From an uncultured Sphingomonadales bacterium (GTDB lineage Bacteria > Pseudomonadota > Alphaproteobacteria > Sphingomonadales > Sphingomonadaceae): a DNA stretch of 63,699 nt. The stretch lies in NCBI GenBank assembly GCA_937870585.1, contig CALMZE010000209.1, forward strand, positions 1 to 63,699. The letters run 5' to 3'. Made by a program: the position numbers and the translations under genes. This document shows positions 1-63,699 of the stretch, in pieces; the first letter of the stretch is position 1, and the number at the start of each line of letters is the position of its first letter. The notes beneath the pieces were generated by a model. That model did not search any database. It saw only the letters and a list, made by a program, of their open reading frames with translations, and was not told where the DNA came from.

Positions 1-2926
1 GACCATAGCCCTTGCGCAGCACGACCGTGAACACCGGCACCTTCAGGCTGGCCGCTATAATGAACATGCGCGAGCCATGGCGGACAGGCGCGCTCTTTTC
101 TGCCTCCGGGCCGACCATGAAGCCCGGCGTGTCGCACAGCGAGACGATGGGGAAGCCAAACGAATCGCACAATTGCATGAAACGCGCCGCCTTGTCCGCG
201 CCCTCCGAATCGATGGCGCCGGACAAAATCTGATTATCATTCGCCATCAGCCCGACCGGACGGCCATCAATCCGCATCAGTCCGGTGATCATGCCCGGTG
301 CAAAGCCGCCGCGCAGCTCCACGAAACTGCCGGTATCGGCCAGAAGCGTGATCGCGCGCCGAACATCGAACACGCGCAGGCGGTTCTCAGGGATGACACG
401 GCGGAGCAGGCGCTGATCGGCATGATCCGCCTTATTGAGCCGCCCCTGAAAAAAGGAGAGCAGATGCTTGGCGTGCGCAGTCGCTTCGGCCTCGCTCTCC
501 ACCAGAATGTCGATCACGCCATTGCCCCATTGCACATCTGACGGACCAACCTCTTCCGGCGTGAACACACCAAGGCCGCCGCCTTCGATCATCGCCGGGC
601 CGCCCATGCCGATGTTCGAATCGCGGGTGGCAATGGTGATGTCGCAACTACCAAAGAAGACCGCATTGCCCGCAAAACAGCGCCCGGCTGCAATCGCGAT
701 GCGCGGGACATGGCCGGAGAGCCCCGCCAGCCGCGCGAAGCTCGGTGTATCAAGCCCAGACACGCCCGGCTTGTCCACATCGCCCGGCCGCCCGCCCCCG
801 CCTTCGACATAAAAGACCACCGGCAGCGTCTGTTTGTGCGCCAGATCGAGCAGCCGGTCGGTCTTCAGATGGTTGAAATAGCCCTGCGTGCCCGCAAGCA
901 CGGTATAATCATAGGACATGCCGACAATGGACGCCGCATCCGGCCCGAACTCCGCAGCGTTGACTGTTCCCGTGCCGCCCACCAGCCCGTCAGCAGGCGT
1001 GCGCGCCATCAAATCATCGATCGAGCGACGGCGCTGCTGCGCGGCAATGGTCAGTGCGCCATATTCGTTGAAGCTGTTGGCATCGAATAGATCATCCAGA
1101 TTCTCGCGCGCGGTGCGGTGCCCGGTCTTGCGACGGCGCGCGACAGCATCGGGACGGTTGGCATCGAGCGTGAGCGCATGGCGGGCGATGACTTCGGCGA
1201 GATCGGCGCGCGGCACATCCAGATCGATCTCGGTTGCGTCCGCCTCGCTCACCTTCGCCACATCGGCGGGTTCGAGGAAGGCGACCGCCTCACCATCAGC
1301 GAGCACCACGCCGGGCTTCACCAGAATGTCTCGCACCACGCCCGACTGCGTCGCCTTGATGGCGTGCTGCATCTTGAGCGCTTCAACCAGCCCGACTTCC
1401 TGCCCGGCATGAACCGTGTCTCCCACTGCAATCGAGAGCGAGACGAGCACACCATTGAGCGGCGCTTCCAGCGCGGTCATCCCCGCAGGCACCACCCGCG
1501 CGTGGGCCGCCGGGGCGTGCGCCTGCGTCATGAAATGACGGACAGGGACGGCAGGCGAGGCCAGCAGATCGGGCAGAACGCGCTCAAACCAGCGCGTATC
1601 AGCGCGACCGTCAAGCAATTCAGGCCGCGCCAGCATGGCGGCGAGCAGATCAAGATTGGTGCCCGCACCTTCCACGCGGAAATCGGACAAGGCCCGCAGC
1701 GCGCGGATTCGTGCGGCCTCTGCGTCTCCTGCATGGACGATCAGTTTGGCGAGCAGCGAATCGAAGCGCGGATTGACGGCGTAACCCGCATAGCCAAAGC
1801 CATCGACGCGCACGCCGGGACCGCTCGGCGGCTCATAGGCCGACAGCGTACCGCCCGAAGACAGGATGCTGCCATCCGGCCCGACCGTTTCCGCATTCAC
1901 GCGCAGCTGGATGGCTGTGCCGCGCGCGGCAGGGGCCATCTCTAGCCCGAGATCAGCGAGCGCCGCGCCGCCCGCAATCCGCAGCGCCGCCTGCACCAGA
2001 TCAACGCCACGCACCGCCTCTGTAATGGTATGCTCCACCTGAAGGCGGGGATTGACCTCAATGAACGCAAACGCGGTGTCTCCTGCCGGATCGGCGTCCG
2101 CATCAACCAGAAATTCGACCGTGGCGAGCCCGCGATAGGGCGTAGAGCGCATCAGGCGCAGCGCTGCTGCCTCGATCCGGTCCCGCAAGGCGGGGTCCAG
2201 CGCCGGGGCAGGTGCAATCTCGATGATCTTCTGGTTGCGCCGCTGCACCGAGCATTCGCGCTCGCCCAGTGCCACCACGCCGCCTTGCCCATCGGCCACA
2301 ATCTGCACTTCAATATGCCGCGCATGAGCGATGTATCGTTCGATCAGGACATCAGCCTCACCAAAGGCGAGCATCATTTCGGTGCGGCACGCGTCGATCG
2401 CTGCCGCAAGATCCTCACCCGGTTGCACCAGCCGGATGCCGCGCCCGCCGCCGCCGGCCAGGCCCTTCACCATCACTGCGCATCCTGAATCGAGTAGCGC
2501 TTGGCCTGCCACTGCATCACCGGAATCACTGCCGTCCAGCACCGGCACGCCTGCCCCGCGCGCCAGTTGCTTGGCGGATAATTTGTTGCCGAACCGCGCC
2601 AGTGCCTCTGCATCCGGGCCGACAAAAATCAGCCCGGCACGTGCGCATTGCTCTGTAAAGGCTGCATTTTCACTGAGGAAACCATAGCCCGGATGGATCG
2701 CATCGCATCCGCTGGACTGTGCTGCCGCGATGATGGCTGACCCATCCAGATAAGCAGCAGGCCCCGATCCGGCGATCTCCACGGCTTCATCCCCGGCGCG
2801 GGCATGGAGCGAGAGCGCATCATCGGCGGAATGAATGGCGGCGGTCGCAATGCCGAGCTCACCCGCTGCGCGGGCAATGCGGATGGCGATTTCGCCGCGA
2901 TTTGCGATCAACAGTTTCCGGATCAT
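1..2926 (-). CDS. Biotin-dependent acyl-CoA carboxylase, single-chain BC-BCCP-CT (3' end outside window)
   Basis: About 975 codons are present and the reading frame runs off the window start. The N-terminus MIRKLLIANRGEIAIR is the ATP-grasp biotin carboxylase start (residues 1 to about 450). A biotinyl motif EALKMQH follows, with the lysine near residue 518; the usual motif is EAMKM. A carboxyltransferase half begins near residue 580 and includes GGGGRPGD and CDTPGFMVGP stretches. One chain thus carries carboxylase, biotin carrier and carboxyltransferase, as in the roughly 1,100-residue acyl-CoA carboxylase-family proteins of sphingomonads, often misnamed carbamoyl-phosphate synthase. It is the last gene of the liu-type operon in this window, 69 bases after the GMC gene. 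Substrate unknown. Confidence 0.85.
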   Translation of the reverse strand, partial: MIRKLLIANRGEIAIRIARAAGELGIATAAIHSADDALSLHARAGDEAVEIAGSGPAAYLDGSAIIAAAQSSGCDAIHPGYGFLSENAAFTEQCARAGLIFVGPDAEALARFGNKLSAKQLARGAGVPVLDGSDSGDAVAGQALLDSGCAVMVKGLAGGGGRGIRLVQPGEDLAAAIDACRTEMMLAFGEADVLIERYIAHARHIEVQIVADGQGGVVALGERECSVQRRNQKIIEIAPAPALDPALRDRIEAAALRLMRSTPYRGLATVEFLVDADADPAGDTAFAFIEVNPRLQVEHTITEAVRGVDLVQAALRIAGGAALADLGLEMAPAARGTAIQLRVNAETVGPDGSILSSGGTLSAYEPPSGPGVRVDGFGYAGYAVNPRFDSLLAKLIVHAGDAEAARIRALRALSDFRVEGAGTNLDLLAAMLARPELLDGRADTRWFERVLPDLLASPAVPVRHFMTQAHAPAAHARVVPAGMTALEAPLNGVLVSLSIAVGDTVHAGQEVGLVEALKMQHAIKATQSGVVRDILVKPGVVLADGEAVAFLEPADVAKVSEADATEIDLDVPRADLAEVIARHALTLDANRPDAVARRRKTGHRTARENLDDLFDANSFNEYGALTIAAQQRRRSIDDLMARTPADGLVGGTGTVNAAEFGPDAASIVGMSYDYTVLAGTQGYFNHLKTDRLLDLAHKQTLPVVFYVEGGGGRPGDVDKPGVSGLDTPSFARLAGLSGHVPRIAIAAGRCFAGNAVFFGSCDITIATRDSNIGMGGPAMIEGGGLGVFTPEEVGPSDVQWGNGVIDILVESEAEATAHAKHLLSFFQGRLNKADHADQRLLRRVIPENRLRVFDVRRAITLLADTGSFVELRGGFAPGMITGLMRIDGRPVGLMANDNQILSGAIDSEGADKAARFMQLCDSFGFPIVSLCDTPGFMVGPEAEKSAPVRHGSRMFIIAASLKVPVFTVVLRKGYG

Positions 2927-2995
2927 CCTGCCCCCTTGTCTTGTCAGACATGACTAACCGCTTCACCCGATTCGGCAAGGGGGTGTGGAGGCCCG

Positions 2996-4645
2996 TCAGG
3001 CCGCGACGGGCACCTCTTCGGGCGGGAGCATCGCACAGCCCCGGATCACGTCTGAAATCTTCTCTGCAATCATGATAGTGGGCGCATTGGTGTTGCCGCC
3101 GATCAGGGTCGGCATCACCGAGGCATCGACCACGCGCAGCCCCTCCAGCCCGATGACGCGCATCTGATCATCCACAACCGCCATCGGATCGGACGGGCTC
3201 CCCATCTTGCAGGTGCCAACCGGGTGATAAATGGTTTCGCCCTTGGCGCGGATGAAGGCGTCAATCTCCTCATCGCTCTGCACATCTGGCCCCGGCGCAA
3301 GCTCCTCTCCGCGATAGGGCGCAAACGCCTCTTGCGCGATCACATCGCGCGCCATGCGCAGCCCATCCCGCACCGAGCGCAAATCCTCCGCCGTGGACAG
3401 AAAGTTTGTGAGGATTTTGGGATCATCATAGGGCTCCGCCGAAGCCAACGACACCGTTCCCCGGCTTTCGGGCCGCAACTGGCAGACATGGAGCGTGAAG
3501 CCGTCCTGCGTCATCTTCTGCTTGCCATGATCCTGCATGATCGCGAGCACGAAATGGAGTTGCAGATCGGGCCGGTCGAGATCGGGGCGCGACTTGAGGA
3601 AGGCCCCCGCTTCCAGCCCGTTCTGGCGACCTGAGCCCTTGCCCGTGAAGCTATATTGCATCCCCATCAGCAGCCCGCGCCAGCCGCCGACCTCGCTGAA
3701 CAGAGATAAGGGCTTGGTACAGGCCCAGTTGAGCGTGACATCCAGATGATCCTGCAAATTCTGGCCCACGCCCTTGCGTTCATGCACCGCCTTGATGCCA
3801 TGCGCGGCCAGCATCTCCGGATCGCCAATGCCGGAGAGTTGCAGGATTTGCGGAGACTGGAACGCACCGGCACACAGCAGCACTTCGCGGTTGGCGCGTG
3901 CCGTCTGCACCGCCTTGCCCTTGCCCAGACTATATTCAACGCCGGTGGCGCGGCCGTTTTCGACCAGGATACGGTGCGTCCGCGCGTTGGTGATGATGGT
4001 CAGGTTGCGCCGCGTCTTGGCGACCGGCTTCAGATAGGCGCGCGCTGCGCTCCAGCGCTCGCCATCGCGGATCGTCATCTGGTAGCGGCCAAAGCCTTCC
4101 TGATCCTGCCCGTTGAAATCGTTCGTCGTCTTGTAGCCCGCCTGAGCACCCGCCTCGACCACGGCCGAATAGAGCGGGTGCGTCGAGCGCTCGCCCCAGC
4201 TGACAGTGAGCGGCCCGTCTCCGCCATGATAGGCGTTGGCCCCATCCTGAAAAGCCTCGGCGCGTTTGAAATAGGGCAGCACATCGGCATAGGACCAGCC
4301 TTGCAGGCCCATTTGCCGCCACTGATCATAATCGCGCGCATGGCCGCGAATATAGATCATGCCGTTAATGGCCGAAGACCCGCCCAGCCCGCGCCCGCGC
4401 GGGTGCCACAAGCGACGATTGTTCATGTACGGCTCGGCTTCGCTCCAAAAGCCCCAATTATACGCGCTCTTTTCCTTGATCAGCTGCCCGGCGCCCAACG
4501 GCATCCGCACCAGCACCGATGTGTTGGCTCCGCCTGCTTCGAGCAGCAAGACAGAGACATCCGCATCCTCGGTCAGCCGCGCCGCCAGCACAGATCCCGC
4601 GCTGCCGCCACCGATGATGATATAGTCAAATGCTGTCTCTGCCAT
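2996..4645 (-). CDS. GMC-family FAD oxidoreductase (choline dehydrogenase-like)
   Basis: This is a 549-residue flavoprotein of usual GMC length. The N-terminal dinucleotide fold FDYIIIGGGSAGSVLAARL binds FAD, the GMC signature GRGLGGSSAINGMIYIRG lies near residue 85, and the C-terminal HPVGTCKMG carries the active-site histidine. GMC dehydrogenases oxidise alcohols to aldehydes. There is no signal peptide, so it is cytoplasmic. It lies 74 bases downstream of the CoA-ester lyase gene and probably belongs to the same transcript. In this operon an alcohol such as an isoprenoid or branched-chain alcohol is a plausible substrate, but the sequence does not show which. Confidence 0.85.
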   Translation of the reverse strand: MAETAFDYIIIGGGSAGSVLAARLTEDADVSVLLLEAGGANTSVLVRMPLGAGQLIKEKSAYNWGFWSEAEPYMNNRRLWHPRGRGLGGSSAINGMIYIRGHARDYDQWRQMGLQGWSYADVLPYFKRAEAFQDGANAYHGGDGPLTVSWGERSTHPLYSAVVEAGAQAGYKTTNDFNGQDQEGFGRYQMTIRDGERWSAARAYLKPVAKTRRNLTIITNARTHRILVENGRATGVEYSLGKGKAVQTARANREVLLCAGAFQSPQILQLSGIGDPEMLAAHGIKAVHERKGVGQNLQDHLDVTLNWACTKPLSLFSEVGGWRGLLMGMQYSFTGKGSGRQNGLEAGAFLKSRPDLDRPDLQLHFVLAIMQDHGKQKMTQDGFTLHVCQLRPESRGTVSLASAEPYDDPKILTNFLSTAEDLRSVRDGLRMARDVIAQEAFAPYRGEELAPGPDVQSDEEIDAFIRAKGETIYHPVGTCKMGSPSDPMAVVDDQMRVIGLEGLRVVDASVMPTLIGGNTNAPTIMIAEKISDVIRGCAMLPPEEVPVAA

Positions 4646-4719
4646 GCCGCCTGTCCGTCAATTGCCTTACTGACAGCCTTGTCACCAACTTGCCGCACAA
4701 GGCAAGCGCTATGATGGCG

Positions 4720-5556
4720 CTACAGCCCGGCGAGATCGACGATCTTGTGCGCCTGCTTGAGGTGCGGCGCGTCGATCATCTTGCCATCGAGTTGCAGCAC
4801 CCCCGCGCCGGGATTGGCGGCAAAGGCCGCAATCACCGCCTGGGCATGGTCAATTTCGGCCTCGCTCGGTGTGAAGGCCGCATTGATGACGGCCACCTGC
4901 GCCGGATGGATCGCCATCATGCCGGTAAATCCATCGCGCCGCCCGCGCGCGGCATAGGCCGCGAGCCCCGCTTCATCACGAAAATCGGGATAGACCGTTT
5001 CGATGGCCGCCACGCCCGCCTTGTGCGCGCCAAACAATGTCAGGCTGCGCGCGAGTTCGATGGGGGCCGTATAGCGGCCATCCGCCTCACGCGCGGCACT
5101 CGCACCGATAGCCGCAGGCAGATCTTCCGCGCCCCAGCTCAGCCCCAGCAGATGCGCGGCGCGGCTGGCATAGCTGCTCAGTTCGAACATCGCGCCGGGC
5201 GTTTCGGTGGCGATGGGAAGGATGGGAATGTCAGCGCCCGCCATCAGCGCACGCAGGGCATCCACAGAGGCCGCACCTTCGGCCTTGGGCAGCATGATCC
5301 CATCAGGCAGGCCAGGCAGCACGGCGGCCAGATCGTCCGCCGTCATCCCGGAATCGAGCGGATTGACGCGCACCAGCACGGCACAGCTGCGCGGCGCGCC
5401 CAGAAAGGCCGCAATCGCCGCCCGCCCCGCTGCCTTGTTGGCCGCAGACACCGAATCTTCGAGATCAAGGATGATCGCATCCGCCCCCGTCGCCACTGCT
5501 TTGGTGAAACGTTCAGGCCGGTCAGCGGGCACAAACAGCAGCGAACGCAGCCTCAT
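4720..5556 (-). CDS. HpcH/HpaI aldolase / citrate lyase-type CoA-ester lyase
   Basis: I start this 278-residue protein at MRLRSLLFVPADRPERF (5556), the conserved family N-terminus; the frame continues 19 codons upstream but without family similarity. DAIILDLEDSV supplies the metal and CoA-site acidic residues, followed by LPIATETPGAM and GLSWGAEDLPAAIG. Relatives (CitE, malyl-CoA, citramalyl-CoA and beta-methylmalyl-CoA lyases) split or join acyl-CoA and a 2-oxo acid in a Mg-dependent reaction. It follows liuD and precedes the GMC gene. A role in cleaving a hydroxyacyl-CoA made by the neighbouring carboxylases is inference. Confidence 0.85.
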   Translation of the reverse strand: MRLRSLLFVPADRPERFTKAVATGADAIILDLEDSVSAANKAAGRAAIAAFLGAPRSCAVLVRVNPLDSGMTADDLAAVLPGLPDGIMLPKAEGAASVDALRALMAGADIPILPIATETPGAMFELSSYASRAAHLLGLSWGAEDLPAAIGASAAREADGRYTAPIELARSLTLFGAHKAGVAAIETVYPDFRDEAGLAAYAARGRRDGFTGMMAIHPAQVAVINAAFTPSEAEIDHAQAVIAAFAANPGAGVLQLDGKMIDAPHLKQAHKIVDLAGL

Positions 5557-5638
5557 GCCGCGGTCCTTCGCGCTAGTGGCGGGTTTGAGCCCCCGTTTAC
5601 AGAAATCTGCCACGCGTCAAGTTGTAGTCCGGCCAAGC

Positions 5639-7558
5639 TTAGTCCTCCTTGTCCGCAATCCGCGCCAGCAACGCCTCCACCTGCACCTGCGCACCCGCTG
5701 CGGCGTTGAGCTCCGCCACCACGCCATCAAATGGCGCGATGAGCGTGTGCTCCATCTTCATCGCTTCCAGCGTGAGGAGTTTCTGCCCCTTGGTGACGGC
5801 CTCGCCTGCGGAGACCATCACGGCGATGATGCGCCCCGGCATGGGGGAGAGGATGGCACCGTCTGAGGCGGAACCGCTATGGGAACCGTCTGTCCGGTCG
5901 AGTTCAAACAAGTGCGGCCAGCCACGTTCCACAAGAATCGCGCCATCTTTGAAAAGGAAATTCAGCGATCCGGCACCGAGACTAGGACCATCCGCCCTGC
6001 CCGTGACTGTCTTGCCATCGAGACGCATCCTGATTGACTTATCTGCACGGGCGTTGAGACGCAGCCCCATAATGTCGCGCCAAGGATTCCCTTCAGCCTC
6101 TTCTCCCTGAGGGTCAAATGCCCATCGGCTGCCGCCCCCCTGCTCGAAAATGTGAAGGGACGCTGTGTCGATGAGTTCCGAACTCGCCTCTTGGCTTCTC
6201 AGCAGATCGTCTCCGTGATGCGCGATGAAGCTTGTATCGACATCTCCTGATGCGAACCACGGATGGCGGAGAAGTTCCGCGAGAAATCCGGCATTGTTGC
6301 GAACAGGCCATGTCAGGACACTATCGCACGAGAAAGCCAAGCGATCCCGCGCGTCATTTCGATCTGCGCCCTTGCAGATGATCTTGGCAATCATTGGATC
6401 ATAATGAGGGGAAATTTCCGACCCTTCACCGACTCCGGTGTCAATGCGCGCTATTTGATCATCAAGGTCGAATTCAGACAATATGCCGGTGCTTGGCAAA
6501 AAGCCCGTTCGCGGATCCTCCGCATAGAGCCGCGCTTCCATCGCCCAGCCGTTGATGCTGAGCTCATCCTGCTTTTTGGGCAGAGCCTCGCCCGACGCCA
6601 CGCGCAGCTGCCATTCGACTAGATCAACCCCGGTGATCTCTTCCGTCACCGGATGCTCGACCTGCAGCCGCGTGTTCATTTCCATGAACCAGATGCGATC
6701 CGCGCGCAGGCCTTCGCTCGCGTCGGCAATGAACTCGATCGTGCCCGCGCCGACATAATCGACCGCTTGCGCCGCCTTCACCGCCGCCGCGCAGAGCGCC
6801 TCGCGCGTCGCTTCGTCCATGCCCGGCGCGGGGGCTTCCTCGATCACCTTCTGGTGCCGCCGTTGCAGCGAGCAATCGCGTTCAAACAGGTGGACGATGT
6901 TGCCGTGGGTGTCGCCAAACACCTGCACCTCTATGTGACGAGGCCGCTGGATATATTTCTCGATCAGCACATGCGCGTTGCCAAAGCTGGAAGCCGCCTC
7001 GCGCTGGCAGGAGGTGAGCGAGTCGGCGAGGTCTGCCGCCGCATCCACTTTCCGCATCCCCTTGCCGCCGCCCCCCGCAACCGCCTTGATCAGTACGGGA
7101 TAACCGATCTTCTCCGCCTCTGTGGCAAGGAAGGCCGGGTCTTGGTTCTCGCCCATATAGCCCGGCGTCACCGGCACGCCTGCGGCGGCCATCAGCGTCT
7201 TGGCAGCATCCTTCAGGCCCATCGCGGTGATGCTGGCGGGACGCGGCCCGACCCAGATCAGGCCTGCGTCGATCACGGCCTGCGCGAACTCCGCATTTTC
7301 AGAGAGGAAGCCATAGCCGGGATGGATCGCCTCCGCTCGGCAAGCCTTGGCCGCCGCGATGATCTTCTCCCCCACCAGGTAGCTCTCGCGCGCCGGGCTC
7401 GGACCAATATGCACCGCCTCATCGGCTTGGCGCACATGCAGCGCCTTGGCGTCGGCATCAGAATAAACCGCGACGGTGCGAATGCCCATCGCCCGCGCGG
7501 TGCGAATGATGCGGCAGGCGATCTCGCCACGATTGGCGATGAGGAGAGATTGGATCAT
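5639..7558 (-). CDS. liuD: Methylcrotonyl/acyl-CoA carboxylase alpha subunit (biotin carboxylase plus biotin carrier)
   Basis: The protein has 639 residues from ATG 7558, which is preceded by AGAGGAAACACC on the minus strand; a further 15 in-frame codons upstream lie in repeat sequence and are not used. It begins MIQSLLIANRGEIACRI, has a biotin carboxylase domain to about residue 450, a linker domain, and a C-terminal biotinyl domain with EAMKMEH (lysine near residue 601). Length and order match LiuD/MccA and geranyl-CoA carboxylase AtuF. It pairs with the beta subunit at 9171-10766, from which it is separated by a hypothetical gene and a repeat/nuclease insertion. Methylcrotonyl-CoA is the likely substrate given liuA; geranyl-CoA cannot be excluded. 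Confidence 0.85.
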   Translation of the reverse strand: MIQSLLIANRGEIACRIIRTARAMGIRTVAVYSDADAKALHVRQADEAVHIGPSPARESYLVGEKIIAAAKACRAEAIHPGYGFLSENAEFAQAVIDAGLIWVGPRPASITAMGLKDAAKTLMAAAGVPVTPGYMGENQDPAFLATEAEKIGYPVLIKAVAGGGGKGMRKVDAAADLADSLTSCQREAASSFGNAHVLIEKYIQRPRHIEVQVFGDTHGNIVHLFERDCSLQRRHQKVIEEAPAPGMDEATREALCAAAVKAAQAVDYVGAGTIEFIADASEGLRADRIWFMEMNTRLQVEHPVTEEITGVDLVEWQLRVASGEALPKKQDELSINGWAMEARLYAEDPRTGFLPSTGILSEFDLDDQIARIDTGVGEGSEISPHYDPMIAKIICKGADRNDARDRLAFSCDSVLTWPVRNNAGFLAELLRHPWFASGDVDTSFIAHHGDDLLRSQEASSELIDTASLHIFEQGGGSRWAFDPQGEEAEGNPWRDIMGLRLNARADKSIRMRLDGKTVTGRADGPSLGAGSLNFLFKDGAILVERGWPHLFELDRTDGSHSGSASDGAILSPMPGRIIAVMVSAGEAVTKGQKLLTLEAMKMEHTLIAPFDGVVAELNAAAGAQVQVEALLARIADKED

Positions 7559-7575
7559 TGGTGTTTCCTCTTGGC

Positions 7576-7608
7576 GTCGTCCTGAACTTGTTTCAGGACC
7601 CACGCCTC
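7576..7608. repeat. REP-like palindromic repeat, outer left copy
   Basis: A core reading TCCTGAACTTGTTTCAGGA forms a hairpin. It is repeated in inverted orientation at 8238-8271. It lies just upstream of liuD and is the left outer border of the repeat-flanked GIY-YIG block. Confidence 0.75.
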
Positions 7609-7651
7609 AATGCTGGTGCAAGTCTGGATAGTTCCAATCTCGCTCAAACTT

Positions 7652-7687
7652 CGAGGCATGGATGCTGAAACAAGTTCAGCATGACGA
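7652..7687. repeat. REP-like palindromic repeat, inner left copy
   Basis: The core ATGCTGAAACAAGTTCAGCAT forms a hairpin; the whole unit is present in inverted orientation at 8064-8100 with nearly the same flanks. It ends 24 bases before the GIY-YIG start codon. Confidence 0.75.
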
Positions 7688-7710
7688 GTGTGCGTGATAG
7701 AATGTCGCAA

Positions 7711-8028
7711 ATGTCCAGCCGACAGCCCTGCGTCTATATCCTTGCCAGCCAGAAGCGGGGCACGACCTATATCGGCGTAACCTCGAATCTTGCGGCGCGG
7801 ATTTACCAGCATCGGATGCGTGCGACGCCGGGTTTCACGTCCCGGCACGGGGTGATCCGGCTTGTTCATGCCGAGGCCTTTGACCGCATGGCTGACGCGA
7901 TTGCCCGTGAGAAACAACTCAAGAACTGGCACCGGCAATGGAAGATCAACCTGATTGAAGCGGGCAACCCGGAGTGGACCGATCTCGGCATCGTTTGGGG
8001 GTTGGTTGAGCGCAAGCCGCGCTTGTAA
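7711..8028 (+). CDS. GIY-YIG domain nuclease-like small protein
   Basis: This 105-residue protein starts at MSSRQPCVYIL. An in-frame ATG three codons upstream (7702) is an alternative. The GIY-YIG core is visible as CVYILASQKRGTTYIG, followed by the conserved arginine (AARIYQH) and glutamate (AIAREKQLKNW), so the single-domain UPF0213/YhbQ-like fold looks complete. It is oriented against the surrounding operon and enclosed by two nested pairs of inverted palindromic repeats, which suggests it came in with them. The cellular role of these small proteins is not established. Confidence 0.85.
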   Translation: MSSRQPCVYILASQKRGTTYIGVTSNLAARIYQHRMRATPGFTSRHGVIRLVHAEAFDRMADAIAREKQLKNWHRQWKINLIEAGNPEWTDLGIVWGLVERKPRL

Positions 8029-8063
8029 CGCTGCACCGTCATCCTGAAAAGTCGCCACCAGCA

Positions 8064-8100
8064 CCTCGTCATGCTGAACTCGTTTCAGCATCCATGCCTC
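8064..8100. repeat. REP-like palindromic repeat, inner right copy
   Basis: Inverted partner of the copy at 7652-7687, differing at about one base in the hairpin core (ATGCTGAACTCGTTTCAGCAT). Together with the two repeats that follow it fills most of the 352-base gap between the GIY-YIG gene and the next gene. Confidence 0.75.
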
Positions 8101-8160
8101 ACCGTCTGTGCCAAGTTTGCACCACCCAGCCCCGCACCACCATGGAGGCGTGATCCAACC

Positions 8161-8190
8161 GTCACCCCGGACTTGATCCGGGGTCCATGC
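8161..8190. repeat. Second type of palindromic repeat
   Basis: CCCCGGACTTGATCCGGGG forms a perfect-arm hairpin. It differs from the flanking repeats in arm sequence but has the same ACTTG-type centre. No gene is seen in the surrounding 8029-8380 gap. Confidence 0.65.
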
Positions 8191-8237
8191 TTCACAGCCT
8201 GAACCAGAGCAGCACCTTCCAGCCCCGCACAGCCACC

Positions 8238-8271
8238 GAGGCATGGGTCCTGAAACAAGTTCAGGACGACG
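8238..8271. repeat. REP-like palindromic repeat, outer right copy
   Basis: TCCTGAAACAAGTTCAGGA is the inverted copy of the unit at 7576-7608, including the GAGGCATGGG-type flank. It forms the right outer border of the repeat-flanked block. Confidence 0.75.
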
Positions 8272-8380
8272 GGAGTGCGCTGAACCAGTGGAACCATATC
8301 CCGTTCCACTGCCCCCCTTCCCCGTTGGGGGAGGATGTCGCAGGCGATTTCGCTGCGCATGGCCATGGGGCGAAACCGGA

Positions 8381-9160
8381 TCATCGGCACGGAAATTTGG
8401 CCTTTATCGGTTCGAGCACTGTCATCAGGCTCGGGTTGAGCCACTTGGTGTCTTTGGCCTGAAGATAATCAGCTACATCTTCGGCCAGTTTGATTGCCTC
8501 GTCCGAAATCCTGTCTGTCGATGCGCCGATAAGTCCGCCACACACCTTCGACTCCTGTGACAGTTTGGCGTGGCCGCTCAACACCAACGATATGAATTCG
8601 TTGGCTGCTTCAGTCTCAGCTTTTGAAGGCTCTATGGGCCAACGCAAAACGCCCATGACAGCAGACCGCGTCCCGTACCCCGTCGGTTCCCATTCGGCAT
8701 AGGTTAGAACCCGTTCAAAAGCAGCGGCGCGTTGCACAAGCCCCTCCCTAGTTTCGATGGGCTGGCTGATTTCGACACCGCTGAAGAGACGAACCGAAAA
8801 ATACACGATGACCGCCGCCACGCCTATTGCGGTAGGTGTCCATCGGACAATTTTCCTAAGAAGCGGGCTTTTCCTGGATTCGCTGTCAATTCTGCCATGC
8901 AGCTCTTCGCGGATGAAGGCATATGTTTCAGCCCATTCCGGATGCATCTGCGCCACTGATGCAAGTTCTTCGGTGATCCCTTGTTTGAGGCGCTCCGGTT
9001 CTTCCCCGGCTTTCAAAGCATTATAGACAAACAGGTTCCTCGCCGAATTGAATGACACTCGAATCTCGGCCTGTGCCTTCAACTCTTCTGTCGTAAGAAA
9101 CCCTTTGAATTGATCCAACTCCATGGCTGCGTTCATCAATGGTGCGTAATCTCTAGCCAT
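8381..9160 (-). CDS. Hypothetical single-pass membrane protein
   Basis: I do not recognise this 259-residue protein. I start it at MARDYAPLMN (9160), ten bases after the liuB stop; an in-frame extension would reach back into liuB. The first 110 residues are charged and probably helical, and one hydrophobic segment (about residues 113-130, PTAIGVAAVIVYFSVRLF) follows a basic stretch. The rest is soluble with no motif I know. Its base use looks less biased than its neighbours, consistent with a later insertion between the carboxylase subunit genes. Confidence 0.65.
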   Translation of the reverse strand: MARDYAPLMNAAMELDQFKGFLTTEELKAQAEIRVSFNSARNLFVYNALKAGEEPERLKQGITEELASVAQMHPEWAETYAFIREELHGRIDSESRKSPLLRKIVRWTPTAIGVAAVIVYFSVRLFSGVEISQPIETREGLVQRAAAFERVLTYAEWEPTGYGTRSAVMGVLRWPIEPSKAETEAANEFISLVLSGHAKLSQESKVCGGLIGASTDRISDEAIKLAEDVADYLQAKDTKWLNPSLMTVLEPIKAKFPCR

Positions 9161-9170
9161 CACATTCCCC

Positions 9171-10766
9171 TCACATCCGGAACACTCCAAAGCCCCGCTC
9201 TTCAACCGGCGCATTCAGCGTCGCCGCAAGCGCCAGCCCCAGCACATCCCGCGTCTGCGCCGGATCAATCACGCCATCATCCCACAGCCGCGCCGTCGCG
9301 TAGTACGGATTCCCCTCATCCTCATATTTCTGGCGCACCGGGGCCTTGAAGGCTTCGGCCTCCTCCGCCGTCCACTTCGCCGCATCGCGGTGTACCGTTG
9401 CCAGCACGCTCGCCGCCTGTTCACCGCCCATCACAGAGATGCGTGCATTGGGCCAGGTGAAGAGGAAGCGCGGTTGGTAGGCGCGGCCGCACATGCCGTA
9501 ATTCCCGGCCCCGAACGACCCGCCGATCAGCACTGTCACCTTGGGCACGGTCGCAGTGGCGACTGCCGTTACCAGCTTCGCGCCATGCTTGGCGATGCCT
9601 TCCGCTTCATATTTGCCGCCGACCATGAAGCCTGAGATGTTCTGGAGGAAGAGCAGCGGCACACCGCGCTGCTGCGCCAGCTGGATGAAATGCGCGCCCT
9701 TCTGCGCGCTTTCGCTGAACAGCACGCCATTATTGGCGAGGATCGCGACCGGCATTCCCCAAACATGCGCGAAACCGCAGACGAGCGTGGTGCCATAATG
9801 CGCCTTGAACTCGTGAAACTCGGAGGCATCGACGATCCGGGCGATGACTTCACGCACATCATAGGGCGCGCGGACATCTTCGGGGATGATGCCGTAGAGC
9901 TCTTCCGCCTCATATTTAGGTGGGCGCGGCTCCCTCATCCCGCTCGAAGCAAACGGTGAATTTGTGTGACTCACAATATCGCGCACAATCGTCAGCGCAT
10001 GTTCGTCATTCTCCGCGAGATGATCGACCACTCCGCTCTTCTTCGCGTGCAAATCGCCGCCACCCAGATCTTCGGCTGAAATCACTTCCCCCGTCGCGGC
10101 CTGCACCAAGGGTGGCCCGGCGAGGAAGATTGTGCCTTGACCCCGGACAATCACCGTCTCGTCGCTCATCGCGGGGACATAGGCCCCGCCCGCCGTGCAA
10201 CTGCCCATCACGCTGGCAATCTGAGGGATGCCGCGCGCCGACATATTGGCCTGATTGTAGAAGAAACGCCCGAAATGGTCGCGGTCGGGGAAGACCTCCG
10301 CCTGATTGGGCAGGTTCGCGCCGCCTGAATCAACCAAATAGATGCACGGCAGGCGGTTTTCTTGCGCAATCTCCTGCGCGCGCAGGTGCTTCTTCACCGT
10401 CATGGGGAAATAGGTGCCCCCCTTCACCGTCGCATCATTGGCGAAGATCATGCACTGGCGGCCCGACACGCGGCCAATCGCGGTGATGATGCCCGCGCCG
10501 GGCACTTCGTCTCCATACATGCCGTTGGCCGCAAGCTGGCCAACCTCCAACAGGGGAGAACCCGGATCAAGCAACCGCTCGACACGCTCTCGCGGCAGCA
10601 GCTTGCCGCGCGCCACATGCCGCTCGCGCGATTTTTCATCGCCGCCCAGCGCCGCTTTGGCGACCTTGGCCCAAAGCTCATCCTTCAGCGCCCGGTTGTG
10701 CGCAACCCGCGCCTGCGTGGCGGGGTCTTCGGCGTTGTAGAGCGTGGAAAGAACGGGTGCGGTCAT
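9171..10766 (-). CDS. liuB: Methylcrotonyl/acyl-CoA carboxylase beta subunit (carboxyltransferase)
   Basis: The 531-residue product has the two-halved carboxyltransferase fold of MccB/LiuB and Atu[17 protein letters not shown] lies near residue 52, the N-half oxyanion region is [20 protein letters not shown], and the C-half has [20 protein letters not shown]. It transfers carboxylate from the biotin of the alpha subunit to an alpha,beta-unsaturated acyl-CoA. Its start codon overlaps the esterase stop (ATGA). Its first 42 codons are duplicated, imperfectly, at 11811-11934. Methylcrotonyl- versus geranyl-CoA specificity cannot be told here. Confidence 0.88.
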
Positions 10767-11749
10767 GGCCTGGCTTTCAGATGCTTGGCAAAGAAGGGGA
10801 GGACATGGGTTCGGACGCGCTCAGGCATCTTGTTGCCATGATCGCCGACATAAATCTCCCAGTCGTGCGCCACGCCCAATTTGGTCAGCGTGTCGTGGAT
10901 CAATATGTCGTCGGGCTTCACAAAGTCGGTATCGCCGGTGTCGATGGCAATGCCCGCCATGGATTTGAGCGCGCCAACATAGCCCGCTGCCATTGCCGCC
11001 GGAGAATGGGCCGCCCATTGCGCGAGCACGAAGTCGTTGGGCTTGCCCTCGCTCGTCCCCATATCTGCAAAGAAGGGCGGCTTGCCGGGATTGGGAGACC
11101 AAGCCGCCGCCACCGCAAAATTGCCGCGCTCCATCCAGGGGGCGGCGAGCGCTTGTTCCACCGTCATGGTCTCGAACTTGGCATCAGCAAGGCTCGCGGG
11201 ACGCGGGATCATGCAGCAGGGGTTCATCGCATAGAGCGCGCCGAATATATCGGGATGCTTCATGCCAAGCTTGAGCGTGCCATAGCCGCCCATCGAATGG
11301 CCAACGAGCCCGCGCGAGTCCTTGCGGGCCAAAGTGCGGTACTTCCCGTCCACCCAGCGGACGAGATCGACCGCGATGAAATCCTCGAAATTGCCGATAG
11401 TGGGCGAATTGGAATACATTGACCCGCCCCATTTGGTCATGGAGTCGGGCACGACCATGATCATCTCGACAGGAGCCCCCTTCACATCCTCGTCAAAGGG
11501 GATGCGCCCCATATAGCTGTCCGCCGTCGAATTATAGCCGTGCAGGAAATACACGACCGGGTAGCGCCGTTTCTTCGCTTTGTCGTAACTGGGCGGCAGG
11601 ATGACATGAACAGTGCGGTCCGCACTGTTGCCCTCCAGATTGCCTTCCACGGCGACGCTGTGAACTTTGTGCAGTTCGACACGGGCCAGCGCCGGAGCCG
11701 CAAGGAACGCCGCCCAAGCGAGCCCGATGGTGACAATAGGCTTCATCAT
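10763..11749 (-). CDS. Exported alpha/beta-hydrolase esterase (esterase D / tributyrin esterase-like)
   Basis: The 328-residue protein starts at [19 protein letters not shown] (11749) behind AGGAG. The hydrophobic N-terminus ending ALA looks like a Sec signal peptide, so the enzyme is probably periplasmic. [11 protein letters not shown] is the oxyanion strand, [16 protein letters not shown] holds the nucleophile serine, and [13 protein letters not shown] near the C-terminus holds a candidate histidine. Relatives hydrolyse short acyl esters. The start overlaps the stop of the chimeric relic, and the stop overlaps the liuB start, so translation is likely coupled on both sides. Confidence 0.82.
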
Positions 11750-11934
11750 GCGCCTGCTCCTATCAATTCGCGCCCGATCAGCGTGCGTCGGATTTCGTTT
11801 GTTCGCGCACCGCCCAACGCAGCCTTGGCGACCTTGGCCCAAAGCTCATCCTTAAGCGCGCGGTTGTGCGCCGCGCGCGCCTGCGTGGCGGGGTCTTCGG
11901 GGTTATAGCTGGTGGGAAGAAAGGATGCTGTCAT
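11746..11934 (-). pseudogene. Chimeric relic: liuB 5' end joined to liuA 3' end
   Basis: This 62-codon frame begins MTASFLPTSYNPEDPATQA and matches the first 42 residues of LiuB (about 10766 downward), then switches to [18 protein letters not shown], the exact kind of tail found at the end of LiuA (12952). The DNA also matches: a 29-base run including TTGGCGACCTTGGCCCAAAG is identical to the liuB 5' end. It has a plausible ribosome site (TGAGG) and its stop overlaps the esterase start. It reads as the junction of a past tandem duplication running from within liuA to within liuB. It may still be translated and couple the esterase. Confidence 0.85.
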
Positions 11935-11943
11935 GCTAAAACC

Positions 11944-12237
11944 TCAGTCATGGGGCAGTTCCCTGATTTCAACAGTGCCGCCATTTTCATACACAGGGTT
12001 CCCAGCAAGAAACGATCTGGCCGCATCAAGATCAGCGGCGCGGACCCGAATAAACCCGGTGAAGTGCGGGCTGGCCGGGCCGGGCATTCCCGCTTTCCGG
12101 AAAGATTGACCTGCCCCTATGGCACTTCCGCCTTCAAAAGCGCCGCTGCGATGCAAGGTACCAAAATAGTTGTCCCACGCAGCGTCATCGGCCTCTGCCT
12201 GCGCGTCATCGTGCATGAAGAGGATAAAGTCAGTCAT
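11944..12237 (-). CDS. YciI-like (YCII/DGPF-domain) small protein
   Basis: The 97-residue product starts MTDFILFMHDDAQAEADDAAW, the typical opening of YCII/DGPF-domain proteins, with a dimeric ferredoxin-like fold and SPHFTGFIRVRAADLDAARSF near the C-terminus. Family members are small, often of unknown function and sometimes linked to sigma factors; none is seen here. ATG 12237 overlaps the preceding stop in an ATGA, which fixes the start; a longer in-frame reading lies inside the upstream gene. Confidence 0.75.
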   Translation of the reverse strand: MTDFILFMHDDAQAEADDAAWDNYFGTLHRSGAFEGGSAIGAGQSFRKAGMPGPASPHFTGFIRVRAADLDAARSFLAGNPVYENGGTVEIRELPHD

Positions 12238-12581
12238 TCTCCCGCTCCGATCAATGTGAGCAAGCCCGCCAGCGTCAGCAAAGGCCAGCCGACATGCTTG
12301 CCGCGCGTCGCAATCGCGTCGAAAAGCCCCGCGATCAGCCACGCCACGCCCGTGATCTGCACCAGCGTAACCGGCGCGCCCGGCCAGGCCACCAGCGCCG
12401 CCGTCATGATCATCAGCACGCTTGTATAATGCCAGGCAAAGCGGACCAGCATCGCACGATAGCCCGCGAGTAGATCAATGTCGCGCGCGACCAGCGGTGC
12501 GATCAGGCGCTTCTCGCCCACAATTGAATGCGCGAGCGCAGTGAGAACCATCACCACGGCGGCGGCTTGAAGCAGGTTCAT
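12234..12581 (-). CDS. Small integral membrane protein
   Basis: This 115-residue protein has four likely membrane helices (near residues 4-20, 50-66, 70-90 and 97-112) separated by basic loops. I cannot name the family. It overlaps its neighbours on both sides by ATGA. Its last codons (LIGAGE) share a run of 19 of 20 bases with the end of liuA, and this run supplies the ribosome site of the next gene in both places. Confidence 0.7.
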   Translation of the reverse strand: MNLLQAAAVVMVLTALAHSIVGEKRLIAPLVARDIDLLAGYRAMLVRFAWHYTSVLMIMTAALVAWPGAPVTLVQITGVAWLIAGLFDAIATRGKHVGWPLLTLAGLLTLIGAGE

Positions 12582-12955
12582 GCCCCCACTCCATCATTTC
12601 CAGTATTTGCTATGCTCATGACGGTCCCAACAATTGCGACGCCGAACAGCACTCCCACGGCCAAGGTCAAAAAGCCCAGATCAAAATTGCCCGGATTGCT
12701 GTTTTCGGGCTCGATGATCTTTCCGAAGAAACTTGGATAGAGCATTCCGACGTTGAAAGCCCAAGCTGCAACGAAGAAGGACTGCCGCTTTGGAGTGGGC
12801 TTTGCCATCAGGATTGCTCCTACAATCAAGGCTGCGCCCATGATCTGGTCGTCAAACCAGCTGTAAAAGGGACGGCCGATGCCCCAACTGCGTATAGCTT
12901 CGCCGATCATCAAAGTAAGCGCGAGCAGGATGGCCATGATCCGCAATTTCATCAT
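12578..12955 (-). CDS. Small integral membrane protein
   Basis: The 125-residue product has about four hydrophobic segments (near residues 4-18, 37-51, 61-77 and 92-113). No family is recognised. The start (ATGATG) overlaps the liuA stop and the stop overlaps the start of the next membrane protein, so it is co-translated with liuA. Confidence 0.7.
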   Translation of the reverse strand: MMKLRIMAILLALTLMIGEAIRSWGIGRPFYSWFDDQIMGAALIVGAILMAKPTPKRQSFFVAAWAFNVGMLYPSFFGKIIEPENSNPGNFDLGFLTLAVGVLFGVAIVGTVMSIANTGNDGVGA

Positions 12956-14118
12956 GCTCCCGCTCCGATCAGCTCCCGCCCAATCAGCATCCGCCGGATT
13001 TCGTTCGTCCCCGCGCCAATGTCGAGCAGTTTGGCGTCGCGCAGGAAGCGTTCCACTGGCCAGTCCTTGGTATAGCCCGCGCCGCCGAGTGCCTGAACCG
13101 CTTCGCCTGCCGCGCGGAAGGCGTTCTCGCTCGCCAACAGGATTGCGCCCGCTGCGTCAAAGCGCGTCGTCTGACCCGCGTCGCACGCCTTGGCCACCGC
13201 GTAGACATATGCCCGGGCGGACTGCATCGCAACGTACATGTCTGCCACCTTGGCCTGTACCAACTGGAATGTGCCGATAGGTTTGCCGAACTGTCTCCGC
13301 TCCCGCACGAAAGGAATGACGGTATCAAGGCAAGCCTGAATGATCCCGGTTTGGATCCCCGACAGAACAACGCGTTCATAGTCGAGCCCGCTCATCAGCA
13401 CACCGACCCCACCGTGGAGCGGACCCATGACATTCTCGTCAGGCACAAAACAATCTTCGAACACCAGCTCTGCTGTGGGCGAGCCGCGCATTCCCATTTT
13501 GTCGATCTTCTGGCCGATGTTGAAGCCCGGCATGTCCTTTTCAATCAGGAACGCCGTAATTCCGCGCGACCCACTATCTGGGGCGCTTTTTGCATAAACA
13601 ACCAGCGTATCGGCATAGGTGGCGTTGGTGATCCAGAATTTGGTGCCATTGAGGCGCCAGCCGCCCGTGACCTGATCCGCCTTCAGTTTCATCGACACGA
13701 CGTCCGAGCCCGCTCCAGCCTCAGACATCGCAAGACTGCCGACATGGTCGCCCGAAATCAACTTGGGCAGATATTTGGCCTTCTGATCGGGATTGCCCCA
13801 GCGGCGAATCTGGTTGACGCAAAGATTGGAATGCGCACCGTAAGACAAACCGATAGAGGCAGACACGCGGGAGATTTCCTCAACCGCAATCACATGATCC
13901 AGATAGCCAAGGCCCAGCCCGCCCAGGTCTTGCTCAACCGTGATCCCGTGCAGTCCCAGTTCGCCCATGGCTGGCCATAATTCACGCGGAAACCAGTCCT
14001 CGGCATCAATCTTTGCGGCCAACGGAGCAATTTTTTCGTCTGCAAAGCGGGCGGCGGAATCGCGGATCATCAGCGCAGTTTCGGTGAGCGCGAAATCAAA
14101 TTCAGGGGTTGCTCCCAT
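12952..14118 (-). CDS. liuA: Isovaleryl-CoA dehydrogenase
   Basis: I use ATG 14118 (MGATPEFDFALTET), which has GGAGAGG eight bases upstream; an ATG at 14142 and a GTG at 14163 are alternatives. The 388-residue acyl-CoA dehydrogenase carries SLAMSEAGAGSDVVSM and FWITNATYADTLVVYAKS for FAD and substrate. LDYERVVLSG places the catalytic glutamate where isovaleryl-CoA dehydrogenases have it, rather than in the C-terminal position of short-chain enzymes. GTNEIRRMLIGREL is the usual C-terminus. It oxidises isovaleryl-CoA to 3-methylcrotonyl-CoA, the step before LiuB/LiuD, and heads the operon. Confidence 0.88.
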   Translation of the reverse strand: MGATPEFDFALTETALMIRDSAARFADEKIAPLAAKIDAEDWFPRELWPAMGELGLHGITVEQDLGGLGLGYLDHVIAVEEISRVSASIGLSYGAHSNLCVNQIRRWGNPDQKAKYLPKLISGDHVGSLAMSEAGAGSDVVSMKLKADQVTGGWRLNGTKFWITNATYADTLVVYAKSAPDSGSRGITAFLIEKDMPGFNIGQKIDKMGMRGSPTAELVFEDCFVPDENVMGPLHGGVGVLMSGLDYERVVLSGIQTGIIQACLDTVIPFVRERRQFGKPIGTFQLVQAKVADMYVAMQSARAYVYAVAKACDAGQTTRFDAAGAILLASENAFRAAGEAVQALGGAGYTKDWPVERFLRDAKLLDIGAGTNEIRRMLIGRELIGAGA

Positions 14119-14166
14119 GGTGCAGGCCTCTCCAGCAAGCATTGTTCGTTCCCTTGCTACCACAAC

Positions 14167-14199
14167 TTGCGGCGGCTAAAAAAATTGAAACTTCCGCAA
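14167..14199. promoter_or_regulatory. Candidate LysR operator between liuA and the LysR gene
   Basis: An inverted repeat TTGCGG (14167-14172) and CCGCAA (14194-14199) brackets an A/T-rich stretch in the 101-base gap between divergent genes, 20 bases before the LysR start. Position and form suit a LysR-type site acting on both promoters; binding is inferred. Confidence 0.45.
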
Positions 14200-14219
14200 C
14201 GTTCACATAGAGAAAATCT

Positions 14220-15149
14220 ATGATCAAGCGGGCGCATATCCACCAGTTCCTCGCGGTCGTCGAAACGGGAAGTTTCACGCAAGCCGCTCAGCGAATCCGT
14301 GTGACGCAGCCGACCTTGTCTTCAGGCATTGCGGATCTGGAGCGACTTGTTGGAACCCGGCTTTTCCTGCGGGACAGACGGCATGTGCGCCTGACCGAAG
14401 CGGGGGCACGCTTCCTGCCTATGGCCCGGGAATTGCAGCGTGGGTTTCGTGCGATCGACGCCTTTTCAGTCGTCCCGGACATTGACTGGCCGCAATTGAG
14501 GCTGGGATTGATCCGCACATTGGCGAGTCCGGTTGTGGATTTGATCCTGACCCGACTGGGTGCGGAATTCAGCATGGAAATTGTGGAAGGAACCGATTCG
14601 GAACTGCGCGCGGGGCTGGCGCAGGGACGGATCGATTTGATCGCAAGCTTGCTGCGCCCAAGGGAGGTCGGGGAGGGGATCATCCCACTTCTGTCCGAGC
14701 CCTATGTGCTTTTCGCTGCGACGCACAGCCCCCTTGCGGGTCGCAAGAGAGTCAAACCGGACGATCTGGCGTCGGAAATCATGATCGCCCGCCGCTCGTG
14801 CGAGGTTCTGGAGCAGACCAGTCGGTTTTTCACGCGGCATGGCGTGCGGCCGCGCTTTGCGTTGCGCAGCGACAATGAGGATTTGTGTATGCGCCTGGTG
14901 TCTTCAGGCATTGGCGTCACAACGGCCCCGTTATCGTTTGACCGGCCCGGCCTGAGTGCCGTGTCTGTTCAGGGCTATGACTTATCCCGCACAATTGGCT
15001 TTGTGCTGGACCCATCGTGGCGCAAAGGGCCATCTTCAGAAGTGGTTTTGCGCTGTGTTCATGCCATTGCGCATGAAGTGGCGCGCTTGGCCTTGCACGC
15101 CGAAGATCCTTCAATTTCAGGCCGTGTTGGAAAAAGAATTCGGCCATAG
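14220..15149 (+). CDS. LysR-family transcriptional regulator
   Basis: The 309-residue protein has the N-terminal winged helix of the family: FLAVVETGSFTQAAQRIRVT then QPTLSSGIADLERLVGTRLF (residues 10-50) and a co-inducer domain from about residue 90. It is transcribed away from liuA, the classical arrangement for a LysR regulator of the adjacent operon, so control of the liu genes by an acyl-CoA intermediate is the simplest reading. The last codons may also be read as RIRP, with no unusual extension. The next 135 bases hold no gene. Confidence 0.88.
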   Translation: MIKRAHIHQFLAVVETGSFTQAAQRIRVTQPTLSSGIADLERLVGTRLFLRDRRHVRLTEAGARFLPMARELQRGFRAIDAFSVVPDIDWPQLRLGLIRTLASPVVDLILTRLGAEFSMEIVEGTDSELRAGLAQGRIDLIASLLRPREVGEGIIPLLSEPYVLFAATHSPLAGRKRVKPDDLASEIMIARRSCEVLEQTSRFFTRHGVRPRFALRSDNEDLCMRLVSSGIGVTTAPLSFDRPGLSAVSVQGYDLSRTIGFVLDPSWRKGPSSEVVLRCVHAIAHEVARLALHAEDPSISGRVGKRIRP

Positions 15150-15243
15150 CCGAGTGGTCAAGGCATGACCCAATCCGCGCATGATTTGAAGTCAGGCCGC
15201 CGCACGGCCGACTATACAATCAGGGTTGGATTGTCTGATGTAT

Positions 15244-15270
15244 AAATAACTTTACAGTGCAGAGTTATTT
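15244..15270. promoter_or_regulatory. 27-bp palindromic operator candidate before the six-gene operon
   Basis: The left arm AAATAACTTTACA and the right arm TGCAGAGTTATTT are near-perfect inverted repeats around a single central base. The site ends 14 bases before ATG 15285 and overlaps a TATAAA box at 15241-15246. A related copy lies at 16307-16333. The winged-helix protein encoded at 15871 is the obvious candidate to bind it. Confidence 0.6.
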
Positions 15271-15284
15271 GTTATGTTTCTGGA

Positions 15285-15878
15285 ATGAGCGAAATCGAAT
15301 CAGCCCTGCATGATATTGCCAGGCTACGGGAGCAGCTGGCGGCGAGCAGCCGCTTTCAGGGGTTGGCACCGGGCATCGTTGCATTGGCCGGATGTTTTGC
15401 TTTCGCGCTCGGCGGATGGCAATATTTTGCGGATGAGAGCGACCTTCTGGTGTGGATCCTTCTCGCTGCCGTTTCTGCCCTGATGATCGGTTCAGAGGCC
15501 ATTACGCGGGCACGCCGGCTGCATCGCTCCATGGCTGATCGGTTGATCGGGACCACGTTGAACCGCTTCCTTCCCACCGCGACTGCGGGGGCGATCCTGG
15601 GTCTTGTTGTGCTGTTGCGCCTGCCCGAACATAGCCGATTGCTTCCGGGTATCTGGCAGTTGCTGATGGGCGTCGGGATATGTGCCGTCCTCTCCAATCT
15701 GCCGCGGCAAATGTCCATTGCGGCGATCTTCTACTTCGGTGTGGGCACGCTTTCGCTGCTGCTGAGCGGAACGCAGGGGCCAGCAACCTCGGTTCTCATG
15801 TCACTCCCTTTTGGCTTGGGCCAATTGCTGGTCGCAACCATTCTTTATCGCGCATCATCGGAGACTTCGCATGGCTGA
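15285..15878 (+). CDS. Hypothetical six-helix membrane protein
   Basis: The 197-residue protein has a short helical N-terminus (MSEIESALHDIARLREQLAA) and six likely membrane helices, near residues 28-48, 53-70, 95-113, 119-139, 143-162 and 168-189. I do not know the family. Small membrane proteins of this build often precede a winged-helix regulator in bacteria, and here the regulator gene overlaps its last eight bases. It could sense or signal to that regulator, which is inference. Confidence 0.75.
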   Translation: MSEIESALHDIARLREQLAASSRFQGLAPGIVALAGCFAFALGGWQYFADESDLLVWILLAAVSALMIGSEAITRARRLHRSMADRLIGTTLNRFLPTATAGAILGLVVLLRLPEHSRLLPGIWQLLMGVGICAVLSNLPRQMSIAAIFYFGVGTLSLLLSGTQGPATSVLMSLPFGLGQLLVATILYRASSETSHG

Positions 15879-16236
15879 TCGCTCCACGGCGCCGTTCGCC
15901 TTTGACGGGCTGGACCGCACGCTGCACGAGCGGGCGCGGCTCAGCATCATGACCTCGCTTGCGGATCACCCCAAGGGCTTGAGCTTCACCGAGCTACGCG
16001 ATCTGTCCGGGCTGACAGACGGCAACCTCAGCCGCCACGTCCAGATTTTGGAAGAGGCTGGGATGGTGCGCGTGACCAAGGGGTTTGAAGGGCGGCGTCC
16101 TTTGACCACCTGCGCCCTGACCGACGAAGGTCGCGCCCGGTTTTCCGATTACCTTGGCGTGCTGGAACAGGTGCTGAGCAGCGCGCGCCGCAAGGGACTC
16201 GGTGCCATCGGCAATCTGAGAGAGACACTTGCATGA
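15871..16236 (+). CDS. Winged-helix (ArsR/MarR-like) transcriptional regulator
   Basis: I start this 121-residue protein at MADRSTAPFAFDGLDRTLHE (15871), overlapping the previous stop; twenty in-frame codons upstream lie in the membrane-protein gene. A compact winged helix is clear: RARLSIMTSLADHPKGLSF, TELRDLSGLTDGNLSRHVQI (recognition helix) and the wing LEEAGMVRVTKGFEGRRPLT, then a C-terminal dimerisation helix. There is no effector domain. It probably represses its own operon through the palindromes at 15244 and 16307. Confidence 0.85.
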   Translation: MADRSTAPFAFDGLDRTLHERARLSIMTSLADHPKGLSFTELRDLSGLTDGNLSRHVQILEEAGMVRVTKGFEGRRPLTTCALTDEGRARFSDYLGVLEQVLSSARRKGLGAIGNLRETLA

Positions 16237-18140
16237 ACAGTGTGACACCCTCGCCATCCTTGCGGAGCGTATTTTCGGTACGGATCGTTGGCACCCCTTT
16301 TTTGCCCTTATACTCTACGATGCAAAGTTATTTGCAGGGATTAAATTGGTCCATTTCCAAAGGCAGGCAGGGTCGGGTCCTGCTTGTATACGCGGCCCTG
16401 ATTATCGTTTCCGCTATCGCGAATTGCGTCGTCTCCGGCACTTTCCCGAACACCGTTCTCCCCTTGGGCCTTACATTCCCAGGAGCCGGATTCCTGCCCG
16501 CAATAGCTGGTGACCAAGCTCAGTTGGCGTTCATTCTGTTCCTCGCCTCGCTCAGCCTGTTCGGGTTTGCCTTGCTGCTCTGGTTCGCAACCGGCAATGT
16601 TCTAGCACCCCCTCTTGTCTGGGTGGGGCTGGCATTTGGCGCAGACAACGTGCACCTGCTCGGCATGGCCGCCACTGACGCGGGGCACGGCATCTGGCCT
16701 TGGTTGATCGGGCCGATCGCGTTGATCGTTGCGACACTGGGCTGGCTGCGCGCGAAACCTGTGAAGACCGTTAAGTGCATCTATTCAGTGCCTTGTTTCG
16801 CAAGCCCAAGGCTGCCGTTCGAACCGATGTCCCATGACCACAGCAAGCGACTGCGCCTGCTGCTCGACCGGGCGTTGCAACCTGTCGAAACGTTCAACGG
16901 CTTCGAACGGCGCGATCAGTTCCAAACGGCGGCTCTGCGCTATCAGGTCAACTTCACGGCCTATGCACTCGCCTTTGTCCGCGAGCATCGTGCGCCCGCC
17001 GCCAAAGCCTCCTTTTTCGATGCGCAGGAACGACTGCTCCACAAGATCGGGGACAAACGTCTGTGGTCTTACTGGAGGCTGGAAAACGCATGGGGCAACA
17101 TGCGGCTCGCGGCCGATCCGATCCCAAACCAGAACATCATGTATTCGGGTTTTACGGCCTTGCAGATGGCGCTCGGCGGGGGAGACGAACTTCACCTGCA
17201 TTCAGCGAATGCTCCATCGCGCTCCTATAGCCTCAATGAGATCGCAGACCGGATCGCCCGGCAGTACCGCGCTGCCGCTTATGGGCTGCTCGATTGTGAA
17301 CCGAACTGGATATACCCGCTCTGCAACCTCATCACGATGGCGGGCATCAAAGCGGCGGATGCCCGGCTTGGCTCGGATCGGTGGGAAGGCCTTGCGAAGC
17401 CGTTCCTCGATGCAGTGGTCAGAGAAGGTATGCGGGCTGATGGATCGTTCATCGCCTTTCGGTCGTCGCTCACCGGCTTCGCGCCGCCCGCGCCCGGTGG
17501 GATCGTGATGCAGGCATTTCCGTGCCTGTTTCTGAACGCGCTCTCCCCGGAACTGGCGCAGCAGCAGTGGCACAAAGTGCGTCAGCGGCTCGACCTTGGC
17601 TCTTGGCGACACCTGTTCTGGCCAGTCGATGTTGGCAATTACGGTTTCAGCCGGGCGTCCAGCTATGCCGCGACGGCCGCTGCCGCAGTGGAAATGGGCG
17701 ACCGCGCGGTGGCGGACGAATGCCTGCGCCGTCTGGAAGAGGAATGCCCCTCCTGCGAGAACGAGGGCGTCATACATCGTGAAAACGCGTCGCTCTGGGC
17801 GCACGCATTGGAGCTGATGGCGCGCAGCAGCCGACGCGACGGATTGCGTGACCTTGTTTCGCGCCGACCGGAAACCTGTGGGCCGCACCTGGCTTCGGCC
17901 CCCTATCCCGATGCGTTGATCCTTCAAGCCGTCACGAAGAACCGAGGACTGGATCTGACTATTGAGCCGGGACGGCTGGACGCGCGCCCGCAACTCGAAT
18001 TTGGCGGCCTGATGCCGGAACGGCACTACCGCACGGGGTTGACGGAACAGCCCTACCTGCGCGCCGATCGAGAGGGCCGCGCGATGCTGCGCGTGGCGCT
18101 GTCTGACCATAGGCGCATCACGCTTGATCCTATTGTTTGA
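16233..18140 (+). CDS. Membrane-anchored linalool dehydratase/isomerase-like protein
   Basis: The 635-residue protein has four membrane helices (about 48-68, 97-120, 122-145, 155-172) and a soluble domain from about residue 200. That domain resembles Castellaniella linalool dehydratase/isomerase: DPIPNQNIMYSGFTALQMAL (295-314) parallels [20 protein letters not shown], and CEPNWIYPLC (355-364) keeps the two cysteines nine residues apart that form part of the Ldi active site. The Ldi histidine after NIMYKG is phenylalanine here. Basic residues before helix 1 and after helix 4 predict a cytoplasmic soluble domain, whereas Ldi is periplasmic. ATG 16233 overlaps the previous stop; ATG 16320 is an alternative start. 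Substrate unknown. Confidence 0.7.
   Translation: MNSVTPSPSLRSVFSVRIVGTPFLPLYSTMQSYLQGLNWSISKGRQGRVLLVYAALIIVSAIANCVVSGTFPNTVLPLGLTFPGAGFLPAIAGDQAQLAFILFLASLSLFGFALLLWFATGNVLAPPLVWVGLAFGADNVHLLGMAATDAGHGIWPWLIGPIALIVATLGWLRAKPVKTVKCIYSVPCFASPRLPFEPMSHDHSKRLRLLLDRALQPVETFNGFERRDQFQTAALRYQVNFTAYALAFVREHRAPAAKASFFDAQERLLHKIGDKRLWSYWRLENAWGNMRLAADPIPNQNIMYSGFTALQMALGGGDELHLHSANAPSRSYSLNEIADRIARQYRAAAYGLLDCEPNWIYPLCNLITMAGIKAADARLGSDRWEGLAKPFLDAVVREGMRADGSFIAFRSSLTGFAPPAPGGIVMQAFPCLFLNALSPELAQQQWHKVRQRLDLGSWRHLFWPVDVGNYGFSRASSYAATAAAAVEMGDRAVADECLRRLEEECPSCENEGVIHRENASLWAHALELMARSSRRDGLRDLVSRRPETCGPHLASAPYPDALILQAVTKNRGLDLTIEPGRLDARPQLEFGGLMPERHYRTGLTEQPYLRADREGRAMLRVALSDHRRITLDPIV
16307..16333. 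promoter_or_regulatory. Second copy of the 27-bp palindrome, within the start of the Ldi-like gene
   Basis: Compared with the 15244 site, 18 of 27 bases agree in register, with the right arm TGCAAAGTTATTT nearly identical and ACT.TAC kept in the left arm. It overlaps a TATACT box (16309-16314) with TTGGCA 15 bases upstream and an in-frame ATG at 16320, so it may control an internal, possibly leaderless, transcript. Confidence 0.45.
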
Positions 18141-18150
18141 GGAGCAATTC

Positions 18151-18681
18151 ATGGTTTGCTGCACGATCATTGCCGCGCTGCTTGGCCTGCTGTTGCGGCC
18201 TGTCATGACGCTGCGGGGCAACCCGCTGGCGTGGCGACCGGGCATCACCAAGAGCGCGACGGTCGGCCAGCCCCTGCGCGCTGACGGGCGAATGCAGAGT
18301 TTCCGTCACGCCTTCAATGGCTGGCGCTTCCTTGTCCGCAACGAGCCGAACATGCGCATCCATCTGGCCTTGGCTTCATGCGTTTTCGGTCTGGCCATCT
18401 GGCTGCGGATCGACGCTGTAGACTGGCGCTGGTTGATGATGGCCGTTGCCATGGTGCTCGCTGCCGAAGCCTTGAACACGGCGGTCGAACAGGCGTGCAA
18501 CGCCGTCAGCCGCAGCTACAATCCCGCGATCAAGGCCGCAAAGGATGTCGCGGCGGGCGCAGTGCTGATCGCCGCAATTGCGGCTGCTCTGATTGGAATG
18601 AGCGTGTTTCTGCCACACGCAAGAGTGGCGGATCAGGCCAACCTGACCCTTCACACCTCAATTTGCGGAGAGGCAAGATGA
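18151..18681 (+). CDS. Diacylglycerol kinase / undecaprenol kinase-like membrane protein
   Basis: The 176-residue protein starts at MVCCTIIAALLGLLLRP behind GGAG, ten bases after the previous stop. After an extra N-terminal helix and a basic linker comes the DgkA core: SFRHAFNGWRFLVRNEPNMR, a membrane helix, AAEALNTAVEQACNAVSR with the catalytic glutamates, then AIKAAKDVAAGAVLIAAIAA. DgkA enzymes phosphorylate diacylglycerol or undecaprenol using ATP at the inner membrane. The N-terminal extension of about 45 residues is unusual for the family, whose members have about 120. Confidence 0.85.
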   Translation: MVCCTIIAALLGLLLRPVMTLRGNPLAWRPGITKSATVGQPLRADGRMQSFRHAFNGWRFLVRNEPNMRIHLALASCVFGLAIWLRIDAVDWRWLMMAVAMVLAAEALNTAVEQACNAVSRSYNPAIKAAKDVAAGAVLIAAIAAALIGMSVFLPHARVADQANLTLHTSICGEAR

Positions 18682-19223
18682 ACCCTGCGTCACATGCCAA
18701 GCCGAAACTTGGCAGCGTACCGCTCAAGGTTTTTGGCACTTTTCTGGCGTTTCTGATCGGTGCCGTTCTGATCCTTGCGATCTTCGGACTGGGAAGCTGT
18801 CAATTGCTCGAATGGTCTGCGCAAAGCCGTATGCGCGGGGCGCTGCCGACCCAACTCGAGGCGGGTTCGTTCGTTTACTACAAGAGCTGCGACCCGATTT
18901 TTGGAGGTTATGCCTTTGCCATTCAAATGTCGCGAGAGGCTGCGACCCCACTCCAGCGTGAGGGGCTTGCATTTCTCTCGATGCCAGCAAGCCCTTCGAA
19001 AACCAAAACACAGATCAAGTGGACGCCTTCAGAGACAAGCAGATGGGACTATGACGGTGGAACGCTTGGCATGTATTGTTATGATCACAACAAACATGAT
19101 GGTCAGTCTGTGGTGCGGCAAATGTTTCGAAAAGGTGGATATTACGCAACGATTGGCGGCACGACCTATTACATCATCCCGAGCATGAATCTGATCGTCG
19201 GCGGCGCGGCGCCGGGGCACTGA
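18678..19223 (+). CDS. Hypothetical membrane-anchored protein
   Basis: The start ATG 18678 overlaps the previous stop (ATGA) and follows GGAGAGG. The 181-residue product has one N-terminal membrane helix (about residues 17-40) and a soluble domain with five cysteines, several tyrosines and GMYCYDHNKHDGQ near residue 132. A cysteine at residue 41, straight after the helix, does not fit a clear lipobox. I do not recognise the family. Co-translation with the kinase and the radical SAM gene is likely from the one-base and four-base spacings. Confidence 0.7.
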   Translation: MNPASHAKPKLGSVPLKVFGTFLAFLIGAVLILAIFGLGSCQLLEWSAQSRMRGALPTQLEAGSFVYYKSCDPIFGGYAFAIQMSREAATPLQREGLAFLSMPASPSKTKTQIKWTPSETSRWDYDGGTLGMYCYDHNKHDGQSVVRQMFRKGGYYATIGGTTYYIIPSMNLIVGGAAPGH

Positions 19224-19224
19224 C

Positions 19225-20727
19225 ATGCGCATTCTTCTAATCAACGTCCCGCACCCTGCGATCGGCAGCCGGATACCGGACGATCATCTGCCGCCGCTGG
19301 GTCTGCTCTGCGTCGGTGGGCCTTTGCTTGATGATGGCCATGACGTCCGGCTGGTCGATGGGGAATTCGGTCCAATGACGGTTGCCCAGCTGGTCGCCGA
19401 AGCCGTCGGGTTCGCGCCCCACGCGGTTCTGTTCGGCCATTCCGGTTCATCGTCAGGCCACCCGGTCATCAGCAAAGTCGCACAGGCCGTACGGGAGCAG
19501 TTACCGGACGCACACATCATTTATGGCGGCGTGCATCCGACCTATTTCTGGCGCGAGATACTGGAGACGGAACCATGGGTTGATGCCATCGTGCGCGGCG
19601 AGGGCGAGGAAACAGCGCGGGTGCTGGTCCGTGCTCTGGAGGAAAGCACGCAGCTCGACACCATCCCCGGAATCGCCTTCCGCCGCGAGGGCGCTCCCGT
19701 TGCCACGCCTGCAGCACAAATGATCCGCAACCTGGACGAGTACCGGGTAGGCTGGGAGCTGATCGACCACTCCCGGTACAGCTATTGGGGAGGCAAGCGT
19801 GCGGTGGTGATCCAGTTTTCGCGCGGGTGCCCGCACCTGTGCACCTATTGCGGCCAGCGCGGTTTCTGGACGCGGTGGCGACATCGTGACCCTGTCAAGC
19901 TGGCGAAAGAAATCGCCTGGCTCCACCGCGAACATGGGGTCGAGGTCTTCAACTTCGCTGACGAGAACCCTTCGGCTGGGCGCAAGGCGTGGAAGGCTTT
20001 CCTGGAAGCGTTGATTGCGGAACAGGTAGACGTCACGCTCGTCGGCTCTACCCGCGCTGATGACATTGTGCGCGACGCCGAATTCCTGCACCTCTACAAA
20101 CAGGCCGGGTTTGAGCGGCTCCTGATGGGCACCGAGGATGTGGACGAGGCCACTCTCAAACTGGTGCGCAAGGGCAGCGCAACCAGCACCGACCGCGAAG
20201 CGATCCGGTTGTTGCGTCAGCACAACATCCTGTCGATGGCGACATGGGTCGCGGGCTTTGTCGATCAGACGGACCGCGACATGGTCCACGCCCTGCGCCG
20301 CTTGATCGCCTATGATCCAGACCAGATTCAGGCACTCTACGTCACGCCGCACCGCTGGACGCCCTATTACCGTGAGGCAGAGGATCGCGAAGTCGTACAG
20401 ACCGACCGGACGAAGTGGGACTATAAGCATCAGGTGCTGGGTATGGTGAAAATGCCGCCATGGCGCCTGTTTATCTGGGTGAAGTTTATCGAGATGGCGA
20501 TGCAGACCCGCCCCCGTGCGCTGAGGCGGCTGCTGTGGAACCCGGAACGGAAAATCCGGCACGCCATCCGCTGGTATTACAGGATGGGACGGCGGGTCTG
20601 GATTCATGAGATGCTTGGATTTTTCCTCCGAGACCGAACTATGAAATCGGGACTATCGGTGGAGACGTTCTCAGGAAAAGTGCAGGATTACGAAGAAGAG
20701 GCGTTGGCCACCAGCTCTCGTGAATGA
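19225..20727 (+). CDS. BchE-like B12-binding radical SAM protein
   Basis: The 500-residue protein has an N-terminal cobalamin-binding Rossmann domain (MRILLINVPHPAIGSRIPDD, then HAVLFGHSGSSSGHP) and a radical SAM core with cluster cysteines 202, 206 and 209 in SRGCPHLCTYCGQRGF. From memory, the overall sequence, including YDPDQIQALYVTPHRWTP, closely follows BchE, the oxygen-independent Mg-protoporphyrin monomethyl ester cyclase, and its unassigned relatives. No other chlorophyll gene is in the window, so another B12/SAM-dependent reaction, perhaps on a lipid, is at least as likely. It ends the operon; the 157 bases after it hold no gene. Confidence 0.8.
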   Translation: MRILLINVPHPAIGSRIPDDHLPPLGLLCVGGPLLDDGHDVRLVDGEFGPMTVAQLVAEAVGFAPHAVLFGHSGSSSGHPVISKVAQAVREQLPDAHIIYGGVHPTYFWREILETEPWVDAIVRGEGEETARVLVRALEESTQLDTIPGIAFRREGAPVATPAAQMIRNLDEYRVGWELIDHSRYSYWGGKRAVVIQFSRGCPHLCTYCGQRGFWTRWRHRDPVKLAKEIAWLHREHGVEVFNFADENPSAGRKAWKAFLEALIAEQVDVTLVGSTRADDIVRDAEFLHLYKQAGFERLLMGTEDVDEATLKLVRKGSATSTDREAIRLLRQHNILSMATWVAGFVDQTDRDMVHALRRLIAYDPDQIQALYVTPHRWTPYYREAEDREVVQTDRTKWDYKHQVLGMVKMPPWRLFIWVKFIEMAMQTRPRALRRLLWNPERKIRHAIRWYYRMGRRVWIHEMLGFFLRDRTMKSGLSVETFSGKVQDYEEEALATSSRE

Positions 20728-20884
20728 TCGGATGATGGTGGTGGAATATTCATGATCGTTTGAAGATATTTCAATGATCCTGACCATATGATCTGCGACG
20801 AACTCAGTTTCTTCGCCACATTCATGGCCATGTCAGTGTGATAATCGGCTGTTCGGCCGGGCCTCATGGAAATCGTCCGAACGA

Positions 20885-21838
20885 TCAGTCCGAGAGACTT
20901 TCCAGCGCGTCCAGTCGCGCGCCCCAGCGAGTTCGGGCGGAGATGCCGCGCACTCTACCATGCGGGTCCCACTCAAATTCCACCGGATTGCTAACGGCAC
21001 ATCCTGCCTGTCGGGCCTTTCGTGCAAACCCGGCAACATCGCTAACCGGAAAGCACAGCGCCGCCCAGCCGCGACCGGGCACGTCTGCCGCAGAAAAATC
21101 ATGACCGCCGCAATCAAAGGCGATGATCTCGGTCGAGCCCTGCATCTGTCCTTGCGACTGATAAATGCCGATCCGTGCCGTCACACCGGGCGCAAGGCCG
21201 AGCGGCAGGCCCATGCAATTCTTGCCATCCTCATGCACCTGCACGCTTTCCTGCACCGGTTTCCACCCCAAGGCGTCGCAATAGAGCGCGCGCGCCGCGT
21301 CGAAATCGGGCACCACCTGAGTCGAGTTGAACACCCATGACGCATTACCGCCAATCGCCTCATAGCCCGCAAGCGGTGGGGCGACGCGCTGCATCAAGGC
21401 AATGGCCAGGCCATCGGCGTTGTTCTCCACCACTTCGCGGACCGAAAGTGGGCCGAAATCCCAATCGACGATGGGGGCAGGGGAGAGGAAGCCGCTCAGG
21501 CCCATCGCCTGATGCAACGGCTCGATGTTCTGCAAGGCGCGGATATTGATGTCGAAAATCCCGCCCGTATCCCAGGCCTGCCCGCCATCGCGCATCCGGG
21601 GTGCGGGTGCGCCGTCAAGCTGGATCAGGCGGATATGGCCGCGCTGTGAATCCGGGTGGCCGATGAGCGTTTCGCGGGCCATGCGTCCGGAAAGGCCCCA
21701 CAAGGCGAGAGCCCCGTCTGGAACCGCGCCGCTGTGCCGCACCTCAAAGCCCAGGGCGGTGCAGAGGTTGCGCGCGCTGGCGTCCAAGTCGGCAACGATG
21801 CCGACAACTTCCTGAAATCCGTTGTTCAAAGCGTCCAT
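20885..21838 (-). CDS. VOC-family (glyoxalase/dioxygenase fold) two-domain protein
   Basis: I start the 317-residue protein at MDALNNGFQEVVGIVADLDA (21838, AGGA upstream). It holds two vicinal-oxygen-chelate modules: the first (residues 1-150) opens with EVVGIVADLDASARNLCTAL and the second (165-300) with SWVFNSTQVVPDFDAARALY. Such proteins are dioxygenases, isomerases or binding proteins, usually metal-dependent. It lies divergently from an alpha/beta-hydrolase gene across a copy of the shared 19-bp palindrome. A second two-domain VOC protein is encoded at 42287. Reaction unknown. Confidence 0.75.
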   Translation of the reverse strand: MDALNNGFQEVVGIVADLDASARNLCTALGFEVRHSGAVPDGALALWGLSGRMARETLIGHPDSQRGHIRLIQLDGAPAPRMRDGGQAWDTGGIFDINIRALQNIEPLHQAMGLSGFLSPAPIVDWDFGPLSVREVVENNADGLAIALMQRVAPPLAGYEAIGGNASWVFNSTQVVPDFDAARALYCDALGWKPVQESVQVHEDGKNCMGLPLGLAPGVTARIGIYQSQGQMQGSTEIIAFDCGGHDFSAADVPGRGWAALCFPVSDVAGFARKARQAGCAVSNPVEFEWDPHGRVRGISARTRWGARLDALESLSD

Positions 21839-21886
21839 TGGTCCATCCTTGCACAGTGTGTGCCTGTCAGAGAGGCAACGCGCGGA

Positions 21887-21905
21887 CTCTCCGCAAGGTG
21901 GACAA
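21887..21905. promoter_or_regulatory. Shared 19-bp palindrome, copy 1
   Basis: CTCTCCGCAAGGTGGACAA agrees at 12 of 16 arm positions with CTATCCGC-N3-GCGGATAG. It lies in the divergent gap between the VOC and alpha/beta-hydrolase genes. Confidence 0.5.
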
Positions 21906-21947
21906 TGGTGAGACAAGGTTCCGCGTAAATCCCGCTGTGCCTATGCC

Positions 21948-22766
21948 GTGTCGATGATCCTTCCCACCATTACGCGCGGCTATACGCAGTGCCGCTATGG
22001 CCAGATGCATTATCGCGCCGCTGGCCCGGTGGATGCGGCGTTGCCGACCCTGATCCTGCTCCACCAGAACCCGGCTTCATCTTATGAATATGAGCCGCTG
22101 ATCGCCGTGATGGCGACGGATCGGCGGGTGGTTGCGTTCGATACGCCGGGCTATGGCATGTCAGACGCGCCGCCCGCGCCGCCCGGAGTGGCAGCCTATG
22201 CCGAGAGTTTCGGCGATGCGCTCGATGCGATGGGCATGAAAGGGCCGGTGGATGTCTATGGGTTCCACACCGGCACGCTGCTGTGCATCGAGCTGGCACT
22301 CTTGCGGCCTGATCTGGTGCGCAATGTCGCACTGACCGGTATCCCCATGTTTCCGCCCGAAGAGAGGGCTGCGCAGCTTCAGGCCGCGCTTGATCAGCCA
22401 GAGCCTGATGAAGAGGGTGAGGTTGTGCGGGCGCTTCATGACAAATTCTGGAGCTATGTCGTGCGCAACCGCGATCCGCGTGTTCCGCTCGACAAGGCCG
22501 TGCGCAATTTTGCGGACAAGGCGCGTGTGCTTCACCGCTTCACATGGGCCTATCAGGGTGTCTGGTCCTATGATTATGACCGGTTGAAAGGCATGGCCAA
22601 GCCTGCGCTGTTGATCCAGCCCGCCGAGGATCTGGCGAACGTTTCAATCGAGGCAGCATCGCTGATGCCGAATTGCGCCGTGCGCGAACTGCCTGACCTG
22701 CGCGATGATATTTTTGATGTCGCGCCAGAGCGGATTGCGGCGAAGTTGCGCGCCTTTCTGGGTTAG
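21948..22766 (+). CDS. Alpha/beta-hydrolase fold protein with histidine at the nucleophile position
   Basis: The start is GTG 21948 or ATG 21954; neither has a strong ribosome site. The 272-residue protein follows the alpha/beta-hydrolase order: LILLHQNPASSYEYEPLIA (oxyanion loop), VVAFDTPGYGMSDAP, then the nucleophile elbow VYGFHTGTLLCIEL. Here the usual G-x-S-x-G is G-F-H-T-G, so a histidine replaces the serine or aspartate. PALLIQPAEDLAN would hold the acid residue. The same substitution occurs in the paralogue at 41461. It may be a lyase, a cofactor-free oxygenase or a hydrolase with altered chemistry. Confidence 0.78.
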   Translation: MSMILPTITRGYTQCRYGQMHYRAAGPVDAALPTLILLHQNPASSYEYEPLIAVMATDRRVVAFDTPGYGMSDAPPAPPGVAAYAESFGDALDAMGMKGPVDVYGFHTGTLLCIELALLRPDLVRNVALTGIPMFPPEERAAQLQAALDQPEPDEEGEVVRALHDKFWSYVVRNRDPRVPLDKAVRNFADKARVLHRFTWAYQGVWSYDYDRLKGMAKPALLIQPAEDLANVSIEAASLMPNCAVRELPDLRDDIFDVAPERIAAKLRAFLG

Positions 22767-22770
22767 GCGC

Positions 22771-23619
22771 TTACGCAGTCTTGTCCCACAGCGGCGCCAG
22801 CAGCTTGGCCGGATCATCCAGAAAGCCGGGTCTGCGCGCCTTGGTCGCTTCGATCCATGCGGGCGGGAAGGTGTCGAGCGTCGTGTTCTGCTTGCCCATG
22901 CCCGATGCCGTCATATGGCCGGGATGGTCGCCCATCTCCAACCAAGGCCGCCACGAACAAACATTGGTGAAGCCAACATCGCTCGTCACCCGTTTCGCAC
23001 CCTTGGCAGACAGAGCGCGGGCATCGGCGCGCAAGATATTGCTTTCTGAATAGCGGAAGGGCCGGGGCGTGCCCGGAATGGTGAAGGCGCTGCTGGACCG
23101 CTCAGTCATCCACACATCCTTGCCGCGCGCTTCGATGGGGAGCACTTCATGCTTCATCTCCAGCCCCGGCACAGTGCGGCCCAGCGTCAGCGACAGGTCC
23201 CGCCCGATGGTGTAGCTGGAGGGCGACAGGCCCCCTTCGGGCACCTTCACGGTCTTGCCCGTCCAGGGATTGCGAAATTCATCGAGCACGGCCCCGGTCT
23301 CAGTGTCGGTGAACCAGGCGATTTCCGCGCTCACTGCTGCAAGGCTGCCATCCGGCTTTGGCCGGTAGCGCGCAAAGACGGCGGCAACCACGCCGAACAG
23401 CGGCTCCATCCTGTCCTCAACAACCGCATAATAGCGCGCCTTCATCCAGCTGGAACACAGCTGCTCATCCAGCGCAGCCCGCATCAGTGAAAAAGAGCGG
23501 AGCCGTCCCGCCGGGCTGGCTAGATCAAGACTCGGAGATTGCCGCGCCATAGCCATGGATGGGGCCAACAGGGCACCAGCGGCGAGTCCTGCGAATGTGC
23601 TGCGCCTGTCCATCAACAT
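22771..23619 (-). CDS. DUF1838-family exported protein
   Basis: The 282-residue protein starts MLMDRRSTFAGLAAGALLAPSM, behind GAGGAG, and the RR plus hydrophobic stretch ending AMA is Tat-like. The mature part has the features of DUF1838 proteins: EIAWFTDTETGAVLDEFRNP followed by WTGKTVKVPEGG, and near the end SWRPWLEMGDHPGHM. The family is found in proteobacterial catabolic clusters and has no assigned reaction. A second member is encoded at 25555. It converges on the hydrolase gene with a four-base gap and diverges from the FAD oxidase. Confidence 0.72.
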   Translation of the reverse strand: MLMDRRSTFAGLAAGALLAPSMAMARQSPSLDLASPAGRLRSFSLMRAALDEQLCSSWMKARYYAVVEDRMEPLFGVVAAVFARYRPKPDGSLAAVSAEIAWFTDTETGAVLDEFRNPWTGKTVKVPEGGLSPSSYTIGRDLSLTLGRTVPGLEMKHEVLPIEARGKDVWMTERSSSAFTIPGTPRPFRYSESNILRADARALSAKGAKRVTSDVGFTNVCSWRPWLEMGDHPGHMTASGMGKQNTTLDTFPPAWIEATKARRPGFLDDPAKLLAPLWDKTA

Positions 23620-23688
23620 GTCATGCTCCTCGATCGTGGCGGTCCATGCTTCCTTGATGCCAGAGAATGAGCCATGCTGCGATCCAGT

Positions 23689-23707
23689 CTATCCGGTGGA
23701 CGGACAG
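23689..23707. promoter_or_regulatory. Shared 19-bp palindrome, copy 2
   Basis: CTATCCGGTGGACGGACAG agrees at 13 of 16 arm positions with the consensus. It lies between the divergent DUF1838 gene (23619) and FAD oxidase gene (23780). Confidence 0.6.
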
Positions 23708-23779
23708 GCAGGCGGGGCGAATGGCGTGAAGGCGTGCGGGCGGCTTCACGGTGCAGTCTGGCAGACACAGAAGGGCGGC

Positions 23780-25330
23780 ATGGCAGATACAGCGACTCTC
23801 ATCGATCAGTTGAAGGCAGCCGTCGGCGCGAAGGGCGTGATCGACGGAGCCGATGCGCTCGCCTATTTCGCAAACGATGTCTATCGCACCGGCGGCACGC
23901 CGCTGGCCGTCATCCGCCCGGCAGATGTGCCTGCACTGCAAGTCGCCGTGAAGGCCTGCGCGGCCGCAGGCGTGGCGATGATCCCGCGCGGCGGCGGGGC
24001 GTCCTACACTGATGGCTATATCCGGCCCGAAGGCGGGCATGTTCTGATTGATACCGGCGCGTTCGACAGCATCGTGATTGACGAAGCCAATGCGGTGGTG
24101 ACAGTCGGGGCAGGTGTCACATGGGCCGCTCTCAAGACGGCACTGGACGCAAAGAGCCTGCGGACGCCTTTCTGGGGGCCGTTTTCAGGCATCGCGGCGA
24201 CGGTCGGTGGAAGTCTGAGCCAGAATAGCGTCAGCCACGGTACGGCAGCGCACGGCATTTCGGCGCAATCGGTGCTGGGCATGGATGTGGTGCTGGCCAA
24301 TGGCGAGCTGCTCTCGACCAGTGCCTCATCGGCTACGCGCCATTATGGCCCCGATCTGACCGGGCTTTTTACGGGTGATTGCGGCGTGTTCGGCATCAAG
24401 GTGGCCGCGCGGCTGCCGCTCATCACGCTGCGGCCCTTTTTCGAGACGCTGAGCTTTGCCTTTGATGATTTTGCATCCTGCCATGCCGGCGCGCGCGCGG
24501 CGCAGCTGGCGCGGATCGAGGACTCGCAGTTCGGGCTCGATCTTGCGTTATCGCAGGGTCAGATCGGGCGGCAGGAAGGCGTGGGCGCGCGGCTGGCGAT
24601 TGCCGCGCAGGTGCTCGCCAAGGCCCCGAACAAGCTGAAGGGCATTGCGCAATTGATGAAGATGGCGATGGCGGGCGAAAATCCGATGCGCGCCGGGGCC
24701 TATATGGCGCATTTCATCGTTGATGGCGCGGACGCCGAGGAAGCCAGCCACAAGGCGCGACAGTTGCGCCTGTTGATGGCCCCGCATGGTCGTGAGATTG
24801 CCAATTCGATCCCGACCTTCGTCCGCTCCGTGCCGTTTGCGCCCTTGTTCAACATTTTAGGGCCGGGCGGCGAGCGCTGGGTGCCGATCCACGGCGTGTT
24901 CGCGCATGATCAGGTCGTGCCTTTCGACACCGCGTTCAAGGCGCTGATCGCATCGCGCAAGGCCGATCTGGACCGGCTGGGCATCTGGACGGGGACGATG
25001 TTCTCGCCCGTCGGGTCAACCGGATTCCTTTATGAGATTGCGCTCTACTGGCCCGATGCACGCACGGCCTATCACTTGCAAACGCTGGACGGTGAGCATG
25101 TGCAGAGCTTGCCCGACTTCCCGGCCAATCCGGAAGCGCGCGCCGCTGCCAATGATCTGAAGGAAGCGATTGTCGCGTTGATGCAGGATTATCGCGCGGG
25201 CCATTTCCAGCTGGGCCGCGCCTACCCCTATCAACCGCGCCTGTCCGCACCCGCCAAGGCGCTGCTCGGCGCGATCAAGCGCGAACTTGATCCCAAGGGG
25301 TTGATGAACCCCGGCGCGCTGGGGCTGTAG
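23780..25330 (+). CDS. FAD-linked oxidase (GlcD / vanillyl-alcohol oxidase fold)
   Basis: I start at MADTATLIDQLKAAVGAKGV (23780, AAGGGCGGC upstream) although the frame is open for 75 codons before it. The 516-residue protein has the PCMH-type FAD domain with VAMIPRGGGASYTDGYIRP near residue 65 and TPFWGPFSGIAATVGGSLSQ, then a C-terminal cap and the family ending LDPKGLMNPGALGL. Relatives oxidise hydroxy acids, phenolic alcohols or similar, passing electrons to quinone, cytochrome or oxygen. It has no signal peptide. A close paralogue is encoded at 48939. Confidence 0.85.
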   Translation: MADTATLIDQLKAAVGAKGVIDGADALAYFANDVYRTGGTPLAVIRPADVPALQVAVKACAAAGVAMIPRGGGASYTDGYIRPEGGHVLIDTGAFDSIVIDEANAVVTVGAGVTWAALKTALDAKSLRTPFWGPFSGIAATVGGSLSQNSVSHGTAAHGISAQSVLGMDVVLANGELLSTSASSATRHYGPDLTGLFTGDCGVFGIKVAARLPLITLRPFFETLSFAFDDFASCHAGARAAQLARIEDSQFGLDLALSQGQIGRQEGVGARLAIAAQVLAKAPNKLKGIAQLMKMAMAGENPMRAGAYMAHFIVDGADAEEASHKARQLRLLMAPHGREIANSIPTFVRSVPFAPLFNILGPGGERWVPIHGVFAHDQVVPFDTAFKALIASRKADLDRLGIWTGTMFSPVGSTGFLYEIALYWPDARTAYHLQTLDGEHVQSLPDFPANPEARAAANDLKEAIVALMQDYRAGHFQLGRAYPYQPRLSAPAKALLGAIKRELDPKGLMNPGALGL

Positions 25331-25338
25331 AACGCTTC

Positions 25339-25363
25339 GTGCTCCGGCCTTGAGCCGGAGCCC
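25339..25363. repeat. Palindromic intergenic repeat (copy also at 39942-39966)
   Basis: A 25-base unit containing GCTCCGGCCTTGAGCCGGAGC is a hairpin present identically at 39942-39966, and in a variant form at 40005-40027. It lies nine bases after the FAD oxidase stop. Confidence 0.7.
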
Positions 25364-25400
25364 AACGGCGTTGCGAACCCGGATTTGCTTCACCCAGCCG

Positions 25401-25515
25401 CCGTTCGTGCTGAGCTTGTCGGGGCCGTAGGCGTTGCGAAGCAACAACCACTGCCCTTCTCTCCGCTGGCTGCGCAAGAAGGGGGCAGTCCTTCGACAGG
25501 CTCAGGACGAGCGGT
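25401..25515. repeat. Pair of inverted REP-like repeats
   Basis: CCGTTCGTGCTGAGCTTGTC (25401) faces CCTTCGACAGGCTCAGGACG (25491) in inverted orientation. The same pair of motifs occurs at 47339-47430. Nothing else is seen in the 224-base convergent gap. Confidence 0.7.
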
Positions 25516-25554
25516 GTTTGGCACAGGTCAATCTTGACGCGACAGGCGCGCGGC

Positions 25555-26556
25555 CTATTTCGCGCCAGGCGGCACCGGCGGGGTCCAGCCCGGCGGCACA
25601 GGCGCCGGTTTCTGCGTTTTGATGTAATTCTCAAGGCTGGAGAGCGAGGGTCCGTAATCCTCCTTGGGCGCTTCCAGAAAGCCCGGATTGATCGCCTTGG
25701 CGGCGGCAATCATGTCTGCCGGGAGCCCGGCCAGACCATTGGTCATCGTGCCGAAGCTCGCGAAATAGTTGATGAAGCCGGGAGCCTGCCCCATCAGCAT
25801 CCATGGCAGCCAGGGTGTAATGCGCGACCAGCTGCCAGTGACAGGAAGCGCGGTCAGGCGCGGATTTTCTACATCCTTGCGCTTCACGAAGAACAGGAAA
25901 TGTTCGGACACGCGGTTCATCGTTCCGGCGGCTTCGCGGGGCCATTTGTCGGGCTGCAACGCGGCGGGGTAGAACAGGTCAATCCCGGTTTCGAGGATCA
26001 GCGTGCCATCCGGGCCATCGGTCCAGTTGAGCAGGAACGGTTCCGGCTTGCGCGTTTCCTTGTTGAGCCCGCCATAGCTGGGGGGCTGCGGCTTGGTATC
26101 GCGAATGTCATAATTGTAAGGATCATTGGCGATCGGAACGACCTTCACATCCTCATTGGTGTAAGGGTTGTGCCAAGTCTCCATGATCTTTCCGGTTTCA
26201 ATGTCGCGGTAAAACACCATTTCCTTGAGCAGACGGCGGAAATTGCCATCGGGCAGGCGGATCGTACGGACGACGCTGAACCCGTCCATGATGAAGAGCG
26301 GGCGAACCTTTTCATGGTCGCGCACGCCGTAAACCTTGCCGTTGATGCGGCTGACCTTTTGTTTTGACACATCCAGCTCGCCATCCATGCGGGCATAGGT
26401 GTCACGGTTCCAGATCGGATTCTTGAAATCGATCTTTGTGACAAAATTGGGATTTGATGAGCGCGCGCCCTGCGCCAAGGCCGGAATGGTCGCCGCGCCA
26501 ATTGCCACGGCCCCGAGGCCTAGGCTTTCGCGCCGGCTGAGCTTTGCATTGTCCAT
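25555..26556 (-). CDS. DUF1838-family exported protein
   Basis: The 333-residue protein has a clear Tat signal, KLSRRESLGLGAVAIGAATI, with cleavage likely after ALAQG. The mature sequence contains MVFYRDIETGKIMETWHNPY and TPWLPWMLMGQAPGFINYFA, matching the DUF1838 pattern also seen at 22771, and ends in a proline-rich tail. It is folded before export if Tat is used, which suggests a cofactor, though none is evident. It is divergent from the methyltransferase gene at 26745 across the best copy of the shared palindrome. Confidence 0.78.
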   Translation of the reverse strand: MDNAKLSRRESLGLGAVAIGAATIPALAQGARSSNPNFVTKIDFKNPIWNRDTYARMDGELDVSKQKVSRINGKVYGVRDHEKVRPLFIMDGFSVVRTIRLPDGNFRRLLKEMVFYRDIETGKIMETWHNPYTNEDVKVVPIANDPYNYDIRDTKPQPPSYGGLNKETRKPEPFLLNWTDGPDGTLILETGIDLFYPAALQPDKWPREAAGTMNRVSEHFLFFVKRKDVENPRLTALPVTGSWSRITPWLPWMLMGQAPGFINYFASFGTMTNGLAGLPADMIAAAKAINPGFLEAPKEDYGPSLSSLENYIKTQKPAPVPPGWTPPVPPGAK

Positions 26557-26644
26557 AAGTCAATCTCCAAGTCGTGGCGCACCCGCCACATCGGCTGCTT
26601 ATGTGCCGTGCGTCGCTTGCATTGGGGCAGGCGCGTGGGCCATG

Positions 26645-26663
26645 CTGTCCGCCAAGCGGATAG
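26645..26663. promoter_or_regulatory. Shared 19-bp palindrome, copy 3
   Basis: CTGTCCGCCAAGCGGATAG agrees at 15 of 16 arm positions with CTATCCGC-N3-GCGGATAG and is centred in the divergent gap between the DUF1838 and methyltransferase genes. Confidence 0.7.
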
Positions 26664-26744
26664 CGCGATACGCCTGACCTTGCCCTTTGCTGCGACACTC
26701 CGCAAGAAAGGGGAAGTGGTATCCTTCATCCGGAGACGGCCTAC

Positions 26745-27974
26745 ATGCTCAACACGTTCCAGCAAGCTCCCCATCCGATGCTGCCCAAGGCCAGCCATGA
26801 TGAGGCCGCGCGGCAGGAGTTTACCAAAAGCTTCAAGGGATTCATCCAGAGCACGCTGCTCCCCGGATTGACGCCGGTCTATACCGCGCGGGTCAGCAAG
26901 GCCTTTGAGCGTGAGACGGGGCGCACACCGCAGGGTCGGCGCGATATCCGGCAGGGCATGGTGAAGGATCTCTATTTCCAGCACTATGCTGCGATGAACC
27001 GCGTGGCGCAGGAATTGCTGTGGGAATCGGTGGTGGTTTCGGTTGACCGCCAGCTACCAGAACTGAACGCACGGGCGCAGGAATTGGCCGCATCAACGCA
27101 GGCAAAGCTGGACATTCCAGAAGGCTTTTCTCCGCCGCGCTACGTTACGGCGCTGGACATTCACTGTATGCCGGGTGGCTATTGCAGTGAAATTGAGCCG
27201 CAGGATATTTCTGTCGGTGCGCTTTATGATCGCGGCGTCTATCTCTACTCCATGGGTTATACCGGGCCGGACAATGACGATATGGGCCGCTCGGTCTGCA
27301 ATTATCTCAAGCGGCACATGCCCGATTTCAAGCCGCGCCGCATTCTCGATATGGGCTGCACCGTTGGCCATTCGACGCTCCCTTACAAGGAGCTGTTCCC
27401 GGACGCGGAGGTGTGGGGTATCGATGTAGGTGGACCGGTGGTGCGTTATGCCCATGCGCGGGCGGCTGGCATGGGGCTGGAAGTCAACTTCGCGCAGATG
27501 AATGCGGAGGAAACGAGCTTCCCCGACGATCATTTCGATCTGGTCGTCAGCCACATCCTGCTCCACGAAACCAGCGGCAAAGCGATGCCGCGCGTCTTTG
27601 CAGAGGCCCACCGCGTGCTCGCCCCCGGTGGGTTGATGATCCATGCGGACTTGCCGCCCTTTGACCTGATGGACCCCTTCACCCAGTTCATTCTGGACAA
27701 TGAAACCTGGTATAACAACGAACCCTTCTGGGGCGCGATGCGCGAGATGGATCAGTTTGCGCTTGCTGAAAAGGCCGGGTTTGACCGCGCCGCCGCCCGG
27801 TTCGACACGGCCCCGATGGCTGTGATGGAGTTTGCAGGCGGCCATGATGGTTACAGCCAGAGCGCTGCCGAAGGTGTCGCAGAGCGGGAATTCACGGCTG
27901 GCGAATTTGCGCCCGGTGGCGGCTGGGAAGTGTTCATAGCCCGCAAGGCAGAAGAAAAGGCATTGGCAGCATGA
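26745..27974 (+). CDS. SAM-dependent methyltransferase with family-specific N-terminal domain
   Basis: The 409-residue protein has a class I methyltransferase domain from about residue 195: PRRILDMGCTVGHSTLPYKE (motif I), a motif II acid in VWGIDVGGPVVRYAHARAAG, and FDLVVSHILLHETSGKAMPR. The first 190 residues are a separate domain with PPRYVTALDIHCMPGGYCSE; the paralogue at 45746 keeps the same element as PRYVSAIDHHCMPGSYHTE. No family name is known to me for that part. The stop overlaps the start of a small helical protein gene, an arrangement also repeated at 46966. Confidence 0.82.
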   Translation: MLNTFQQAPHPMLPKASHDEAARQEFTKSFKGFIQSTLLPGLTPVYTARVSKAFERETGRTPQGRRDIRQGMVKDLYFQHYAAMNRVAQELLWESVVVSVDRQLPELNARAQELAASTQAKLDIPEGFSPPRYVTALDIHCMPGGYCSEIEPQDISVGALYDRGVYLYSMGYTGPDNDDMGRSVCNYLKRHMPDFKPRRILDMGCTVGHSTLPYKELFPDAEVWGIDVGGPVVRYAHARAAGMGLEVNFAQMNAEETSFPDDHFDLVVSHILLHETSGKAMPRVFAEAHRVLAPGGLMIHADLPPFDLMDPFTQFILDNETWYNNEPFWGAMREMDQFALAEKAGFDRAAARFDTAPMAVMEFAGGHDGYSQSAAEGVAEREFTAGEFAPGGGWEVFIARKAEEKALAA

Positions 27975-28330
27975 CCGACGACACCCGTCCGCACATGATC
28001 CGCGACGCGCGCGGCAAACGCCCGGATTTCTATCCGACCGAAGGGCTGGATCATGCCATGTCGATGATCATGGTGCTCGCCAATGAATTGTCGGTGCTGC
28101 ACGATCGTCTTGATTCCGCCGAACGCGTAGCCAAGGCGCAAGGCATGGATCTGGCGGCAGGTATCGAGGCGCTTGTACTCGATCAGGATGCGCTCGAAGC
28201 CCGCGAGGCGTGGCGGCAGGATTTCCTCGCGCGCCTGTTCTACCTCGCCCGCAAGGATGCCAGCGAAGCGGCACAGGCCGAGACCGATGACGACTTCCGG
28301 AGCACAATCGAGGACATCGCCGTCAATTGA
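27971..28330 (+). CDS. Small helical partner protein of the methyltransferase
   Basis: The 119-residue protein is almost entirely predicted helix, with a heptad-like stretch HAMSMIMVLANELSVLHDRL followed by DSAERVAKAQGM, then WRQDFLARLFYLARKD and the ending EDIAVN. The product at 46966 has the same order and ends DELAVN, although overall identity is modest. Both genes overlap a methyltransferase stop by ATGA. A structural or accessory subunit is inferred; no catalytic motif is seen. Confidence 0.72.
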   Translation: MTDDTRPHMIRDARGKRPDFYPTEGLDHAMSMIMVLANELSVLHDRLDSAERVAKAQGMDLAAGIEALVLDQDALEAREAWRQDFLARLFYLARKDASEAAQAETDDDFRSTIEDIAVN

Positions 28331-28336
28331 TGGCGA

Positions 28337-29230
28337 CTATTTGCGCAGCAGCCTGACGGGCAGGGCGTCGCTCGCCAGCGCGTCGAGGCGGTCTCTGGCG
28401 CGCTTTTCCCCGCGACCAAATGCATCAAGGAAGAGCGTGGACATCCGGTTGGCTTCGGCAAGGCGCTCGGTTTGCTTGGGGCCGGGCCGGTCATAGCGAC
28501 AGATCGCGCCGCCAAAATAATGGTCCACGCCCTCAAGAATGAGCGCGTAGCGATGGCCGCCCGGTGCCGCAGCCTTGTAGGGCACGAGATGCCCCGCCCA
28601 TCCATCATCGCCGGTCATGCCAGGCACGATGTCAGCCGTGCCGGTCTGGATGAAAGCAGGCACGCTCACCCCGCCATAGCCCTGTTCGGTCATCAGCACC
28701 GGGATTGGCGCGGGCGGAGAAAAGGCGATGACCGCGCTCACATTCGGGTCCGCCAGCGCGCCGCCCATCCCTTGCGGCGGAATAGCCTGAGCCCCACCCA
28801 GCGTCAGCGCGACCAGCCCGCCATAGCTATGCCCTGCCGCGATCCGGCGTTGACGTCCCAGATGCGCGGACAGCGCGCGCATATCTTCCAGCCGGGCCTT
28901 CCAGCTGGCGAGTCCAGCAAAACGCGCGGTATCGGGATGTTCGAGCGAGTCGACATGGAGCGGCGCGAGGATGCGGTATCCGGCCTGTGTCCATGCCGTG
29001 AAGATGGCCTCATAGAAGCGGGGCGAAGAGGCTGCGCCGTGCGAAAAGAGGATGACCCCCTTGGCGCGACCTGATGGCACCCATTCGGACACCGCAATCG
29101 CTCGCCCGTCCGGTGCATGAAGCGTGAAGCCGCTTCCCGCTTTGGCACGGGCGGTCAGAGCATAGCCCAGCGCAAGGCCAAGGCCACCCGCGATCACAGC
29201 ACGACGCGAAAGGCCGTGCCGCGCACTCAT
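28337..29230 (-). CDS. Tat-exported alpha/beta hydrolase
   Basis: Translation starts at MSARHGLSRRAVIAGGLGLA (29230), overlapping the cytochrome c stop; the SRRAVIAGG stretch and hydrophobic core are a Tat signal. The 297-residue enzyme has GVILFSHGAASSPRFYEAIF as oxyanion loop, RRIAAGHSYGGLVALTLGGA with the nucleophile serine, and EGVDHYFGGAICR with the histidine. It resembles platelet-activating-factor acetylhydrolase/dienelactone-hydrolase-type esterases. Acting in the periplasm, it may process the substrate before uptake. A second exported hydrolase is encoded at 58246. Confidence 0.82.
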   Translation of the reverse strand: MSARHGLSRRAVIAGGLGLALGYALTARAKAGSGFTLHAPDGRAIAVSEWVPSGRAKGVILFSHGAASSPRFYEAIFTAWTQAGYRILAPLHVDSLEHPDTARFAGLASWKARLEDMRALSAHLGRQRRIAAGHSYGGLVALTLGGAQAIPPQGMGGALADPNVSAVIAFSPPAPIPVLMTEQGYGGVSVPAFIQTGTADIVPGMTGDDGWAGHLVPYKAAAPGGHRYALILEGVDHYFGGAICRYDRPGPKQTERLAEANRMSTLFLDAFGRGEKRARDRLDALASDALPVRLLRK

Positions 29231-29622
29231 GACGGCTTTTTCAGATAGGCAATCAGCGCCTTCCGGTCGTCCGGATTGGGCAGTCCGGCAAACACCATCG
29301 ACGTGCCCGGCACAACGCTGCTTGGCCGCTGGAGCCATTTGTCCAGCGTCGCCTCAGTCCAGGTGAGATTGGCCTTCTTCATAGCGGGACTATAGTTGAA
29401 CTTGGCCACTGACAGCGACTTGCGCCCGACAACGCCTTGCAGGTGCGGCCCCATCTTCGCAGGAGCCTGTGCCGATACTGCGTGACATGCGGTGCATTTG
29501 AGAAACAGCAGCTTGCCCCGGGCCGCGTCTGTGGCCGGAGCCGCACTGGCCGGGCGTGACGGTATTGATGCCGTTAGAAGGACCATGCCAACCAGAGCAA
29601 CGGGGAGTGCAAGCAAACGCAT
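29227..29622 (-). CDS. Class I cytochrome c, exported
   Basis: The 131-residue precursor has a Sec signal peptide (MRLLALPVALVGMVLLTAS, cleavage after ASA), the haem motif CTACH at residues 43-47 and a likely axial methionine at residue 109 (VPGTSMVF). Size and motif spacing match cytochrome c2/c550 electron carriers. It is co-translated with the exported hydrolase. It could accept electrons from one of the cluster's flavoenzymes, but no pairing is shown. The 146 bases upstream carry no copy of the shared palindrome. Confidence 0.9.
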   Translation of the reverse strand: MRLLALPVALVGMVLLTASIPSRPASAAPATDAARGKLLFLKCTACHAVSAQAPAKMGPHLQGVVGRKSLSVAKFNYSPAMKKANLTWTEATLDKWLQRPSSVVPGTSMVFAGLPNPDDRKALIAYLKKPS

Positions 29623-29768
29623 AATATTCAGCTTTCCAGATCAGATGGAGCCAGTGACTTGGGCCATCCTTTGCATGGGCCAGCGAAGGACGGACCGCGC
29701 ACTGGCGGCCTGTTCACCTGTCGGGGAGAGGCGCTGAGCAGAAGCTGAACGGGCCGTACCACAAAGGA

Positions 29769-31133
29769 TCATGCGGTTTGGGGCAGGCGATAACGGCTGA
29801 AGATCGCCAAACTCACCAACTGGGTTCCGACCGGGATCAGGCTGTAGAGCAGGACGATGCCGGTAATGGCTGTCTGCGTTTGCGTGACGGGCGCACCGGT
29901 GGAGGACACAAAGCCAAAGGCACTCATCACCACGCCGCCCACCAGCGGCCCGAGAGCGAATGCCAATTTTTCCGCGGCCGTGAAGACGCCGGCAAACACC
30001 CCTTCATGCGCCACACCGCTCTGGGAGCGTTCATAGTCGATGGTATCCGTCACCATCGACAAAGACAGCATGATGAAGCCCGAATTGACGATGCCGATAA
30101 TGATCCCGCGCACCAGAATCAGCACATGCTGCGTTCCCAGCGCGCCAATGCCGGGCACAGTCATCAGAACGTCAGTTGCCGGGCCGATGAAAAACCAGCT
30201 GGCCGTGACTGCGGCCCAGATCAGTGAGCCTGCAACATAGCAGCGCTCCTTGCCATAGCGACGCGACAGCGCCAGCCAGACGGGTTGCGATGCAATTCCG
30301 GCGATCGACATCAGCAGAACGAAAGGAAAGATGATCCACACCGCCTGAACGACGTAGAAATAGATGAAGCCGATCACGGTATAGCCTGAGGCCTGCCCGA
30401 CGCTCTGAACAAAGCAGGTTGCCAGCAGGATCATGAAGGGCCGGTTGTTGCGCACTGTGGCCAGATGCGACAGCAGCGAGCCTTGAGCGGGTTCAGAGGC
30501 GATCAGACTGGCGCGGGCAAGTCCCAAGGCCGTCACCAGCATCGAAACGAGGCAGACCATACCGAGCACCAGCCCCATGCCCCGCCAGCCCACAGCGCCA
30601 CCGCCCATTGCTTCGATCAGGGGCTGAGCGACGCCTACGCCAATCAGCACGCCGATTGTTGTGAAAACCATCCGGAACGTCATGATGCGCGTCCGCTGAT
30701 GCGGGTCGGGAGACAGCTCGCTGGCGATGGCCAGGTAGGGCACGGAGAAGACGGAAAAGGCCGTTGAACCAAGGAAGAAGAGGATGCACAGGATCACTGC
30801 GGCTTGCATAGGGCTGGCGTAGCTGGCGTTTGCAAACAGGGCGAAGAAGGCCAGACTGGTAAAGACGGCGCCAGCGATCAGAAATGGAATCCGCCCGAAG
30901 CGGGGCTTGAGCCTGTCTGACCAAGCCCCAACCATCGGATCACAGATGATCAGCCACAGTTTCGGGATCAGCACGACAAAGCCCGATTGCCAGGCTGGCA
31001 CCCCCAGCATGGTTGTCATGAACAGCGGCAGAAGGACTGCTGGTGTGTCGCGGAAGATTTGGGCACCGAGTTGCCCGGCTCCATAGGCCATGGCGATTGG
31101 CGTGGGCACAGGCCCGCTTGATTCTGCTGTCAC
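29769..31133 (-). CDS. MFS transporter, GPH (sugar/hexuronide:cation symporter)-like
   Basis: The 454-residue protein has about 12 membrane segments. It begins TPIAMAYGAGQLGAQIFRDT and has DPMVGAWSDRLKPRFGRIPF in the first cytoplasmic loop, which is the GPH-family signature (GxxSDRxxxRFGRxRP). Family members in catabolic clusters import glycosides or unrelated organic acids with a cation. It is divergent from the TonB receptor across a 320-base gap, so outer- and inner-membrane uptake are probably expressed together. Confidence 0.83.
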   Translation of the reverse strand: MTAESSGPVPTPIAMAYGAGQLGAQIFRDTPAVLLPLFMTTMLGVPAWQSGFVVLIPKLWLIICDPMVGAWSDRLKPRFGRIPFLIAGAVFTSLAFFALFANASYASPMQAAVILCILFFLGSTAFSVFSVPYLAIASELSPDPHQRTRIMTFRMVFTTIGVLIGVGVAQPLIEAMGGGAVGWRGMGLVLGMVCLVSMLVTALGLARASLIASEPAQGSLLSHLATVRNNRPFMILLATCFVQSVGQASGYTVIGFIYFYVVQAVWIIFPFVLLMSIAGIASQPVWLALSRRYGKERCYVAGSLIWAAVTASWFFIGPATDVLMTVPGIGALGTQHVLILVRGIIIGIVNSGFIMLSLSMVTDTIDYERSQSGVAHEGVFAGVFTAAEKLAFALGPLVGGVVMSAFGFVSSTGAPVTQTQTAITGIVLLYSLIPVGTQLVSLAIFSRYRLPQTA

Positions 31134-31172
31134 TCTGTCCTCCGCTGCCCACCGAGCTTATCATCATGTTTA

Positions 31173-31203
31173 TCATCGCAGACAATGACATTGCCTGCGA
31201 TGA
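31173..31203. promoter_or_regulatory. 31-base inverted repeat upstream of the MFS gene
   Basis: TCATCGCAG (31173-31181) pairs with CTGCGATGA (31195-31203), and the inner CAATG pairs with CATTG around one central base. It lies 40 bases upstream of the MFS start. It could be an operator or a transcript hairpin. A separate perfect 12-base palindrome, CGGTTCGAACCG, lies at 31286-31297 in the same gap; no gene is seen here. Confidence 0.5.
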
Positions 31204-31360
31204 TCATGACCCACGGATCATCCGGCTGACCGACTGTCGAATAGTCCGTGAAAGGGCTCATCGCCTCGGCTAGGGCGGATTTGACCGGTTCGAACCGTGG
31301 ATGTCTGTGGGGCGGAAGCCCAATATCGGGAACGCGCCTTGCTCCCAAAGAGGCGGCTGG

Positions 31361-31379
31361 TTATCCGCCAACCGGATAG
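31361..31379. promoter_or_regulatory. Shared 19-bp palindrome, copy 4
   Basis: TTATCCGCCAACCGGATAG agrees at 14 of 16 arm positions with the consensus and lies 75 bases before the TonB-receptor start, in the divergent gap with the MFS gene. Confidence 0.65.
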
Positions 31380-31453
31380 CGGCTTCCTATGTCGTTGCGA
31401 TTGCCATGGCCATAACGCTCTTTTCTGGAGTGTCAGGGACAATACAGGATAAA

Positions 31454-34027
31454 ATGGTCATGAGGAAATCTGTCGTTAGCGCCGCGCTGTGGTGCCTTGC
31501 CGTTGGCTTGGCCGCCACACCGCAGGCTTTGCTCGCGCAATCCGCTCCGGAAGACGAGGCGGCTGAAGAAGGGGATATTGTTGTTACCGCGCGCAAGCGC
31601 GAAGAAGATATTCAGACCGTGCCGATTGCGATTTCTGCCTATAGCGCAGAAACACTGGCCAAGCAGAATATCAGCAATTTCAATGATCTGAGCAACTCCA
31701 CGCCGGGCATCAACGTGACCAGCATTTCAGGCGGCACCACGCAGCAGATCTTCATTCGTGGCCTCGCGCCTGCCAACACGACGACCGATCTCAACGTCGA
31801 AGCGAACGTCGGCACCTTCATCGACGGGATCTACCAGTCGAGCCGCAACACGCTTGATATGATTTCCGTGCTTGATGTTGGCCAGATCGAAATCGCCAAG
31901 GGTCCGCAGAGCGCGCTGTTCGGGCGCTCCACCTTTGCGGGTGCGATGAGCATCCAGACGCGGGCTCCGTCGCGGGACTTGAGCGGCAGCCTCTCGGCAA
32001 CGGTCGGGCAAGACAAGGATATGCGCATCAAGGGTACGATTTCCGGCCCGATCAGCGAGACGCTCTCCGTCCGTGTTGCCGCAGGCTATCTGACCTATGA
32101 TGGCTGGGCCAAGAACCTCGCCAATCCCAAGGACAATCTGGGCGGAACCGAAAAATACGCTGTCAACGCGTCATTGCTGTGGGAGCCGAGCCCCAATTTC
32201 AAGGCGCGGCTGTCGGGCTTTCTCACGCATTCCGAAACTGAGCTGACTCCGGTCTCGTTGCTTCCGATCCAGTCTTTCAACTGCGGAACGACGAGCGCAG
32301 CGGCTGTGACGGCGGGCTTCAAGCAACTCTATTGCGGTGAGCTCAAGGCGTCCAAGGTCAGCAACATTACCGCCGACGCTCCGGACACCTTGGCCCGTTC
32401 GCGCCAAGTCGCGCTGGAAATGGAAGGCCGTTTGGCTGGTGTGCGTGTCGTTAGTGTCACGGGTTACACCACAGCCAACAATCGATCCTACAATGATTAT
32501 GGCGGCTCGGCCGATGGCGTGTTGTTCGGTGTTTGCACCTTGGGTTCGGCCTGTTCTCCGTCCGGTGCCTATACCCGCCTGACGCGAGCCCGGCTGATTT
32601 CTTCGGGCCGTGAGCGCGTGAAAACCTTCAGTCAGGAACTGCGCCTCCAGTCTGATAATGAATCGCCCTTCCAGTGGATTTTCGGCGCGAACTATTTCGA
32701 TCAGCGTATTCCGCTGGCGTCCACGGCCATTGGTGTTGATAGAGGTAATCTGGCCGCGAATGAGCGGCTCGTGCAGGTGACGCAAATCGGAACCGTGCCC
32801 GCGACGGGTGTTGGTGCCTATGAATTCACCGGCAACCCCTTCCTCACCAGCAACGCAACGCAGGTTCAGGTAGCATCCAGCTGGACGCGCGCGAGCACCA
32901 AGACCTTCTCCATCTTCGGTTCGCTCGGCTATCAGTTCGGCAATCTGCGGGTGACGGCAGAAGGCCGGTACAACGTCGATCGCAAGCGGGCGCAGGTTTT
33001 CTCTGTGAGCAACCTTGCGAGCGCACCGGGCGTCAACGTGGTCTTGAATGGCACGCAAATTCCGGCAGCAGGGGCCTTCCCGGTGACGGGGCCGCTGTTT
33101 GCCAAGACGTTCAACAGCTTTGCACCGCGGTTCACGCTCGATTTCAAGGCGAGTGACGATATCTTCCTCTACGCCTCGGCAGCCAAGGGTGTCCGTGCGG
33201 GTGGTTTCAACACGACCAATGCTGTCAGCGCCACTGGCATTCTGGCCAGCGAAGTTCCGTATCAGGAAGAAAACAACTGGACCTATGAAGCCGGCGTCAA
33301 GAGCCAGTGGATGGACAAGCGCATCACACTGAATGCCTCCTACTTCCATGTGGACTGGTCAGGTGCGCAGATTTCTGCGTTCACGGACAACCCGACTGCG
33401 GTCAATCCGGCGCGCATCGTGCGCAATGTCGGCGGCATCAAGACGGATGGCGTCGAAGTCATGGCTGAGTTCAACCCGGTGGATGCCTTCAGCTTTGGCG
33501 GCAGCATGATCTATTCGGATGTGAGCTTTGGCCCTGGCACCTATGATGGCAGCACCACCACGCAATGCGTGGTCGGGGCGGGCGCCACCGCCACCGCCGC
33601 GCCGGGCTGTCCGTCGGTTATCGTGGTCACCACGGCAAGCGGTGCCATTCGTGCCGTGCCGACGCTTGAAGGCAAGCGCCCGCAGCGTTCGATCAAGTCT
33701 CAGTGGAACCTTCATGCGTCTGCCGAACTGCCGTTGAACGACGATTGGAAGGTGTCGGCCCGCGTGGACGTCAACCATGTTGGCCCATCGTTCAACAACC
33801 TGCTCAACACCGTTTCCTTCGGCAAGCGGACGCTCACCAACTTCCGTCTGGGCTTTGGCAACGATCGTTATTCGCTCTCGATCTGGGGCAACAACATCTT
33901 TGACAAGACCTATGTCTCGAACGCGATCAACCAGCCGCGTGCGGGCGTACCGTTCGCCTTCTCCGTTCCGGAAATCTATCTGGGTGAAGGACGGCGTCTG
34001 GGCGTGACCGGAACTGTGAAGTTCTGA
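31454..34027 (+). CDS. TonB-dependent outer-membrane receptor
   Basis: I start at ATG 31454 (AGGA upstream); the signal peptide VMRKSVVSAALWCLAVGLAA ends near LLAQS, and an in-frame extension of 51 codons lacks signal features. A TonB-box-like GDIVVTARKREEDIQTVPIA opens the mature 830-residue protein, followed by the plug (FNDLSNSTPGINVTSISGGT) and a 22-strand-type barrel ending in phenylalanine (GVTGTVKF), as outer-membrane proteins do. It imports a large or scarce substrate across the outer membrane using TonB energy. It is the likely entry point for the substrate of this cluster. Confidence 0.93.
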   Translation: MVMRKSVVSAALWCLAVGLAATPQALLAQSAPEDEAAEEGDIVVTARKREEDIQTVPIAISAYSAETLAKQNISNFNDLSNSTPGINVTSISGGTTQQIFIRGLAPANTTTDLNVEANVGTFIDGIYQSSRNTLDMISVLDVGQIEIAKGPQSALFGRSTFAGAMSIQTRAPSRDLSGSLSATVGQDKDMRIKGTISGPISETLSVRVAAGYLTYDGWAKNLANPKDNLGGTEKYAVNASLLWEPSPNFKARLSGFLTHSETELTPVSLLPIQSFNCGTTSAAAVTAGFKQLYCGELKASKVSNITADAPDTLARSRQVALEMEGRLAGVRVVSVTGYTTANNRSYNDYGGSADGVLFGVCTLGSACSPSGAYTRLTRARLISSGRERVKTFSQELRLQSDNESPFQWIFGANYFDQRIPLASTAIGVDRGNLAANERLVQVTQIGTVPATGVGAYEFTGNPFLTSNATQVQVASSWTRASTKTFSIFGSLGYQFGNLRVTAEGRYNVDRKRAQVFSVSNLASAPGVNVVLNGTQIPAAGAFPVTGPLFAKTFNSFAPRFTLDFKASDDIFLYASAAKGVRAGGFNTTNAVSATGILASEVPYQEENNWTYEAGVKSQWMDKRITLNASYFHVDWSGAQISAFTDNPTAVNPARIVRNVGGIKTDGVEVMAEFNPVDAFSFGGSMIYSDVSFGPGTYDGSTTTQCVVGAGATATAAPGCPSVIVVTTASGAIRAVPTLEGKRPQRSIKSQWNLHASAELPLNDDWKVSARVDVNHVGPSFNNLLNTVSFGKRTLTNFRLGFGNDRYSLSIWGNNIFDKTYVSNAINQPRAGVPFAFSVPEIYLGEGRRLGVTGTVKF

Positions 34028-34051
34028 TCGGCCTGATCTGATCTAAGGGGG

Positions 34052-34084
34052 AAGAGGGGGCCTTGTGCCCCCTCTTTTCGTTTG
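34052..34084. terminator. Bidirectional intrinsic terminator
   Basis: AAGAGGGGGC pairs with GCCCCCTCTT around a CTTGT loop and is followed by a T-rich run. It lies between the convergent TonB-receptor and CpcT-like genes and can serve both. Confidence 0.8.
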
Positions 34085-34090
34085 CGCTTG

Positions 34091-35050
34091 TCAGGCGGGC
34101 TTCTGCACCGCGCACCGGATATAGAACCAGCCCAGATTGAGGCCGAAATTGTCGCTGTCATCCTCGGCATAGGCGTAGGCGATGGGCACGGGGTTGCCCT
34201 TCTCATGCAGGCGGAACAGCGGATGTTCCCGCGTTGGCGCGATGGAGAAGGCGCGGGTGTGGATGGTGAACTGCAAGGTTCGGCCGTCCATCCACGGGAT
34301 GTCTGCCGTGCCGCCCTGATCGTGCAGGCTGATCTTCTGGATGAAGCGCGAATTGGCCATCTCGCCCTTCTCGTCCCCAAACACATCGCAGGAGAATTGG
34401 CGGGCTCGCGTGGCCTGATGCCAGTCAAAGCGCGTTCCGGGGGCCATTTCCCAGATCGTCTTGCCGGTCTTGGACCGCGCCTCTTCCTTCACCCACACAA
34501 AGCGCGGGCCGACGATCAGGCGCAAATCTGTAAAGCCCCCGCGGGAGGGGCAATGGGGAGAGGCGGTTTCGCCCGTCAATTGCCCGCCTTCGTAGCGCAG
34601 CAGCAAATCGCAGGCGTCCTCCAGCGGTTCGGCCTGTTCCGGCGCGGCTGTGATGCGGCGGCGCTTGAGGCGGATCGCATTGGCGGCGGCATCAATGCTG
34701 GCGACCATCACCTCATCGCGCGCAAGGGTTTGCGTGTCATTGCCCCAATGCTCGGTCCAGCGGAACGCATTCGGCCCGAACCCCTCAACCGGCAAAGTCG
34801 TCACGCTGATATGGATGCGGTGGAAGGGCGTTTCCACTTTGGGCATCAGCGCATGGCCAGACTGACGGATCACCTGTTCGTGATTGTCATAGATGCCGGG
34901 AAACCAGTTGGAGAGCGTGCGCATTTCTGCCTTCAGGTCGATGGCGCGCATCACCTCCAGCGAGGGCACGACAGCAGGCGGTCCAGCAACCGGAGTTTGA
35001 GCGAGGGCGGCGCTGCTCAAGGCCGCGACAAGGGGGAGAAGATGTTTCAT
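34091..35050 (-). CDS. Exported protein, weakly CpcT/CpeT-like
   Basis: The 319-residue protein starts at MKHLLPLVAALSSAALAQTP, a short Sec signal. The mature part has LSNWFPGIYDNHEQV near residue 45, PFHRIHISVTTLPVEGFGPN, then CDLLLRYEGGQLTGETASPH and GPRFVWVKEEARSKTG. This order recalls the CpcT/CpeT family, beta-barrel proteins that attach phycobilins in cyanobacteria, but the match is by eye and weak. It may bind a bilin-like or other hydrophobic ligand. It is divergent from the MFS/imidase operon at 35192 across a copy of the shared palindrome. Confidence 0.6.
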   Translation of the reverse strand: MKHLLPLVAALSSAALAQTPVAGPPAVVPSLEVMRAIDLKAEMRTLSNWFPGIYDNHEQVIRQSGHALMPKVETPFHRIHISVTTLPVEGFGPNAFRWTEHWGNDTQTLARDEVMVASIDAAANAIRLKRRRITAAPEQAEPLEDACDLLLRYEGGQLTGETASPHCPSRGGFTDLRLIVGPRFVWVKEEARSKTGKTIWEMAPGTRFDWHQATRARQFSCDVFGDEKGEMANSRFIQKISLHDQGGTADIPWMDGRTLQFTIHTRAFSIAPTREHPLFRLHEKGNPVPIAYAYAEDDSDNFGLNLGWFYIRCAVQKPA

Positions 35051-35099
35051 CCGGGCAGTCTCTCGCAAGCGCTGTGCCTTGGCCGAAATTGCCCCCGCT

Positions 35100-35118
35100 C
35101 TATCCGCTGTGCGGATTG
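35100..35118. promoter_or_regulatory. Shared 19-bp palindrome, copy 5
   Basis: CTATCCGCTGTGCGGATTG agrees at 15 of 16 arm positions with the consensus. It lies in the divergent gap between the CpcT-like gene and the MFS/imidase operon. Confidence 0.7.
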
Positions 35119-35191
35119 GCCCGGGGTCAGGATTGTGACGCGGGGAGGCTTGCCGTGTGTGGTGCGCTTGGAAACAGCACCGGGGCAGCAC

Positions 35192-36433
35192 ATGGCAGAA
35201 GCAGTGGCGAATGATGGCGAGTTCCGGCGCGGCTGGCCGGTACTGTTTGCGTGCGTGCTCGGTGTGGGGCTGGGGCTTTCGCCTTTGCCGTTCTACACCA
35301 TGGGTGTGTTTGCACCGCATCTGGCCAAGGAATTTGGCTGGTCCATGTCGCAGATTATGGCAGGCCTCAGCATCACGACCATCTCAGTTGTCGTGGCAGG
35401 GCCAATGGCGGGTCTGCTCGCTGAACGCTTTGGCACAAGGCGGGTGGCCTTGCTGTCGCTGCTGCTCTTCGGCCTCGCCTTCATGTCGATGGCCAGGCTC
35501 GGCCCTTCGCTGACGCAATTCTATGTGACCTGGGGCGTGATTGCTGCAGTGGGCGCGGGAACGCTGCCCATCACCTTCACGCGCGCGGTCAATGGCTGGT
35601 TCGATGTCCATCGCGGCATGGCGCTGGGCATTGCGATGACGGGAACGGGCGTGTTCGGCATCTTGTGCAAGCCCTATCTGGCTTGGGTGATTGCCGATCA
35701 TGGCTGGCGTGCGGGCTATATCGCGCTTGGGGCCTTGCCGCTGCTGATTGCGCTTCCGGCATGCTTTTTCATGTTCCGCGATCCGCCGGAAGCCGATGTG
35801 GAACTGGGCCACAGCGTTGCCGAGCTGCCGGGGCTTTCGCGGGCTGAAGCGCTCAAGAGCTGGAAATTCTGGCTGATTGCCTTTGCCATGGTCATCATCC
35901 CCTTCTGTCTGGCGGGGCCAGTGCCCAATCTGGAGAAGATTTTGAGTGATCGCGGCTTTGATTCCGCGACGGCCCTTTCGCTCACACCGTTGATCGGGCT
36001 TTCAGCCATAGCGGGCCGTCTGATTGGCGGTTGGTTGCTGGATCGTTTCTGGGCACCCGGCGTGGCCTTTGTCATGCTGGGATTGCCCGCCATTGCCTGC
36101 TTCATCCTCGCAGGCGGCAGCTATGATGTGACGATGGGGGCCGTCGCCATCGCCATGATCGGATTTGCGCTGGGGATTGAATATGACGTGGTGGCATATC
36201 TCACCTCGCGCTATTTCGGGATGCGCGCCTATGCCGGGCTTTATGCGATCCTCTATGTCTGCTTCGCGGTCGGCTCTGGCGTCGCGCCGCTGGTGTTCGG
36301 CTATCTGCGCGATCTCAACCAGAATTACGCCACCGCGCTGATGATCTCTGCCATCGCCCTGCCGCTTGCATCCGCGCTGTTCCTGCTGCTGGGCCGCCAC
36401 CCCGTGTTCACGCGTGAAGGAGCCTCGGCATGA
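35192..36433 (+). CDS. MFS transporter (monocarboxylate-porter-like)
   Basis: I start at MAEAVANDGEFRRGWPVLF (35192). The frame is open far upstream, but that part is the antisense of the CpcT-like gene. The 413-residue protein has 12 likely membrane segments, a GLLAERFGTRRVALLSLLLF loop between helices 2 and 3, and an RFWAPGVAF loop after helix 8. The build is that of MFS organic-acid porters. It heads an operon in which all following genes overlap (MFS, cysteine hydrolase, two deacetylase-fold enzymes, reductase), so it may import a cyclic imide or organic acid. Confidence 0.83.
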   Translation: MAEAVANDGEFRRGWPVLFACVLGVGLGLSPLPFYTMGVFAPHLAKEFGWSMSQIMAGLSITTISVVVAGPMAGLLAERFGTRRVALLSLLLFGLAFMSMARLGPSLTQFYVTWGVIAAVGAGTLPITFTRAVNGWFDVHRGMALGIAMTGTGVFGILCKPYLAWVIADHGWRAGYIALGALPLLIALPACFFMFRDPPEADVELGHSVAELPGLSRAEALKSWKFWLIAFAMVIIPFCLAGPVPNLEKILSDRGFDSATALSLTPLIGLSAIAGRLIGGWLLDRFWAPGVAFVMLGLPAIACFILAGGSYDVTMGAVAIAMIGFALGIEYDVVAYLTSRYFGMRAYAGLYAILYVCFAVGSGVAPLVFGYLRDLNQNYATALMISAIALPLASALFLLLGRHPVFTREGASA

Positions 36434-37110
36434 CCCTCATCGGCACCCGCATGGTCAGCGACGGCAAGACCGCGCGCCAATTATTTGAAGAGGTGATGGC
36501 CAACCCGGCGCGGACCAAATTCGGCTTTGGCGAAAAGCTCGCAATTGTGAATGTCGATTTCCAGAACGCTTATACGCGGATCGATCGCTACAAGACGGCT
36601 TATGAAACCGATCCCCGGCAGATCGAACATGTCAACACGATCTCTGCACTGGCGCGCACCAAGGGGATGCCGGTCATCTGGACGCATGTCGCCTATGCCG
36701 AAGATGCGTCGGATGCGGGCGTTTGGGGCACGCGCACCGACACGCCCGACAGCCTGCAGAACATCAAATATGACTCGGACCGTCACGCCTTTGATGATCG
36801 CTGTGCCATCGATCCCACAGATATGATCTACACCAAGCGCATGCCGTCTGCCTTTTTTGAAACGCCGCTGCAAAGCTTGCTGGTGTGGCACAAGGTCGAT
36901 ACGGTGGTTGTGACCGGCGGCAGCACATCGGGCTGCGTGCGGGCAACGGCGGTGGATGCGCTTTCGCGTGGCTATCGCACCATTGTTCCCATCGAAACCT
37001 GCGCGGACAAGCATGAAAGCTATCACTTCGCCAATCTGACCGACCTTCAGCTCAAATATGCTGATGTGGAACCGGTGCAGACCGTGATCGACTGGCTGGA
37101 GGCGCGCTGA
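36430..37110 (+). CDS. Isochorismatase-fold cysteine hydrolase (maleamate amidase-like)
   Basis: The 226-residue protein has the cysteine-hydrolase triad: D43 in VNVDFQNAYTR, K136 in IYTKRMPSAFF and C169 in VTGGSTSGCVRATAVDAL. The family includes N-carbamoylsarcosine amidase and maleamate amidohydrolase (NicF), which hydrolyse linear amides. Its start overlaps the MFS stop and its stop overlaps the next start. Standing directly before two PuuE-like genes, it fits a role in hydrolysing the half-amide made when a cyclic imide is opened. That role is inference. Confidence 0.85.
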   Translation: MTLIGTRMVSDGKTARQLFEEVMANPARTKFGFGEKLAIVNVDFQNAYTRIDRYKTAYETDPRQIEHVNTISALARTKGMPVIWTHVAYAEDASDAGVWGTRTDTPDSLQNIKYDSDRHAFDDRCAIDPTDMIYTKRMPSAFFETPLQSLLVWHKVDTVVVTGGSTSGCVRATAVDALSRGYRTIVPIETCADKHESYHFANLTDLQLKYADVEPVQTVIDWLEAR

Positions 37111-37985
37111 TGCAGGAGGGTGCTGCCGATCCCGGCCTATATGACTATGTGCCCTATCGCGGGCGCACGCCGTTCGCCTGGCCGGGCGGTAAGAAGGTTG
37201 CTGTCTGGGTGTCTCCCAATCTCGAATATTACGAGATTGATCCGCCCGCCAACCCGCACCGCAAAAGCTGGCCGATGCCGCACCCCGATGTCGTCGGGTA
37301 CAGCCACCGCGATCATGCCAATCGCGTGAGCCATTGGCGCATGGCCGATGTGATGAGCAAGCATGGCTTTCCCGGCTCGGTTTCGCTCTCGGTTGCGCTC
37401 TGCCAGCACCACCCCCATGTCGTTGCCGATGCCAACGCGCGCGGCTGGGAGTTTTTCAGCCACGGCATTTACAACACGCGCTACTCCTACGGCATGGATG
37501 AGGCTCAAGAGCGCGCGATCATCGAGGATTCGATCCGCACCGTGCGTGAAGCCACCGGGCAGACGATCCGGGGCTGGCTCGCTCCGGCGCTGACTCACAC
37601 GCCGCGCACTCTTGACCTGATTGCCGAATATGGTCTGGATTACACTTGCGACCTGTATCACGACGACCAGCCGATGCCGGTCAAGACCGCGACCGGCGAC
37701 CTCATTTCCATGCCTTACAGTCTGGAGGTGAACGACCATTACGGCTTCTTCATCTATAATATGAGCCCGCGCGAATACGCCCGCACGCTGATCCGTCAAT
37801 ATGAGCGGTTGGCGGACGAGCCTTCGGGCACGGTCATGTGCATCCCGCTCCACTCGTATCTGATCGGCCAGCCGCACCGGATCGGGCCGTTTGAAGAGGT
37901 GCTGCGCCACATCGCTGCCGATGGCCGCGCCTGGCCTGCGCGCGCTGGCGAGATTGCCGATGCGTGGCGGGGGAGGGCACTATGA
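37110..37985 (+). CDS. Polysaccharide-deacetylase-fold hydrolase, PuuE/cyclic-imidase-like (1)
   Basis: The 291-residue protein resembles the allantoinase PuuE and cyclic imide hydrolase branch of the NodB fold rather than sugar deacetylases. Diagnostic stretches are RTPFAWPGGKKVAVWVSPNL at the N-terminus, DHANRVSHWRMADVMSKHGF, GWEFFSHGIYNTRYSYGM with a metal-site histidine, LYHDDQPMPVKTATGDLISM and CIPLHSYLIGQPHR. There is no signal peptide. It starts inside the cysteine-hydrolase stop (TGATG) and is followed by a paralogue. Ring opening of a cyclic imide or ureide is the likely reaction. Confidence 0.8.
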   Translation: MQEGAADPGLYDYVPYRGRTPFAWPGGKKVAVWVSPNLEYYEIDPPANPHRKSWPMPHPDVVGYSHRDHANRVSHWRMADVMSKHGFPGSVSLSVALCQHHPHVVADANARGWEFFSHGIYNTRYSYGMDEAQERAIIEDSIRTVREATGQTIRGWLAPALTHTPRTLDLIAEYGLDYTCDLYHDDQPMPVKTATGDLISMPYSLEVNDHYGFFIYNMSPREYARTLIRQYERLADEPSGTVMCIPLHSYLIGQPHRIGPFEEVLRHIAADGRAWPARAGEIADAWRGRAL

Positions 37986-38899
37986 GCCTCGACCCCAGCC
38001 ACCTCGAATACCCCAATCGCCGTGAAGGGTACGACCACGCGCTCTACCCCTATCGGGCATTGCATCAGGCTCCGGCAGTGCAGTGGCCGGGGGGAAAGAG
38101 CGTGGCCACATGGCTCTGCGTCAGCCTCGAATGGTTTCCGATTGTGCCGGAGGACAAGCCCTTCCGCGCGCCGGGCCATATGCAAACGGCCTATCCCGAT
38201 TATCGGCACTACACCGCGCGCGATTATGGAAACCGGGTTGGGGTTTATCGCCTGCTCGATAGTTTTGCGAAGGCGGGCGTCCCGGCCTCCTTCGCCGTCA
38301 ATGCCGCGATTTCCGAACGCTATCCGGTGCTGCTGCGCGATATCCAGTCCGCCGGGCATGAAGTGATCGCGCATTCGACCGACATGAACGGCACCATCGC
38401 CAGCACGCTGCCCGAAGCGGACGAACGCGCGCTGATCACCCGCGCGCGTGATGTGTTGGCTCAAGCCTGTGGTGCAGCCCCGCGCGGCTGGCTCTCCATC
38501 GCGCGGCAGCAGAGTTTCCGCACAGCGGATCTGCTCAAGGAAGCGGGCTTCGCCTATTGCTGCGACTGGGTGAATGACGAACTGCCCTGGGCCTTCACCA
38601 ACGGCCTCATCAACCTGCCGCTCAACCATGAACTGTCTGACCGGCAGATCTTGAACGTGCAGCAGCAGAGCGTGGACAGCTATGCCGAACAAATCTGTGA
38701 CGCGCATGACTGGCTGGCGGGTGAGGCTGCGGCGCAATCCTCCGCGCGGATGCTGCCGCTGCATCTGACGCCCTACATCATCGGGCTGCCTTATCGCATG
38801 GATGCGTTTGAAGGGCTGCTCGCCAACTTGAAAGCCCGCCCAGAGACATGGTTTGCGCGCGGGTCCGACATTCTCGAATCTTACCGGAGCCACATGTGA
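37982..38899 (+). CDS. Polysaccharide-deacetylase-fold hydrolase, PuuE/cyclic-imidase-like (2)
   Basis: Translation starts at MSLDPSHLEYPNRREGYDHA (37982) in an ATGA overlap, with GGGAGGG upstream. The 305-residue protein has the same order as the preceding gene product: VQWPGGKSVATWLCVSLEWF, RDYGNRVGVYRLLDSFAKAG, HEVIAHSTDMNGTIASTL and LPLHLTPYIIGLPYRMDAFE. It is more distant in the central part (CDWVNDELPWAFTNGLINLP), where other members have NDDQPY. The two proteins may form a hetero-oligomer or act on different rings. Confidence 0.78.
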   Translation: MSLDPSHLEYPNRREGYDHALYPYRALHQAPAVQWPGGKSVATWLCVSLEWFPIVPEDKPFRAPGHMQTAYPDYRHYTARDYGNRVGVYRLLDSFAKAGVPASFAVNAAISERYPVLLRDIQSAGHEVIAHSTDMNGTIASTLPEADERALITRARDVLAQACGAAPRGWLSIARQQSFRTADLLKEAGFAYCCDWVNDELPWAFTNGLINLPLNHELSDRQILNVQQQSVDSYAEQICDAHDWLAGEAAAQSSARMLPLHLTPYIIGLPYRMDAFEGLLANLKARPETWFARGSDILESYRSHM

Positions 38900-39912
38900 A
38901 CGCTTATGAACTGGGGCCGCAGACCGGCCTGTCCTCGCTGACCGCCACCACCCGCCCGCAACCCGTTCCCGGCCCCGGAGAGGCCGTGCTCAAAGTTCGC
39001 CTTGTTGCGCTCAACAACCGCGACATTCAGGTGCTGGAAGGCCGCTATGGCGCGAAGAAGGCGGAAGATCGTATTCCCGGCTCGGAAGGCGTGGGCGAAG
39101 TAGTGGCACTGGGTGAGGGCGTGTCGGGGCTTGCTCTGGGAGACCGGGCGGTGTTCGCACACTTCGTCAATTGGATCGATGGCGCGTTCAGCATGGCCTA
39201 TTTCGGCGCTGATTACGGCATCACCCACGATGGCTGGCTGGCCGAATACATCAAGGTGCCTGCCGCCACGCTGGTGAAGGTGCCCGACAGTTTGAGCGAT
39301 GAGCAAGTGGCCGGGTTGGCGTCATCGGCTCTGACCGCGTGGCACGCCGTGGTGGAAGTCGGGCAGGTCAAGGCAGGCGATACGGTTCTGGCACTCGGCA
39401 CGGGCGGCGTCGCCATCTGGGCGTTGCAGATTGCCAAGGCGGCGGGCGCGCGGGTGATCATCACCTCCTCCAGCGACGAGAAACTGGCGCTGGCGCGGAC
39501 GCTCGGCGCGGATATCACGATCAATTACCGCACGCATCCCGATTGGGAAGCCGAAGTGATGGCGGCGACCGGTGGCGCGGGCGCGGACATCATTGTCGAA
39601 ACCGGCGGACAGGCGGGGCTGGCTCGTTCGATCGCTGCTGCGGCCTGCAATGGCCGGATCGTCCTGATCGCCGTCGGCCCGCTGCCTGATGCGCCGCTGC
39701 CCAATTTTGGCGGGATCATCGGCAAGAATCTGACGATCAAAGGCATTGCCGAGGGCAGCCGCGCCATGATGGTCAGGCTGCTCAGGGCCATGGATGTGCA
39801 CGGCATCCAGCCGGTGATTGACCGGACCTTCGGCTTCGAAGAAGCGCCCGCCGCTTATGCCCATCTGGCGTCGGCCAGCCATGTCGGCAAGGTGATGGTG
39901 CGGGTGGGGTAA
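38896..39912 (+). CDS. Medium-chain dehydrogenase/reductase, quinone oxidoreductase-like
   Basis: I use the GTG at 38896, which overlaps the previous stop and gives VNAYELGPQTGLSSL; GGAGCC lies upstream. The 338-residue protein has the MDR fold with ALNNRDIQVLEGRYGAKKAE near residue 38 and the nucleotide site VLALGTGGVAIWALQIAKAA. Zinc-ligand cysteines are absent, so it is of the quinone oxidoreductase or enoyl reductase type, using NAD(P)H on an activated double bond or quinone. It is the last gene of the operon; a second MDR gene is at 50528. Confidence 0.83.
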   Translation: MNAYELGPQTGLSSLTATTRPQPVPGPGEAVLKVRLVALNNRDIQVLEGRYGAKKAEDRIPGSEGVGEVVALGEGVSGLALGDRAVFAHFVNWIDGAFSMAYFGADYGITHDGWLAEYIKVPAATLVKVPDSLSDEQVAGLASSALTAWHAVVEVGQVKAGDTVLALGTGGVAIWALQIAKAAGARVIITSSSDEKLALARTLGADITINYRTHPDWEAEVMAATGGAGADIIVETGGQAGLARSIAAAACNGRIVLIAVGPLPDAPLPNFGGIIGKNLTIKGIAEGSRAMMVRLLRAMDVHGIQPVIDRTFGFEEAPAAYAHLASASHVGKVMVRVG

Positions 39913-39941
39913 GGTGCGGCAATTTTGAGCCTGATCGCGTT

Positions 39942-40030
39942 GTGCTCCGGCCTTGAGCCGGAGCCCTGCGCAATTCGTTCAAACAGCGTTGTGCAACCAC
40001 GCAACGCTCCGGCCTGCGCCGGAGCACATG
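39942..40030. repeat. Palindromic intergenic repeats
   Basis: An identical copy of the 25-base unit at 25339-25363 (GCTCCGGCCTTGAGCCGGAGC) is followed by a variant, GCTCCGGCCTGCGCCGGAGC, at 40005-40027. They fill the 144-base convergent gap and may act as terminators. Confidence 0.7.
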
Positions 40031-40056
40031 CGGCATTGTCAAAAAGATGTCAGTGT

Positions 40057-40782
40057 CTATCGCACCAACTCAACCAGCTCATACCAGGTCTGCATGTAAC
40101 CACCCACGCCGCCCTGCACGAACAGCGAATCCTCATCCGCCGTCACCCACATCTGGTAGGGCGGGTGTGATCCGTTGGCGTTGACCATGCCGCCGTGCGG
40201 GTCGGTCCATTCATATTTGAAGCAGTCAAACGTGCCCGCTGCGACGGTCACCGTCTCTTCGCCCAGATAGCCCAGCTGCATCATCGATTCCGCAACGAAT
40301 GGCGGCGTCGCGCCGCGATGATCGGGCGAGGGCAGGAAGCAGCGGAACTTGCGCGAATGAACGCCGAGCGAGCGGTCGATCCGCTTGGCATTGTAGGCGT
40401 CTGCCACAATCGGGTGCGTGCCGAACGCATCGAACGCGCCGCCCACGGGCATCCGCTGCGACACGCGACCGATGGAGGGGCCATAGCTTTCGCACTCGAT
40501 GACATCGCCTGCGTTACGAATCCAGCCGGAGCCCATGAAGCGGTCTCCCACGGTCAGCCTAACGAACAAGTCCATCGGCACGTCATTCTCGTCCACGGAA
40601 TAGACCACATCGCGGTGCACCGTGGGTGCCGGTTCATCGATTTCGCAGCGGGCGCGGAGCGTACGCTTGCCGTCGCTGTGATGCGTCCAGGTGAAAAATT
40701 CGCGCCCGCGCTCCTCGCCCTCGCGGCCCGGCTTGCGCGATGTGTAGAGGATGCGTCCGGTGATGGTGCGGTGCTGCTGCAT
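40057..40782 (-). CDS. Hypothetical protein
   Basis: The 241-residue protein starts at MQQHRTITGRILYTSRKPG (40782, AGGAGA upstream). It looks all-beta, with repeated short strands such as RDVVYSVDENDVPMDLFVRL, GYLGEETVTVAAGTFDCFKY and YQMWVTADEDSLFVQGG. It has no signal or membrane segment. I do not recognise the family. A lipocalin-like or ligand-binding role would suit the fold impression but is unsupported. It is the last gene of the seven-gene minus-strand operon that begins at 45661. Confidence 0.65.
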   Translation of the reverse strand: MQQHRTITGRILYTSRKPGREGEERGREFFTWTHHSDGKRTLRARCEIDEPAPTVHRDVVYSVDENDVPMDLFVRLTVGDRFMGSGWIRNAGDVIECESYGPSIGRVSQRMPVGGAFDAFGTHPIVADAYNAKRIDRSLGVHSRKFRCFLPSPDHRGATPPFVAESMMQLGYLGEETVTVAAGTFDCFKYEWTDPHGGMVNANGSHPPYQMWVTADEDSLFVQGGVGGYMQTWYELVELVR

Positions 40783-40799
40783 GGGGTCTCCTGTGAGGT

Positions 40800-41456
40800 T
40801 CAGAGCGGGGTGGCGAGGCCAATGAAAGAGGCGATGAAGACGATAGCCCAGATGCAGAATACACTGCGCGTCGTCTTCTGGAGTGTGGCCGTGATGGCGG
40901 AATCGGTTGCTTCGCTCGCCCCCTGCGCCCGCAAGGCAGCAATGGCGGGGAAGAGCGGCGCAAGCTGGCGGCGGGCGGGCACGCCCAACGCAATGGCGCC
41001 CGCCCGCAGGGGCAGGTTGAGGGGGGGAAAGAAGGGCGGGGGGACCCCGCCAGCGAGCGCGGCAGCCCCCGTTCCGGCAAGACCCGCCATAACGCCATAA
41101 CGGATAGCGATGTCTGCCTTGCGAAAGCCCTCGCTCGCAGGGCCATGGCGAAGATGGACGGCCCAGGCCATGCTGAGCCAGATCAACGCCGCGACCCATG
41201 CCCCGCCTAGGCTCCATCCGGGCAGCGGCAGCCAGCCCTTCACAGCAGCCAGTGTCAACCCGGTCGGCAAAGTGAGGATCAGCGCCGTGCGCGGGGCCAT
41301 ATCCACATTGAGCAACAGGCGCAGCGCGAACAGGCGTTCGGCAGGCGAGAGCGTCATGTCACGCACAGCCCGGCCGCACAGATAGGTGCCAAGGTCGCCA
41401 CCCAGCCAGTAGATCGGGATGAGGAGGTGGAGAAGCGTGAGGAGCGCGATGGTCAT
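40800..41456 (-). CDS. Integral membrane protein (DUF2269-like)
   Basis: The 218-residue protein has about five to six hydrophobic segments. It opens MTIALLTLLHLLIPIYWLGG, with a histidine in helix 1, and has MAWAVHLRHGPASEGFRKAD between helices and a long central glycine/proline-rich loop. This pattern resembles DUF2269-type or copper-resistance-D-type membrane proteins, in which helix histidines can bind haem or metal; the assignment is loose. It lies four bases after the alpha/beta-hydrolase gene. Confidence 0.65.
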   Translation of the reverse strand: MTIALLTLLHLLIPIYWLGGDLGTYLCGRAVRDMTLSPAERLFALRLLLNVDMAPRTALILTLPTGLTLAAVKGWLPLPGWSLGGAWVAALIWLSMAWAVHLRHGPASEGFRKADIAIRYGVMAGLAGTGAAALAGGVPPPFFPPLNLPLRAGAIALGVPARRQLAPLFPAIAALRAQGASEATDSAITATLQKTTRSVFCIWAIVFIASFIGLATPL

Positions 41457-41460
41457 GACC

Positions 41461-42297
41461 TTACGCTTCCAACCCCATGAAGCGGGCCATCACTATGCGG
41501 CGCGCTTCTGCGAAATCGGGCGCATCGAAACGGGGCAGGGGCGCAAAGGGAACGGGGGTCGAGAGCGCCTGCGTGGTCTCGAACAATGGGTCCGCTTCGC
41601 TCGCCATCAGCAAAGCGGGGACAATGAGCAGGGGCAGGCGTTCATGGGGCTGCCAACGGAAGGCGGCGTGATAGTTGAGGTGATAGCTGGTGCGCGCCTT
41701 CATTGTCTCCAGCACCAGACCCGCCAGATCGTCTGCCGGGGGCAGGCCGCCATCGCGCCGCGCCTCACGCGTGCGGTCGTGCCACGGGTAGAAGAGATAT
41801 TGATCGCGGCAATAGGCGAAGAGGCGCGTGAGGAAGCTGCCATCCAGATCGGCTTCGAACGGCGTGGCGTAGTGAGACAGGGCGTCGTCCAGCTCGGCCC
41901 CCTGCATATCGGTCAGCCCATCGAGCATCACGCCCTTCACCCGTTCCGGCGCGAGCAGTGCGAGTTCGGCGGCAATCGCGGCTCCAGTATGGCTGCCATA
42001 GACGTGAGCCGCTTCGATGCCCTGCGCGTCCATGAAGGCCAGCATCGCGCGCGCCAGATCGGTGATTTCATGCCCGTCACCCGGCAGCGGATCGGAATCG
42101 CCATTGCCCGGCGTGTCGGGCGCAATCACGCGCATCTGCGGCGCAAAGCTGCGGATCATCCGCTCCATCTGCTTCGCGCTGCCGGGTGAAGAATGAAGCA
42201 GCAGCAGTGGCGCACCTGCGCCAGCCGCTCGGAAATGCATCTGGCCGTGCGGCACATCGGCAAAGCCGCGCCGGATGGGAAGCGGGTCAGCGCCCAT
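41461..42297 (-). CDS. Alpha/beta-hydrolase fold protein with histidine at the nucleophile position
   Basis: The 278-residue protein has LLLLHSSPGSAKQMERMIRS, RVIAPDTPGNGDSDPLPGDG and the elbow HVYGSHTGAAIAAELALLAP, in which histidine sits where the serine nucleophile is expected (G-S-H-T-G). The paralogue at 21948 has G-F-H-T-G. Both also share GQMHFRAAG or GQMHYRAAG near residue 20. It overlaps the VOC gene by 11 bases, and a VOC/alpha-beta-hydrolase pair also occurs, divergently, at 20885-22766. Confidence 0.8.
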   Translation of the reverse strand: MGADPLPIRRGFADVPHGQMHFRAAGAGAPLLLLHSSPGSAKQMERMIRSFAPQMRVIAPDTPGNGDSDPLPGDGHEITDLARAMLAFMDAQGIEAAHVYGSHTGAAIAAELALLAPERVKGVMLDGLTDMQGAELDDALSHYATPFEADLDGSFLTRLFAYCRDQYLFYPWHDRTREARRDGGLPPADDLAGLVLETMKARTSYHLNYHAAFRWQPHERLPLLIVPALLMASEADPLFETTQALSTPVPFAPLPRFDAPDFAEARRIVMARFMGLEA

Positions 42298-43174
42298 CCA
42301 GCACTTCCAGCAACGCGCCGTCGGGCGTTTGCAGCACGCCGCTCATCCGGCCTCCATAAAGCGGCCCGTCGCGCCGGACGGGTTGGCTGAACCAATGCCC
42401 CGCCAGCCGCTTGGGATCGGGATGCAGCATCGAGACGATGGCCACGCCCGGTGGCAAGGCGCCGTCATGGCGCGGGCGCGGGGTGGCACCCTGCGGATAT
42501 TGATCGAGCTCGATGATCAGATCCTGCCCCGGCCAATTGGCTGTCACAATCTCGGTGCGCGCTTCGGGGGAGAGGGCGAAGGACTTCTCGATCATGGTGT
42601 AGCGGATGGCCACTGGATCGCTCACATCCAGCCCCAGCACATCGCGGGTCCAGCCGATGCTGCCGCGCAAATCTTCGCAGGCCAGCACCATGATGAAGGG
42701 GCGGTCGATCAGCGACTGCGGCACGGGCAGGCCCTGTGCGGCCCCATTGGTGGGCATTTGCGTCAGATAGACGATTTCGTCATCAGGCCCGCGCACTTGC
42801 ATGGGGATGACCATCTCGAACCCGTCGAGCGGCTTGGGTGGGCCGATGACGGTGAAGGGAGAAGCCTGCATCCGGGCGTGGACGGCCTCGACATCAGTCA
42901 CGCAAATCTCGGTCGCGGCCCAGCCATAGGTGCGGATCGGGGTATAGCCCGGAACCTTATCGCCCTCGACAAGGCGTAGAAACACATCCGCGCCCGAAGC
43001 GGGCTGAATCACAGCGTAGGCGCGGCCTGCGCTCGCGGGGCAGCCCCATGCGGCGGCAAGATCGGCGGGGATATGGCCCTGTTCGACCATGCGATAATCG
43101 AGCCACTGCGCATAGCAGTCGCTGGCTTCCGTCACGTTGGCAACGACATGAGTGGCGGCTTTGAGCAGGGTCAT
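42287..43174 (-). CDS. VOC-family two-domain protein
   Basis: The 295-residue protein has two glyoxalase/dioxygenase-fold halves: KAATHVVANVTEASDCYAQW at the N-terminus and FIMVLACEDLRGSIGWTRDV near residue 160, with YAVIQPASGADVFLRLVEGD between. Its start overlaps the stop of the PrpD-like gene (ATGA). Function unknown; its repeated association with the HTG-type alpha/beta-hydrolase suggests the two act in sequence. Confidence 0.75.
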   Translation of the reverse strand: MTLLKAATHVVANVTEASDCYAQWLDYRMVEQGHIPADLAAAWGCPASAGRAYAVIQPASGADVFLRLVEGDKVPGYTPIRTYGWAATEICVTDVEAVHARMQASPFTVIGPPKPLDGFEMVIPMQVRGPDDEIVYLTQMPTNGAAQGLPVPQSLIDRPFIMVLACEDLRGSIGWTRDVLGLDVSDPVAIRYTMIEKSFALSPEARTEIVTANWPGQDLIIELDQYPQGATPRPRHDGALPPGVAIVSMLHPDPKRLAGHWFSQPVRRDGPLYGGRMSGVLQTPDGALLEVLDGR

Positions 43175-44535
43175 CCGATCACTCCGGTGGCACGGATCGC
43201 GGCGGCGGCATCCGGCGCGGTGTCCAATTGGGCGGGCAGTGCGATCAGCGCATCAATGCGCGACTCCAGCCCGGCAAAGGTTATGCAATCGCGCGCCTTT
43301 TCGCGCTGCTGTAAGGGGCTGAGCGGCCATGCAGGGGAGCCGAACAGTGCAGGCACATCCAGCGTGAGGGTGCGTCCATCGGTCAGCGTCGCAACAGCGC
43401 GGGCGGGCACGAAGGCTGCGGCGTCGGGATTGTCATCGGCAATCACCTGAACCTTGGCTGCGAGCGCCAGCATGGACGGATCACTCAGCGTCGCCGCATC
43501 AAAATCGCCCAGCCCCGGCTTGCCGCGCAACAGCGTGACGGCGGCCAAATAGGGCAGGCACAGCCGCGCATAGCCGGGGGCCATGCCGGGCTTGGCCGGT
43601 CGCCCGACAAGCCGATGGATAAGCGGAGGCGCGTGATAGTCGAACTGCGCCAAAGTGCCGGCGGTTAGTCCCTGCTCTTGCATCAGCGTCTGGATCGCGA
43701 CGATGCCGCCATGCCCAGCGCGGCCTGTGGGGTAGGGCTTCCAGCTCACCTCTTCGATGCGGTGGCCTTGGCCCAGCCGGGCCATGGCAGCGGGGAGGGC
43801 GCTTTCCACTTCCATCAACGCAAAATAGCCGAAAGGCCCTTCCAGCGGTGCACGGACGCCGGGCATTCCGGCCCGCGCCAGATCAATCGCCACAAGGCTG
43901 TTGCGCGCGGCGTTGGCCACTTGCAGCGGCAGCGCAGGCTTGCCCTCAACGTGCGCCTGCATCGTGCCGGACACGAGCGCGAGCGCATGGCCAAAACTAT
44001 CGAGTGCTGCCTCCCGCTTCATCCGCCTCAGCCGGGCCATGGCGGCGACGCACCCGAAAATGCCCGCTGTGGCGGGGCGGAAGAATTTCAGCGGGCCGGG
44101 CGCGGCGAGGCCGAGCGTCACCGCCACATCGACGCCCGCCACCAGCGCCGCGAGCAGGTCCGTGCCCGCCACTGGTTCACTGCGATCCATCTCGGCCAGC
44201 AGCGCAGCCAGCACCGTTGCCATCGGGTGGAGCACGGCAGGCTCATGCACGCAGTCAAACTCCTGCCCGTGAATCTGGAAGGCATTCACGAACGCCGCAG
44301 ACGGCGCAGGCAAGCGCACGCCTATGCGACCCAGTACGCCCGCCGCATCGCCCGCGCCCCAGCCTTGGACCATCGTCAGCAGATCGTCAGCATGGGCCGC
44401 CCGCCGACCCGCCACGCCAACGGCCAGCGAGTCCATCAGGAAGGCGCGCGTTGCCGACTGCGTGACGGCGGGTAGAGCCTCCCACTTAAGGCCCAGCGCA
44501 TGATCGATCAGGCGTTCGGCGGCGTCCGCGCCCAT
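43171..44535 (-). CDS. MmgE/PrpD-family protein
   Basis: The 454-residue protein matches the MmgE/PrpD fold in length and layout. It has an all-helical N-half (FLMDSLAVGVAGRRAAHADD, then FVNAFQIHGQEFDCVHEPAV, where PrpD enzymes bind substrate) and a C-half with SWKPYPTGRAGHGGIVAIQT. Members dehydrate 2-methylcitrate or epimerise, isomerise or decarboxylate related tricarboxylates such as itaconate precursors. The product here may handle a branched dicarboxylate. It overlaps the SDR stop by one base. Confidence 0.85.
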   Translation of the reverse strand: MGADAAERLIDHALGLKWEALPAVTQSATRAFLMDSLAVGVAGRRAAHADDLLTMVQGWGAGDAAGVLGRIGVRLPAPSAAFVNAFQIHGQEFDCVHEPAVLHPMATVLAALLAEMDRSEPVAGTDLLAALVAGVDVAVTLGLAAPGPLKFFRPATAGIFGCVAAMARLRRMKREAALDSFGHALALVSGTMQAHVEGKPALPLQVANAARNSLVAIDLARAGMPGVRAPLEGPFGYFALMEVESALPAAMARLGQGHRIEEVSWKPYPTGRAGHGGIVAIQTLMQEQGLTAGTLAQFDYHAPPLIHRLVGRPAKPGMAPGYARLCLPYLAAVTLLRGKPGLGDFDAATLSDPSMLALAAKVQVIADDNPDAAAFVPARAVATLTDGRTLTLDVPALFGSPAWPLSPLQQREKARDCITFAGLESRIDALIALPAQLDTAPDAAAAIRATGVIG

Positions 44536-45356
44536 CAGTGCGGCTCTTCCCCACCGGAGACGTTCATGCTCTCACCCGTGATATAGGCACTGTCATCCGA
44601 ACAGAGGAACGCGACAGCTCCCGCCGTATCCTGCGGCAGGCCGGGCCGTCCCATCGGAATGCGCGCGGCCATTTCCGCCAGATATTGCTCGACTGACTTG
44701 CTCTGAACGGCGGCGAAATGCTCATTCTGCCATTGACCCAGCCCGGTCGTGACATGGTTGGGGCAGACATTGTTGACGGTGATGCTGTGTGGCCCCAGCT
44801 CGATCGAGGCCGAACGGATCAGACCCACCAGCCCGTGCTTGGACGCGGTATAGGCCTGCGCGTGCGGGAAGCCGCTCTTCGCTGCCTGACTCGCAATGTT
44901 GATGATGCGCCCGCCGCGACCTTGCTTCACCATCACGTCGGCGGCGGCTTGCAGGCCGAACCATGCGCCCGACAGATTGACGTCGATCACCGCGCGCCAA
45001 TCCTCGGCAGACACCTCCAGCAGCGGCTTCATGATATAGCCAATCCCGGCATTGTTCACCCAGATGTCGAGCCCGCCATGCGCGCTCACCGCATGGGCGG
45101 CCAGCGCGCGCATCTGATCGGGGTCGCGCACATCGCAGGCGAAGGTCGAGCCGCCATGGGGAAGGGCCGCTGCAATCGCATCCATCTCCGCCGTGCCGCC
45201 AATCATGGCATCAGGCGTGGCGGCGTCCTTTGATCCGCCGATGTCCGATATGACCACCGTCGCGCCTTCAGCCGCCAACCTTCGGGCAATGCCCGCGCCC
45301 AGCCCGGCTTCGCGGCCTGACCCGGTGACGACCGCAACCTTGCCTGCGAACCTCAT
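44535..45356 (-). CDS. Short-chain dehydrogenase/reductase
   Basis: The start MRFAGKVAVVTGSGREAGLG (45356) overlaps the HapK-like gene stop. The 273-residue protein has the classical SDR elements: TGSGREAGLGAG cofactor loop, ISDIGG (acid at the end of strand 2, favouring NAD), NNAG, INIASQAAKSGFPHAQAY with the YTASK catalytic pair, and a C-terminal ITGESMNVSGGEEPH. It oxidises or reduces a hydroxyl/keto group in the pathway; substrate unknown. Confidence 0.88.
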   Translation of the reverse strand: MRFAGKVAVVTGSGREAGLGAGIARRLAAEGATVVISDIGGSKDAATPDAMIGGTAEMDAIAAALPHGGSTFACDVRDPDQMRALAAHAVSAHGGLDIWVNNAGIGYIMKPLLEVSAEDWRAVIDVNLSGAWFGLQAAADVMVKQGRGGRIINIASQAAKSGFPHAQAYTASKHGLVGLIRSASIELGPHSITVNNVCPNHVTTGLGQWQNEHFAAVQSKSVEQYLAEMAARIPMGRPGLPQDTAGAVAFLCSDDSAYITGESMNVSGGEEPH

Positions 45357-45661
45357 GCCGTGATTTCCTCGGTGCCGATGAAGACCACATCCGCCATGCC
45401 TTGAAACTGCGCAGCGATGGCCTGCATGGCAGGCGTTCCGGCATCCGCGCCGAATTGATCCATATCGTTGATGTCGAGGATTTCGATGTGTGAGTAAGGC
45501 GAGGGGTCTTCGCTGAACAACAGCCCGGTGCTCTTGAAAATGCGGAAGCTGTCGACGGAGGGGAGCGCGTTGACCGTGGGCAGATCGAGTGTCTTTGCGA
45601 ACGCCAAATATTCGTCTGGCGAGATTCCCGGTTTTAGATTGAACAGTGCGATAATGCGCAT
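45353..45661 (-). CDS. RedY/HapK-like protein (dimeric alpha/beta-barrel fold)
   Basis: The 102-residue protein starts at MRIIALFNLKPGISPDEYLA (45661) behind GGGGAG. The sequence, including DLPTVNALPSVDSF and SPYSHIEILDINDMDQFGAD, matches what I recall of REDY-like protein HapK, named from prodiginine biosynthetic clusters (RedY, HapK) and having a ferredoxin-like dimer fold. In those clusters RedY takes part in forming the bipyrrole unit. Here it heads a catabolic operon, so it might act on a pyrrole-like intermediate; that step is inference. Confidence 0.72.
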   Translation of the reverse strand: MRIIALFNLKPGISPDEYLAFAKTLDLPTVNALPSVDSFRIFKSTGLLFSEDPSPYSHIEILDINDMDQFGADAGTPAMQAIAAQFQGMADVVFIGTEEITA

Positions 45662-45671
45662 GATAGCTCCC

Positions 45672-45716
45672 CTTTCCACGCCCACGATAACGGGTCCATG
45701 CCTGCGGTAACGCAGG
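45672..45716. promoter_or_regulatory. Divergent promoter gap with weak palindrome copy and a second palindrome
   Basis: CTTTCCACGCCCACGATAA (45672-45690) agrees at only 10 of 16 arm positions with the shared 19-bp palindrome. A different perfect inverted repeat, CCTGCG-GTAA-CGCAGG, lies at 45701-45716. The gap separates the HapK-like and methyltransferase genes. Confidence 0.35.
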
Positions 45717-45745
45717 CCGGGGCCTCAACAAGCAAAGGTAGGATA

Positions 45746-46969
45746 ATGACCGCCGTTCGGAAAAATCATCCAGCAGCCGGATATGATGGCCCGCCCGATT
45801 ATCGCGTGATCGGCCGCCATGGGGTGTTTCCCCAGACCGATCATGATGAAGTGGAGCGCATCAATTACCTCGCGCAGATGAACCGCCATCTCGCTGCACG
45901 CGTGGTGCCGGGCGTGAAAGCGGCCTATGCCGCGCGCGTGGAACCGGCTTTTGAAGCCAAGAATGGCCGCGCTATTGCCACCCGCCACGAAGCACGCAAG
46001 GCTATGCTCGAAGATCCGGCCTTCCAGACATGGTCAGCGCTCCGCCGCATGACGATGGAGCAGCGCCAGCAGGCGGGTCGCTGGACGGTGATCCGCCAGC
46101 GGGAAGAGCTGAACGCCAAGGCCAAGGAATTGACCGAGGCCGATCCCCGGCTGGAGCTGGACAAGAGCGTGAAAATCCCGCGCTACGTTTCGGCGATTGA
46201 CCATCACTGTATGCCGGGCAGCTACCACACCGAATATTGCGAAGGCGACATCACCAACGGTGCGAATTATGATCATGCCGGTTTTGTGACGACCAGTGGC
46301 CTGCTCGGCAAATATTCAGATGGCGGTGGGCGCGCCGTGGCGCAGTGGGTCAAGAAGAACCTGCCCGATTTCAAGCCCGGCAAGATTCTTGATATTGGCG
46401 GAACGGTCGGCCATTCGGGCCTGCCACTGGCAGAAGCCTTTCCAGACGCCGAACTGACGATTGTCGATCTCGGCGCACCGGTGCTGCGCTATGGTCTGGC
46501 CCGCGCCAAGACGATGGGCGTGGACAATGTTCGCTTCGTTCAGGCGAGCGCAGAAGATCTGTCGCGTTACCCGGATGCCAGCTTTGACTGGGTGCAGACG
46601 ACGATGTTCCTCCATGAACTCTCGTCGAGCGCTATGCGGAACATCTTTGCCGAGACGCGGCGTCTGGTGAAGCCGGGCGGCATCGTGCTGCATGTGGAGC
46701 AGCCGCAATATACGCCCGATATGTCCTACTTCGAGCAGGCGATGCGCGATTGGGATGCCTTCTATAATGCGGAACCCTTCTGGAGCCGGATGCACGAGAT
46801 GGATCTGGATGGCGCGATGGAAGAAGCCGGGTTTGAACGCGACTGGCTGGTCCATGGTGGCGTGTTTGGTGTCGTTGACCGCGACCTATTCCCCGATGCG
46901 CAGGAAGATGAAACCGAAGATTTCGGCCGCAAGGCGGCTTGGCACGTGATTGGAGCGCTGGTCCCATGA
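45746..46969 (+). CDS. SAM-dependent methyltransferase with family-specific N-terminal domain
   Basis: I start at MTAVRKNHPAAGYDGPPDYR (45746, AGGA upstream). The 407-residue protein parallels the one at 26745: an N-terminal domain of about 200 residues with PRYVSAIDHHCMPGSYHTEY, then GKILDIGGTVGHSGLPLAEA (SAM motif I), LTIVDLGAPVLRYGLARA and FDWVQTTMFLHELSSSAMRN. Glycine replaces cysteine in motif I relative to the paralogue. Its stop overlaps the start of a small helical protein gene. Methyl-group acceptor unknown; demethylation chemistry is not excluded. Confidence 0.82.
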   Translation: MTAVRKNHPAAGYDGPPDYRVIGRHGVFPQTDHDEVERINYLAQMNRHLAARVVPGVKAAYAARVEPAFEAKNGRAIATRHEARKAMLEDPAFQTWSALRRMTMEQRQQAGRWTVIRQREELNAKAKELTEADPRLELDKSVKIPRYVSAIDHHCMPGSYHTEYCEGDITNGANYDHAGFVTTSGLLGKYSDGGGRAVAQWVKKNLPDFKPGKILDIGGTVGHSGLPLAEAFPDAELTIVDLGAPVLRYGLARAKTMGVDNVRFVQASAEDLSRYPDASFDWVQTTMFLHELSSSAMRNIFAETRRLVKPGGIVLHVEQPQYTPDMSYFEQAMRDWDAFYNAEPFWSRMHEMDLDGAMEEAGFERDWLVHGGVFGVVDRDLFPDAQEDETEDFGRKAAWHVIGALVP

Positions 46970-47322
46970 GCTTTGAAGCAGCCTTGAACGAAGCCGGGGC
47001 CAAGCCCGCCGGCAAACGCCCCTATTTTCTGGAGCCGCAAGTCGAACGCGCCTTGGCCATCACCATGGCCGTGGCGCAGGAACTCGCGGTCGCGCGTCAG
47101 AGGGTGGACACGCTAGAGCGACTGTTGGTTGCCAAGGGCGTGTTGTCCGAAGGTGAGGTCGCTCATTACCAGCCCGATCCTGTGGCGAGTGCGGAGCGCC
47201 AGATGTGGAATCAGGAATATATCGCCCGTATCCTGCGCATCGTGCAGCAGGAGAATGAAGCGGCTGTCTTGCCAGATGAAGCCTCTTCGGGCGAGTTGGT
47301 GGACGAACTGGCTGTCAACTAG
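46966..47322 (+). CDS. Small helical partner protein of the methyltransferase
   Basis: The start MSFEAALNEAGAKPAGKRPY (46966) is fixed by the ATGA overlap. The 118-residue helical protein has ALAITMAVAQELAVARQRVD, TLERLLVAKGVLSEGEV, MWNQEYIARILRIVQQE and the ending DELAVN, the same sequence of elements as the product at 27971. No catalytic motif is seen. A complex with the methyltransferase is inferred from the repeated gene pairing. Confidence 0.72.
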   Translation: MSFEAALNEAGAKPAGKRPYFLEPQVERALAITMAVAQELAVARQRVDTLERLLVAKGVLSEGEVAHYQPDPVASAERQMWNQEYIARILRIVQQENEAAVLPDEASSGELVDELAVN

Positions 47323-47338
47323 GAGTGATATACTCCTT

Positions 47339-47430
47339 CCGTTCGCCCTGAGCCTGTCGAAGGGCTGCCTTTTTCTATACACCGTGGTGTGTTTAAGGGC
47401 AGTGCTTCGACAAGCTCAGCACGAACGGTG
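47339..47430. repeat. Pair of inverted REP-like repeats
   Basis: CGTTCGCCCTGAGCCTGTCG (47340) faces CTTCGACAAGCTCAGCACGA (47405) in inverted orientation, the same motif pair as at 25401-25515. They fill the gap between the small helical protein gene and the FAD oxidoreductase gene. Confidence 0.7.
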
Positions 47431-47465
47431 CGGGGTGGTTCGGTCTTAGATACTGAAGGAATTTG

Positions 47466-48857
47466 ATGCCCCACTTCGAATTCACCGTTCCCGTCCTCAT
47501 TGTAGGCGGTGGCGCGTGCGGGTGTATCGCAGCGCTTGCCGCCCATCATGCTGGCGTCACACCGCTTCTGGTAGAGGGTGACGCGCGGCCCATGGGCTCC
47601 ACCGGCATGTCGCAGGGGCTGATCTGTGCCGCCGATACGCAGGCACAGAAGGCGCACGGCATTGAGGATTGTGCGCAAGCCTATTTCGAGGACATCATGG
47701 CCAAGAGCCGGGGGCTCGCCGATCCGGTGATTGCCCGCGCGCTGGCCTTTGAATCCGGGCAGACGCTTGACTGGATGACTGGCACGCCGGGGCTGCCTTG
47801 GGAGCTGGATCGTGGTTTCCGCCCCGCCTATGGCAACCGCACCTATCGCATCCATGGCTGGCGCGGGCATGGCGGGCAGGAGATGGTGGAGTTGCTCCAT
47901 CAGAAGCTCGCCGAAGCCGGGATCGACGTAATGCTCCGCGCGCGCGTGACCGAGGTTGTGGCGGATGCAGACGGGCGCGTACGGGGCGTCGTGCTCGAAC
48001 GGCCAGACGGGACGCAGGAGCGCGTGGGGTGCGAGACGCTGATCCTCGCTTGCGGCGGTTTTGCCGCGAACCATGCGATGCTCGCGCGCTACATTCCCGA
48101 TATGGCTGATGCGCGCAACAATGGCCATGAGGGCAGCCAAGGCCTCTCCATCCGCGTTGGCGAAAAGCTTGGCGCGGCGATGGGTGATCTGGGCTCTTAT
48201 CAGGGCTATGCCATGCTTACGGATCCGCAGGGGTTGAGCGTGCCGCCGCCAGTGGTGGTGGAGGGCGGCATCCTTGTGAACTGTGCAGGAAACCGCTTCA
48301 CCAATGAGGCAGAGGATATTGCGGGTATGGTCCACCCGGTCATGGCGCAGGACGGCGGCCATGTGTGGGTGATCTTTGACGACGGCATCGCTGAGCGCAC
48401 CGCTTATATCCCCGAAATGCAGATGCTGGGTGAGCTGAACGCGGCCAAATCCGCCGATGATGTGGCCGGGCTGGCCGCCGCCATCAATGTGCCTGAAGCG
48501 GCGCTGGCGGGTGCGCTGGCCGAAGCCCATGCCGCGCGCGCCGAGGGGCGCGCCGATGCGCAGGGCCGCGTCTGGGGCAGCGAGTCTCCGCCGCAGGGGC
48601 GTTTGAGCGCGTTCAAGGTGGTGGGGGCCATCTATCATACGCAGGGCGGGCTACAGGTCGATGGGAGCGCGCGGGTGCTGCGTCCTGATGGCACACCGCT
48701 CCCCAATCTCTTTGCAGGCGGCGGCGCGGCGCGCAGTGTGTCTGGCCCATCGAGCTGGGGTTATCTGCCCGCTATGGGCCTGTGCACCGCTGTCACGCTC
48801 GGTCGGCTGGCGGGAGAAGCGGCCGCAAGCCAAGCACTTCATCCGACAGGAGGATAA
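47466..48857 (+). CDS. FAD-dependent oxidoreductase, fumarate-reductase/ketosteroid-dehydrogenase-like
   Basis: I prefer ATG 47466 (MPHFEFTVPVLIVGGGACGC, AGGA five bases upstream) to the adjacent TTG. The 463-residue protein has the N-terminal FAD fold, SQGLICAADTQAQKAHGIED, a flavoprotein-type CGGFAANHAMLARY segment near residue 195, and the C-terminal GALYHT-like stretch GAIYHTQGGLQVDGSARVLR with NLFAGGGAARSVSG. It matches the FAD_binding_2 family (fumarate reductase, tricarballylate dehydrogenase, ketosteroid dehydrogenase). It would introduce or remove a C=C bond next to a carbonyl. Confidence 0.84.
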   Translation: MPHFEFTVPVLIVGGGACGCIAALAAHHAGVTPLLVEGDARPMGSTGMSQGLICAADTQAQKAHGIEDCAQAYFEDIMAKSRGLADPVIARALAFESGQTLDWMTGTPGLPWELDRGFRPAYGNRTYRIHGWRGHGGQEMVELLHQKLAEAGIDVMLRARVTEVVADADGRVRGVVLERPDGTQERVGCETLILACGGFAANHAMLARYIPDMADARNNGHEGSQGLSIRVGEKLGAAMGDLGSYQGYAMLTDPQGLSVPPPVVVEGGILVNCAGNRFTNEAEDIAGMVHPVMAQDGGHVWVIFDDGIAERTAYIPEMQMLGELNAAKSADDVAGLAAAINVPEAALAGALAEAHAARAEGRADAQGRVWGSESPPQGRLSAFKVVGAIYHTQGGLQVDGSARVLRPDGTPLPNLFAGGGAARSVSGPSSWGYLPAMGLCTAVTLGRLAGEAAASQALHPTGG

Positions 48858-48938
48858 AACGGCCTCCAAAGCGGAGAGTCTGGCGCGCCGTGCATAGGGA
48901 TAGGTCAGACCGAACCCCTTCACGCGGATGGAGCCACC

Positions 48939-50531
48939 ATGCCCGACATCACCCCATGCCCTGCCGACATCAAACAGGGCTTTGCCCAGATCGTCGGCAA
49001 CGACAATATCCGTGATGATGAGGCCGCGCTGCGGCTGTTCAGCGAGGATATCTGGTCAGCTACCGACCATGTCGTGATGCTGATCGTCGCGCCAGAAACC
49101 ACGCAGCAGCTGGCCGATGTGGTGGCGCTGGCCAATGCAAAGGGCGTCGCCATTGCGCCGCGTGGGGCAGGGATGGGCTATACCTCCTCCTATGTGCCCG
49201 TTACGGCCAACACCATCTCGATCGACACGACCCGCATGAACAAGGTGCTGGCGATCAGCGCAGAAGACATGACGGTGACGGTCCAGTGCGGATGCAGCTG
49301 GCTTGATCTGCATGAGGCGCTGAAACCGCTAGGCCTGCGTACGCCCTTCTGGGGGCCGATGTCGGGCATTACCTCCACCATTGGTGCAGGTCTTTCGCAG
49401 CTTAACGCCATGTTCGGCGCGGGCCATTATGGCACGTCGAGCGAGAGCCTGATTGCGCTCACCATGGTGCTGGCCGATGGCCGCATCCTGCGCACCGGCG
49501 CACGCGGGCCGGATGGCGATACGCCGTTCTACCGTCATTATGGTCCCGATCTGGCCGGGCTGTTCTGCGGGGACAGCGGCACGCTCGGCATCAAGGCGGA
49601 AATCACGCTGCGCCTGATGCGCACGCCGCAGTTTGAGGGTTGCGCCTCCTTTTCATTCCCCACGGGCGAGTCGATGCTCACGGCCTTGGGTGAAATCGCC
49701 CGCGCGGGGCTGGCCTGCGAAAGCTGCGGCTTTGATCCCGGCCTCACCCGCGTGCGGATGAAGCGCATGTCGATGGTCGATGACGTCAAGACGCTGGGCA
49801 AGGTCATCGCCAAGGAGAAGAATATCGCCAAGGGGCTGATGGCCGCCGCCAAGGTCGCACTCGGCGGGCGCGATTTCATTCCGGAGGATGATTATCCGCT
49901 GCATGTGGCAGCAGAAGGCCGCAGCAAGGAAGGCGTGGCGGCGGATATGGCGGCGATCCGCGCCATCGTCGCGCGCTTTGGCGGTACCGAGATTGAGAAC
50001 ACCATCGCCAAGGTGATCCGCGCCAATCCCTTCCCGCCGCCCAACTCCATCCTCGGCCCGGAAGGCGAGCATTGGGCTCCCGTTCACGGCCATGTTTCTC
50101 TCTCCAACGCGCCCAAGATGCTGACCGAGATTGAAGCCTACCTCAAGGAGATGGAGCCGCGCTTCGAGGCGCTGGGCATCTTCACCGGCTTCCTCTTCAC
50201 CTCGCTCTCCACCAATGCGCTGACGCTGGAGCCGGTCTTCTTCTGGCCGGAAGGGTATCGCCCGGTTCATGCGTCGATGGTCGAGCCTGCCCATCTGGCA
50301 CGTCTCAAGCAACTGGGAGAAGCGCCTGAGGCGACCGCGCTCGTCACCGAGGCCCGCAACAAGATCAAGGCGATTGCCGCCAGCTATGGTGCCGCGCATT
50401 TCCAGATCGGGAGGACCTATGCGTATCGGGACAGCCGCGATGAGGCGTTCCGCGATGTGCTCGACGCGGTGAAGGCTGTGGTCGATCCCAAAGGGCTGTT
50501 CAATCCGGGGGGCTTGGGCTTCCCGCAATGA
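48939..50531 (+). CDS. FAD-linked oxidase (GlcD / vanillyl-alcohol oxidase fold)
   Basis: The 530-residue protein is a close paralogue of the product at 23780: GVAIAPRGAGMGYTSSYVPV, LRTPFWGPMSGITSTIGAGL, FYRHYGPDLAGLFCGDSGTL and the ending VDPKGLFNPGGLGFPQ. There is no signal peptide. It heads a run of seven genes with four-base overlaps: oxidase, MDR reductase, LeuC-like, LeuD-like, HMG-CoA-lyase-like, CoA transferase. The 81 bases upstream include two weak partial copies of the shared palindrome (48839-48857 and 48860-48878), so it may also have its own promoter. Confidence 0.85.
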   Translation: MPDITPCPADIKQGFAQIVGNDNIRDDEAALRLFSEDIWSATDHVVMLIVAPETTQQLADVVALANAKGVAIAPRGAGMGYTSSYVPVTANTISIDTTRMNKVLAISAEDMTVTVQCGCSWLDLHEALKPLGLRTPFWGPMSGITSTIGAGLSQLNAMFGAGHYGTSSESLIALTMVLADGRILRTGARGPDGDTPFYRHYGPDLAGLFCGDSGTLGIKAEITLRLMRTPQFEGCASFSFPTGESMLTALGEIARAGLACESCGFDPGLTRVRMKRMSMVDDVKTLGKVIAKEKNIAKGLMAAAKVALGGRDFIPEDDYPLHVAAEGRSKEGVAADMAAIRAIVARFGGTEIENTIAKVIRANPFPPPNSILGPEGEHWAPVHGHVSLSNAPKMLTEIEAYLKEMEPRFEALGIFTGFLFTSLSTNALTLEPVFFWPEGYRPVHASMVEPAHLARLKQLGEAPEATALVTEARNKIKAIAASYGAAHFQIGRTYAYRDSRDEAFRDVLDAVKAVVDPKGLFNPGGLGFPQ

Positions 50532-51541
50532 GCGAGACCTATCGCGCCATTCGCCTCAATCGCTTCGGTTCCAGCTTCCGCGATGCGGCGGAGATTGTCG
50601 ATGTGCCGCTGGCCGCGCCGGGGTCGGGCGAGATCCGCGTCCGCAACCGCTTTTGCGGGATCAACGCGATTTTCGATACGCAGATCGCGCGCAATGCGGT
50701 CGATTATGTGAAGATCGGCCTGCCGACCTTCACCGGCGTGGAAGCGCTGGGCGTGGTGGATGCGGTGGGCGAGGGCGTGGCTGACTTCGCGGTCGGCGAT
50801 GCGGCGGTGACGGTGCGCTTTACCGGCGGATACCGGGAAGCGAACACCGCGCCTGCGGATTCCTTTTGCAAGGTGCCCGAAGCGCGCGCCGAATGGCTGG
50901 CGCTGGCCTCGACCGGCGTTTCCGCGCTGGTGGCTCTCGAACAGATTGGCGAGATCAAGCCGGGTGAGACGGTCGCCATTTCAGCAGCGGCAGGCGGGCT
51001 GGGGCATCTGCTCGTCCAGCTAGCCGTGCTGCGTGGCTGCCATGTGATCGGCATTGCAGGCGGCGCGCGCAAATGCGCGTTCGTGCAGTCGCTGGGCGCG
51101 CACCGGGTGATCGACTATAAGTCAGAAGATGTCGCTGCGGTCCTCGCGGCGGAATATCCCAAGGGCATTGATGTCGCCGTCGATACGGTCAGCGGGGCGA
51201 TCTATGACGCGTTCCTCGCCAACATCGCCACTCATGGGCGGCTGGTGGTGGCAGGCGCAGCCTCTGATCTGGAGGGCAAGCCGGAGATGGTGAGCGCCCC
51301 GCGTATCGCGCACGCCATCTATTACAAATGCGCGTCGGTGCGCGGTTTCATGAACGGTCTGCTGACCGCGCATTGGCCCGAGGCACGCGCGCGGCTGTTT
51401 GACATGTATTCGGCGGGTGAGCTCAAAGTCTGTCTGGATGAAAACCACTTTGCCGGGCTGGAGGGAGTTTATGATGCGGTCGAGCATCTCCTCTCCGGCG
51501 CATCGATGGGCAAGGTGATTGCGGAGATCGCGCCCGCATGA
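50528..51541 (+). CDS. Medium-chain dehydrogenase/reductase, quinone oxidoreductase-like
   Basis: The 337-residue protein starts in an ATGA overlap. It carries GINAIFDTQIARNAVDYVKI, FTGVEALGVVDAVGEGVADF and the NAD(P) site AISAAAGGLGHLLVQLAVLR, with the quinone-oxidoreductase AAAGGLG pattern and no zinc ligands. ALASTGVSALVALEQIGEIK is the usual hinge. It is distinct from the MDR at 38896. A reductive step on an enoyl or quinonoid intermediate is likely. Confidence 0.85.
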   Translation: MSETYRAIRLNRFGSSFRDAAEIVDVPLAAPGSGEIRVRNRFCGINAIFDTQIARNAVDYVKIGLPTFTGVEALGVVDAVGEGVADFAVGDAAVTVRFTGGYREANTAPADSFCKVPEARAEWLALASTGVSALVALEQIGEIKPGETVAISAAAGGLGHLLVQLAVLRGCHVIGIAGGARKCAFVQSLGAHRVIDYKSEDVAAVLAAEYPKGIDVAVDTVSGAIYDAFLANIATHGRLVVAGAASDLEGKPEMVSAPRIAHAIYYKCASVRGFMNGLLTAHWPEARARLFDMYSAGELKVCLDENHFAGLEGVYDAVEHLLSGASMGKVIAEIAPA

Positions 51542-52905
51542 CCGGCCCCCGCACGCTCGTCGACAAGATCTGGGATGCGCATTTGGTCAGCCAGACCGCA
51601 TCGGGCGCGAGCCTGATCGCCATAGACCGCGTATTCCTGCACGAACGCACCGGAGCCTCCGCGCTCAAATCCATGGCCGCCGCAGGCCGCCCGGTGCGCG
51701 ATCCGGCGCGGGTGTTTGCAGTGATGGATCATATCGTCGACACGCGCCCCGGTCGCGGTGACCAGACGCTGATGCCCGGCGGGCAGGCCTTCATCACCGA
51801 AACGCGTGAGGCGGCGCTGGCGGCGGGCATCACTTTGTTCGACGTGACTGACCTCGATCAGGGCATCACGCATGTCATTTCGCCCGAACTTGGGATCGTC
51901 CTGCCGGGACTGACGCTGGTCGCGCCAGACAGCCACACCTGCACGCAGGGCGCGCTGGGGGCGCTGGCATGGGGCATTGGCTCCAGCGAAGCCGAACATG
52001 CCATGGCGACGGGCGTGCTGCGCCTGAGCCGCCCCAAAACCATGCGTGTGACGTTCACCGGAAGCCTTGCCCCTCATGTCTCGGCCAAGGACATGGCGCT
52101 GCACCTGCTCGCCACTCATGGGGCAGGCGGCGGGGCAGGGCATGCGGTCGAGTTTGCCGGACCTGCCGTCGCTGCGCTCGACATGGAAGCCCGCATGACG
52201 CTGTGCAACATGGCGACGGAATTTGCCGCAATGACCGGGATCATCGCGCCTGACGAACTGACGTTCGACTGGCTCGCCGGGAGGCGCTATGCGCCACTGC
52301 AGTTTGACGGACCTGTCTGGTCTGATCTGAAGAGCGATGACGGCGCGCGTTTTGACCGGGAGATCGTGATCGACGCGTCCAGCATCGCGCCAATGATCAG
52401 CTGGGGCACCAGCCCGGAGCATAGCATCGCGGTAGACGCTGTCGTGCCACAAGGACCGGATCGCGCGCATAGCTATGTCGGCCTGGAGCCGGGCGTGCGG
52501 CTTGCGGGGACGCCGATTGATGTGGCGTTCATCGGCAGCTGCACCAACAGCCGCCTGTCCGACCTGCGCCGCGCTGCCGCGCTGGTGAAGGGGCGGCGGA
52601 TCGCGGCTTCTATCAAGGCTGCACTTGTCGTTCCAGGTAGTTCCGCCGTGAAGCGCGCAGCAGAGGCGGAAGGGCTGGATCAGATCTTCCGCGACGCCGG
52701 GTTTGAATGGCGCGAAAGCGGCTGCTCGCTGTGTTTCTACGCGGGAGGGGAGGGCTTTGCGCCCGGCAGCCGGACGATCAGCACCACCAATCGCAACTTC
52801 GAAGGACGGCAGGGGCCGGGCATCCGTACGCACATTGCGAGCCCCGAAACCGTGGCGGCCAGCGCTCTGGCAGGCGCGATTGCCGATCCCCGGAGGCTGT
52901 CATGA
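51538..52905 (+). CDS. Aconitase-superfamily hydratase, LeuC-like large subunit (1)
   Basis: The 455-residue protein has the [4Fe-4S] cysteines in [15 protein letters not shown] and GCSLCFYAGGEGF, and LVAPDSHTCTQGALGALAWG near residue 130. It differs from biosynthetic LeuC at usually fixed positions: FYAGGEGFAPGSRTISTT stands where LeuC has AMN.D.L.PG.RCASTS. Two-subunit relatives include maleate hydratase and dimethylmaleate hydratase (DmdAB). It overlaps the LeuD-like gene. Given its neighbours, hydration of a substituted maleate is more likely than leucine synthesis. Confidence 0.83.
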   Translation: MTGPRTLVDKIWDAHLVSQTASGASLIAIDRVFLHERTGASALKSMAAAGRPVRDPARVFAVMDHIVDTRPGRGDQTLMPGGQAFITETREAALAAGITLFDVTDLDQGITHVISPELGIVLPGLTLVAPDSHTCTQGALGALAWGIGSSEAEHAMATGVLRLSRPKTMRVTFTGSLAPHVSAKDMALHLLATHGAGGGAGHAVEFAGPAVAALDMEARMTLCNMATEFAAMTGIIAPDELTFDWLAGRRYAPLQFDGPVWSDLKSDDGARFDREIVIDASSIAPMISWGTSPEHSIAVDAVVPQGPDRAHSYVGLEPGVRLAGTPIDVAFIGSCTNSRLSDLRRAAALVKGRRIAASIKAALVVPGSSAVKRAAEAEGLDQIFRDAGFEWRESGCSLCFYAGGEGFAPGSRTISTTNRNFEGRQGPGIRTHIASPETVAASALAGAIADPRRLS

Positions 52906-53501
52906 CGCCCTTCACCACACTCACCGGCATCGCCGCACCGCTGCTGCGCGACAATGTCGATACCGATGCAATCATCCCCTCGCGAGAGATGAAGAGCACC
53001 GGGCGCACTGGTCTGGCAGACGGGCTATTCGCGCCGTGGCGCTACAGCGAAGGGCGGACGCCAAACCCGGATTTCGTGCTCAATCAGCCGGACTTTGCGC
53101 GCGCGCCGATCCTCCTTTCGGGCACCAATTTCGGCTGCGGGTCGAGCCGTGAACATGCGGTCTGGGCGCTCGCCGAACATGGCATAAGGTGTGTGATCGC
53201 AGAGAGTTTTGCGCCGATCTTCGCTGCGAACTGCATCCGCAACGGACTGTTGCCTGTGGTAATGCCTCAAGAGGCGGTGCGCGCGCTGACGGGGCAAATG
53301 GTGACGGTCGATCTGGCCGGACAAAGTGTTTCAGCGAACGGGCAGAGCTGGACTTTCGCGATGGACGCGGAACCCAAGGCGATGCTCCTCGAAGGGCTGG
53401 ATGCGATTGATCTGACGCTCAAGAGCCTGCCCGACATTGACCGCTGGACGCGCGAAGACCGCGCGGCGCGCCCCTGGGTCTATCTGGAGAATAACGCATG
53501 A
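52902..53501 (+). CDS. Aconitase-superfamily hydratase, LeuD-like small subunit (1)
   Basis: The 199-residue protein starts at MTPFTTLTGIAAPLLRDNVD (52902) in an ATGA overlap. DTDAIIPSREMKSTGRTGLA and TNFGCGSSREHAVWALAEHG are the swivel-domain signatures of LeuD; the SREH segment contacts the substrate carboxylate. Its length is typical. It completes the hydratase with the preceding large subunit and precedes the lyase gene. Confidence 0.85.
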   Translation: MTPFTTLTGIAAPLLRDNVDTDAIIPSREMKSTGRTGLADGLFAPWRYSEGRTPNPDFVLNQPDFARAPILLSGTNFGCGSSREHAVWALAEHGIRCVIAESFAPIFAANCIRNGLLPVVMPQEAVRALTGQMVTVDLAGQSVSANGQSWTFAMDAEPKAMLLEGLDAIDLTLKSLPDIDRWTREDRAARPWVYLENNA

Positions 53502-54418
53502 CCGCCATTTTGGTCTCCGAGGTTGGCCTGCGTGACGGGCTGCAATCGATCGACCGGGTCATGCCGCTCGAAGCCAAAAAGGCCTGGATCGCTGCCGAAT
53601 CTGCTGCGGGCGTGCGCGAGATTGAGGTGGGCAGCTTTGTGCCGCCGTCGCTCCTGCCGCAAATGGCTGATACGGCAGAGTTGGTGGCCTTTGCGCGCAC
53701 GCTGCCCGGCTTGAATGTTGTGGCGCTTGTCCCCAACGCCAAGGGCGCGGCGCGGGCGGTGGAGGCGGGCGTCCACGGCCTCTCCATCCCCTTTTCAATG
53801 AGCGAAACGCATTCGCTGCGCAATGTCCGCAAGGATCATCCCGCGATGCTCACCGAAATTGCGGAAGTGGCCCGGATAGCGGGAGCGGCCGGCGTGCATT
53901 GCGCGGTCGGCCTCTCCACCGCCTTTGGCTGCACGATCGAAGGCGCTGTGGCCGAAGATACGGTGGTGCGGCTGGCCGAAGCGGCGGTCGCAGCGGGTGC
54001 GAAGGAACTCAGCCTGTCAGACACGACCGGCTATGCTGATCCAGCGCAAGTCAAGCGGCTGGTGCGGCGTGTGAAGGCGGCGGTGGGCGCGGATGTGCTG
54101 ACCACGCTCCACCTCCACAACACGCGCGGGCTGGGCCTCGCCAATGCCTGTGCCGGGCTGGAGGAAGGGATCACCACGCTGGATTCATCGCTCGGCGGGC
54201 TGGGCGGTTGTCCCTATGCGCCGGGCGCGTCGGGCAATCTGGTGACCGAGGATCTGGTGCTGATGCTCAACGCCATGGGGCTGGAGACCGGAATTGATCT
54301 TGAGGCGCTGCTGAAGGTCCGCGCGATTGTGGCCGAGGCGCTGCCCGGAGAGCCGCTCTATGGCTTCACGCCCGATGCCGGGCCGATGCTCGATTATGCA
54401 GAAAGGATCGCAAGGTGA
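53498..54418 (+). CDS. Hydroxymethylglutaryl-CoA lyase-family protein
   Basis: The 306-residue DRE-TIM barrel starts ILVSEVGLRDGLQSIDRVMP with the catalytic arginine, has EIEVGSFVPPSLLPQMADT, the metal-site histidines in TLHLHNTRGLG, and the signature GLGGCPYAPGASGN with the active-site cysteine. HMG-CoA lyase makes acetoacetate and acetyl-CoA and would finish leucine degradation started by liuA, liuB and liuD. Sitting between a LeuCD-like hydratase and a CoA transferase, it might instead cleave a substituted malyl-type CoA thioester. Both are possible. Confidence 0.87.
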   Translation: MTAILVSEVGLRDGLQSIDRVMPLEAKKAWIAAESAAGVREIEVGSFVPPSLLPQMADTAELVAFARTLPGLNVVALVPNAKGAARAVEAGVHGLSIPFSMSETHSLRNVRKDHPAMLTEIAEVARIAGAAGVHCAVGLSTAFGCTIEGAVAEDTVVRLAEAAVAAGAKELSLSDTTGYADPAQVKRLVRRVKAAVGADVLTTLHLHNTRGLGLANACAGLEEGITTLDSSLGGLGGCPYAPGASGNLVTEDLVLMLNAMGLETGIDLEALLKVRAIVAEALPGEPLYGFTPDAGPMLDYAERIAR

Positions 54419-55590
54419 ACGATGCACCCACTCCGCTTGCGGGCATCCGCGTGGTGGAATTCACGCATATGGTGATGGGGCCAGCCGTGGGCCATATCCT
54501 TGCCGGTCTGGGCGCAGAGGTGATCCGCATCGAACCGATTGGCGGAGATCAGACCCGGCGCTTGCTCGGATCGGGCGCGGGCTATTTCCCCATGTATAAT
54601 CGCGGCAAGCAATCGATCTGCCTGAATCTCAAGTCTGAAGAGGGCCTCTCCATCGCGCGCGATCTGGCCGCGAGCGCGGATGTGCTTGTGGAGAATTTCC
54701 GCCCCGGCGCGCTGGACCGGCTGGGGCTCGATTATGAGACGCTGAGCGCCACCAATCCGCGCCTTATCTATTGTTCGGAAAAGGGGTTTCTGCCCGGCCC
54801 TTATGAGGATCGCACCGCGCTGGATGAAGTGGCGCAGATGATGGGCGGGCTTGCCTATATGACCGGGCCGCCCGGACGCCCCTTGCGCGCGGGCTCCAGC
54901 GTGATCGATGTGACGGGCGGCATGTTTGGCGTCATCGGCATCATGGCAGCGCTGGAAGAACGGCACCGCACCGGGCGTGGGCAGAAGGTGATTGCCTCAC
55001 TCTTTGAAACCACCGTCTATCTCGTGGGCCAACACATGGCGCAATTTGCGGTGACGGGGAAACCCGCTGCGCCCATGCCCGCGCGCATTTCCGCATGGGC
55101 AATATACGACGTGTTCGAAACGCAGGATGAGCCGGTATTCATCGGCGTGGTGAGCGACAGCCTGTGGGAGAAATTCTGCGCACTGTTCGGGCTGGATGAG
55201 CTTTGGGCCGATCAAAGCCTGCGCGCCAACAACCAACGTGTGCTGGCGCGCGACCGCATTCTGCCCACCATCCGCGCTCTGATCGGCGGGATGACGCGGG
55301 CCGAGGTGATTGCCAAGCTCGAAGGCACTGGCCTGCCCTTTGCTCCTATTGGCAAGCCCGAGGATATGTTCGATGATCCCCATCTGGCCGATGGCGGGCT
55401 GGAACAGGTGACGCTCGACGATGGTCGAGTCACTCATTTGCCTACCTTGCCCATCCAGATGGACGGAAAGCGGGCGGGAAGCCCGACGACGCTGCCAGCC
55501 CCCGGGGCCGGAACACGCAGTATCCTTGCAGCATTGGGCTATCCGGACGGACAAATTGCCAAGCTGATGGAGAGCGGCGCGGTGGCTTAG
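54415..55590 (+). CDS. CaiB/BaiF-family (class III) CoA transferase
   Basis: The GTG start at 54415 overlaps the lyase stop. The 391-residue protein has GIRVVEFTHMVMGPAVGHIL, GLGAEVIRIEPIGGDQTRRL, FPMYNRGKQSICLNLKSEEG, VLVENFRPGALDRLGLDYET, and the catalytic aspartate in SSVIDVTGGMFGVIGIMAAL. Class III transferases move CoA between acids, for example activating malate-type acids with succinyl-CoA. It supplies the activation the neighbouring lyase would need. It converges on the cysteine hydrolase gene with overlapping stop codons. Confidence 0.88.
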   Translation: MNDAPTPLAGIRVVEFTHMVMGPAVGHILAGLGAEVIRIEPIGGDQTRRLLGSGAGYFPMYNRGKQSICLNLKSEEGLSIARDLAASADVLVENFRPGALDRLGLDYETLSATNPRLIYCSEKGFLPGPYEDRTALDEVAQMMGGLAYMTGPPGRPLRAGSSVIDVTGGMFGVIGIMAALEERHRTGRGQKVIASLFETTVYLVGQHMAQFAVTGKPAAPMPARISAWAIYDVFETQDEPVFIGVVSDSLWEKFCALFGLDELWADQSLRANNQRVLARDRILPTIRALIGGMTRAEVIAKLEGTGLPFAPIGKPEDMFDDPHLADGGLEQVTLDDGRVTHLPTLPIQMDGKRAGSPTTLPAPGAGTRSILAALGYPDGQIAKLMESGAVA

Positions 55591-56219
55591 GCGTGAATGC
55601 GCTCCAGAAACGCAATCACCTCCGCCTCGCTGACCACATCGGCATATTTGGCGTTCATATCGAACAGATTGGCCTCGTGCGGGGCGGCGTGGCGATCCCC
55701 GCACGCATCCGCCACCACGGCCGTGCGGAAGCCGTGTGACATGGCGTCGACGCAGGAAGCGCGCACGCATCCACTCGTCGTCAGTCCGGTCAGGATTACG
55801 CTGTCGCGCTGCATCGCGGTCAGGGTGGAGGCCAGTGATGTGCCGAAAAAGGCGCTGGGATATTGTTTGGAGACGACCAGTTCATCGCCGAACGGCACCA
55901 GCCCCGGCCCAAACGCCCCCATTGGGCTGCCCTTCAGGAAGTTCTTGAGCGGTGCGGCTTTTTCAAAAAAGCGGCCGCCATCAATCGCTTGCGGGTGATA
56001 GACGACATTGGTGAGGATCACGGGAACCCCCGCTGCCCGCGCCGCCGCCCGAACGCGCAAGGCCGATTCGAGCGCAGCCTCCACGCCCGAATAAAGATCA
56101 TTGCCCGGCTCGAAATAGGCTTGGCAGAAATCGATCAGGATCAGCGCGGGCTTGCTGCCAAAGCCGACGCGGGTGTTGTAGGCGCGGCTGTAATTGGCGA
56201 GCAGGTCTTCATCACTCAT
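55587..56219 (-). CDS. Isochorismatase-fold cysteine hydrolase (maleamate amidase-like)
   Basis: The 210-residue protein starts at [20 protein letters not shown] (56219), overlapping the LeuD-like stop. It has the triad D30 (LILIDFCQAYF), K118 (VVSKQYPSAFF) and C151 (LTGLTTSGCVRASCVDAM). NVVYHPQAIDGGRFFEKAAP resembles the maleamate amidohydrolase/N-carbamoylsarcosine amidase group. Here it is encoded right after a LeuCD-type hydratase, linking amide hydrolysis to hydration of the resulting acid. Confidence 0.86.
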   Translation of the reverse strand: MSDEDLLANYSRAYNTRVGFGSKPALILIDFCQAYFEPGNDLYSGVEAALESALRVRAAARAAGVPVILTNVVYHPQAIDGGRFFEKAAPLKNFLKGSPMGAFGPGLVPFGDELVVSKQYPSAFFGTSLASTLTAMQRDSVILTGLTTSGCVRASCVDAMSHGFRTAVVADACGDRHAAPHEANLFDMNAKYADVVSEAEVIAFLERIHA

Positions 56220-56845
56220 CGGGGTTGCATCTCCGTGTAAAGCCAGGGCTGGACTATGCGTTGTCCGGCCTCGAATGCAGCAATTTCTGCGCCAAAGCGA
56301 TTGAGAATCTGGTCCGTCTCGTCCCAGCCGTTGAGCAGGGCCTCGCGTCGTTCCGGGGGAATGCTGAAAGGGATCGGCTCCATGCCCTCGACCTCTACAC
56401 GCTGGCGCTCCAGATCGACACTGAAAGTGCGGCCTGCTTCCGCTGCGTCCATCAGCTTTGCACAGATTTCGGGAACAAAGGTGAGCGCCAGCATCCCGTT
56501 GCGTAGGCAATTACCCGCAAAAATCTCGCCGAGAGACGGCGCGACGACCACGCGGATGCCAAAGCCATGTAGAGCCCATACAGCTTGTTCGCGACTGGAG
56601 CCTGAGCCAAAATTGGCACCCGCCACAATCAGCTTGGCCTCCCTGAAAGGCGCGCGGTTGAGAATGAAATCCCCCACTTCGCTGCCATCGGCCAGAAACC
56701 TTCGGTCATGAAAAGCATGAACGCCCAGTCCCTCGCGCTGGGTGAGCAGCAAGAAGCGCGCGGGGAAGATGATGTCGGTATCGATGTTATCCTCAGGCAT
56801 GGCGGCGGCCACGCCGGTGATGCGGGTGAACGGCTCCATGCTCAT
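56216..56845 (-). CDS. leuD: 3-isopropylmalate dehydratase-type small subunit, LeuD-like (2)
   Basis: The 209-residue protein starts [20 protein letters not shown] (56845) in overlap with the large subunit. [20 protein letters not shown] and [20 protein letters not shown] are LeuD signatures, and the length and C-terminus ([19 protein letters not shown]) are canonical. It could be leucine biosynthetic, but its operon (exported hydrolase, large subunit, small subunit, cysteine hydrolase) is catabolic. Confidence 0.85.
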
Positions 56846-58242
56846 GCCACCAGCTCCCGCACATCGATGATGCAGCCAGCAACCGCAGCCGCTGCCGCCA
56901 TGGCTGGGCTCATCAGATGCGTGCGCCCTCCCGGCCCCTGACGCCCTTCGAAATTGCGGTTGGAGGTGCTGGCGCATCGATCCCCGGCAGACAGGCGATC
57001 ATCATTCATCGCGACGCACATTGAACAACCCGCAAAGCGCCACTCAACCCCGGCATCGCGGAACACAGCGTCCAGCCCTTCGGCCTCGGCCTGAGCGCGC
57101 GTAGCGGCAGAACCGGGAACGACAAGTGCTGTCACGCCATCAGCGACCTTCCGTCCCTTCACAATAGCCGCCGCGGCCCGCAGATCCTCGATCCGGCCAT
57201 TGGTGCATGAGCCGATAAAGGCGTGCGTGATTGGCGTGCCTGCAAGCGCCTGACCCGGCTCCAACCCCATATAAGCGAGCGCTTTCTCGGTCTCGCGCCG
57301 CTCGGACGGATCGGTCATGGTGGCAGGATCGGGGATCGGGGCGGTGATCGGCACAGTCTGGTTCGGGCTTGTCCCCCAACTCGCCTGTGGTTCAACCGTC
57401 GCCAGATCGAGCGTCACCAGCCGGTCGAAGACCGCATCCGCATCGCTCGGCAATGTCTGCCAATAGGCGAGCGCTGTATCCCACAGCGCCCCTTGGGGGG
57501 CGAGAGCGCGGCCCTTCAGATAGGCGAAGGTCACATCGTCCGGTGCCACCAGCCCGATGCGGCTGCCTGCCTCGATGGTCATGTTGCACAGCGTCATCCG
57601 CGCCGCCATCGACATGGCGGAGATCGCAGGCCCGGCAAATTCAACCGCATAGCCCACCGCGCCATTCGCACCGATTGTTGCGATTAGGGCGAGCGCAATG
57701 TCCTTGGCGGAGACATGAGCGGACAGGCCGCCTGTCAATTCCACCCTCATCGTTTTGGCGCGCGTCTGGCGCAGGCACTGCGCGGCCATCACCGTGCCCT
57801 GTTCGCTCGCGCCAATGCCGAACGCGAGCGCCCCAAACGCGCCGTGCGTGGTCGTGTGACTGTCACCGCAGACGATGGTGGTGCCGGGCAGCGTATAGCC
57901 CCGCTCTGGCCCTATCACATGCACGATGCCCTGTTCCGCACTGTCGAGCGCGGCATAAGGCACGCCAAAATCTGCGACATTGGCCTCCAGCTCGGCGACC
58001 TGCGCGCGCGCCTGTGGGTCGGCAATCGCGCCGCGCCCGCGCGTTGGCACGGCATGATCAGCCACCGCCAGATGGGTTTCGGGTCGCCGCAATTGCCGAC
58101 CGGCTGCGCGCATCGCGACAAAGCCTTGCGGGCTACTCACCTCATGCAGGATTTGCCGGTCGATATAGATCAGCGCCTCAGTATCAGAGAGAGACGCTAC
58201 AATGTGGCTGTCCCACAATTTTTCATAGAGAGTGCGCGGCAT
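56842..58242 (-). CDS. leuC: 3-isopropylmalate dehydratase-type large subunit, LeuC-like (2)
   Basis: The 466-residue protein matches LeuC in length and in nearly all landmarks: [60 protein letters not shown] and [20 protein letters not shown] with the cluster cysteines, then [18 protein letters not shown]. It is much closer to canonical LeuC than the copy at 51538. Isopropylmalate isomerisation and hydration of a substituted maleate are both possible. It begins three bases from the stop of the exported hydrolase. Confidence 0.88.
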
Positions 58243-58245
58243 GGC

Positions 58246-59214
58246 TCAGGGCTTTGGCACAATGGTTTCAATATATTCGGCAATCAGCCGTGCGAAGCGA
58301 TCCGGCACCTCCAGCGGCGGATAGTGGCCGATATCGGGCATCAGCGCGACAGAGATTGGCGCATTGGCCAGATAACGCTCAATCGCATCCGCTGCGGATT
58401 TCGGGAGCAAAGGATCGCCCGTGCCCCAGATCAGGAAAGTCGGGGCGGTGACCTTGGCCATTTCGATGGTCGCCTGTTTCCCGTCGCCAATGCGGGCGAC
58501 CATGGCGATGGGATATTTCTCGTTCGCGCGGCGGTTAAAGTCATAATATTCGGCGCGCGTCTTGGCGCTGATCCGCTTGGGATCGCCGGAGAAGTAGGAG
58601 AGATACTCGTTCCAGAAGGTCAGGTTCTGATATTTGGTGCGTTGTGCGTCCGCCTGTGCGGCCAGAAAGCTCTCCGGCATTTTCAGATGATCGGTTTTCA
58701 CCGGATCAGAGGGCGTGTTGGACAGGATCAGCCGCTCGACCAGATCGGGCCGCCGCGCCGCGAGATACATGCCCATTGTTCCGCCGCTGGAGACACCCAC
58801 GACGGTGGCCTTCTTCACGTTCAGCCGGGTGAGCAGTTCTTCCGGAATATCAACCGGGTTCACCGTTGTCGCGACCTCGTCACTCACCGAGGCAGAGAGG
58901 CCGTAGGCCGGAATGTCATAACGGATGATGCGGTAGCGCCCTTTGAGCAACTGCGTGATCCGGTCCCATGTCCGCAGGCTGCTTTGCGAACCATGCACCA
59001 AGAACAGCACCGGCCCCTTGCCCTCATCCTTGTAATGGATCTCGGTGCCCTTGATCACCATGTAGCGGCTGCGTGCATCCTGATATTTGGCGCGCAACGC
59101 CTGTACCGTCAGGCGGGGATGTTCAGGCGTGGAGGGCTGGCCCTGTGCAACGGCGGCGGAAGGCAGCGCGGCAAGCAAGGCGGCCATCAGGGCGAGGCGG
59201 AGCGGAGCAATCAT
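58246..59214 (-). CDS. Sec-exported alpha/beta hydrolase
   Basis: The 322-residue precursor begins with a signal peptide (MIAPLRLALMAALLAALPSA, cleavage after AVA). It has GPVLFLVHGSQSSLRTWDRI, IIRYDIPAYGLSASVSD, TVVGVSSGGTMGMYLAARRP with the nucleophile serine, APTFLIWGTGDPLLP with the acid, and MPDIGHYPPLEVPDRF with the histidine, so the triad is complete. Unlike the two HTG-type proteins it should be an active esterase or C-C hydrolase, in the periplasm. It heads a four-gene operon divergent from the amine oxidase. Confidence 0.86.
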   Translation of the reverse strand: MIAPLRLALMAALLAALPSAAVAQGQPSTPEHPRLTVQALRAKYQDARSRYMVIKGTEIHYKDEGKGPVLFLVHGSQSSLRTWDRITQLLKGRYRIIRYDIPAYGLSASVSDEVATTVNPVDIPEELLTRLNVKKATVVGVSSGGTMGMYLAARRPDLVERLILSNTPSDPVKTDHLKMPESFLAAQADAQRTKYQNLTFWNEYLSYFSGDPKRISAKTRAEYYDFNRRANEKYPIAMVARIGDGKQATIEMAKVTAPTFLIWGTGDPLLPKSAADAIERYLANAPISVALMPDIGHYPPLEVPDRFARLIAEYIETIVPKP

Positions 59215-59256
59215 GGTCTGGCGATTCCAATTGAGCGGCAGGTCATCACCGCGTGA

Positions 59257-59275
59257 CTATCCGCGAAATCGGCGG
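59257..59275. promoter_or_regulatory. Shared palindrome, left half-site
   Basis: CTATCCGCGAAATCGGCGG has a perfect left arm but only 2 of 8 right-arm matches. It starts 39 bases before the fuller copy at 59296, and both are preceded by TGA. Confidence 0.4.
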
Positions 59276-59295
59276 TTTCCGAAAGGCTGGCCTGA

Positions 59296-59314
59296 CTATC
59301 CGACTGGTGGTGAG
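59296..59314. promoter_or_regulatory. Shared 19-bp palindrome, copy 6
   Basis: CTATCCGACTGGTGGTGAG agrees at 12 of 16 arm positions with the consensus, in the divergent gap between the exported hydrolase and amine oxidase genes. Confidence 0.5.
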
Positions 59315-59402
59315 GGTGTCGCGCTTTGATCGACGCGCGCGCCTGGCTGTGGCGTGACGCTGTCAAAGCACGTAGCATCATGCCTTCAGGGAGTCCGGGC
59401 CA

Positions 59403-60857
59403 ATGGAATTCAGCAGACGGAATTTTGCGCTGGGCGCTGCCGGATTGGGGCTCGCCAGCCTGACAAGCCCGCTTTACGCCGCGAAAAAGGTGAACAAGCC
59501 CAGGCCGCCTGCCATGCTCGATGTGCTGGTGCTCGGTGCTGGCGCTTCCGGCTTGCAAGCGGCATGGATGCTGGAAGAGCAAGGCCTGAAGGTGAAGGTG
59601 CTGGAAGGCCGCAACCGCGTGGGCGGGCGGATCATGACGCTGCTCGATCAGCCCGGTTACCCTGAAATGGGCTTCAATTCGATGGCGGACGGCTATGGCC
59701 GGGGCATTGACGTGGCGTCGCGGGCTGGTGTGGAATTGCAGGAAGTCGGCGCGCGTTATCGTCTCGGCAAACCACCCATGCTGTGGTTCGATGGCAAACC
59801 GCTCACCCGCGAAGAATGGGCGCGGCATCCCGCCAACCCGTTCCCCGACAGCATGAAGACGATGATGCCCGGCGAACTGGTGTCACGGGTGGTGGCCCAG
59901 CATACGCGTCTGAAGGATTGGGCAACTTGGAATGATCCCGCGAACGCCGCGCTCGACATCCCGCTGCACGAATTCCTGCGCGCGCAGGGCTTGTCCGATG
60001 CGGCGATCCAGCTCGCCAACAACATCTCGCCCTATTACGGCACCAACTCTTGGGACGTTTCGGCGCTGATGCTGGAGTATAATGACGGCTTCGTGAAGGC
60101 GCAGTTTGCCGCTGGTCCGCAGTCGCTCGCGGTCAAGGGCGGCAATATTCACATGGCCACCGGCATGGCCAAGCTGCTCAAGGGCGATGTCATCCTCGGC
60201 AAGGAAGTGATTGCGATTGAGAGCGGTCCCACCAGCGCCAAAGTCTGGTGCCGAGATGGGACCACGTTCGAAGCCAAGCGCGTCATTTCCTCGCTGCCCT
60301 TTTCCACGCTGCGCCATGTGAAGATCATGCCCGGCCTGTCAGGTGCGCAGGCCGAAGCCGTGGCTCAGCTGCCATATCAGCCGCTCTCGATTGCCTTCCT
60401 GACCGCTTCTGCGCCGTTCTGGGAAGAGGATGGCTATGCGCCCGGCATGTGGGTCAACGGTCCGGTCGGCACCGTGCTGCCGCAACGCTATGGCGCGACG
60501 CCCGAAGAAATCACCGGCTTTCAGGTGCAAGCACGCGGGGAAATGGCGCATTATTGGGATCGGATGGGCAAAGACGCTGCGCTCGCCATGGTCGTCTCCC
60601 AGATAGAAGAGATGCGGCCAGCGGCCAAGGGCAAGCTGAAAGGTGCAGCCTATTTCAGCTGGTGCAAAGAGGCGTTCAATGGTGGCGACTGGGCCTATTT
60701 CGGCCCCGGCCATGTCCGCCGCTTTGTCAATGAAATGGCGAAGCCCGCCGGACGCCTGCATTTCTGCGGCGAACATACCGCAACGGGCGCGCGCGGCCTT
60801 GAAGGGGCGCTCGAATCCTCCGAACGCGTTACGCTAGAAATCCTTGAAGCCGCATAA
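59403..60857 (+). CDS. Tat-exported flavin monoamine oxidase-family protein
   Basis: The 484-residue protein opens with a Tat signal (MEFSRRNFALGAAGLGLASL). The FAD fold follows as MLDVLVLGAGASGLQAAWML and KVLEGRNRVGGRIMTLLDQP, with the amine-oxidase C-terminal block RLHFCGEHTATGARGLEGAL. The middle region (ISPYYGTNSWDVSALMLEYN) forms the substrate domain. Tat export with folded FAD fits. Family members oxidise amines or amino acids, or desaturate ring systems, so the natural substrate remains open. It begins the plus-strand operon with the third imidase-like gene. Confidence 0.86.
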   Translation: MEFSRRNFALGAAGLGLASLTSPLYAAKKVNKPRPPAMLDVLVLGAGASGLQAAWMLEEQGLKVKVLEGRNRVGGRIMTLLDQPGYPEMGFNSMADGYGRGIDVASRAGVELQEVGARYRLGKPPMLWFDGKPLTREEWARHPANPFPDSMKTMMPGELVSRVVAQHTRLKDWATWNDPANAALDIPLHEFLRAQGLSDAAIQLANNISPYYGTNSWDVSALMLEYNDGFVKAQFAAGPQSLAVKGGNIHMATGMAKLLKGDVILGKEVIAIESGPTSAKVWCRDGTTFEAKRVISSLPFSTLRHVKIMPGLSGAQAEAVAQLPYQPLSIAFLTASAPFWEEDGYAPGMWVNGPVGTVLPQRYGATPEEITGFQVQARGEMAHYWDRMGKDAALAMVVSQIEEMRPAAKGKLKGAAYFSWCKEAFNGGDWAYFGPGHVRRFVNEMAKPAGRLHFCGEHTATGARGLEGALESSERVTLEILEAA

Positions 60858-60886
60858 CGGCCAATCACAGAAACGGGCTTGAACCG

Positions 60887-61801
60887 ATGGACTATGATTA
60901 TATCCCCCTGCCCCAGCGCCAGCCGCTGAAATGGCCCAATGGCGCGCGGGTTGCGCTGATCCTGACCTTCAATCTGGAGACATGGGATCTCACCAAGGAT
61001 ACAGACAAGCCCTATTATGCGGGAGGTCCGGCGATCCTGCCCGATGTGCTGCCCGGCAATATTCCCGATTTCCCGAACTTCACCTGGCGCGAATATGGCC
61101 AGCGTGTCGGCATCTGGCGGCTGATCGAATTGTTCGACAAACTGGGTGTGAAGGCCAGTTGCACCACCAATGCCGTGACGTTCGAACGGCGCAAGGCGAT
61201 GACCGATGCGGTGCTGGAACGCGGCTGGGAACTGCTCACGCACAATTGGGAGCAAGGCGAGCTTCTCACCAGCTTCGCGCAAGACCCGGCCAAGGAGCGT
61301 GACATCGTGCTCCGCTCGCTCGACCAGTTCGAGAAGTTCACCGGACGCAAGTCGAAGGGCTGGCTTTCCTCCTCGCTGCGGGGCACGCTTCAGACCGCGG
61401 ACATTCTCGCGGAGCAAGGCTGCACCTTCTACTGCGACATCATGAATGATGATCAGCCCTATCTCCTGCGCACGCCCAACGGGCCGATCGTCTCCGTCCC
61501 CTACTCCAACGAGATCAATGATTTCACCTTCATCACCCGCAAGAATTATACGACCGACCAGTTCCGCGATGCGCTGATCGAGGAACTCGACGTGCTCTAT
61601 GAAGAGGGTGCCGTGACGGGGCGGATCATGAATGTCGGGCTTCACCCGCATGTCTCTGGCCGGGCGCACCGCGTCCGCGCGCTGCGTGAATTTATCGAGC
61701 ATGCCAAGTCTCTCCCCGGAGTGTGGTGGGCCACGCGCGAGGAAATTGCCGACTGGTATCTCGCCAACCACGAGACGCACATTCCCGGACAATTGGCATG
61801 A
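60887..61801 (+). CDS. Polysaccharide-deacetylase-fold hydrolase, PuuE/cyclic-imidase-like (3)
   Basis: The 304-residue protein is the most canonical of the three in this window: LKWPNGARVALILTFNLETW, REYGQRVGIWRLIELFDKLG, GWELLTHNWEQGELL, CDIMNDDQPYLLRTPNGPIV, VPYSNEINDF and NVGLHPHVSGRAHRVRALRE, then WWATREEIADWYLAN. This set of motifs is that of the PuuE allantoinase and cyclic-imide hydrolase branch. There is no signal peptide. Its stop overlaps the FAD monooxygenase start. Hydrolysis of a cyclic amide or imide is likely. Confidence 0.84.
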   Translation: MDYDYIPLPQRQPLKWPNGARVALILTFNLETWDLTKDTDKPYYAGGPAILPDVLPGNIPDFPNFTWREYGQRVGIWRLIELFDKLGVKASCTTNAVTFERRKAMTDAVLERGWELLTHNWEQGELLTSFAQDPAKERDIVLRSLDQFEKFTGRKSKGWLSSSLRGTLQTADILAEQGCTFYCDIMNDDQPYLLRTPNGPIVSVPYSNEINDFTFITRKNYTTDQFRDALIEELDVLYEEGAVTGRIMNVGLHPHVSGRAHRVRALREFIEHAKSLPGVWWATREEIADWYLANHETHIPGQLA

Positions 61802-62949
61802 GCAAGCCGCGCACCATTCTGATCGTGGGCGGCGGCATTGCAGGCATGACCGCAGCCGCAGCACTCGCGCAGCAGGGCTTTGCCGTGACCCTGCTCGAAA
61901 GCGCCCCCCAGTTCGGGGAGATTGGCGCGGGGCTGACGCTCACCCCCAACGCGATGAAGGGCCTCGATTTCATCGGCATTTGCGAAGAAGCCGCCGCTGT
62001 GGCCGTCGAGCCCAGCCGCCAGCGCATCCAGCATTGGCAGGATGGCCGCACGCTCGTCGCCATGGATCGCTCCACTCAGCGTGAGAAATATGGCGCGCCC
62101 TATATCACCGTCCACCGCGCAGACTTGCATGGTGTGATGACCAAGGCAGCCGAGGCCGCAGGCGTGACGATGATCGCTGGGGCCGAAGTCGTGGATAGCG
62201 CAGGCACAAGCGTGACGCTGGCCGATGGGCGCAGCTTTTCCGCTGACGTGTTGGTTGGCGCGGATGGGGTGAAGAGCGTCATCCGCCGCCGCTTCGGCGA
62301 TGATGCCCCGCACTTCACGGGGCATGTCGCATGGCGCTGTCTGGTGCCGGTTACGCCGGAGATTCAGGATCTGTCGGACTTTCCCGGTATCATCATCGGC
62401 CCCGGTGCGATGATGAACCGCTACAATGTGCGGGGATCGAAGATCATGAACTTCGTCTTCTTCGCGCGGCAGGAAGGGTGGAATCAGGAAGGCTGGACCA
62501 CGCCCGCTGATCAGGACGAGCTGAAGGCGATCTATGGCCATTGGTGCGACGATGCGCAGCGCCTGCTGATGGCCGCCAGCGCGCAACCCATGTTCAAATG
62601 GGCGATCAATGCGCGCAAGCCGATGGACAATTGGGTGCTGGATGGCAATGTCACGCTGCTGGGAGATGCCGCGCACGCCATGACGCCTTTTCTGGGGCAT
62701 GGGGCCGCTTGCGGAATTGAGGATGCCGTGGTGCTCGCCCGCGCGCTGGCCGCGTCCGACACGGCGGCGGAAGGGCTCTCCCGCTATCAGGCGGCGCGTC
62801 ATGAGCGCGCGACCTTCATCCAGCTGGAATCGAACGCCAATGCAGACCGGATGCAGGGGCAAGATACCGATCTGTTCGGTCTGGGCGAGATGAAGGATGA
62901 AGAATCGCTCGGCCTCTTCACATATGATCCGAGGACCGTCGCGGTATGA
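61798..62949 (+). CDS. FAD-dependent aromatic-ring monooxygenase (salicylate hydroxylase-like)
   Basis: The start MSKPRTILIVGGGIAGMTAA (61798) overlaps the previous stop. The 383-residue group A flavoprotein monooxygenase has the GxGxxG fold, FGEIGAGLTLTPNAMKGLDF, the DG motif VLVGADGVKSVIRRRFGDD and the GD motif VTLLGDAAHAMTPFLGHGAA. NAD(P)H-dependent hydroxylation of an aromatic or heteroaromatic ring (salicylate, 6-hydroxynicotinate or pyrrolic ring) is typical. It is co-translated with the downstream aldehyde dehydrogenase. Confidence 0.87.
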   Translation: MSKPRTILIVGGGIAGMTAAAALAQQGFAVTLLESAPQFGEIGAGLTLTPNAMKGLDFIGICEEAAAVAVEPSRQRIQHWQDGRTLVAMDRSTQREKYGAPYITVHRADLHGVMTKAAEAAGVTMIAGAEVVDSAGTSVTLADGRSFSADVLVGADGVKSVIRRRFGDDAPHFTGHVAWRCLVPVTPEIQDLSDFPGIIIGPGAMMNRYNVRGSKIMNFVFFARQEGWNQEGWTTPADQDELKAIYGHWCDDAQRLLMAASAQPMFKWAINARKPMDNWVLDGNVTLLGDAAHAMTPFLGHGAACGIEDAVVLARALAASDTAAEGLSRYQAARHERATFIQLESNANADRMQGQDTDLFGLGEMKDEESLGLFTYDPRTVAV

Positions 62950-63699
62950 GCGTCCCCCAGCCCTATGACGGCCATAGCATCGCACCCGAAACCTTGGCCT
63001 TTCTGGCTCAGCCCCACAAGCTGCTGATCGGCAATGCGTGGGTGGATGGCAGCGGGGAGATGAAGACGCGCGATCCTGCGACCGGACTGGTGCTGGCTCG
63101 CTTTGCAACTGGCGGAGCGGCAGAGGTAGACCGCGCCGTGCAGGCCGCGCGCGCTGCGTTCGACGGGCCATGGCGGCGGATGACGGTGGCGGAGCGCACA
63201 GCCCTGCTCTTCACACTCGCGCGGACCATGGAGGCGAATGCCACACTGCTGACCGAGCTCGACATTCTCGACAATGGGATGCCGTCCTTCATCGCCGGGC
63301 TGACCACAGCCAATTGCGTGGAGATGGTCGATTATTACTCAGGCGCAATCATGCGGATCGAGGGCACGACCATCGCTCCGCCGCGCCATATCGCGGCCGA
63401 AACCGAGGCGCTCACCTATACGCTGCGGGAGCCCGTGGGTGTCGCCGGACTGATCGTACCGTGGAACGTGCCGCTTTCCACCGCGATCCTGAAGCTCGCC
63501 CCGGCTCTCGCAGCTGGCTGCACGGTGGTGATGAAGCCATCGGAGGAAACGCCGCTCTCTGCGCTCGCGCTTGGCCAGATGATCCTTGAAGCCGGCTTTC
63601 CGGCGGGTGTCGTCAACATCGGCAACGGACTGGGTGCGGAGGCGGGGGGCGCGCTCGCCCGGCAACCGGGCGGGGGCAAGAGCTGCGCCCCCAGCCCCA
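62946..63699 (+). CDS. Aldehyde dehydrogenase (3' end outside window)
   Basis: About 251 codons are present from the ATGA overlap start MSVPQPYDGHSIAPETLAFL. The NAD-dependent aldehyde dehydrogenase fold is clear: KLLIGNAWVDGSGEMKTRDP, TLREPVGVAGLIVPWNVPLS, LAPALAAGCTVVMKPSEETP and NIGNGLGAEAGGALA. The catalytic cysteine lies beyond the window. The last 15 residues (RQPGGGKSCAPSP) do not follow the expected family pattern around GVxKxxFTGS, which suggests a base error or a real frameshift in the final 40 bases. Confidence 0.85.
   Translation, partial: MSVPQPYDGHSIAPETLAFLAQPHKLLIGNAWVDGSGEMKTRDPATGLVLARFATGGAAEVDRAVQAARAAFDGPWRRMTVAERTALLFTLARTMEANATLLTELDILDNGMPSFIAGLTTANCVEMVDYYSGAIMRIEGTTIAPPRHIAAETEALTYTLREPVGVAGLIVPWNVPLSTAILKLAPALAAGCTVVMKPSEETPLSALALGQMILEAGFPAGVVNIGNGLGAEAGGALARQPGGGKSCAPSP

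Follow-up and report, generated by a model that had tools for sequence, protein, structure and literature searches.

Seven genes within a 63,699-nucleotide stretch of DNA from an uncultured Sphingomonadales bacterium (the window), ICH1, IMI1 and IMI2 together with LEUC1, LEUD1, CAIB and HMGL, are on balance likely to encode a single pathway that breaks down a small cyclic imide or a closely related cyclic amide. The pathway is probably real and new, although it is made of known enzyme families, and its chemistry is in part inferred. In the proposed route IMI1, with IMI2 as partner, would open the ring, after which ICH1 would take off the amide nitrogen as ammonia to leave a substituted maleate. 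Going by their families, LEUC1/LEUD1 would hydrate this compound to a substituted malate, CAIB would transfer CoA onto it and HMGL would cleave the CoA thioester, with a 2-oxo acid and an acyl-CoA as products. The proposal is based on the genes and their families, on the intact catalytic residues that IMI1 and ICH1 have, on the co-inheritance of the set and on the finding that a PrpB-like lyase, in many cases together with a DmdAB-like hydratase, lies next to the same hydrolases in other lineages. We infer an imide as the substrate, with 2,3-disubstituted maleimides as the favoured class. The first-pass annotation had put forward a conversion of an imide to small acyl units by a larger set of genes; comparative genomics supports this for the seven genes, while the participation of module 2 (ICH2, LEUC2/LEUD2 and IMI3) is less secure. 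Its statement that it knew of no described pathway with the complete set agrees with our search, as the literature on imides, maleimides, dimethylmaleate, maleamate and citraconate, with most subscription journals outside the search, gave no description of it. Together with the alternative lyase ending described below, the set would represent an uncharacterised pathway for carbon and nitrogen that is widespread and recurs in soil and water bacteria, and it suggests candidate functions for proteins that are otherwise named polysaccharide deacetylase, isopropylmalate dehydratase or HMG-CoA lyase.

Organization and co-inheritance of the genes

The genes named in the first-pass annotation are open frames at the positions given there, and Pfam and NCBIfam place them in the families it named. 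On the forward strand, the gene of an MFS transporter (35192..36433; Pfam MFS_1), a possible importer of the substrate or of an acid, is followed by ICH1 (36430..37110), IMI1 (37110..37985) and IMI2 (37982..38899). A relative of the transporter (49%) adjoins ICH1-IMI1-IMI2 at L053 and L054, both outside the Sphingomonadaceae. The operon that contains LEUC1 to CAIB lies on the same strand and is opened by FAD4 (48939..50531; a FAD_binding_4 oxidase/dehydrogenase according to Pfam), followed by the quinone-reductase-family gene QOR (50528..51541), LEUC1 (51538..52905), LEUD1 (52902..53501), HMGL (53498..54418) and CAIB (54415..55590). ICH2 (55587..56219), LEUD2 (56216..56845) and LEUC2 (56842..58242) are on the reverse strand. 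Neighbouring genes within each of these three series overlap by 1-4 bases, and the operons are therefore tight, as had been claimed; they do not all lie together, as the two main operons are 10 kb apart with other genes in between.

This distance would fit two independent functions: the amidohydrolase trio would scavenge nitrogen, and the other genes would belong to a pathway for C-branched (citraconate-like) dicarboxylates or for HMG-CoA. The same holds for three of the eight genomes outside the family with HMGL at 60% or more (G324, G419 and G182), which keep HMGL-CAIB with no trio nearby; IMI1 is absent from them at 50%, and LEUC1 does not exceed 52%. Within the Sphingomonadaceae, however, an HMGL orthologue was found in 25 of 149 genomes and all 25 have IMI1 (28 of the 149 in total), with the two unlinked in three of them, and at L032-L036 HMGL immediately precedes ICH1-IMI1-IMI2 and has the same orientation. 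We consider a separation into two functions quite improbable. In line with a single pathway, all seven genes occur within around 10 kb in 21 of 24 HMGL neighbourhoods of one draw, the 21 coming from 19 sphingomonad genera, and in 58 of 71 neighbourhoods of a second collection; these separate counts are preferred over the 125 pooled loci, which contain some contigs twice. The cluster was also recovered at L053, which belongs to another alphaproteobacterial family, and from the Steroidobacter-type records L118 and L133, and the seven genes are still co-present where they are dispersed.

Ring opening and release of ammonia

The best NCBIfam match of IMI1, IMI2 and IMI3 (60887..61801, forward strand) is the PuuE model TIGR03212, with scores of 99.5, 89.3 and 142.7 bits, respectively, all far under the cut-off of 424.6, which places the three outside this PuuE allantoinase equivalog. 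Pfam detected Polysacc_deac_1 in IMI1 and IMI2 and no family in IMI3 at E 0.001. The comparison between PuuE and the sugar deacetylases that the first-pass annotation had suggested was made for IMI1 only, and came out for PuuE (3cl6) as the closest fold. On the fold ranking and the residues we reject a sugar or peptidoglycan deacetylase function for IMI1; the GH57 and virus turret entries in the ranking were set aside as common-fold matches. IMI1 and IMI3 possess the N-x-E motif, the first His, Asp181, Asp185 and the final LH His, as does PuuE. In IMI2 the motif is S-x-E, the final His is replaced by a T in all 20 aligned sequences and a nearby His occurs in only 15 of 20. Three PuuE-like genes are thus present as had been noted, with the final His lacking in IMI2. 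Given the absence of an equivalent of the catalytic H248, IMI2 is possibly a non-catalytic partner of IMI1, which it accompanies in 79 of 80 loci and in all 19 loci outside the Sphingomonadaceae (a count of 125 out of 125 IMI1 loci was set aside, as the IMI2 query can match the IMI1 gene itself).

The zinc ligands of the branch closest to the characterised imidases (P. putida YZ-26, HxnM and HpPgdA-like) are also missing from IMI1-3, which have N/S-x-E and no second His, versus Asp-x-Asp and two His in that branch; the ligands of the branch were taken from HpPgdA alone (PMC3084791). Considering both this lack and the scores far under the PuuE allantoinase cut-off, neither an imide nor an allantoin activity of IMI1-3 is fixed by the sequence.

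Pfam assigns ICH1 and ICH2 to the isochorismatase fold. Asp43, Lys136 and Cys169 are invariant in 21 ICH1 sequences and the same residues are found in ICH2; we take them to be the catalytic triad of the fold, also present in NicF/Ami, which bears out the earlier description of two hydrolases with intact triads. The top PDB matches of ICH1 are 4l07, 4l08, 26st, 1nba and 3ot4, of which the first two, like 3uao, are presumably maleamate amidases. ICH1 is predicted to be the second hydrolase, freeing ammonia from the half-amide. The N-carbamoylsarcosine hydrolases (26st and 1nba) come close behind the maleamate amidases for ICH1 and rank first for ICH2. This resemblance, and the fact that PuuE itself is described as an allantoinase (PMC3084791), would suit a cyclic ureide (hydantoin- or allantoin-like), which IMI1 would open to an N-carbamoyl compound and from which ICH1 would remove the carbamoyl group, the carbon skeleton reaching the hydratase-lyase steps by another transformation. 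The presence at IMI3 loci elsewhere of EutA/arylmalonate-decarboxylase-like and, by eye, HyuA/HyuB-like genes points the same way. A carbamoyl amino acid, however, would give no maleate for a LeuCD/DmdAB hydratase, and such a hydratase accompanies ICH1-IMI1-IMI2 in both lyase versions. A ureide ring is possible but rather unlikely, and we retain the imide or related amide.

Hydration, CoA transfer and cleavage

The two LeuCD-type hydratases, the HMG-CoA-lyase-like gene and the CaiB CoA-transferase that had been noted in the window were all confirmed by Pfam (Aconitase in LEUC1 and LEUC2, Aconitase_C in LEUD1 and LEUD2, HMGL-like, and CoA-transferase III). LEUC1 scored 493.4 bits against the LeuC model TIGR00170, under the cut-off of 560.25, and is 47% identical to a separate LeuC of the same genome (contig C215, 754 bits); judged by these values it is distinct from the housekeeping LeuC. 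LEUC1 (Cys335, Cys396 and Cys399) and LEUC2 each keep three cysteines, which presumably stand at the Fe-S ligand places. HMGL reached 265.8 bits against NF004283, the HMG-CoA lyase subfamily model (cut-off 246); its PDB matches include 6nds and 1ydo, and it is predicted to cleave a malyl-CoA-type thioester. CAIB matched PF02515 with 360.4 bits, over the Pfam cut-off, and reached the cut-off of none of the seven NCBIfam models that it matched (top PDB matches 4ed9, 4hl6 and 9br6).

As LEUD1, LEUC2 and LEUD2 score over the LeuC/LeuD cut-offs, and HMGL over that of its subfamily, one might regard these as ordinary genes of leucine metabolism. We consider this most improbable: a role of LEUC1 and HMGL in leucine biosynthesis or breakdown was rejected because of the higher-scoring LeuC elsewhere in the genome and because HMGL tracks IMI1; the rejection does not extend to LEUC2.

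A different lyase outside the Sphingomonadaceae

In 10 of the 19 loci outside the family, all from other Alphaproteobacteria, a PrpB-like lyase lies near IMI1 in place of HMGL, in seven cases with a DmdAB-like hydratase. The exchange of the two lyases points to a substituted malate as the intermediate. Neither kind of lyase was present in the fetched stretch of eight of the 19 loci; in the genomes of three of these, L054, L056 and L064, HMGL-CAIB lies elsewhere. The other five (L059, L062, L063, L066 and L068) count against the proposal, as do the genomes of L066 and L068 (G332 and G478) in having no ICH1 above 33%. At L052 the hydratase small subunit scored 176.7 bits against TIGR02087, over the cut-off of 108.95, and the lyase 294 bits against the prpB model, under the cut-off of 354.4, with no dimethylmalate-lyase model among its NCBIfam matches at E 1e-15. 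On their own, PrpB-like lyases do not follow the distribution of IMI1: they were found at E 1e-60 in 11 family genomes, four of which have IMI1. A strict mutual exclusion of the two endings was rejected, as 6 of the 125 loci carry HMGL as well as a PrpB/PEPM-type gene. Genome G038 has both, and the PrpB/PEPM-type gene of L035/L114 adjoins IMI3 (L087).

Among possible substrates are the substituted maleimides from chlorophyll and haem decay (haematinic acid, methylethylmaleimide and methylvinylmaleimide), although their mineralisation by this pathway is, in our estimate, unlikely. Methyl-cis-homoaconitate, the diacid of haematinic acid, would suit a HacA/DmdA-type hydratase; a methylisocitrate-lyase-type ending would then yield pyruvate and glutarate, and the CoA-transferase and HMGL of the window pyruvate and glutaryl-CoA. 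Reaction-centre genes are absent from the window's own genome and present in 25 of the 149 family genomes; IMI1 occurs in 10 of these 25 and in 18 of the 124 genomes without them (p 0.009 with kinship ignored), which makes phototrophy a weak clue to the substrate, on which the proposal does not draw. Chlorophyll is given as made and degraded yearly at a scale of 10^12 kg (PMC7318184). If tetrapyrrole maleimides were the substrates, the pathway would be the bacterial final stage still missing from the tetrapyrrole carbon cycle and would close a gap in the return of chlorophyll to central metabolism.

Comparison with known pathways

NicF/Ami, like the predicted ICH1, are isochorismatase-fold amidases that act on the half-amide of a maleate; in their pathways (nicotinate/nicotine) maleamate derives from N-formylmaleamate, and the maleate goes on to fumarate by isomerisation. 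In the nicotinate pathway of Eubacterium barkeri, the dimethylmaleate hydratase DmdAB precedes dimethylmalate lyase, that is, a LeuCD-type hydratase acts on a substituted maleate and is followed by a lyase of the ICL/PEPM family. This order resembles that of the genes beside ICH1-IMI1-IMI2 outside the Sphingomonadaceae, but the pathway is not known to involve a cyclic imidase, and the window has a CoA-transferase and HMGL instead of a free-acid lyase. PuuE allantoinase has its fold in common with IMI1 and its catalytic residues with IMI1 and IMI3, but the scores of IMI1-3 are far too low for an allantoinase and the neighbours of the trio are not those of purine catabolism.

The lyase of itaconate degradation is not known to belong to the HMGL family. 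Degradation of itaconate (C5 branched dicarboxylates) is described as involving, as proposed here, a CoA-transferase, a hydration and a lyase (citramalyl-CoA lyase), and its cluster contains an MmgE/PrpD-family isomerase, as the window contains an MmgE/PrpD-family protein; the hydration occurs at the CoA level, unlike in the pathway proposed here, and the description names no imidase or amidase (PMC12290011). For Aspergillus nidulans nicotinate catabolism, a fold-related cyclic imidase (HxnM) followed by an ammonia-freeing amidase (HxnN) has been described, similar to the order proposed here; unlike for IMI1-3, the nearest protein to HxnM is the zinc-binding 3qbu, and the two steps as described yield alpha-hydroxyglutarate with no hydratase, CoA-transferase or lyase, unlike in the window (PMC9304392).

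Module 2 and accessory genes

LEUC2 (685.9 bits) and LEUD2 score over the LeuC and LeuD cut-offs, and since LEUC2 does so it could be a duplicate of LeuC. IMI3 occurs in 13 of the 149 family genomes, 11 of which have IMI1. Module 2 further includes the alpha/beta hydrolase ABH2 (58246..59214, reverse strand) and the flavin amine-oxidase-family protein AMOX (59403..60857, forward strand), both assigned by Pfam. By eye, the N-terminal stretch of ABH2 resembles a signal peptide and the start of AMOX is twin-arginine-like.

Of the accessory genes, a zinc-type alcohol dehydrogenase/quinone reductase assigned by Pfam (38896..39912, start approximate, forward strand) has a relative in 20 of 71 loci, and QOR in only one. 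The PDB matches of FAD4 include D-lactate dehydrogenase and the VAO family. On the reverse strand, a VOC-fold protein with two modules (42287..43174; glyoxalase I/extradiol dioxygenase fold) was modelled by AlphaFold with a pLDDT of 92 and had glyoxalase I (6bnz) as its top Foldseek match, a fold that gave no function; copies of 50-52% adjoin LEUC1-HMGL at L176 and L178. The MmgE/PrpD-family gene next to it (43171..44535, reverse strand; Pfam) was found at 50% or more in 5 of the 125 IMI1 loci. FAD2 (47463..48857, forward strand), a flavoprotein of the flavocytochrome c/fumarate-reductase type, scored 217 bits against TIGR01813 and 146 bits against the TcuA model, both under the cut-offs, and similar genes lie near IMI1 at L055, L060, L074 and L075. 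A gene for a methyltransferase-domain protein (45746..46969, start approximate, forward strand; Pfam) is often linked: 39 of 71 loci have a relative, 32 of the 125 have one at 40% or more, and L176 and L178 carry 65-66% copies. It is followed on the same strand by a gene for a 118-aa protein (46966..47322) with no NCBIfam match at E 1e-6, and by eye this pair is also present at L079, L080, L083 and L086.

Gene content and organization

The genes named in the first-pass annotation were all recovered from the window (genome of 3.8 Mb, 233 contigs), each in the family claimed for it, and the tight operons it described were confirmed, with overlaps of 1-4 bases throughout both main operons. The first (35192-38899) comprises an MFS gene, the isochorismatase-fold amidase ICH1 and two PuuE-branch hydrolases, IMI1 and IMI2. 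IMI2 (37982-38899) lacks the final catalytic His, and such a catalytic/non-catalytic pair would be unusual in this fold. The second (48939-55590) encodes a FAD_binding_4 oxidase (FAD4), a quinone-reductase-family protein (QOR), the aconitase-type hydratase subunits LEUC1 and LEUD1, the HMG-CoA-lyase-family lyase HMGL and the class III CoA-transferase CAIB. A third operon, ICH2-LEUD2-LEUC2-ABH2 (a second amidase and hydratase, and an alpha/beta hydrolase), has the opposite orientation and adjoins the amine-oxidase-family gene AMOX and a third PuuE-branch gene, IMI3.

LEUD1 and HMGL scored above the LeuD and HMG-CoA lyase subfamily cut-offs, respectively. LEUC1 fell below the LeuC cut-off and shares 47% identity with the genome's higher-scoring LeuC, and CAIB matched seven NCBIfam models, each below its cut-off, the best being succinate-glutarate CoA-transferase (245 bits vs a cut-off of 750). 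The left half of the window (2996-20727), perhaps connected to terpenoid breakdown, contains GMC oxidoreductase, biotin carboxylase, carboxyltransferase and acyl-CoA dehydrogenase genes. It also encodes a protein with a linalool dehydratase/isomerase domain (16233-18140) and, at 19225-20727, a B12-binding radical SAM protein.

Co-inheritance of the seven genes

One draw of 149 Sphingomonadaceae genomes, the window's own included, was searched for both HMGL and IMI1. HMGL was found in 27 genomes at E 1e-60 or better, and in 25 after removal of two 42-43% paralogues (G090, G085). IMI1 was present in 28 genomes, among them all 25 with HMGL; three carried IMI1 without HMGL (G022, G082, G121) and 121 lacked both (Fisher p 2e-25, a figure that, like all co-occurrence figures for this sample, ignores shared descent). 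The complete set of ICH1, IMI1, IMI2, LEUC1, LEUD1, CAIB and HMGL occurred in 21 of the 24 HMGL neighbourhoods (own genome aside), spanning 19 genera. At L037, L041 and L043 only HMGL and CAIB of this set were present; the source genomes (G038, G030 and G113) have IMI1 with IMI2 elsewhere (L070-L072), LEUC1 (70-71%) in another place and ICH1 (71-76%) in yet another. Gene calls in the compared loci derive from simple scripts and tblastn, with functions assigned by family.

A second, named collection yielded at least 581 relatives, the closest to IMI1 being from Novosphingobium and other sphingomonads. Among the best 80, IMI2 lay alongside IMI1 in 79. The 71 of these loci that spanned at least 13 kb all contained the trio IMI1, IMI2 and ICH1, and 58 the full set. 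Nine of the remaining 13 had the trio only (eight being Novosphingobium), and four of these (L094-L097) reproduce much of the window's long layout. HMGL was encoded elsewhere, at 78-90% identity, in 10 of 10 genomes (the nine trio-only genomes and that of L091). All seven genes were also present in a Peristeroidobacter (L118) and a Steroidobacter record (L133), which we take to be Gammaproteobacteria. Since IMI1 identity is 85% and 84% there, vs 50-62% in Alphaproteobacteria outside the family, the sequences suggest transfer.

Loci outside the family and two alternative endings

Of 337 Alphaproteobacteria drawn, 45 (the window's own genome among them) encode a relative of IMI1 with an E value of 1e-45 or better. 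We fetched 19 of the 20 full-length non-family loci with at least 50% identity (18 genomes), plus one at 43%. Within the 19, IMI2 was always present and ICH1 in 17, a PrpB-like free-acid lyase occurred in 10, and DmdA-like plus DmdB-like genes in seven. At L052 the lyase, at 294 bits, stays under the PrpB cut-off of 354, and the small subunit, at 177 bits, exceeds the LeuD/DmdB cut-off of 109. The full CoA version (with CAIB and HMGL) was found at L053 (G321); for the second copy in that genome (L054) and for L056 (G416) the CoA set lies elsewhere, at L178 and L176, and for L064 (G480) HMGL-CAIB is on another contig (L173). Five of the 19 (L059, L062, L063, L066, L068) had no nearby ending of either kind. 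That a free-acid lyase takes the place of CoA-transferase plus HMGL is what the gene families would predict for a substituted malate intermediate.

Within the family, G121 and G082 carry a PrpB-like lyase near IMI1, their best LeuC reaching 46-47%. G022 (67% complete) has a LEUC1 fragment (68%) and an ICH1 (83%) directly adjoined by a PrpB-like gene (49%). The ICH1 orthologues on G022 C311 (83%) and G038 C1 (76%) have the PrpB-like gene ~15-30 bases away, and both genomes hold IMI1-IMI2 elsewhere. The two endings are not strictly exclusive: both types occur in 6 of 125 loci, and the G038 genome has both. A PrpB-like gene was found in 11 family genomes (E 1e-60), of which four have IMI1, so this lyase family alone is no marker of the pathway. 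HMGL-CAIB also has a role elsewhere, because three of the eight non-family genomes with HMGL at 60% (G324, G419, G182) lack IMI1 at 50% and LEUC1 above 52%.

Possible substrates and accessory genes

A leaf study (PMC7318184) names haematinic acid and maleimides as products of chlorophyll breakdown, and reports haematinic acid as found and maleimides as not detected. Such products of tetrapyrrole breakdown would fit the chemistry, and we consider them an improbable substrate. Against them, phototrophy correlates only weakly with IMI1, and phototrophy genes are absent from the window's own genome. One locus would agree with such a substrate: at L056 (8774-16700), ICH1-IMI1-IMI2 lies close to what, by eye, resemble bacteriochlorophyll synthesis genes, with likely counterparts of 5-aminolevulinate synthase, of the Mg-protoporphyrin ester cyclase and of Puh proteins.

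The accessory genes suggest that the ring comes from a larger substrate or is fed through one. A methyltransferase-domain relative was present in 39 of the 71 loci of the second collection, and in 32 of 125 loci at 40% identity or more. LEUC1-HMGL is adjoined by a VOC protein and a methyltransferase in G416 (L176), and by these and FAD4 in G321 (L178); the VOC protein has a predicted fold like that of glyoxalase I and extradiol dioxygenases. The flavoprotein FAD2 resembles fumarate-reductase flavoproteins, TcuA among them. As methylsuccinate isomerase activity was demonstrated for an MmgE/PrpD-family protein from a different cluster (PMC12290011), the PrpD gene of the window may, speculatively, act on a branched succinate. 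This gene (43171-44535) is kept at the locus in Novosphingobium (68-69%, L094-L097) and in G321 (56%, L053). A FAD_binding_4 oxidase and a methyltransferase-domain gene are paired twice in the window, 23555-25330 with 26745-27974 and 48939-50531 with 45746-47322, the latter methyltransferase being directly followed by a 118-aa protein. The run of methyltransferase, small protein and FAD4 was seen again next to IMI3 at L079 and L083.

The IMI3 module

IMI3 was found in 13 of the 149 family genomes, 11 of which also have IMI1 (p 1e-7, descent ignored), and its seven best plasmid matches were all Novosphingobium (88-93%). The module, comprising the third operon, AMOX and IMI3, looks akin in logic to the seven-gene pathway, though less secure; a duplication of LeuC may account for LEUC2. 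Twelve loci around or near IMI3 (L076-L087) were fetched; ICH2 was present in three, an ICL/PEPM-type lyase in seven and an arylmalonate-decarboxylase/EutA-like gene in eight, and at L078 the ICH2-LEUD2-LEUC2-ABH2 order of the window recurs beside IMI3. HyuA/HyuB hydantoinase-oxoprolinase-like genes (by eye) accompany the ICL/PEPM-type lyase at L080, L081 and L086.
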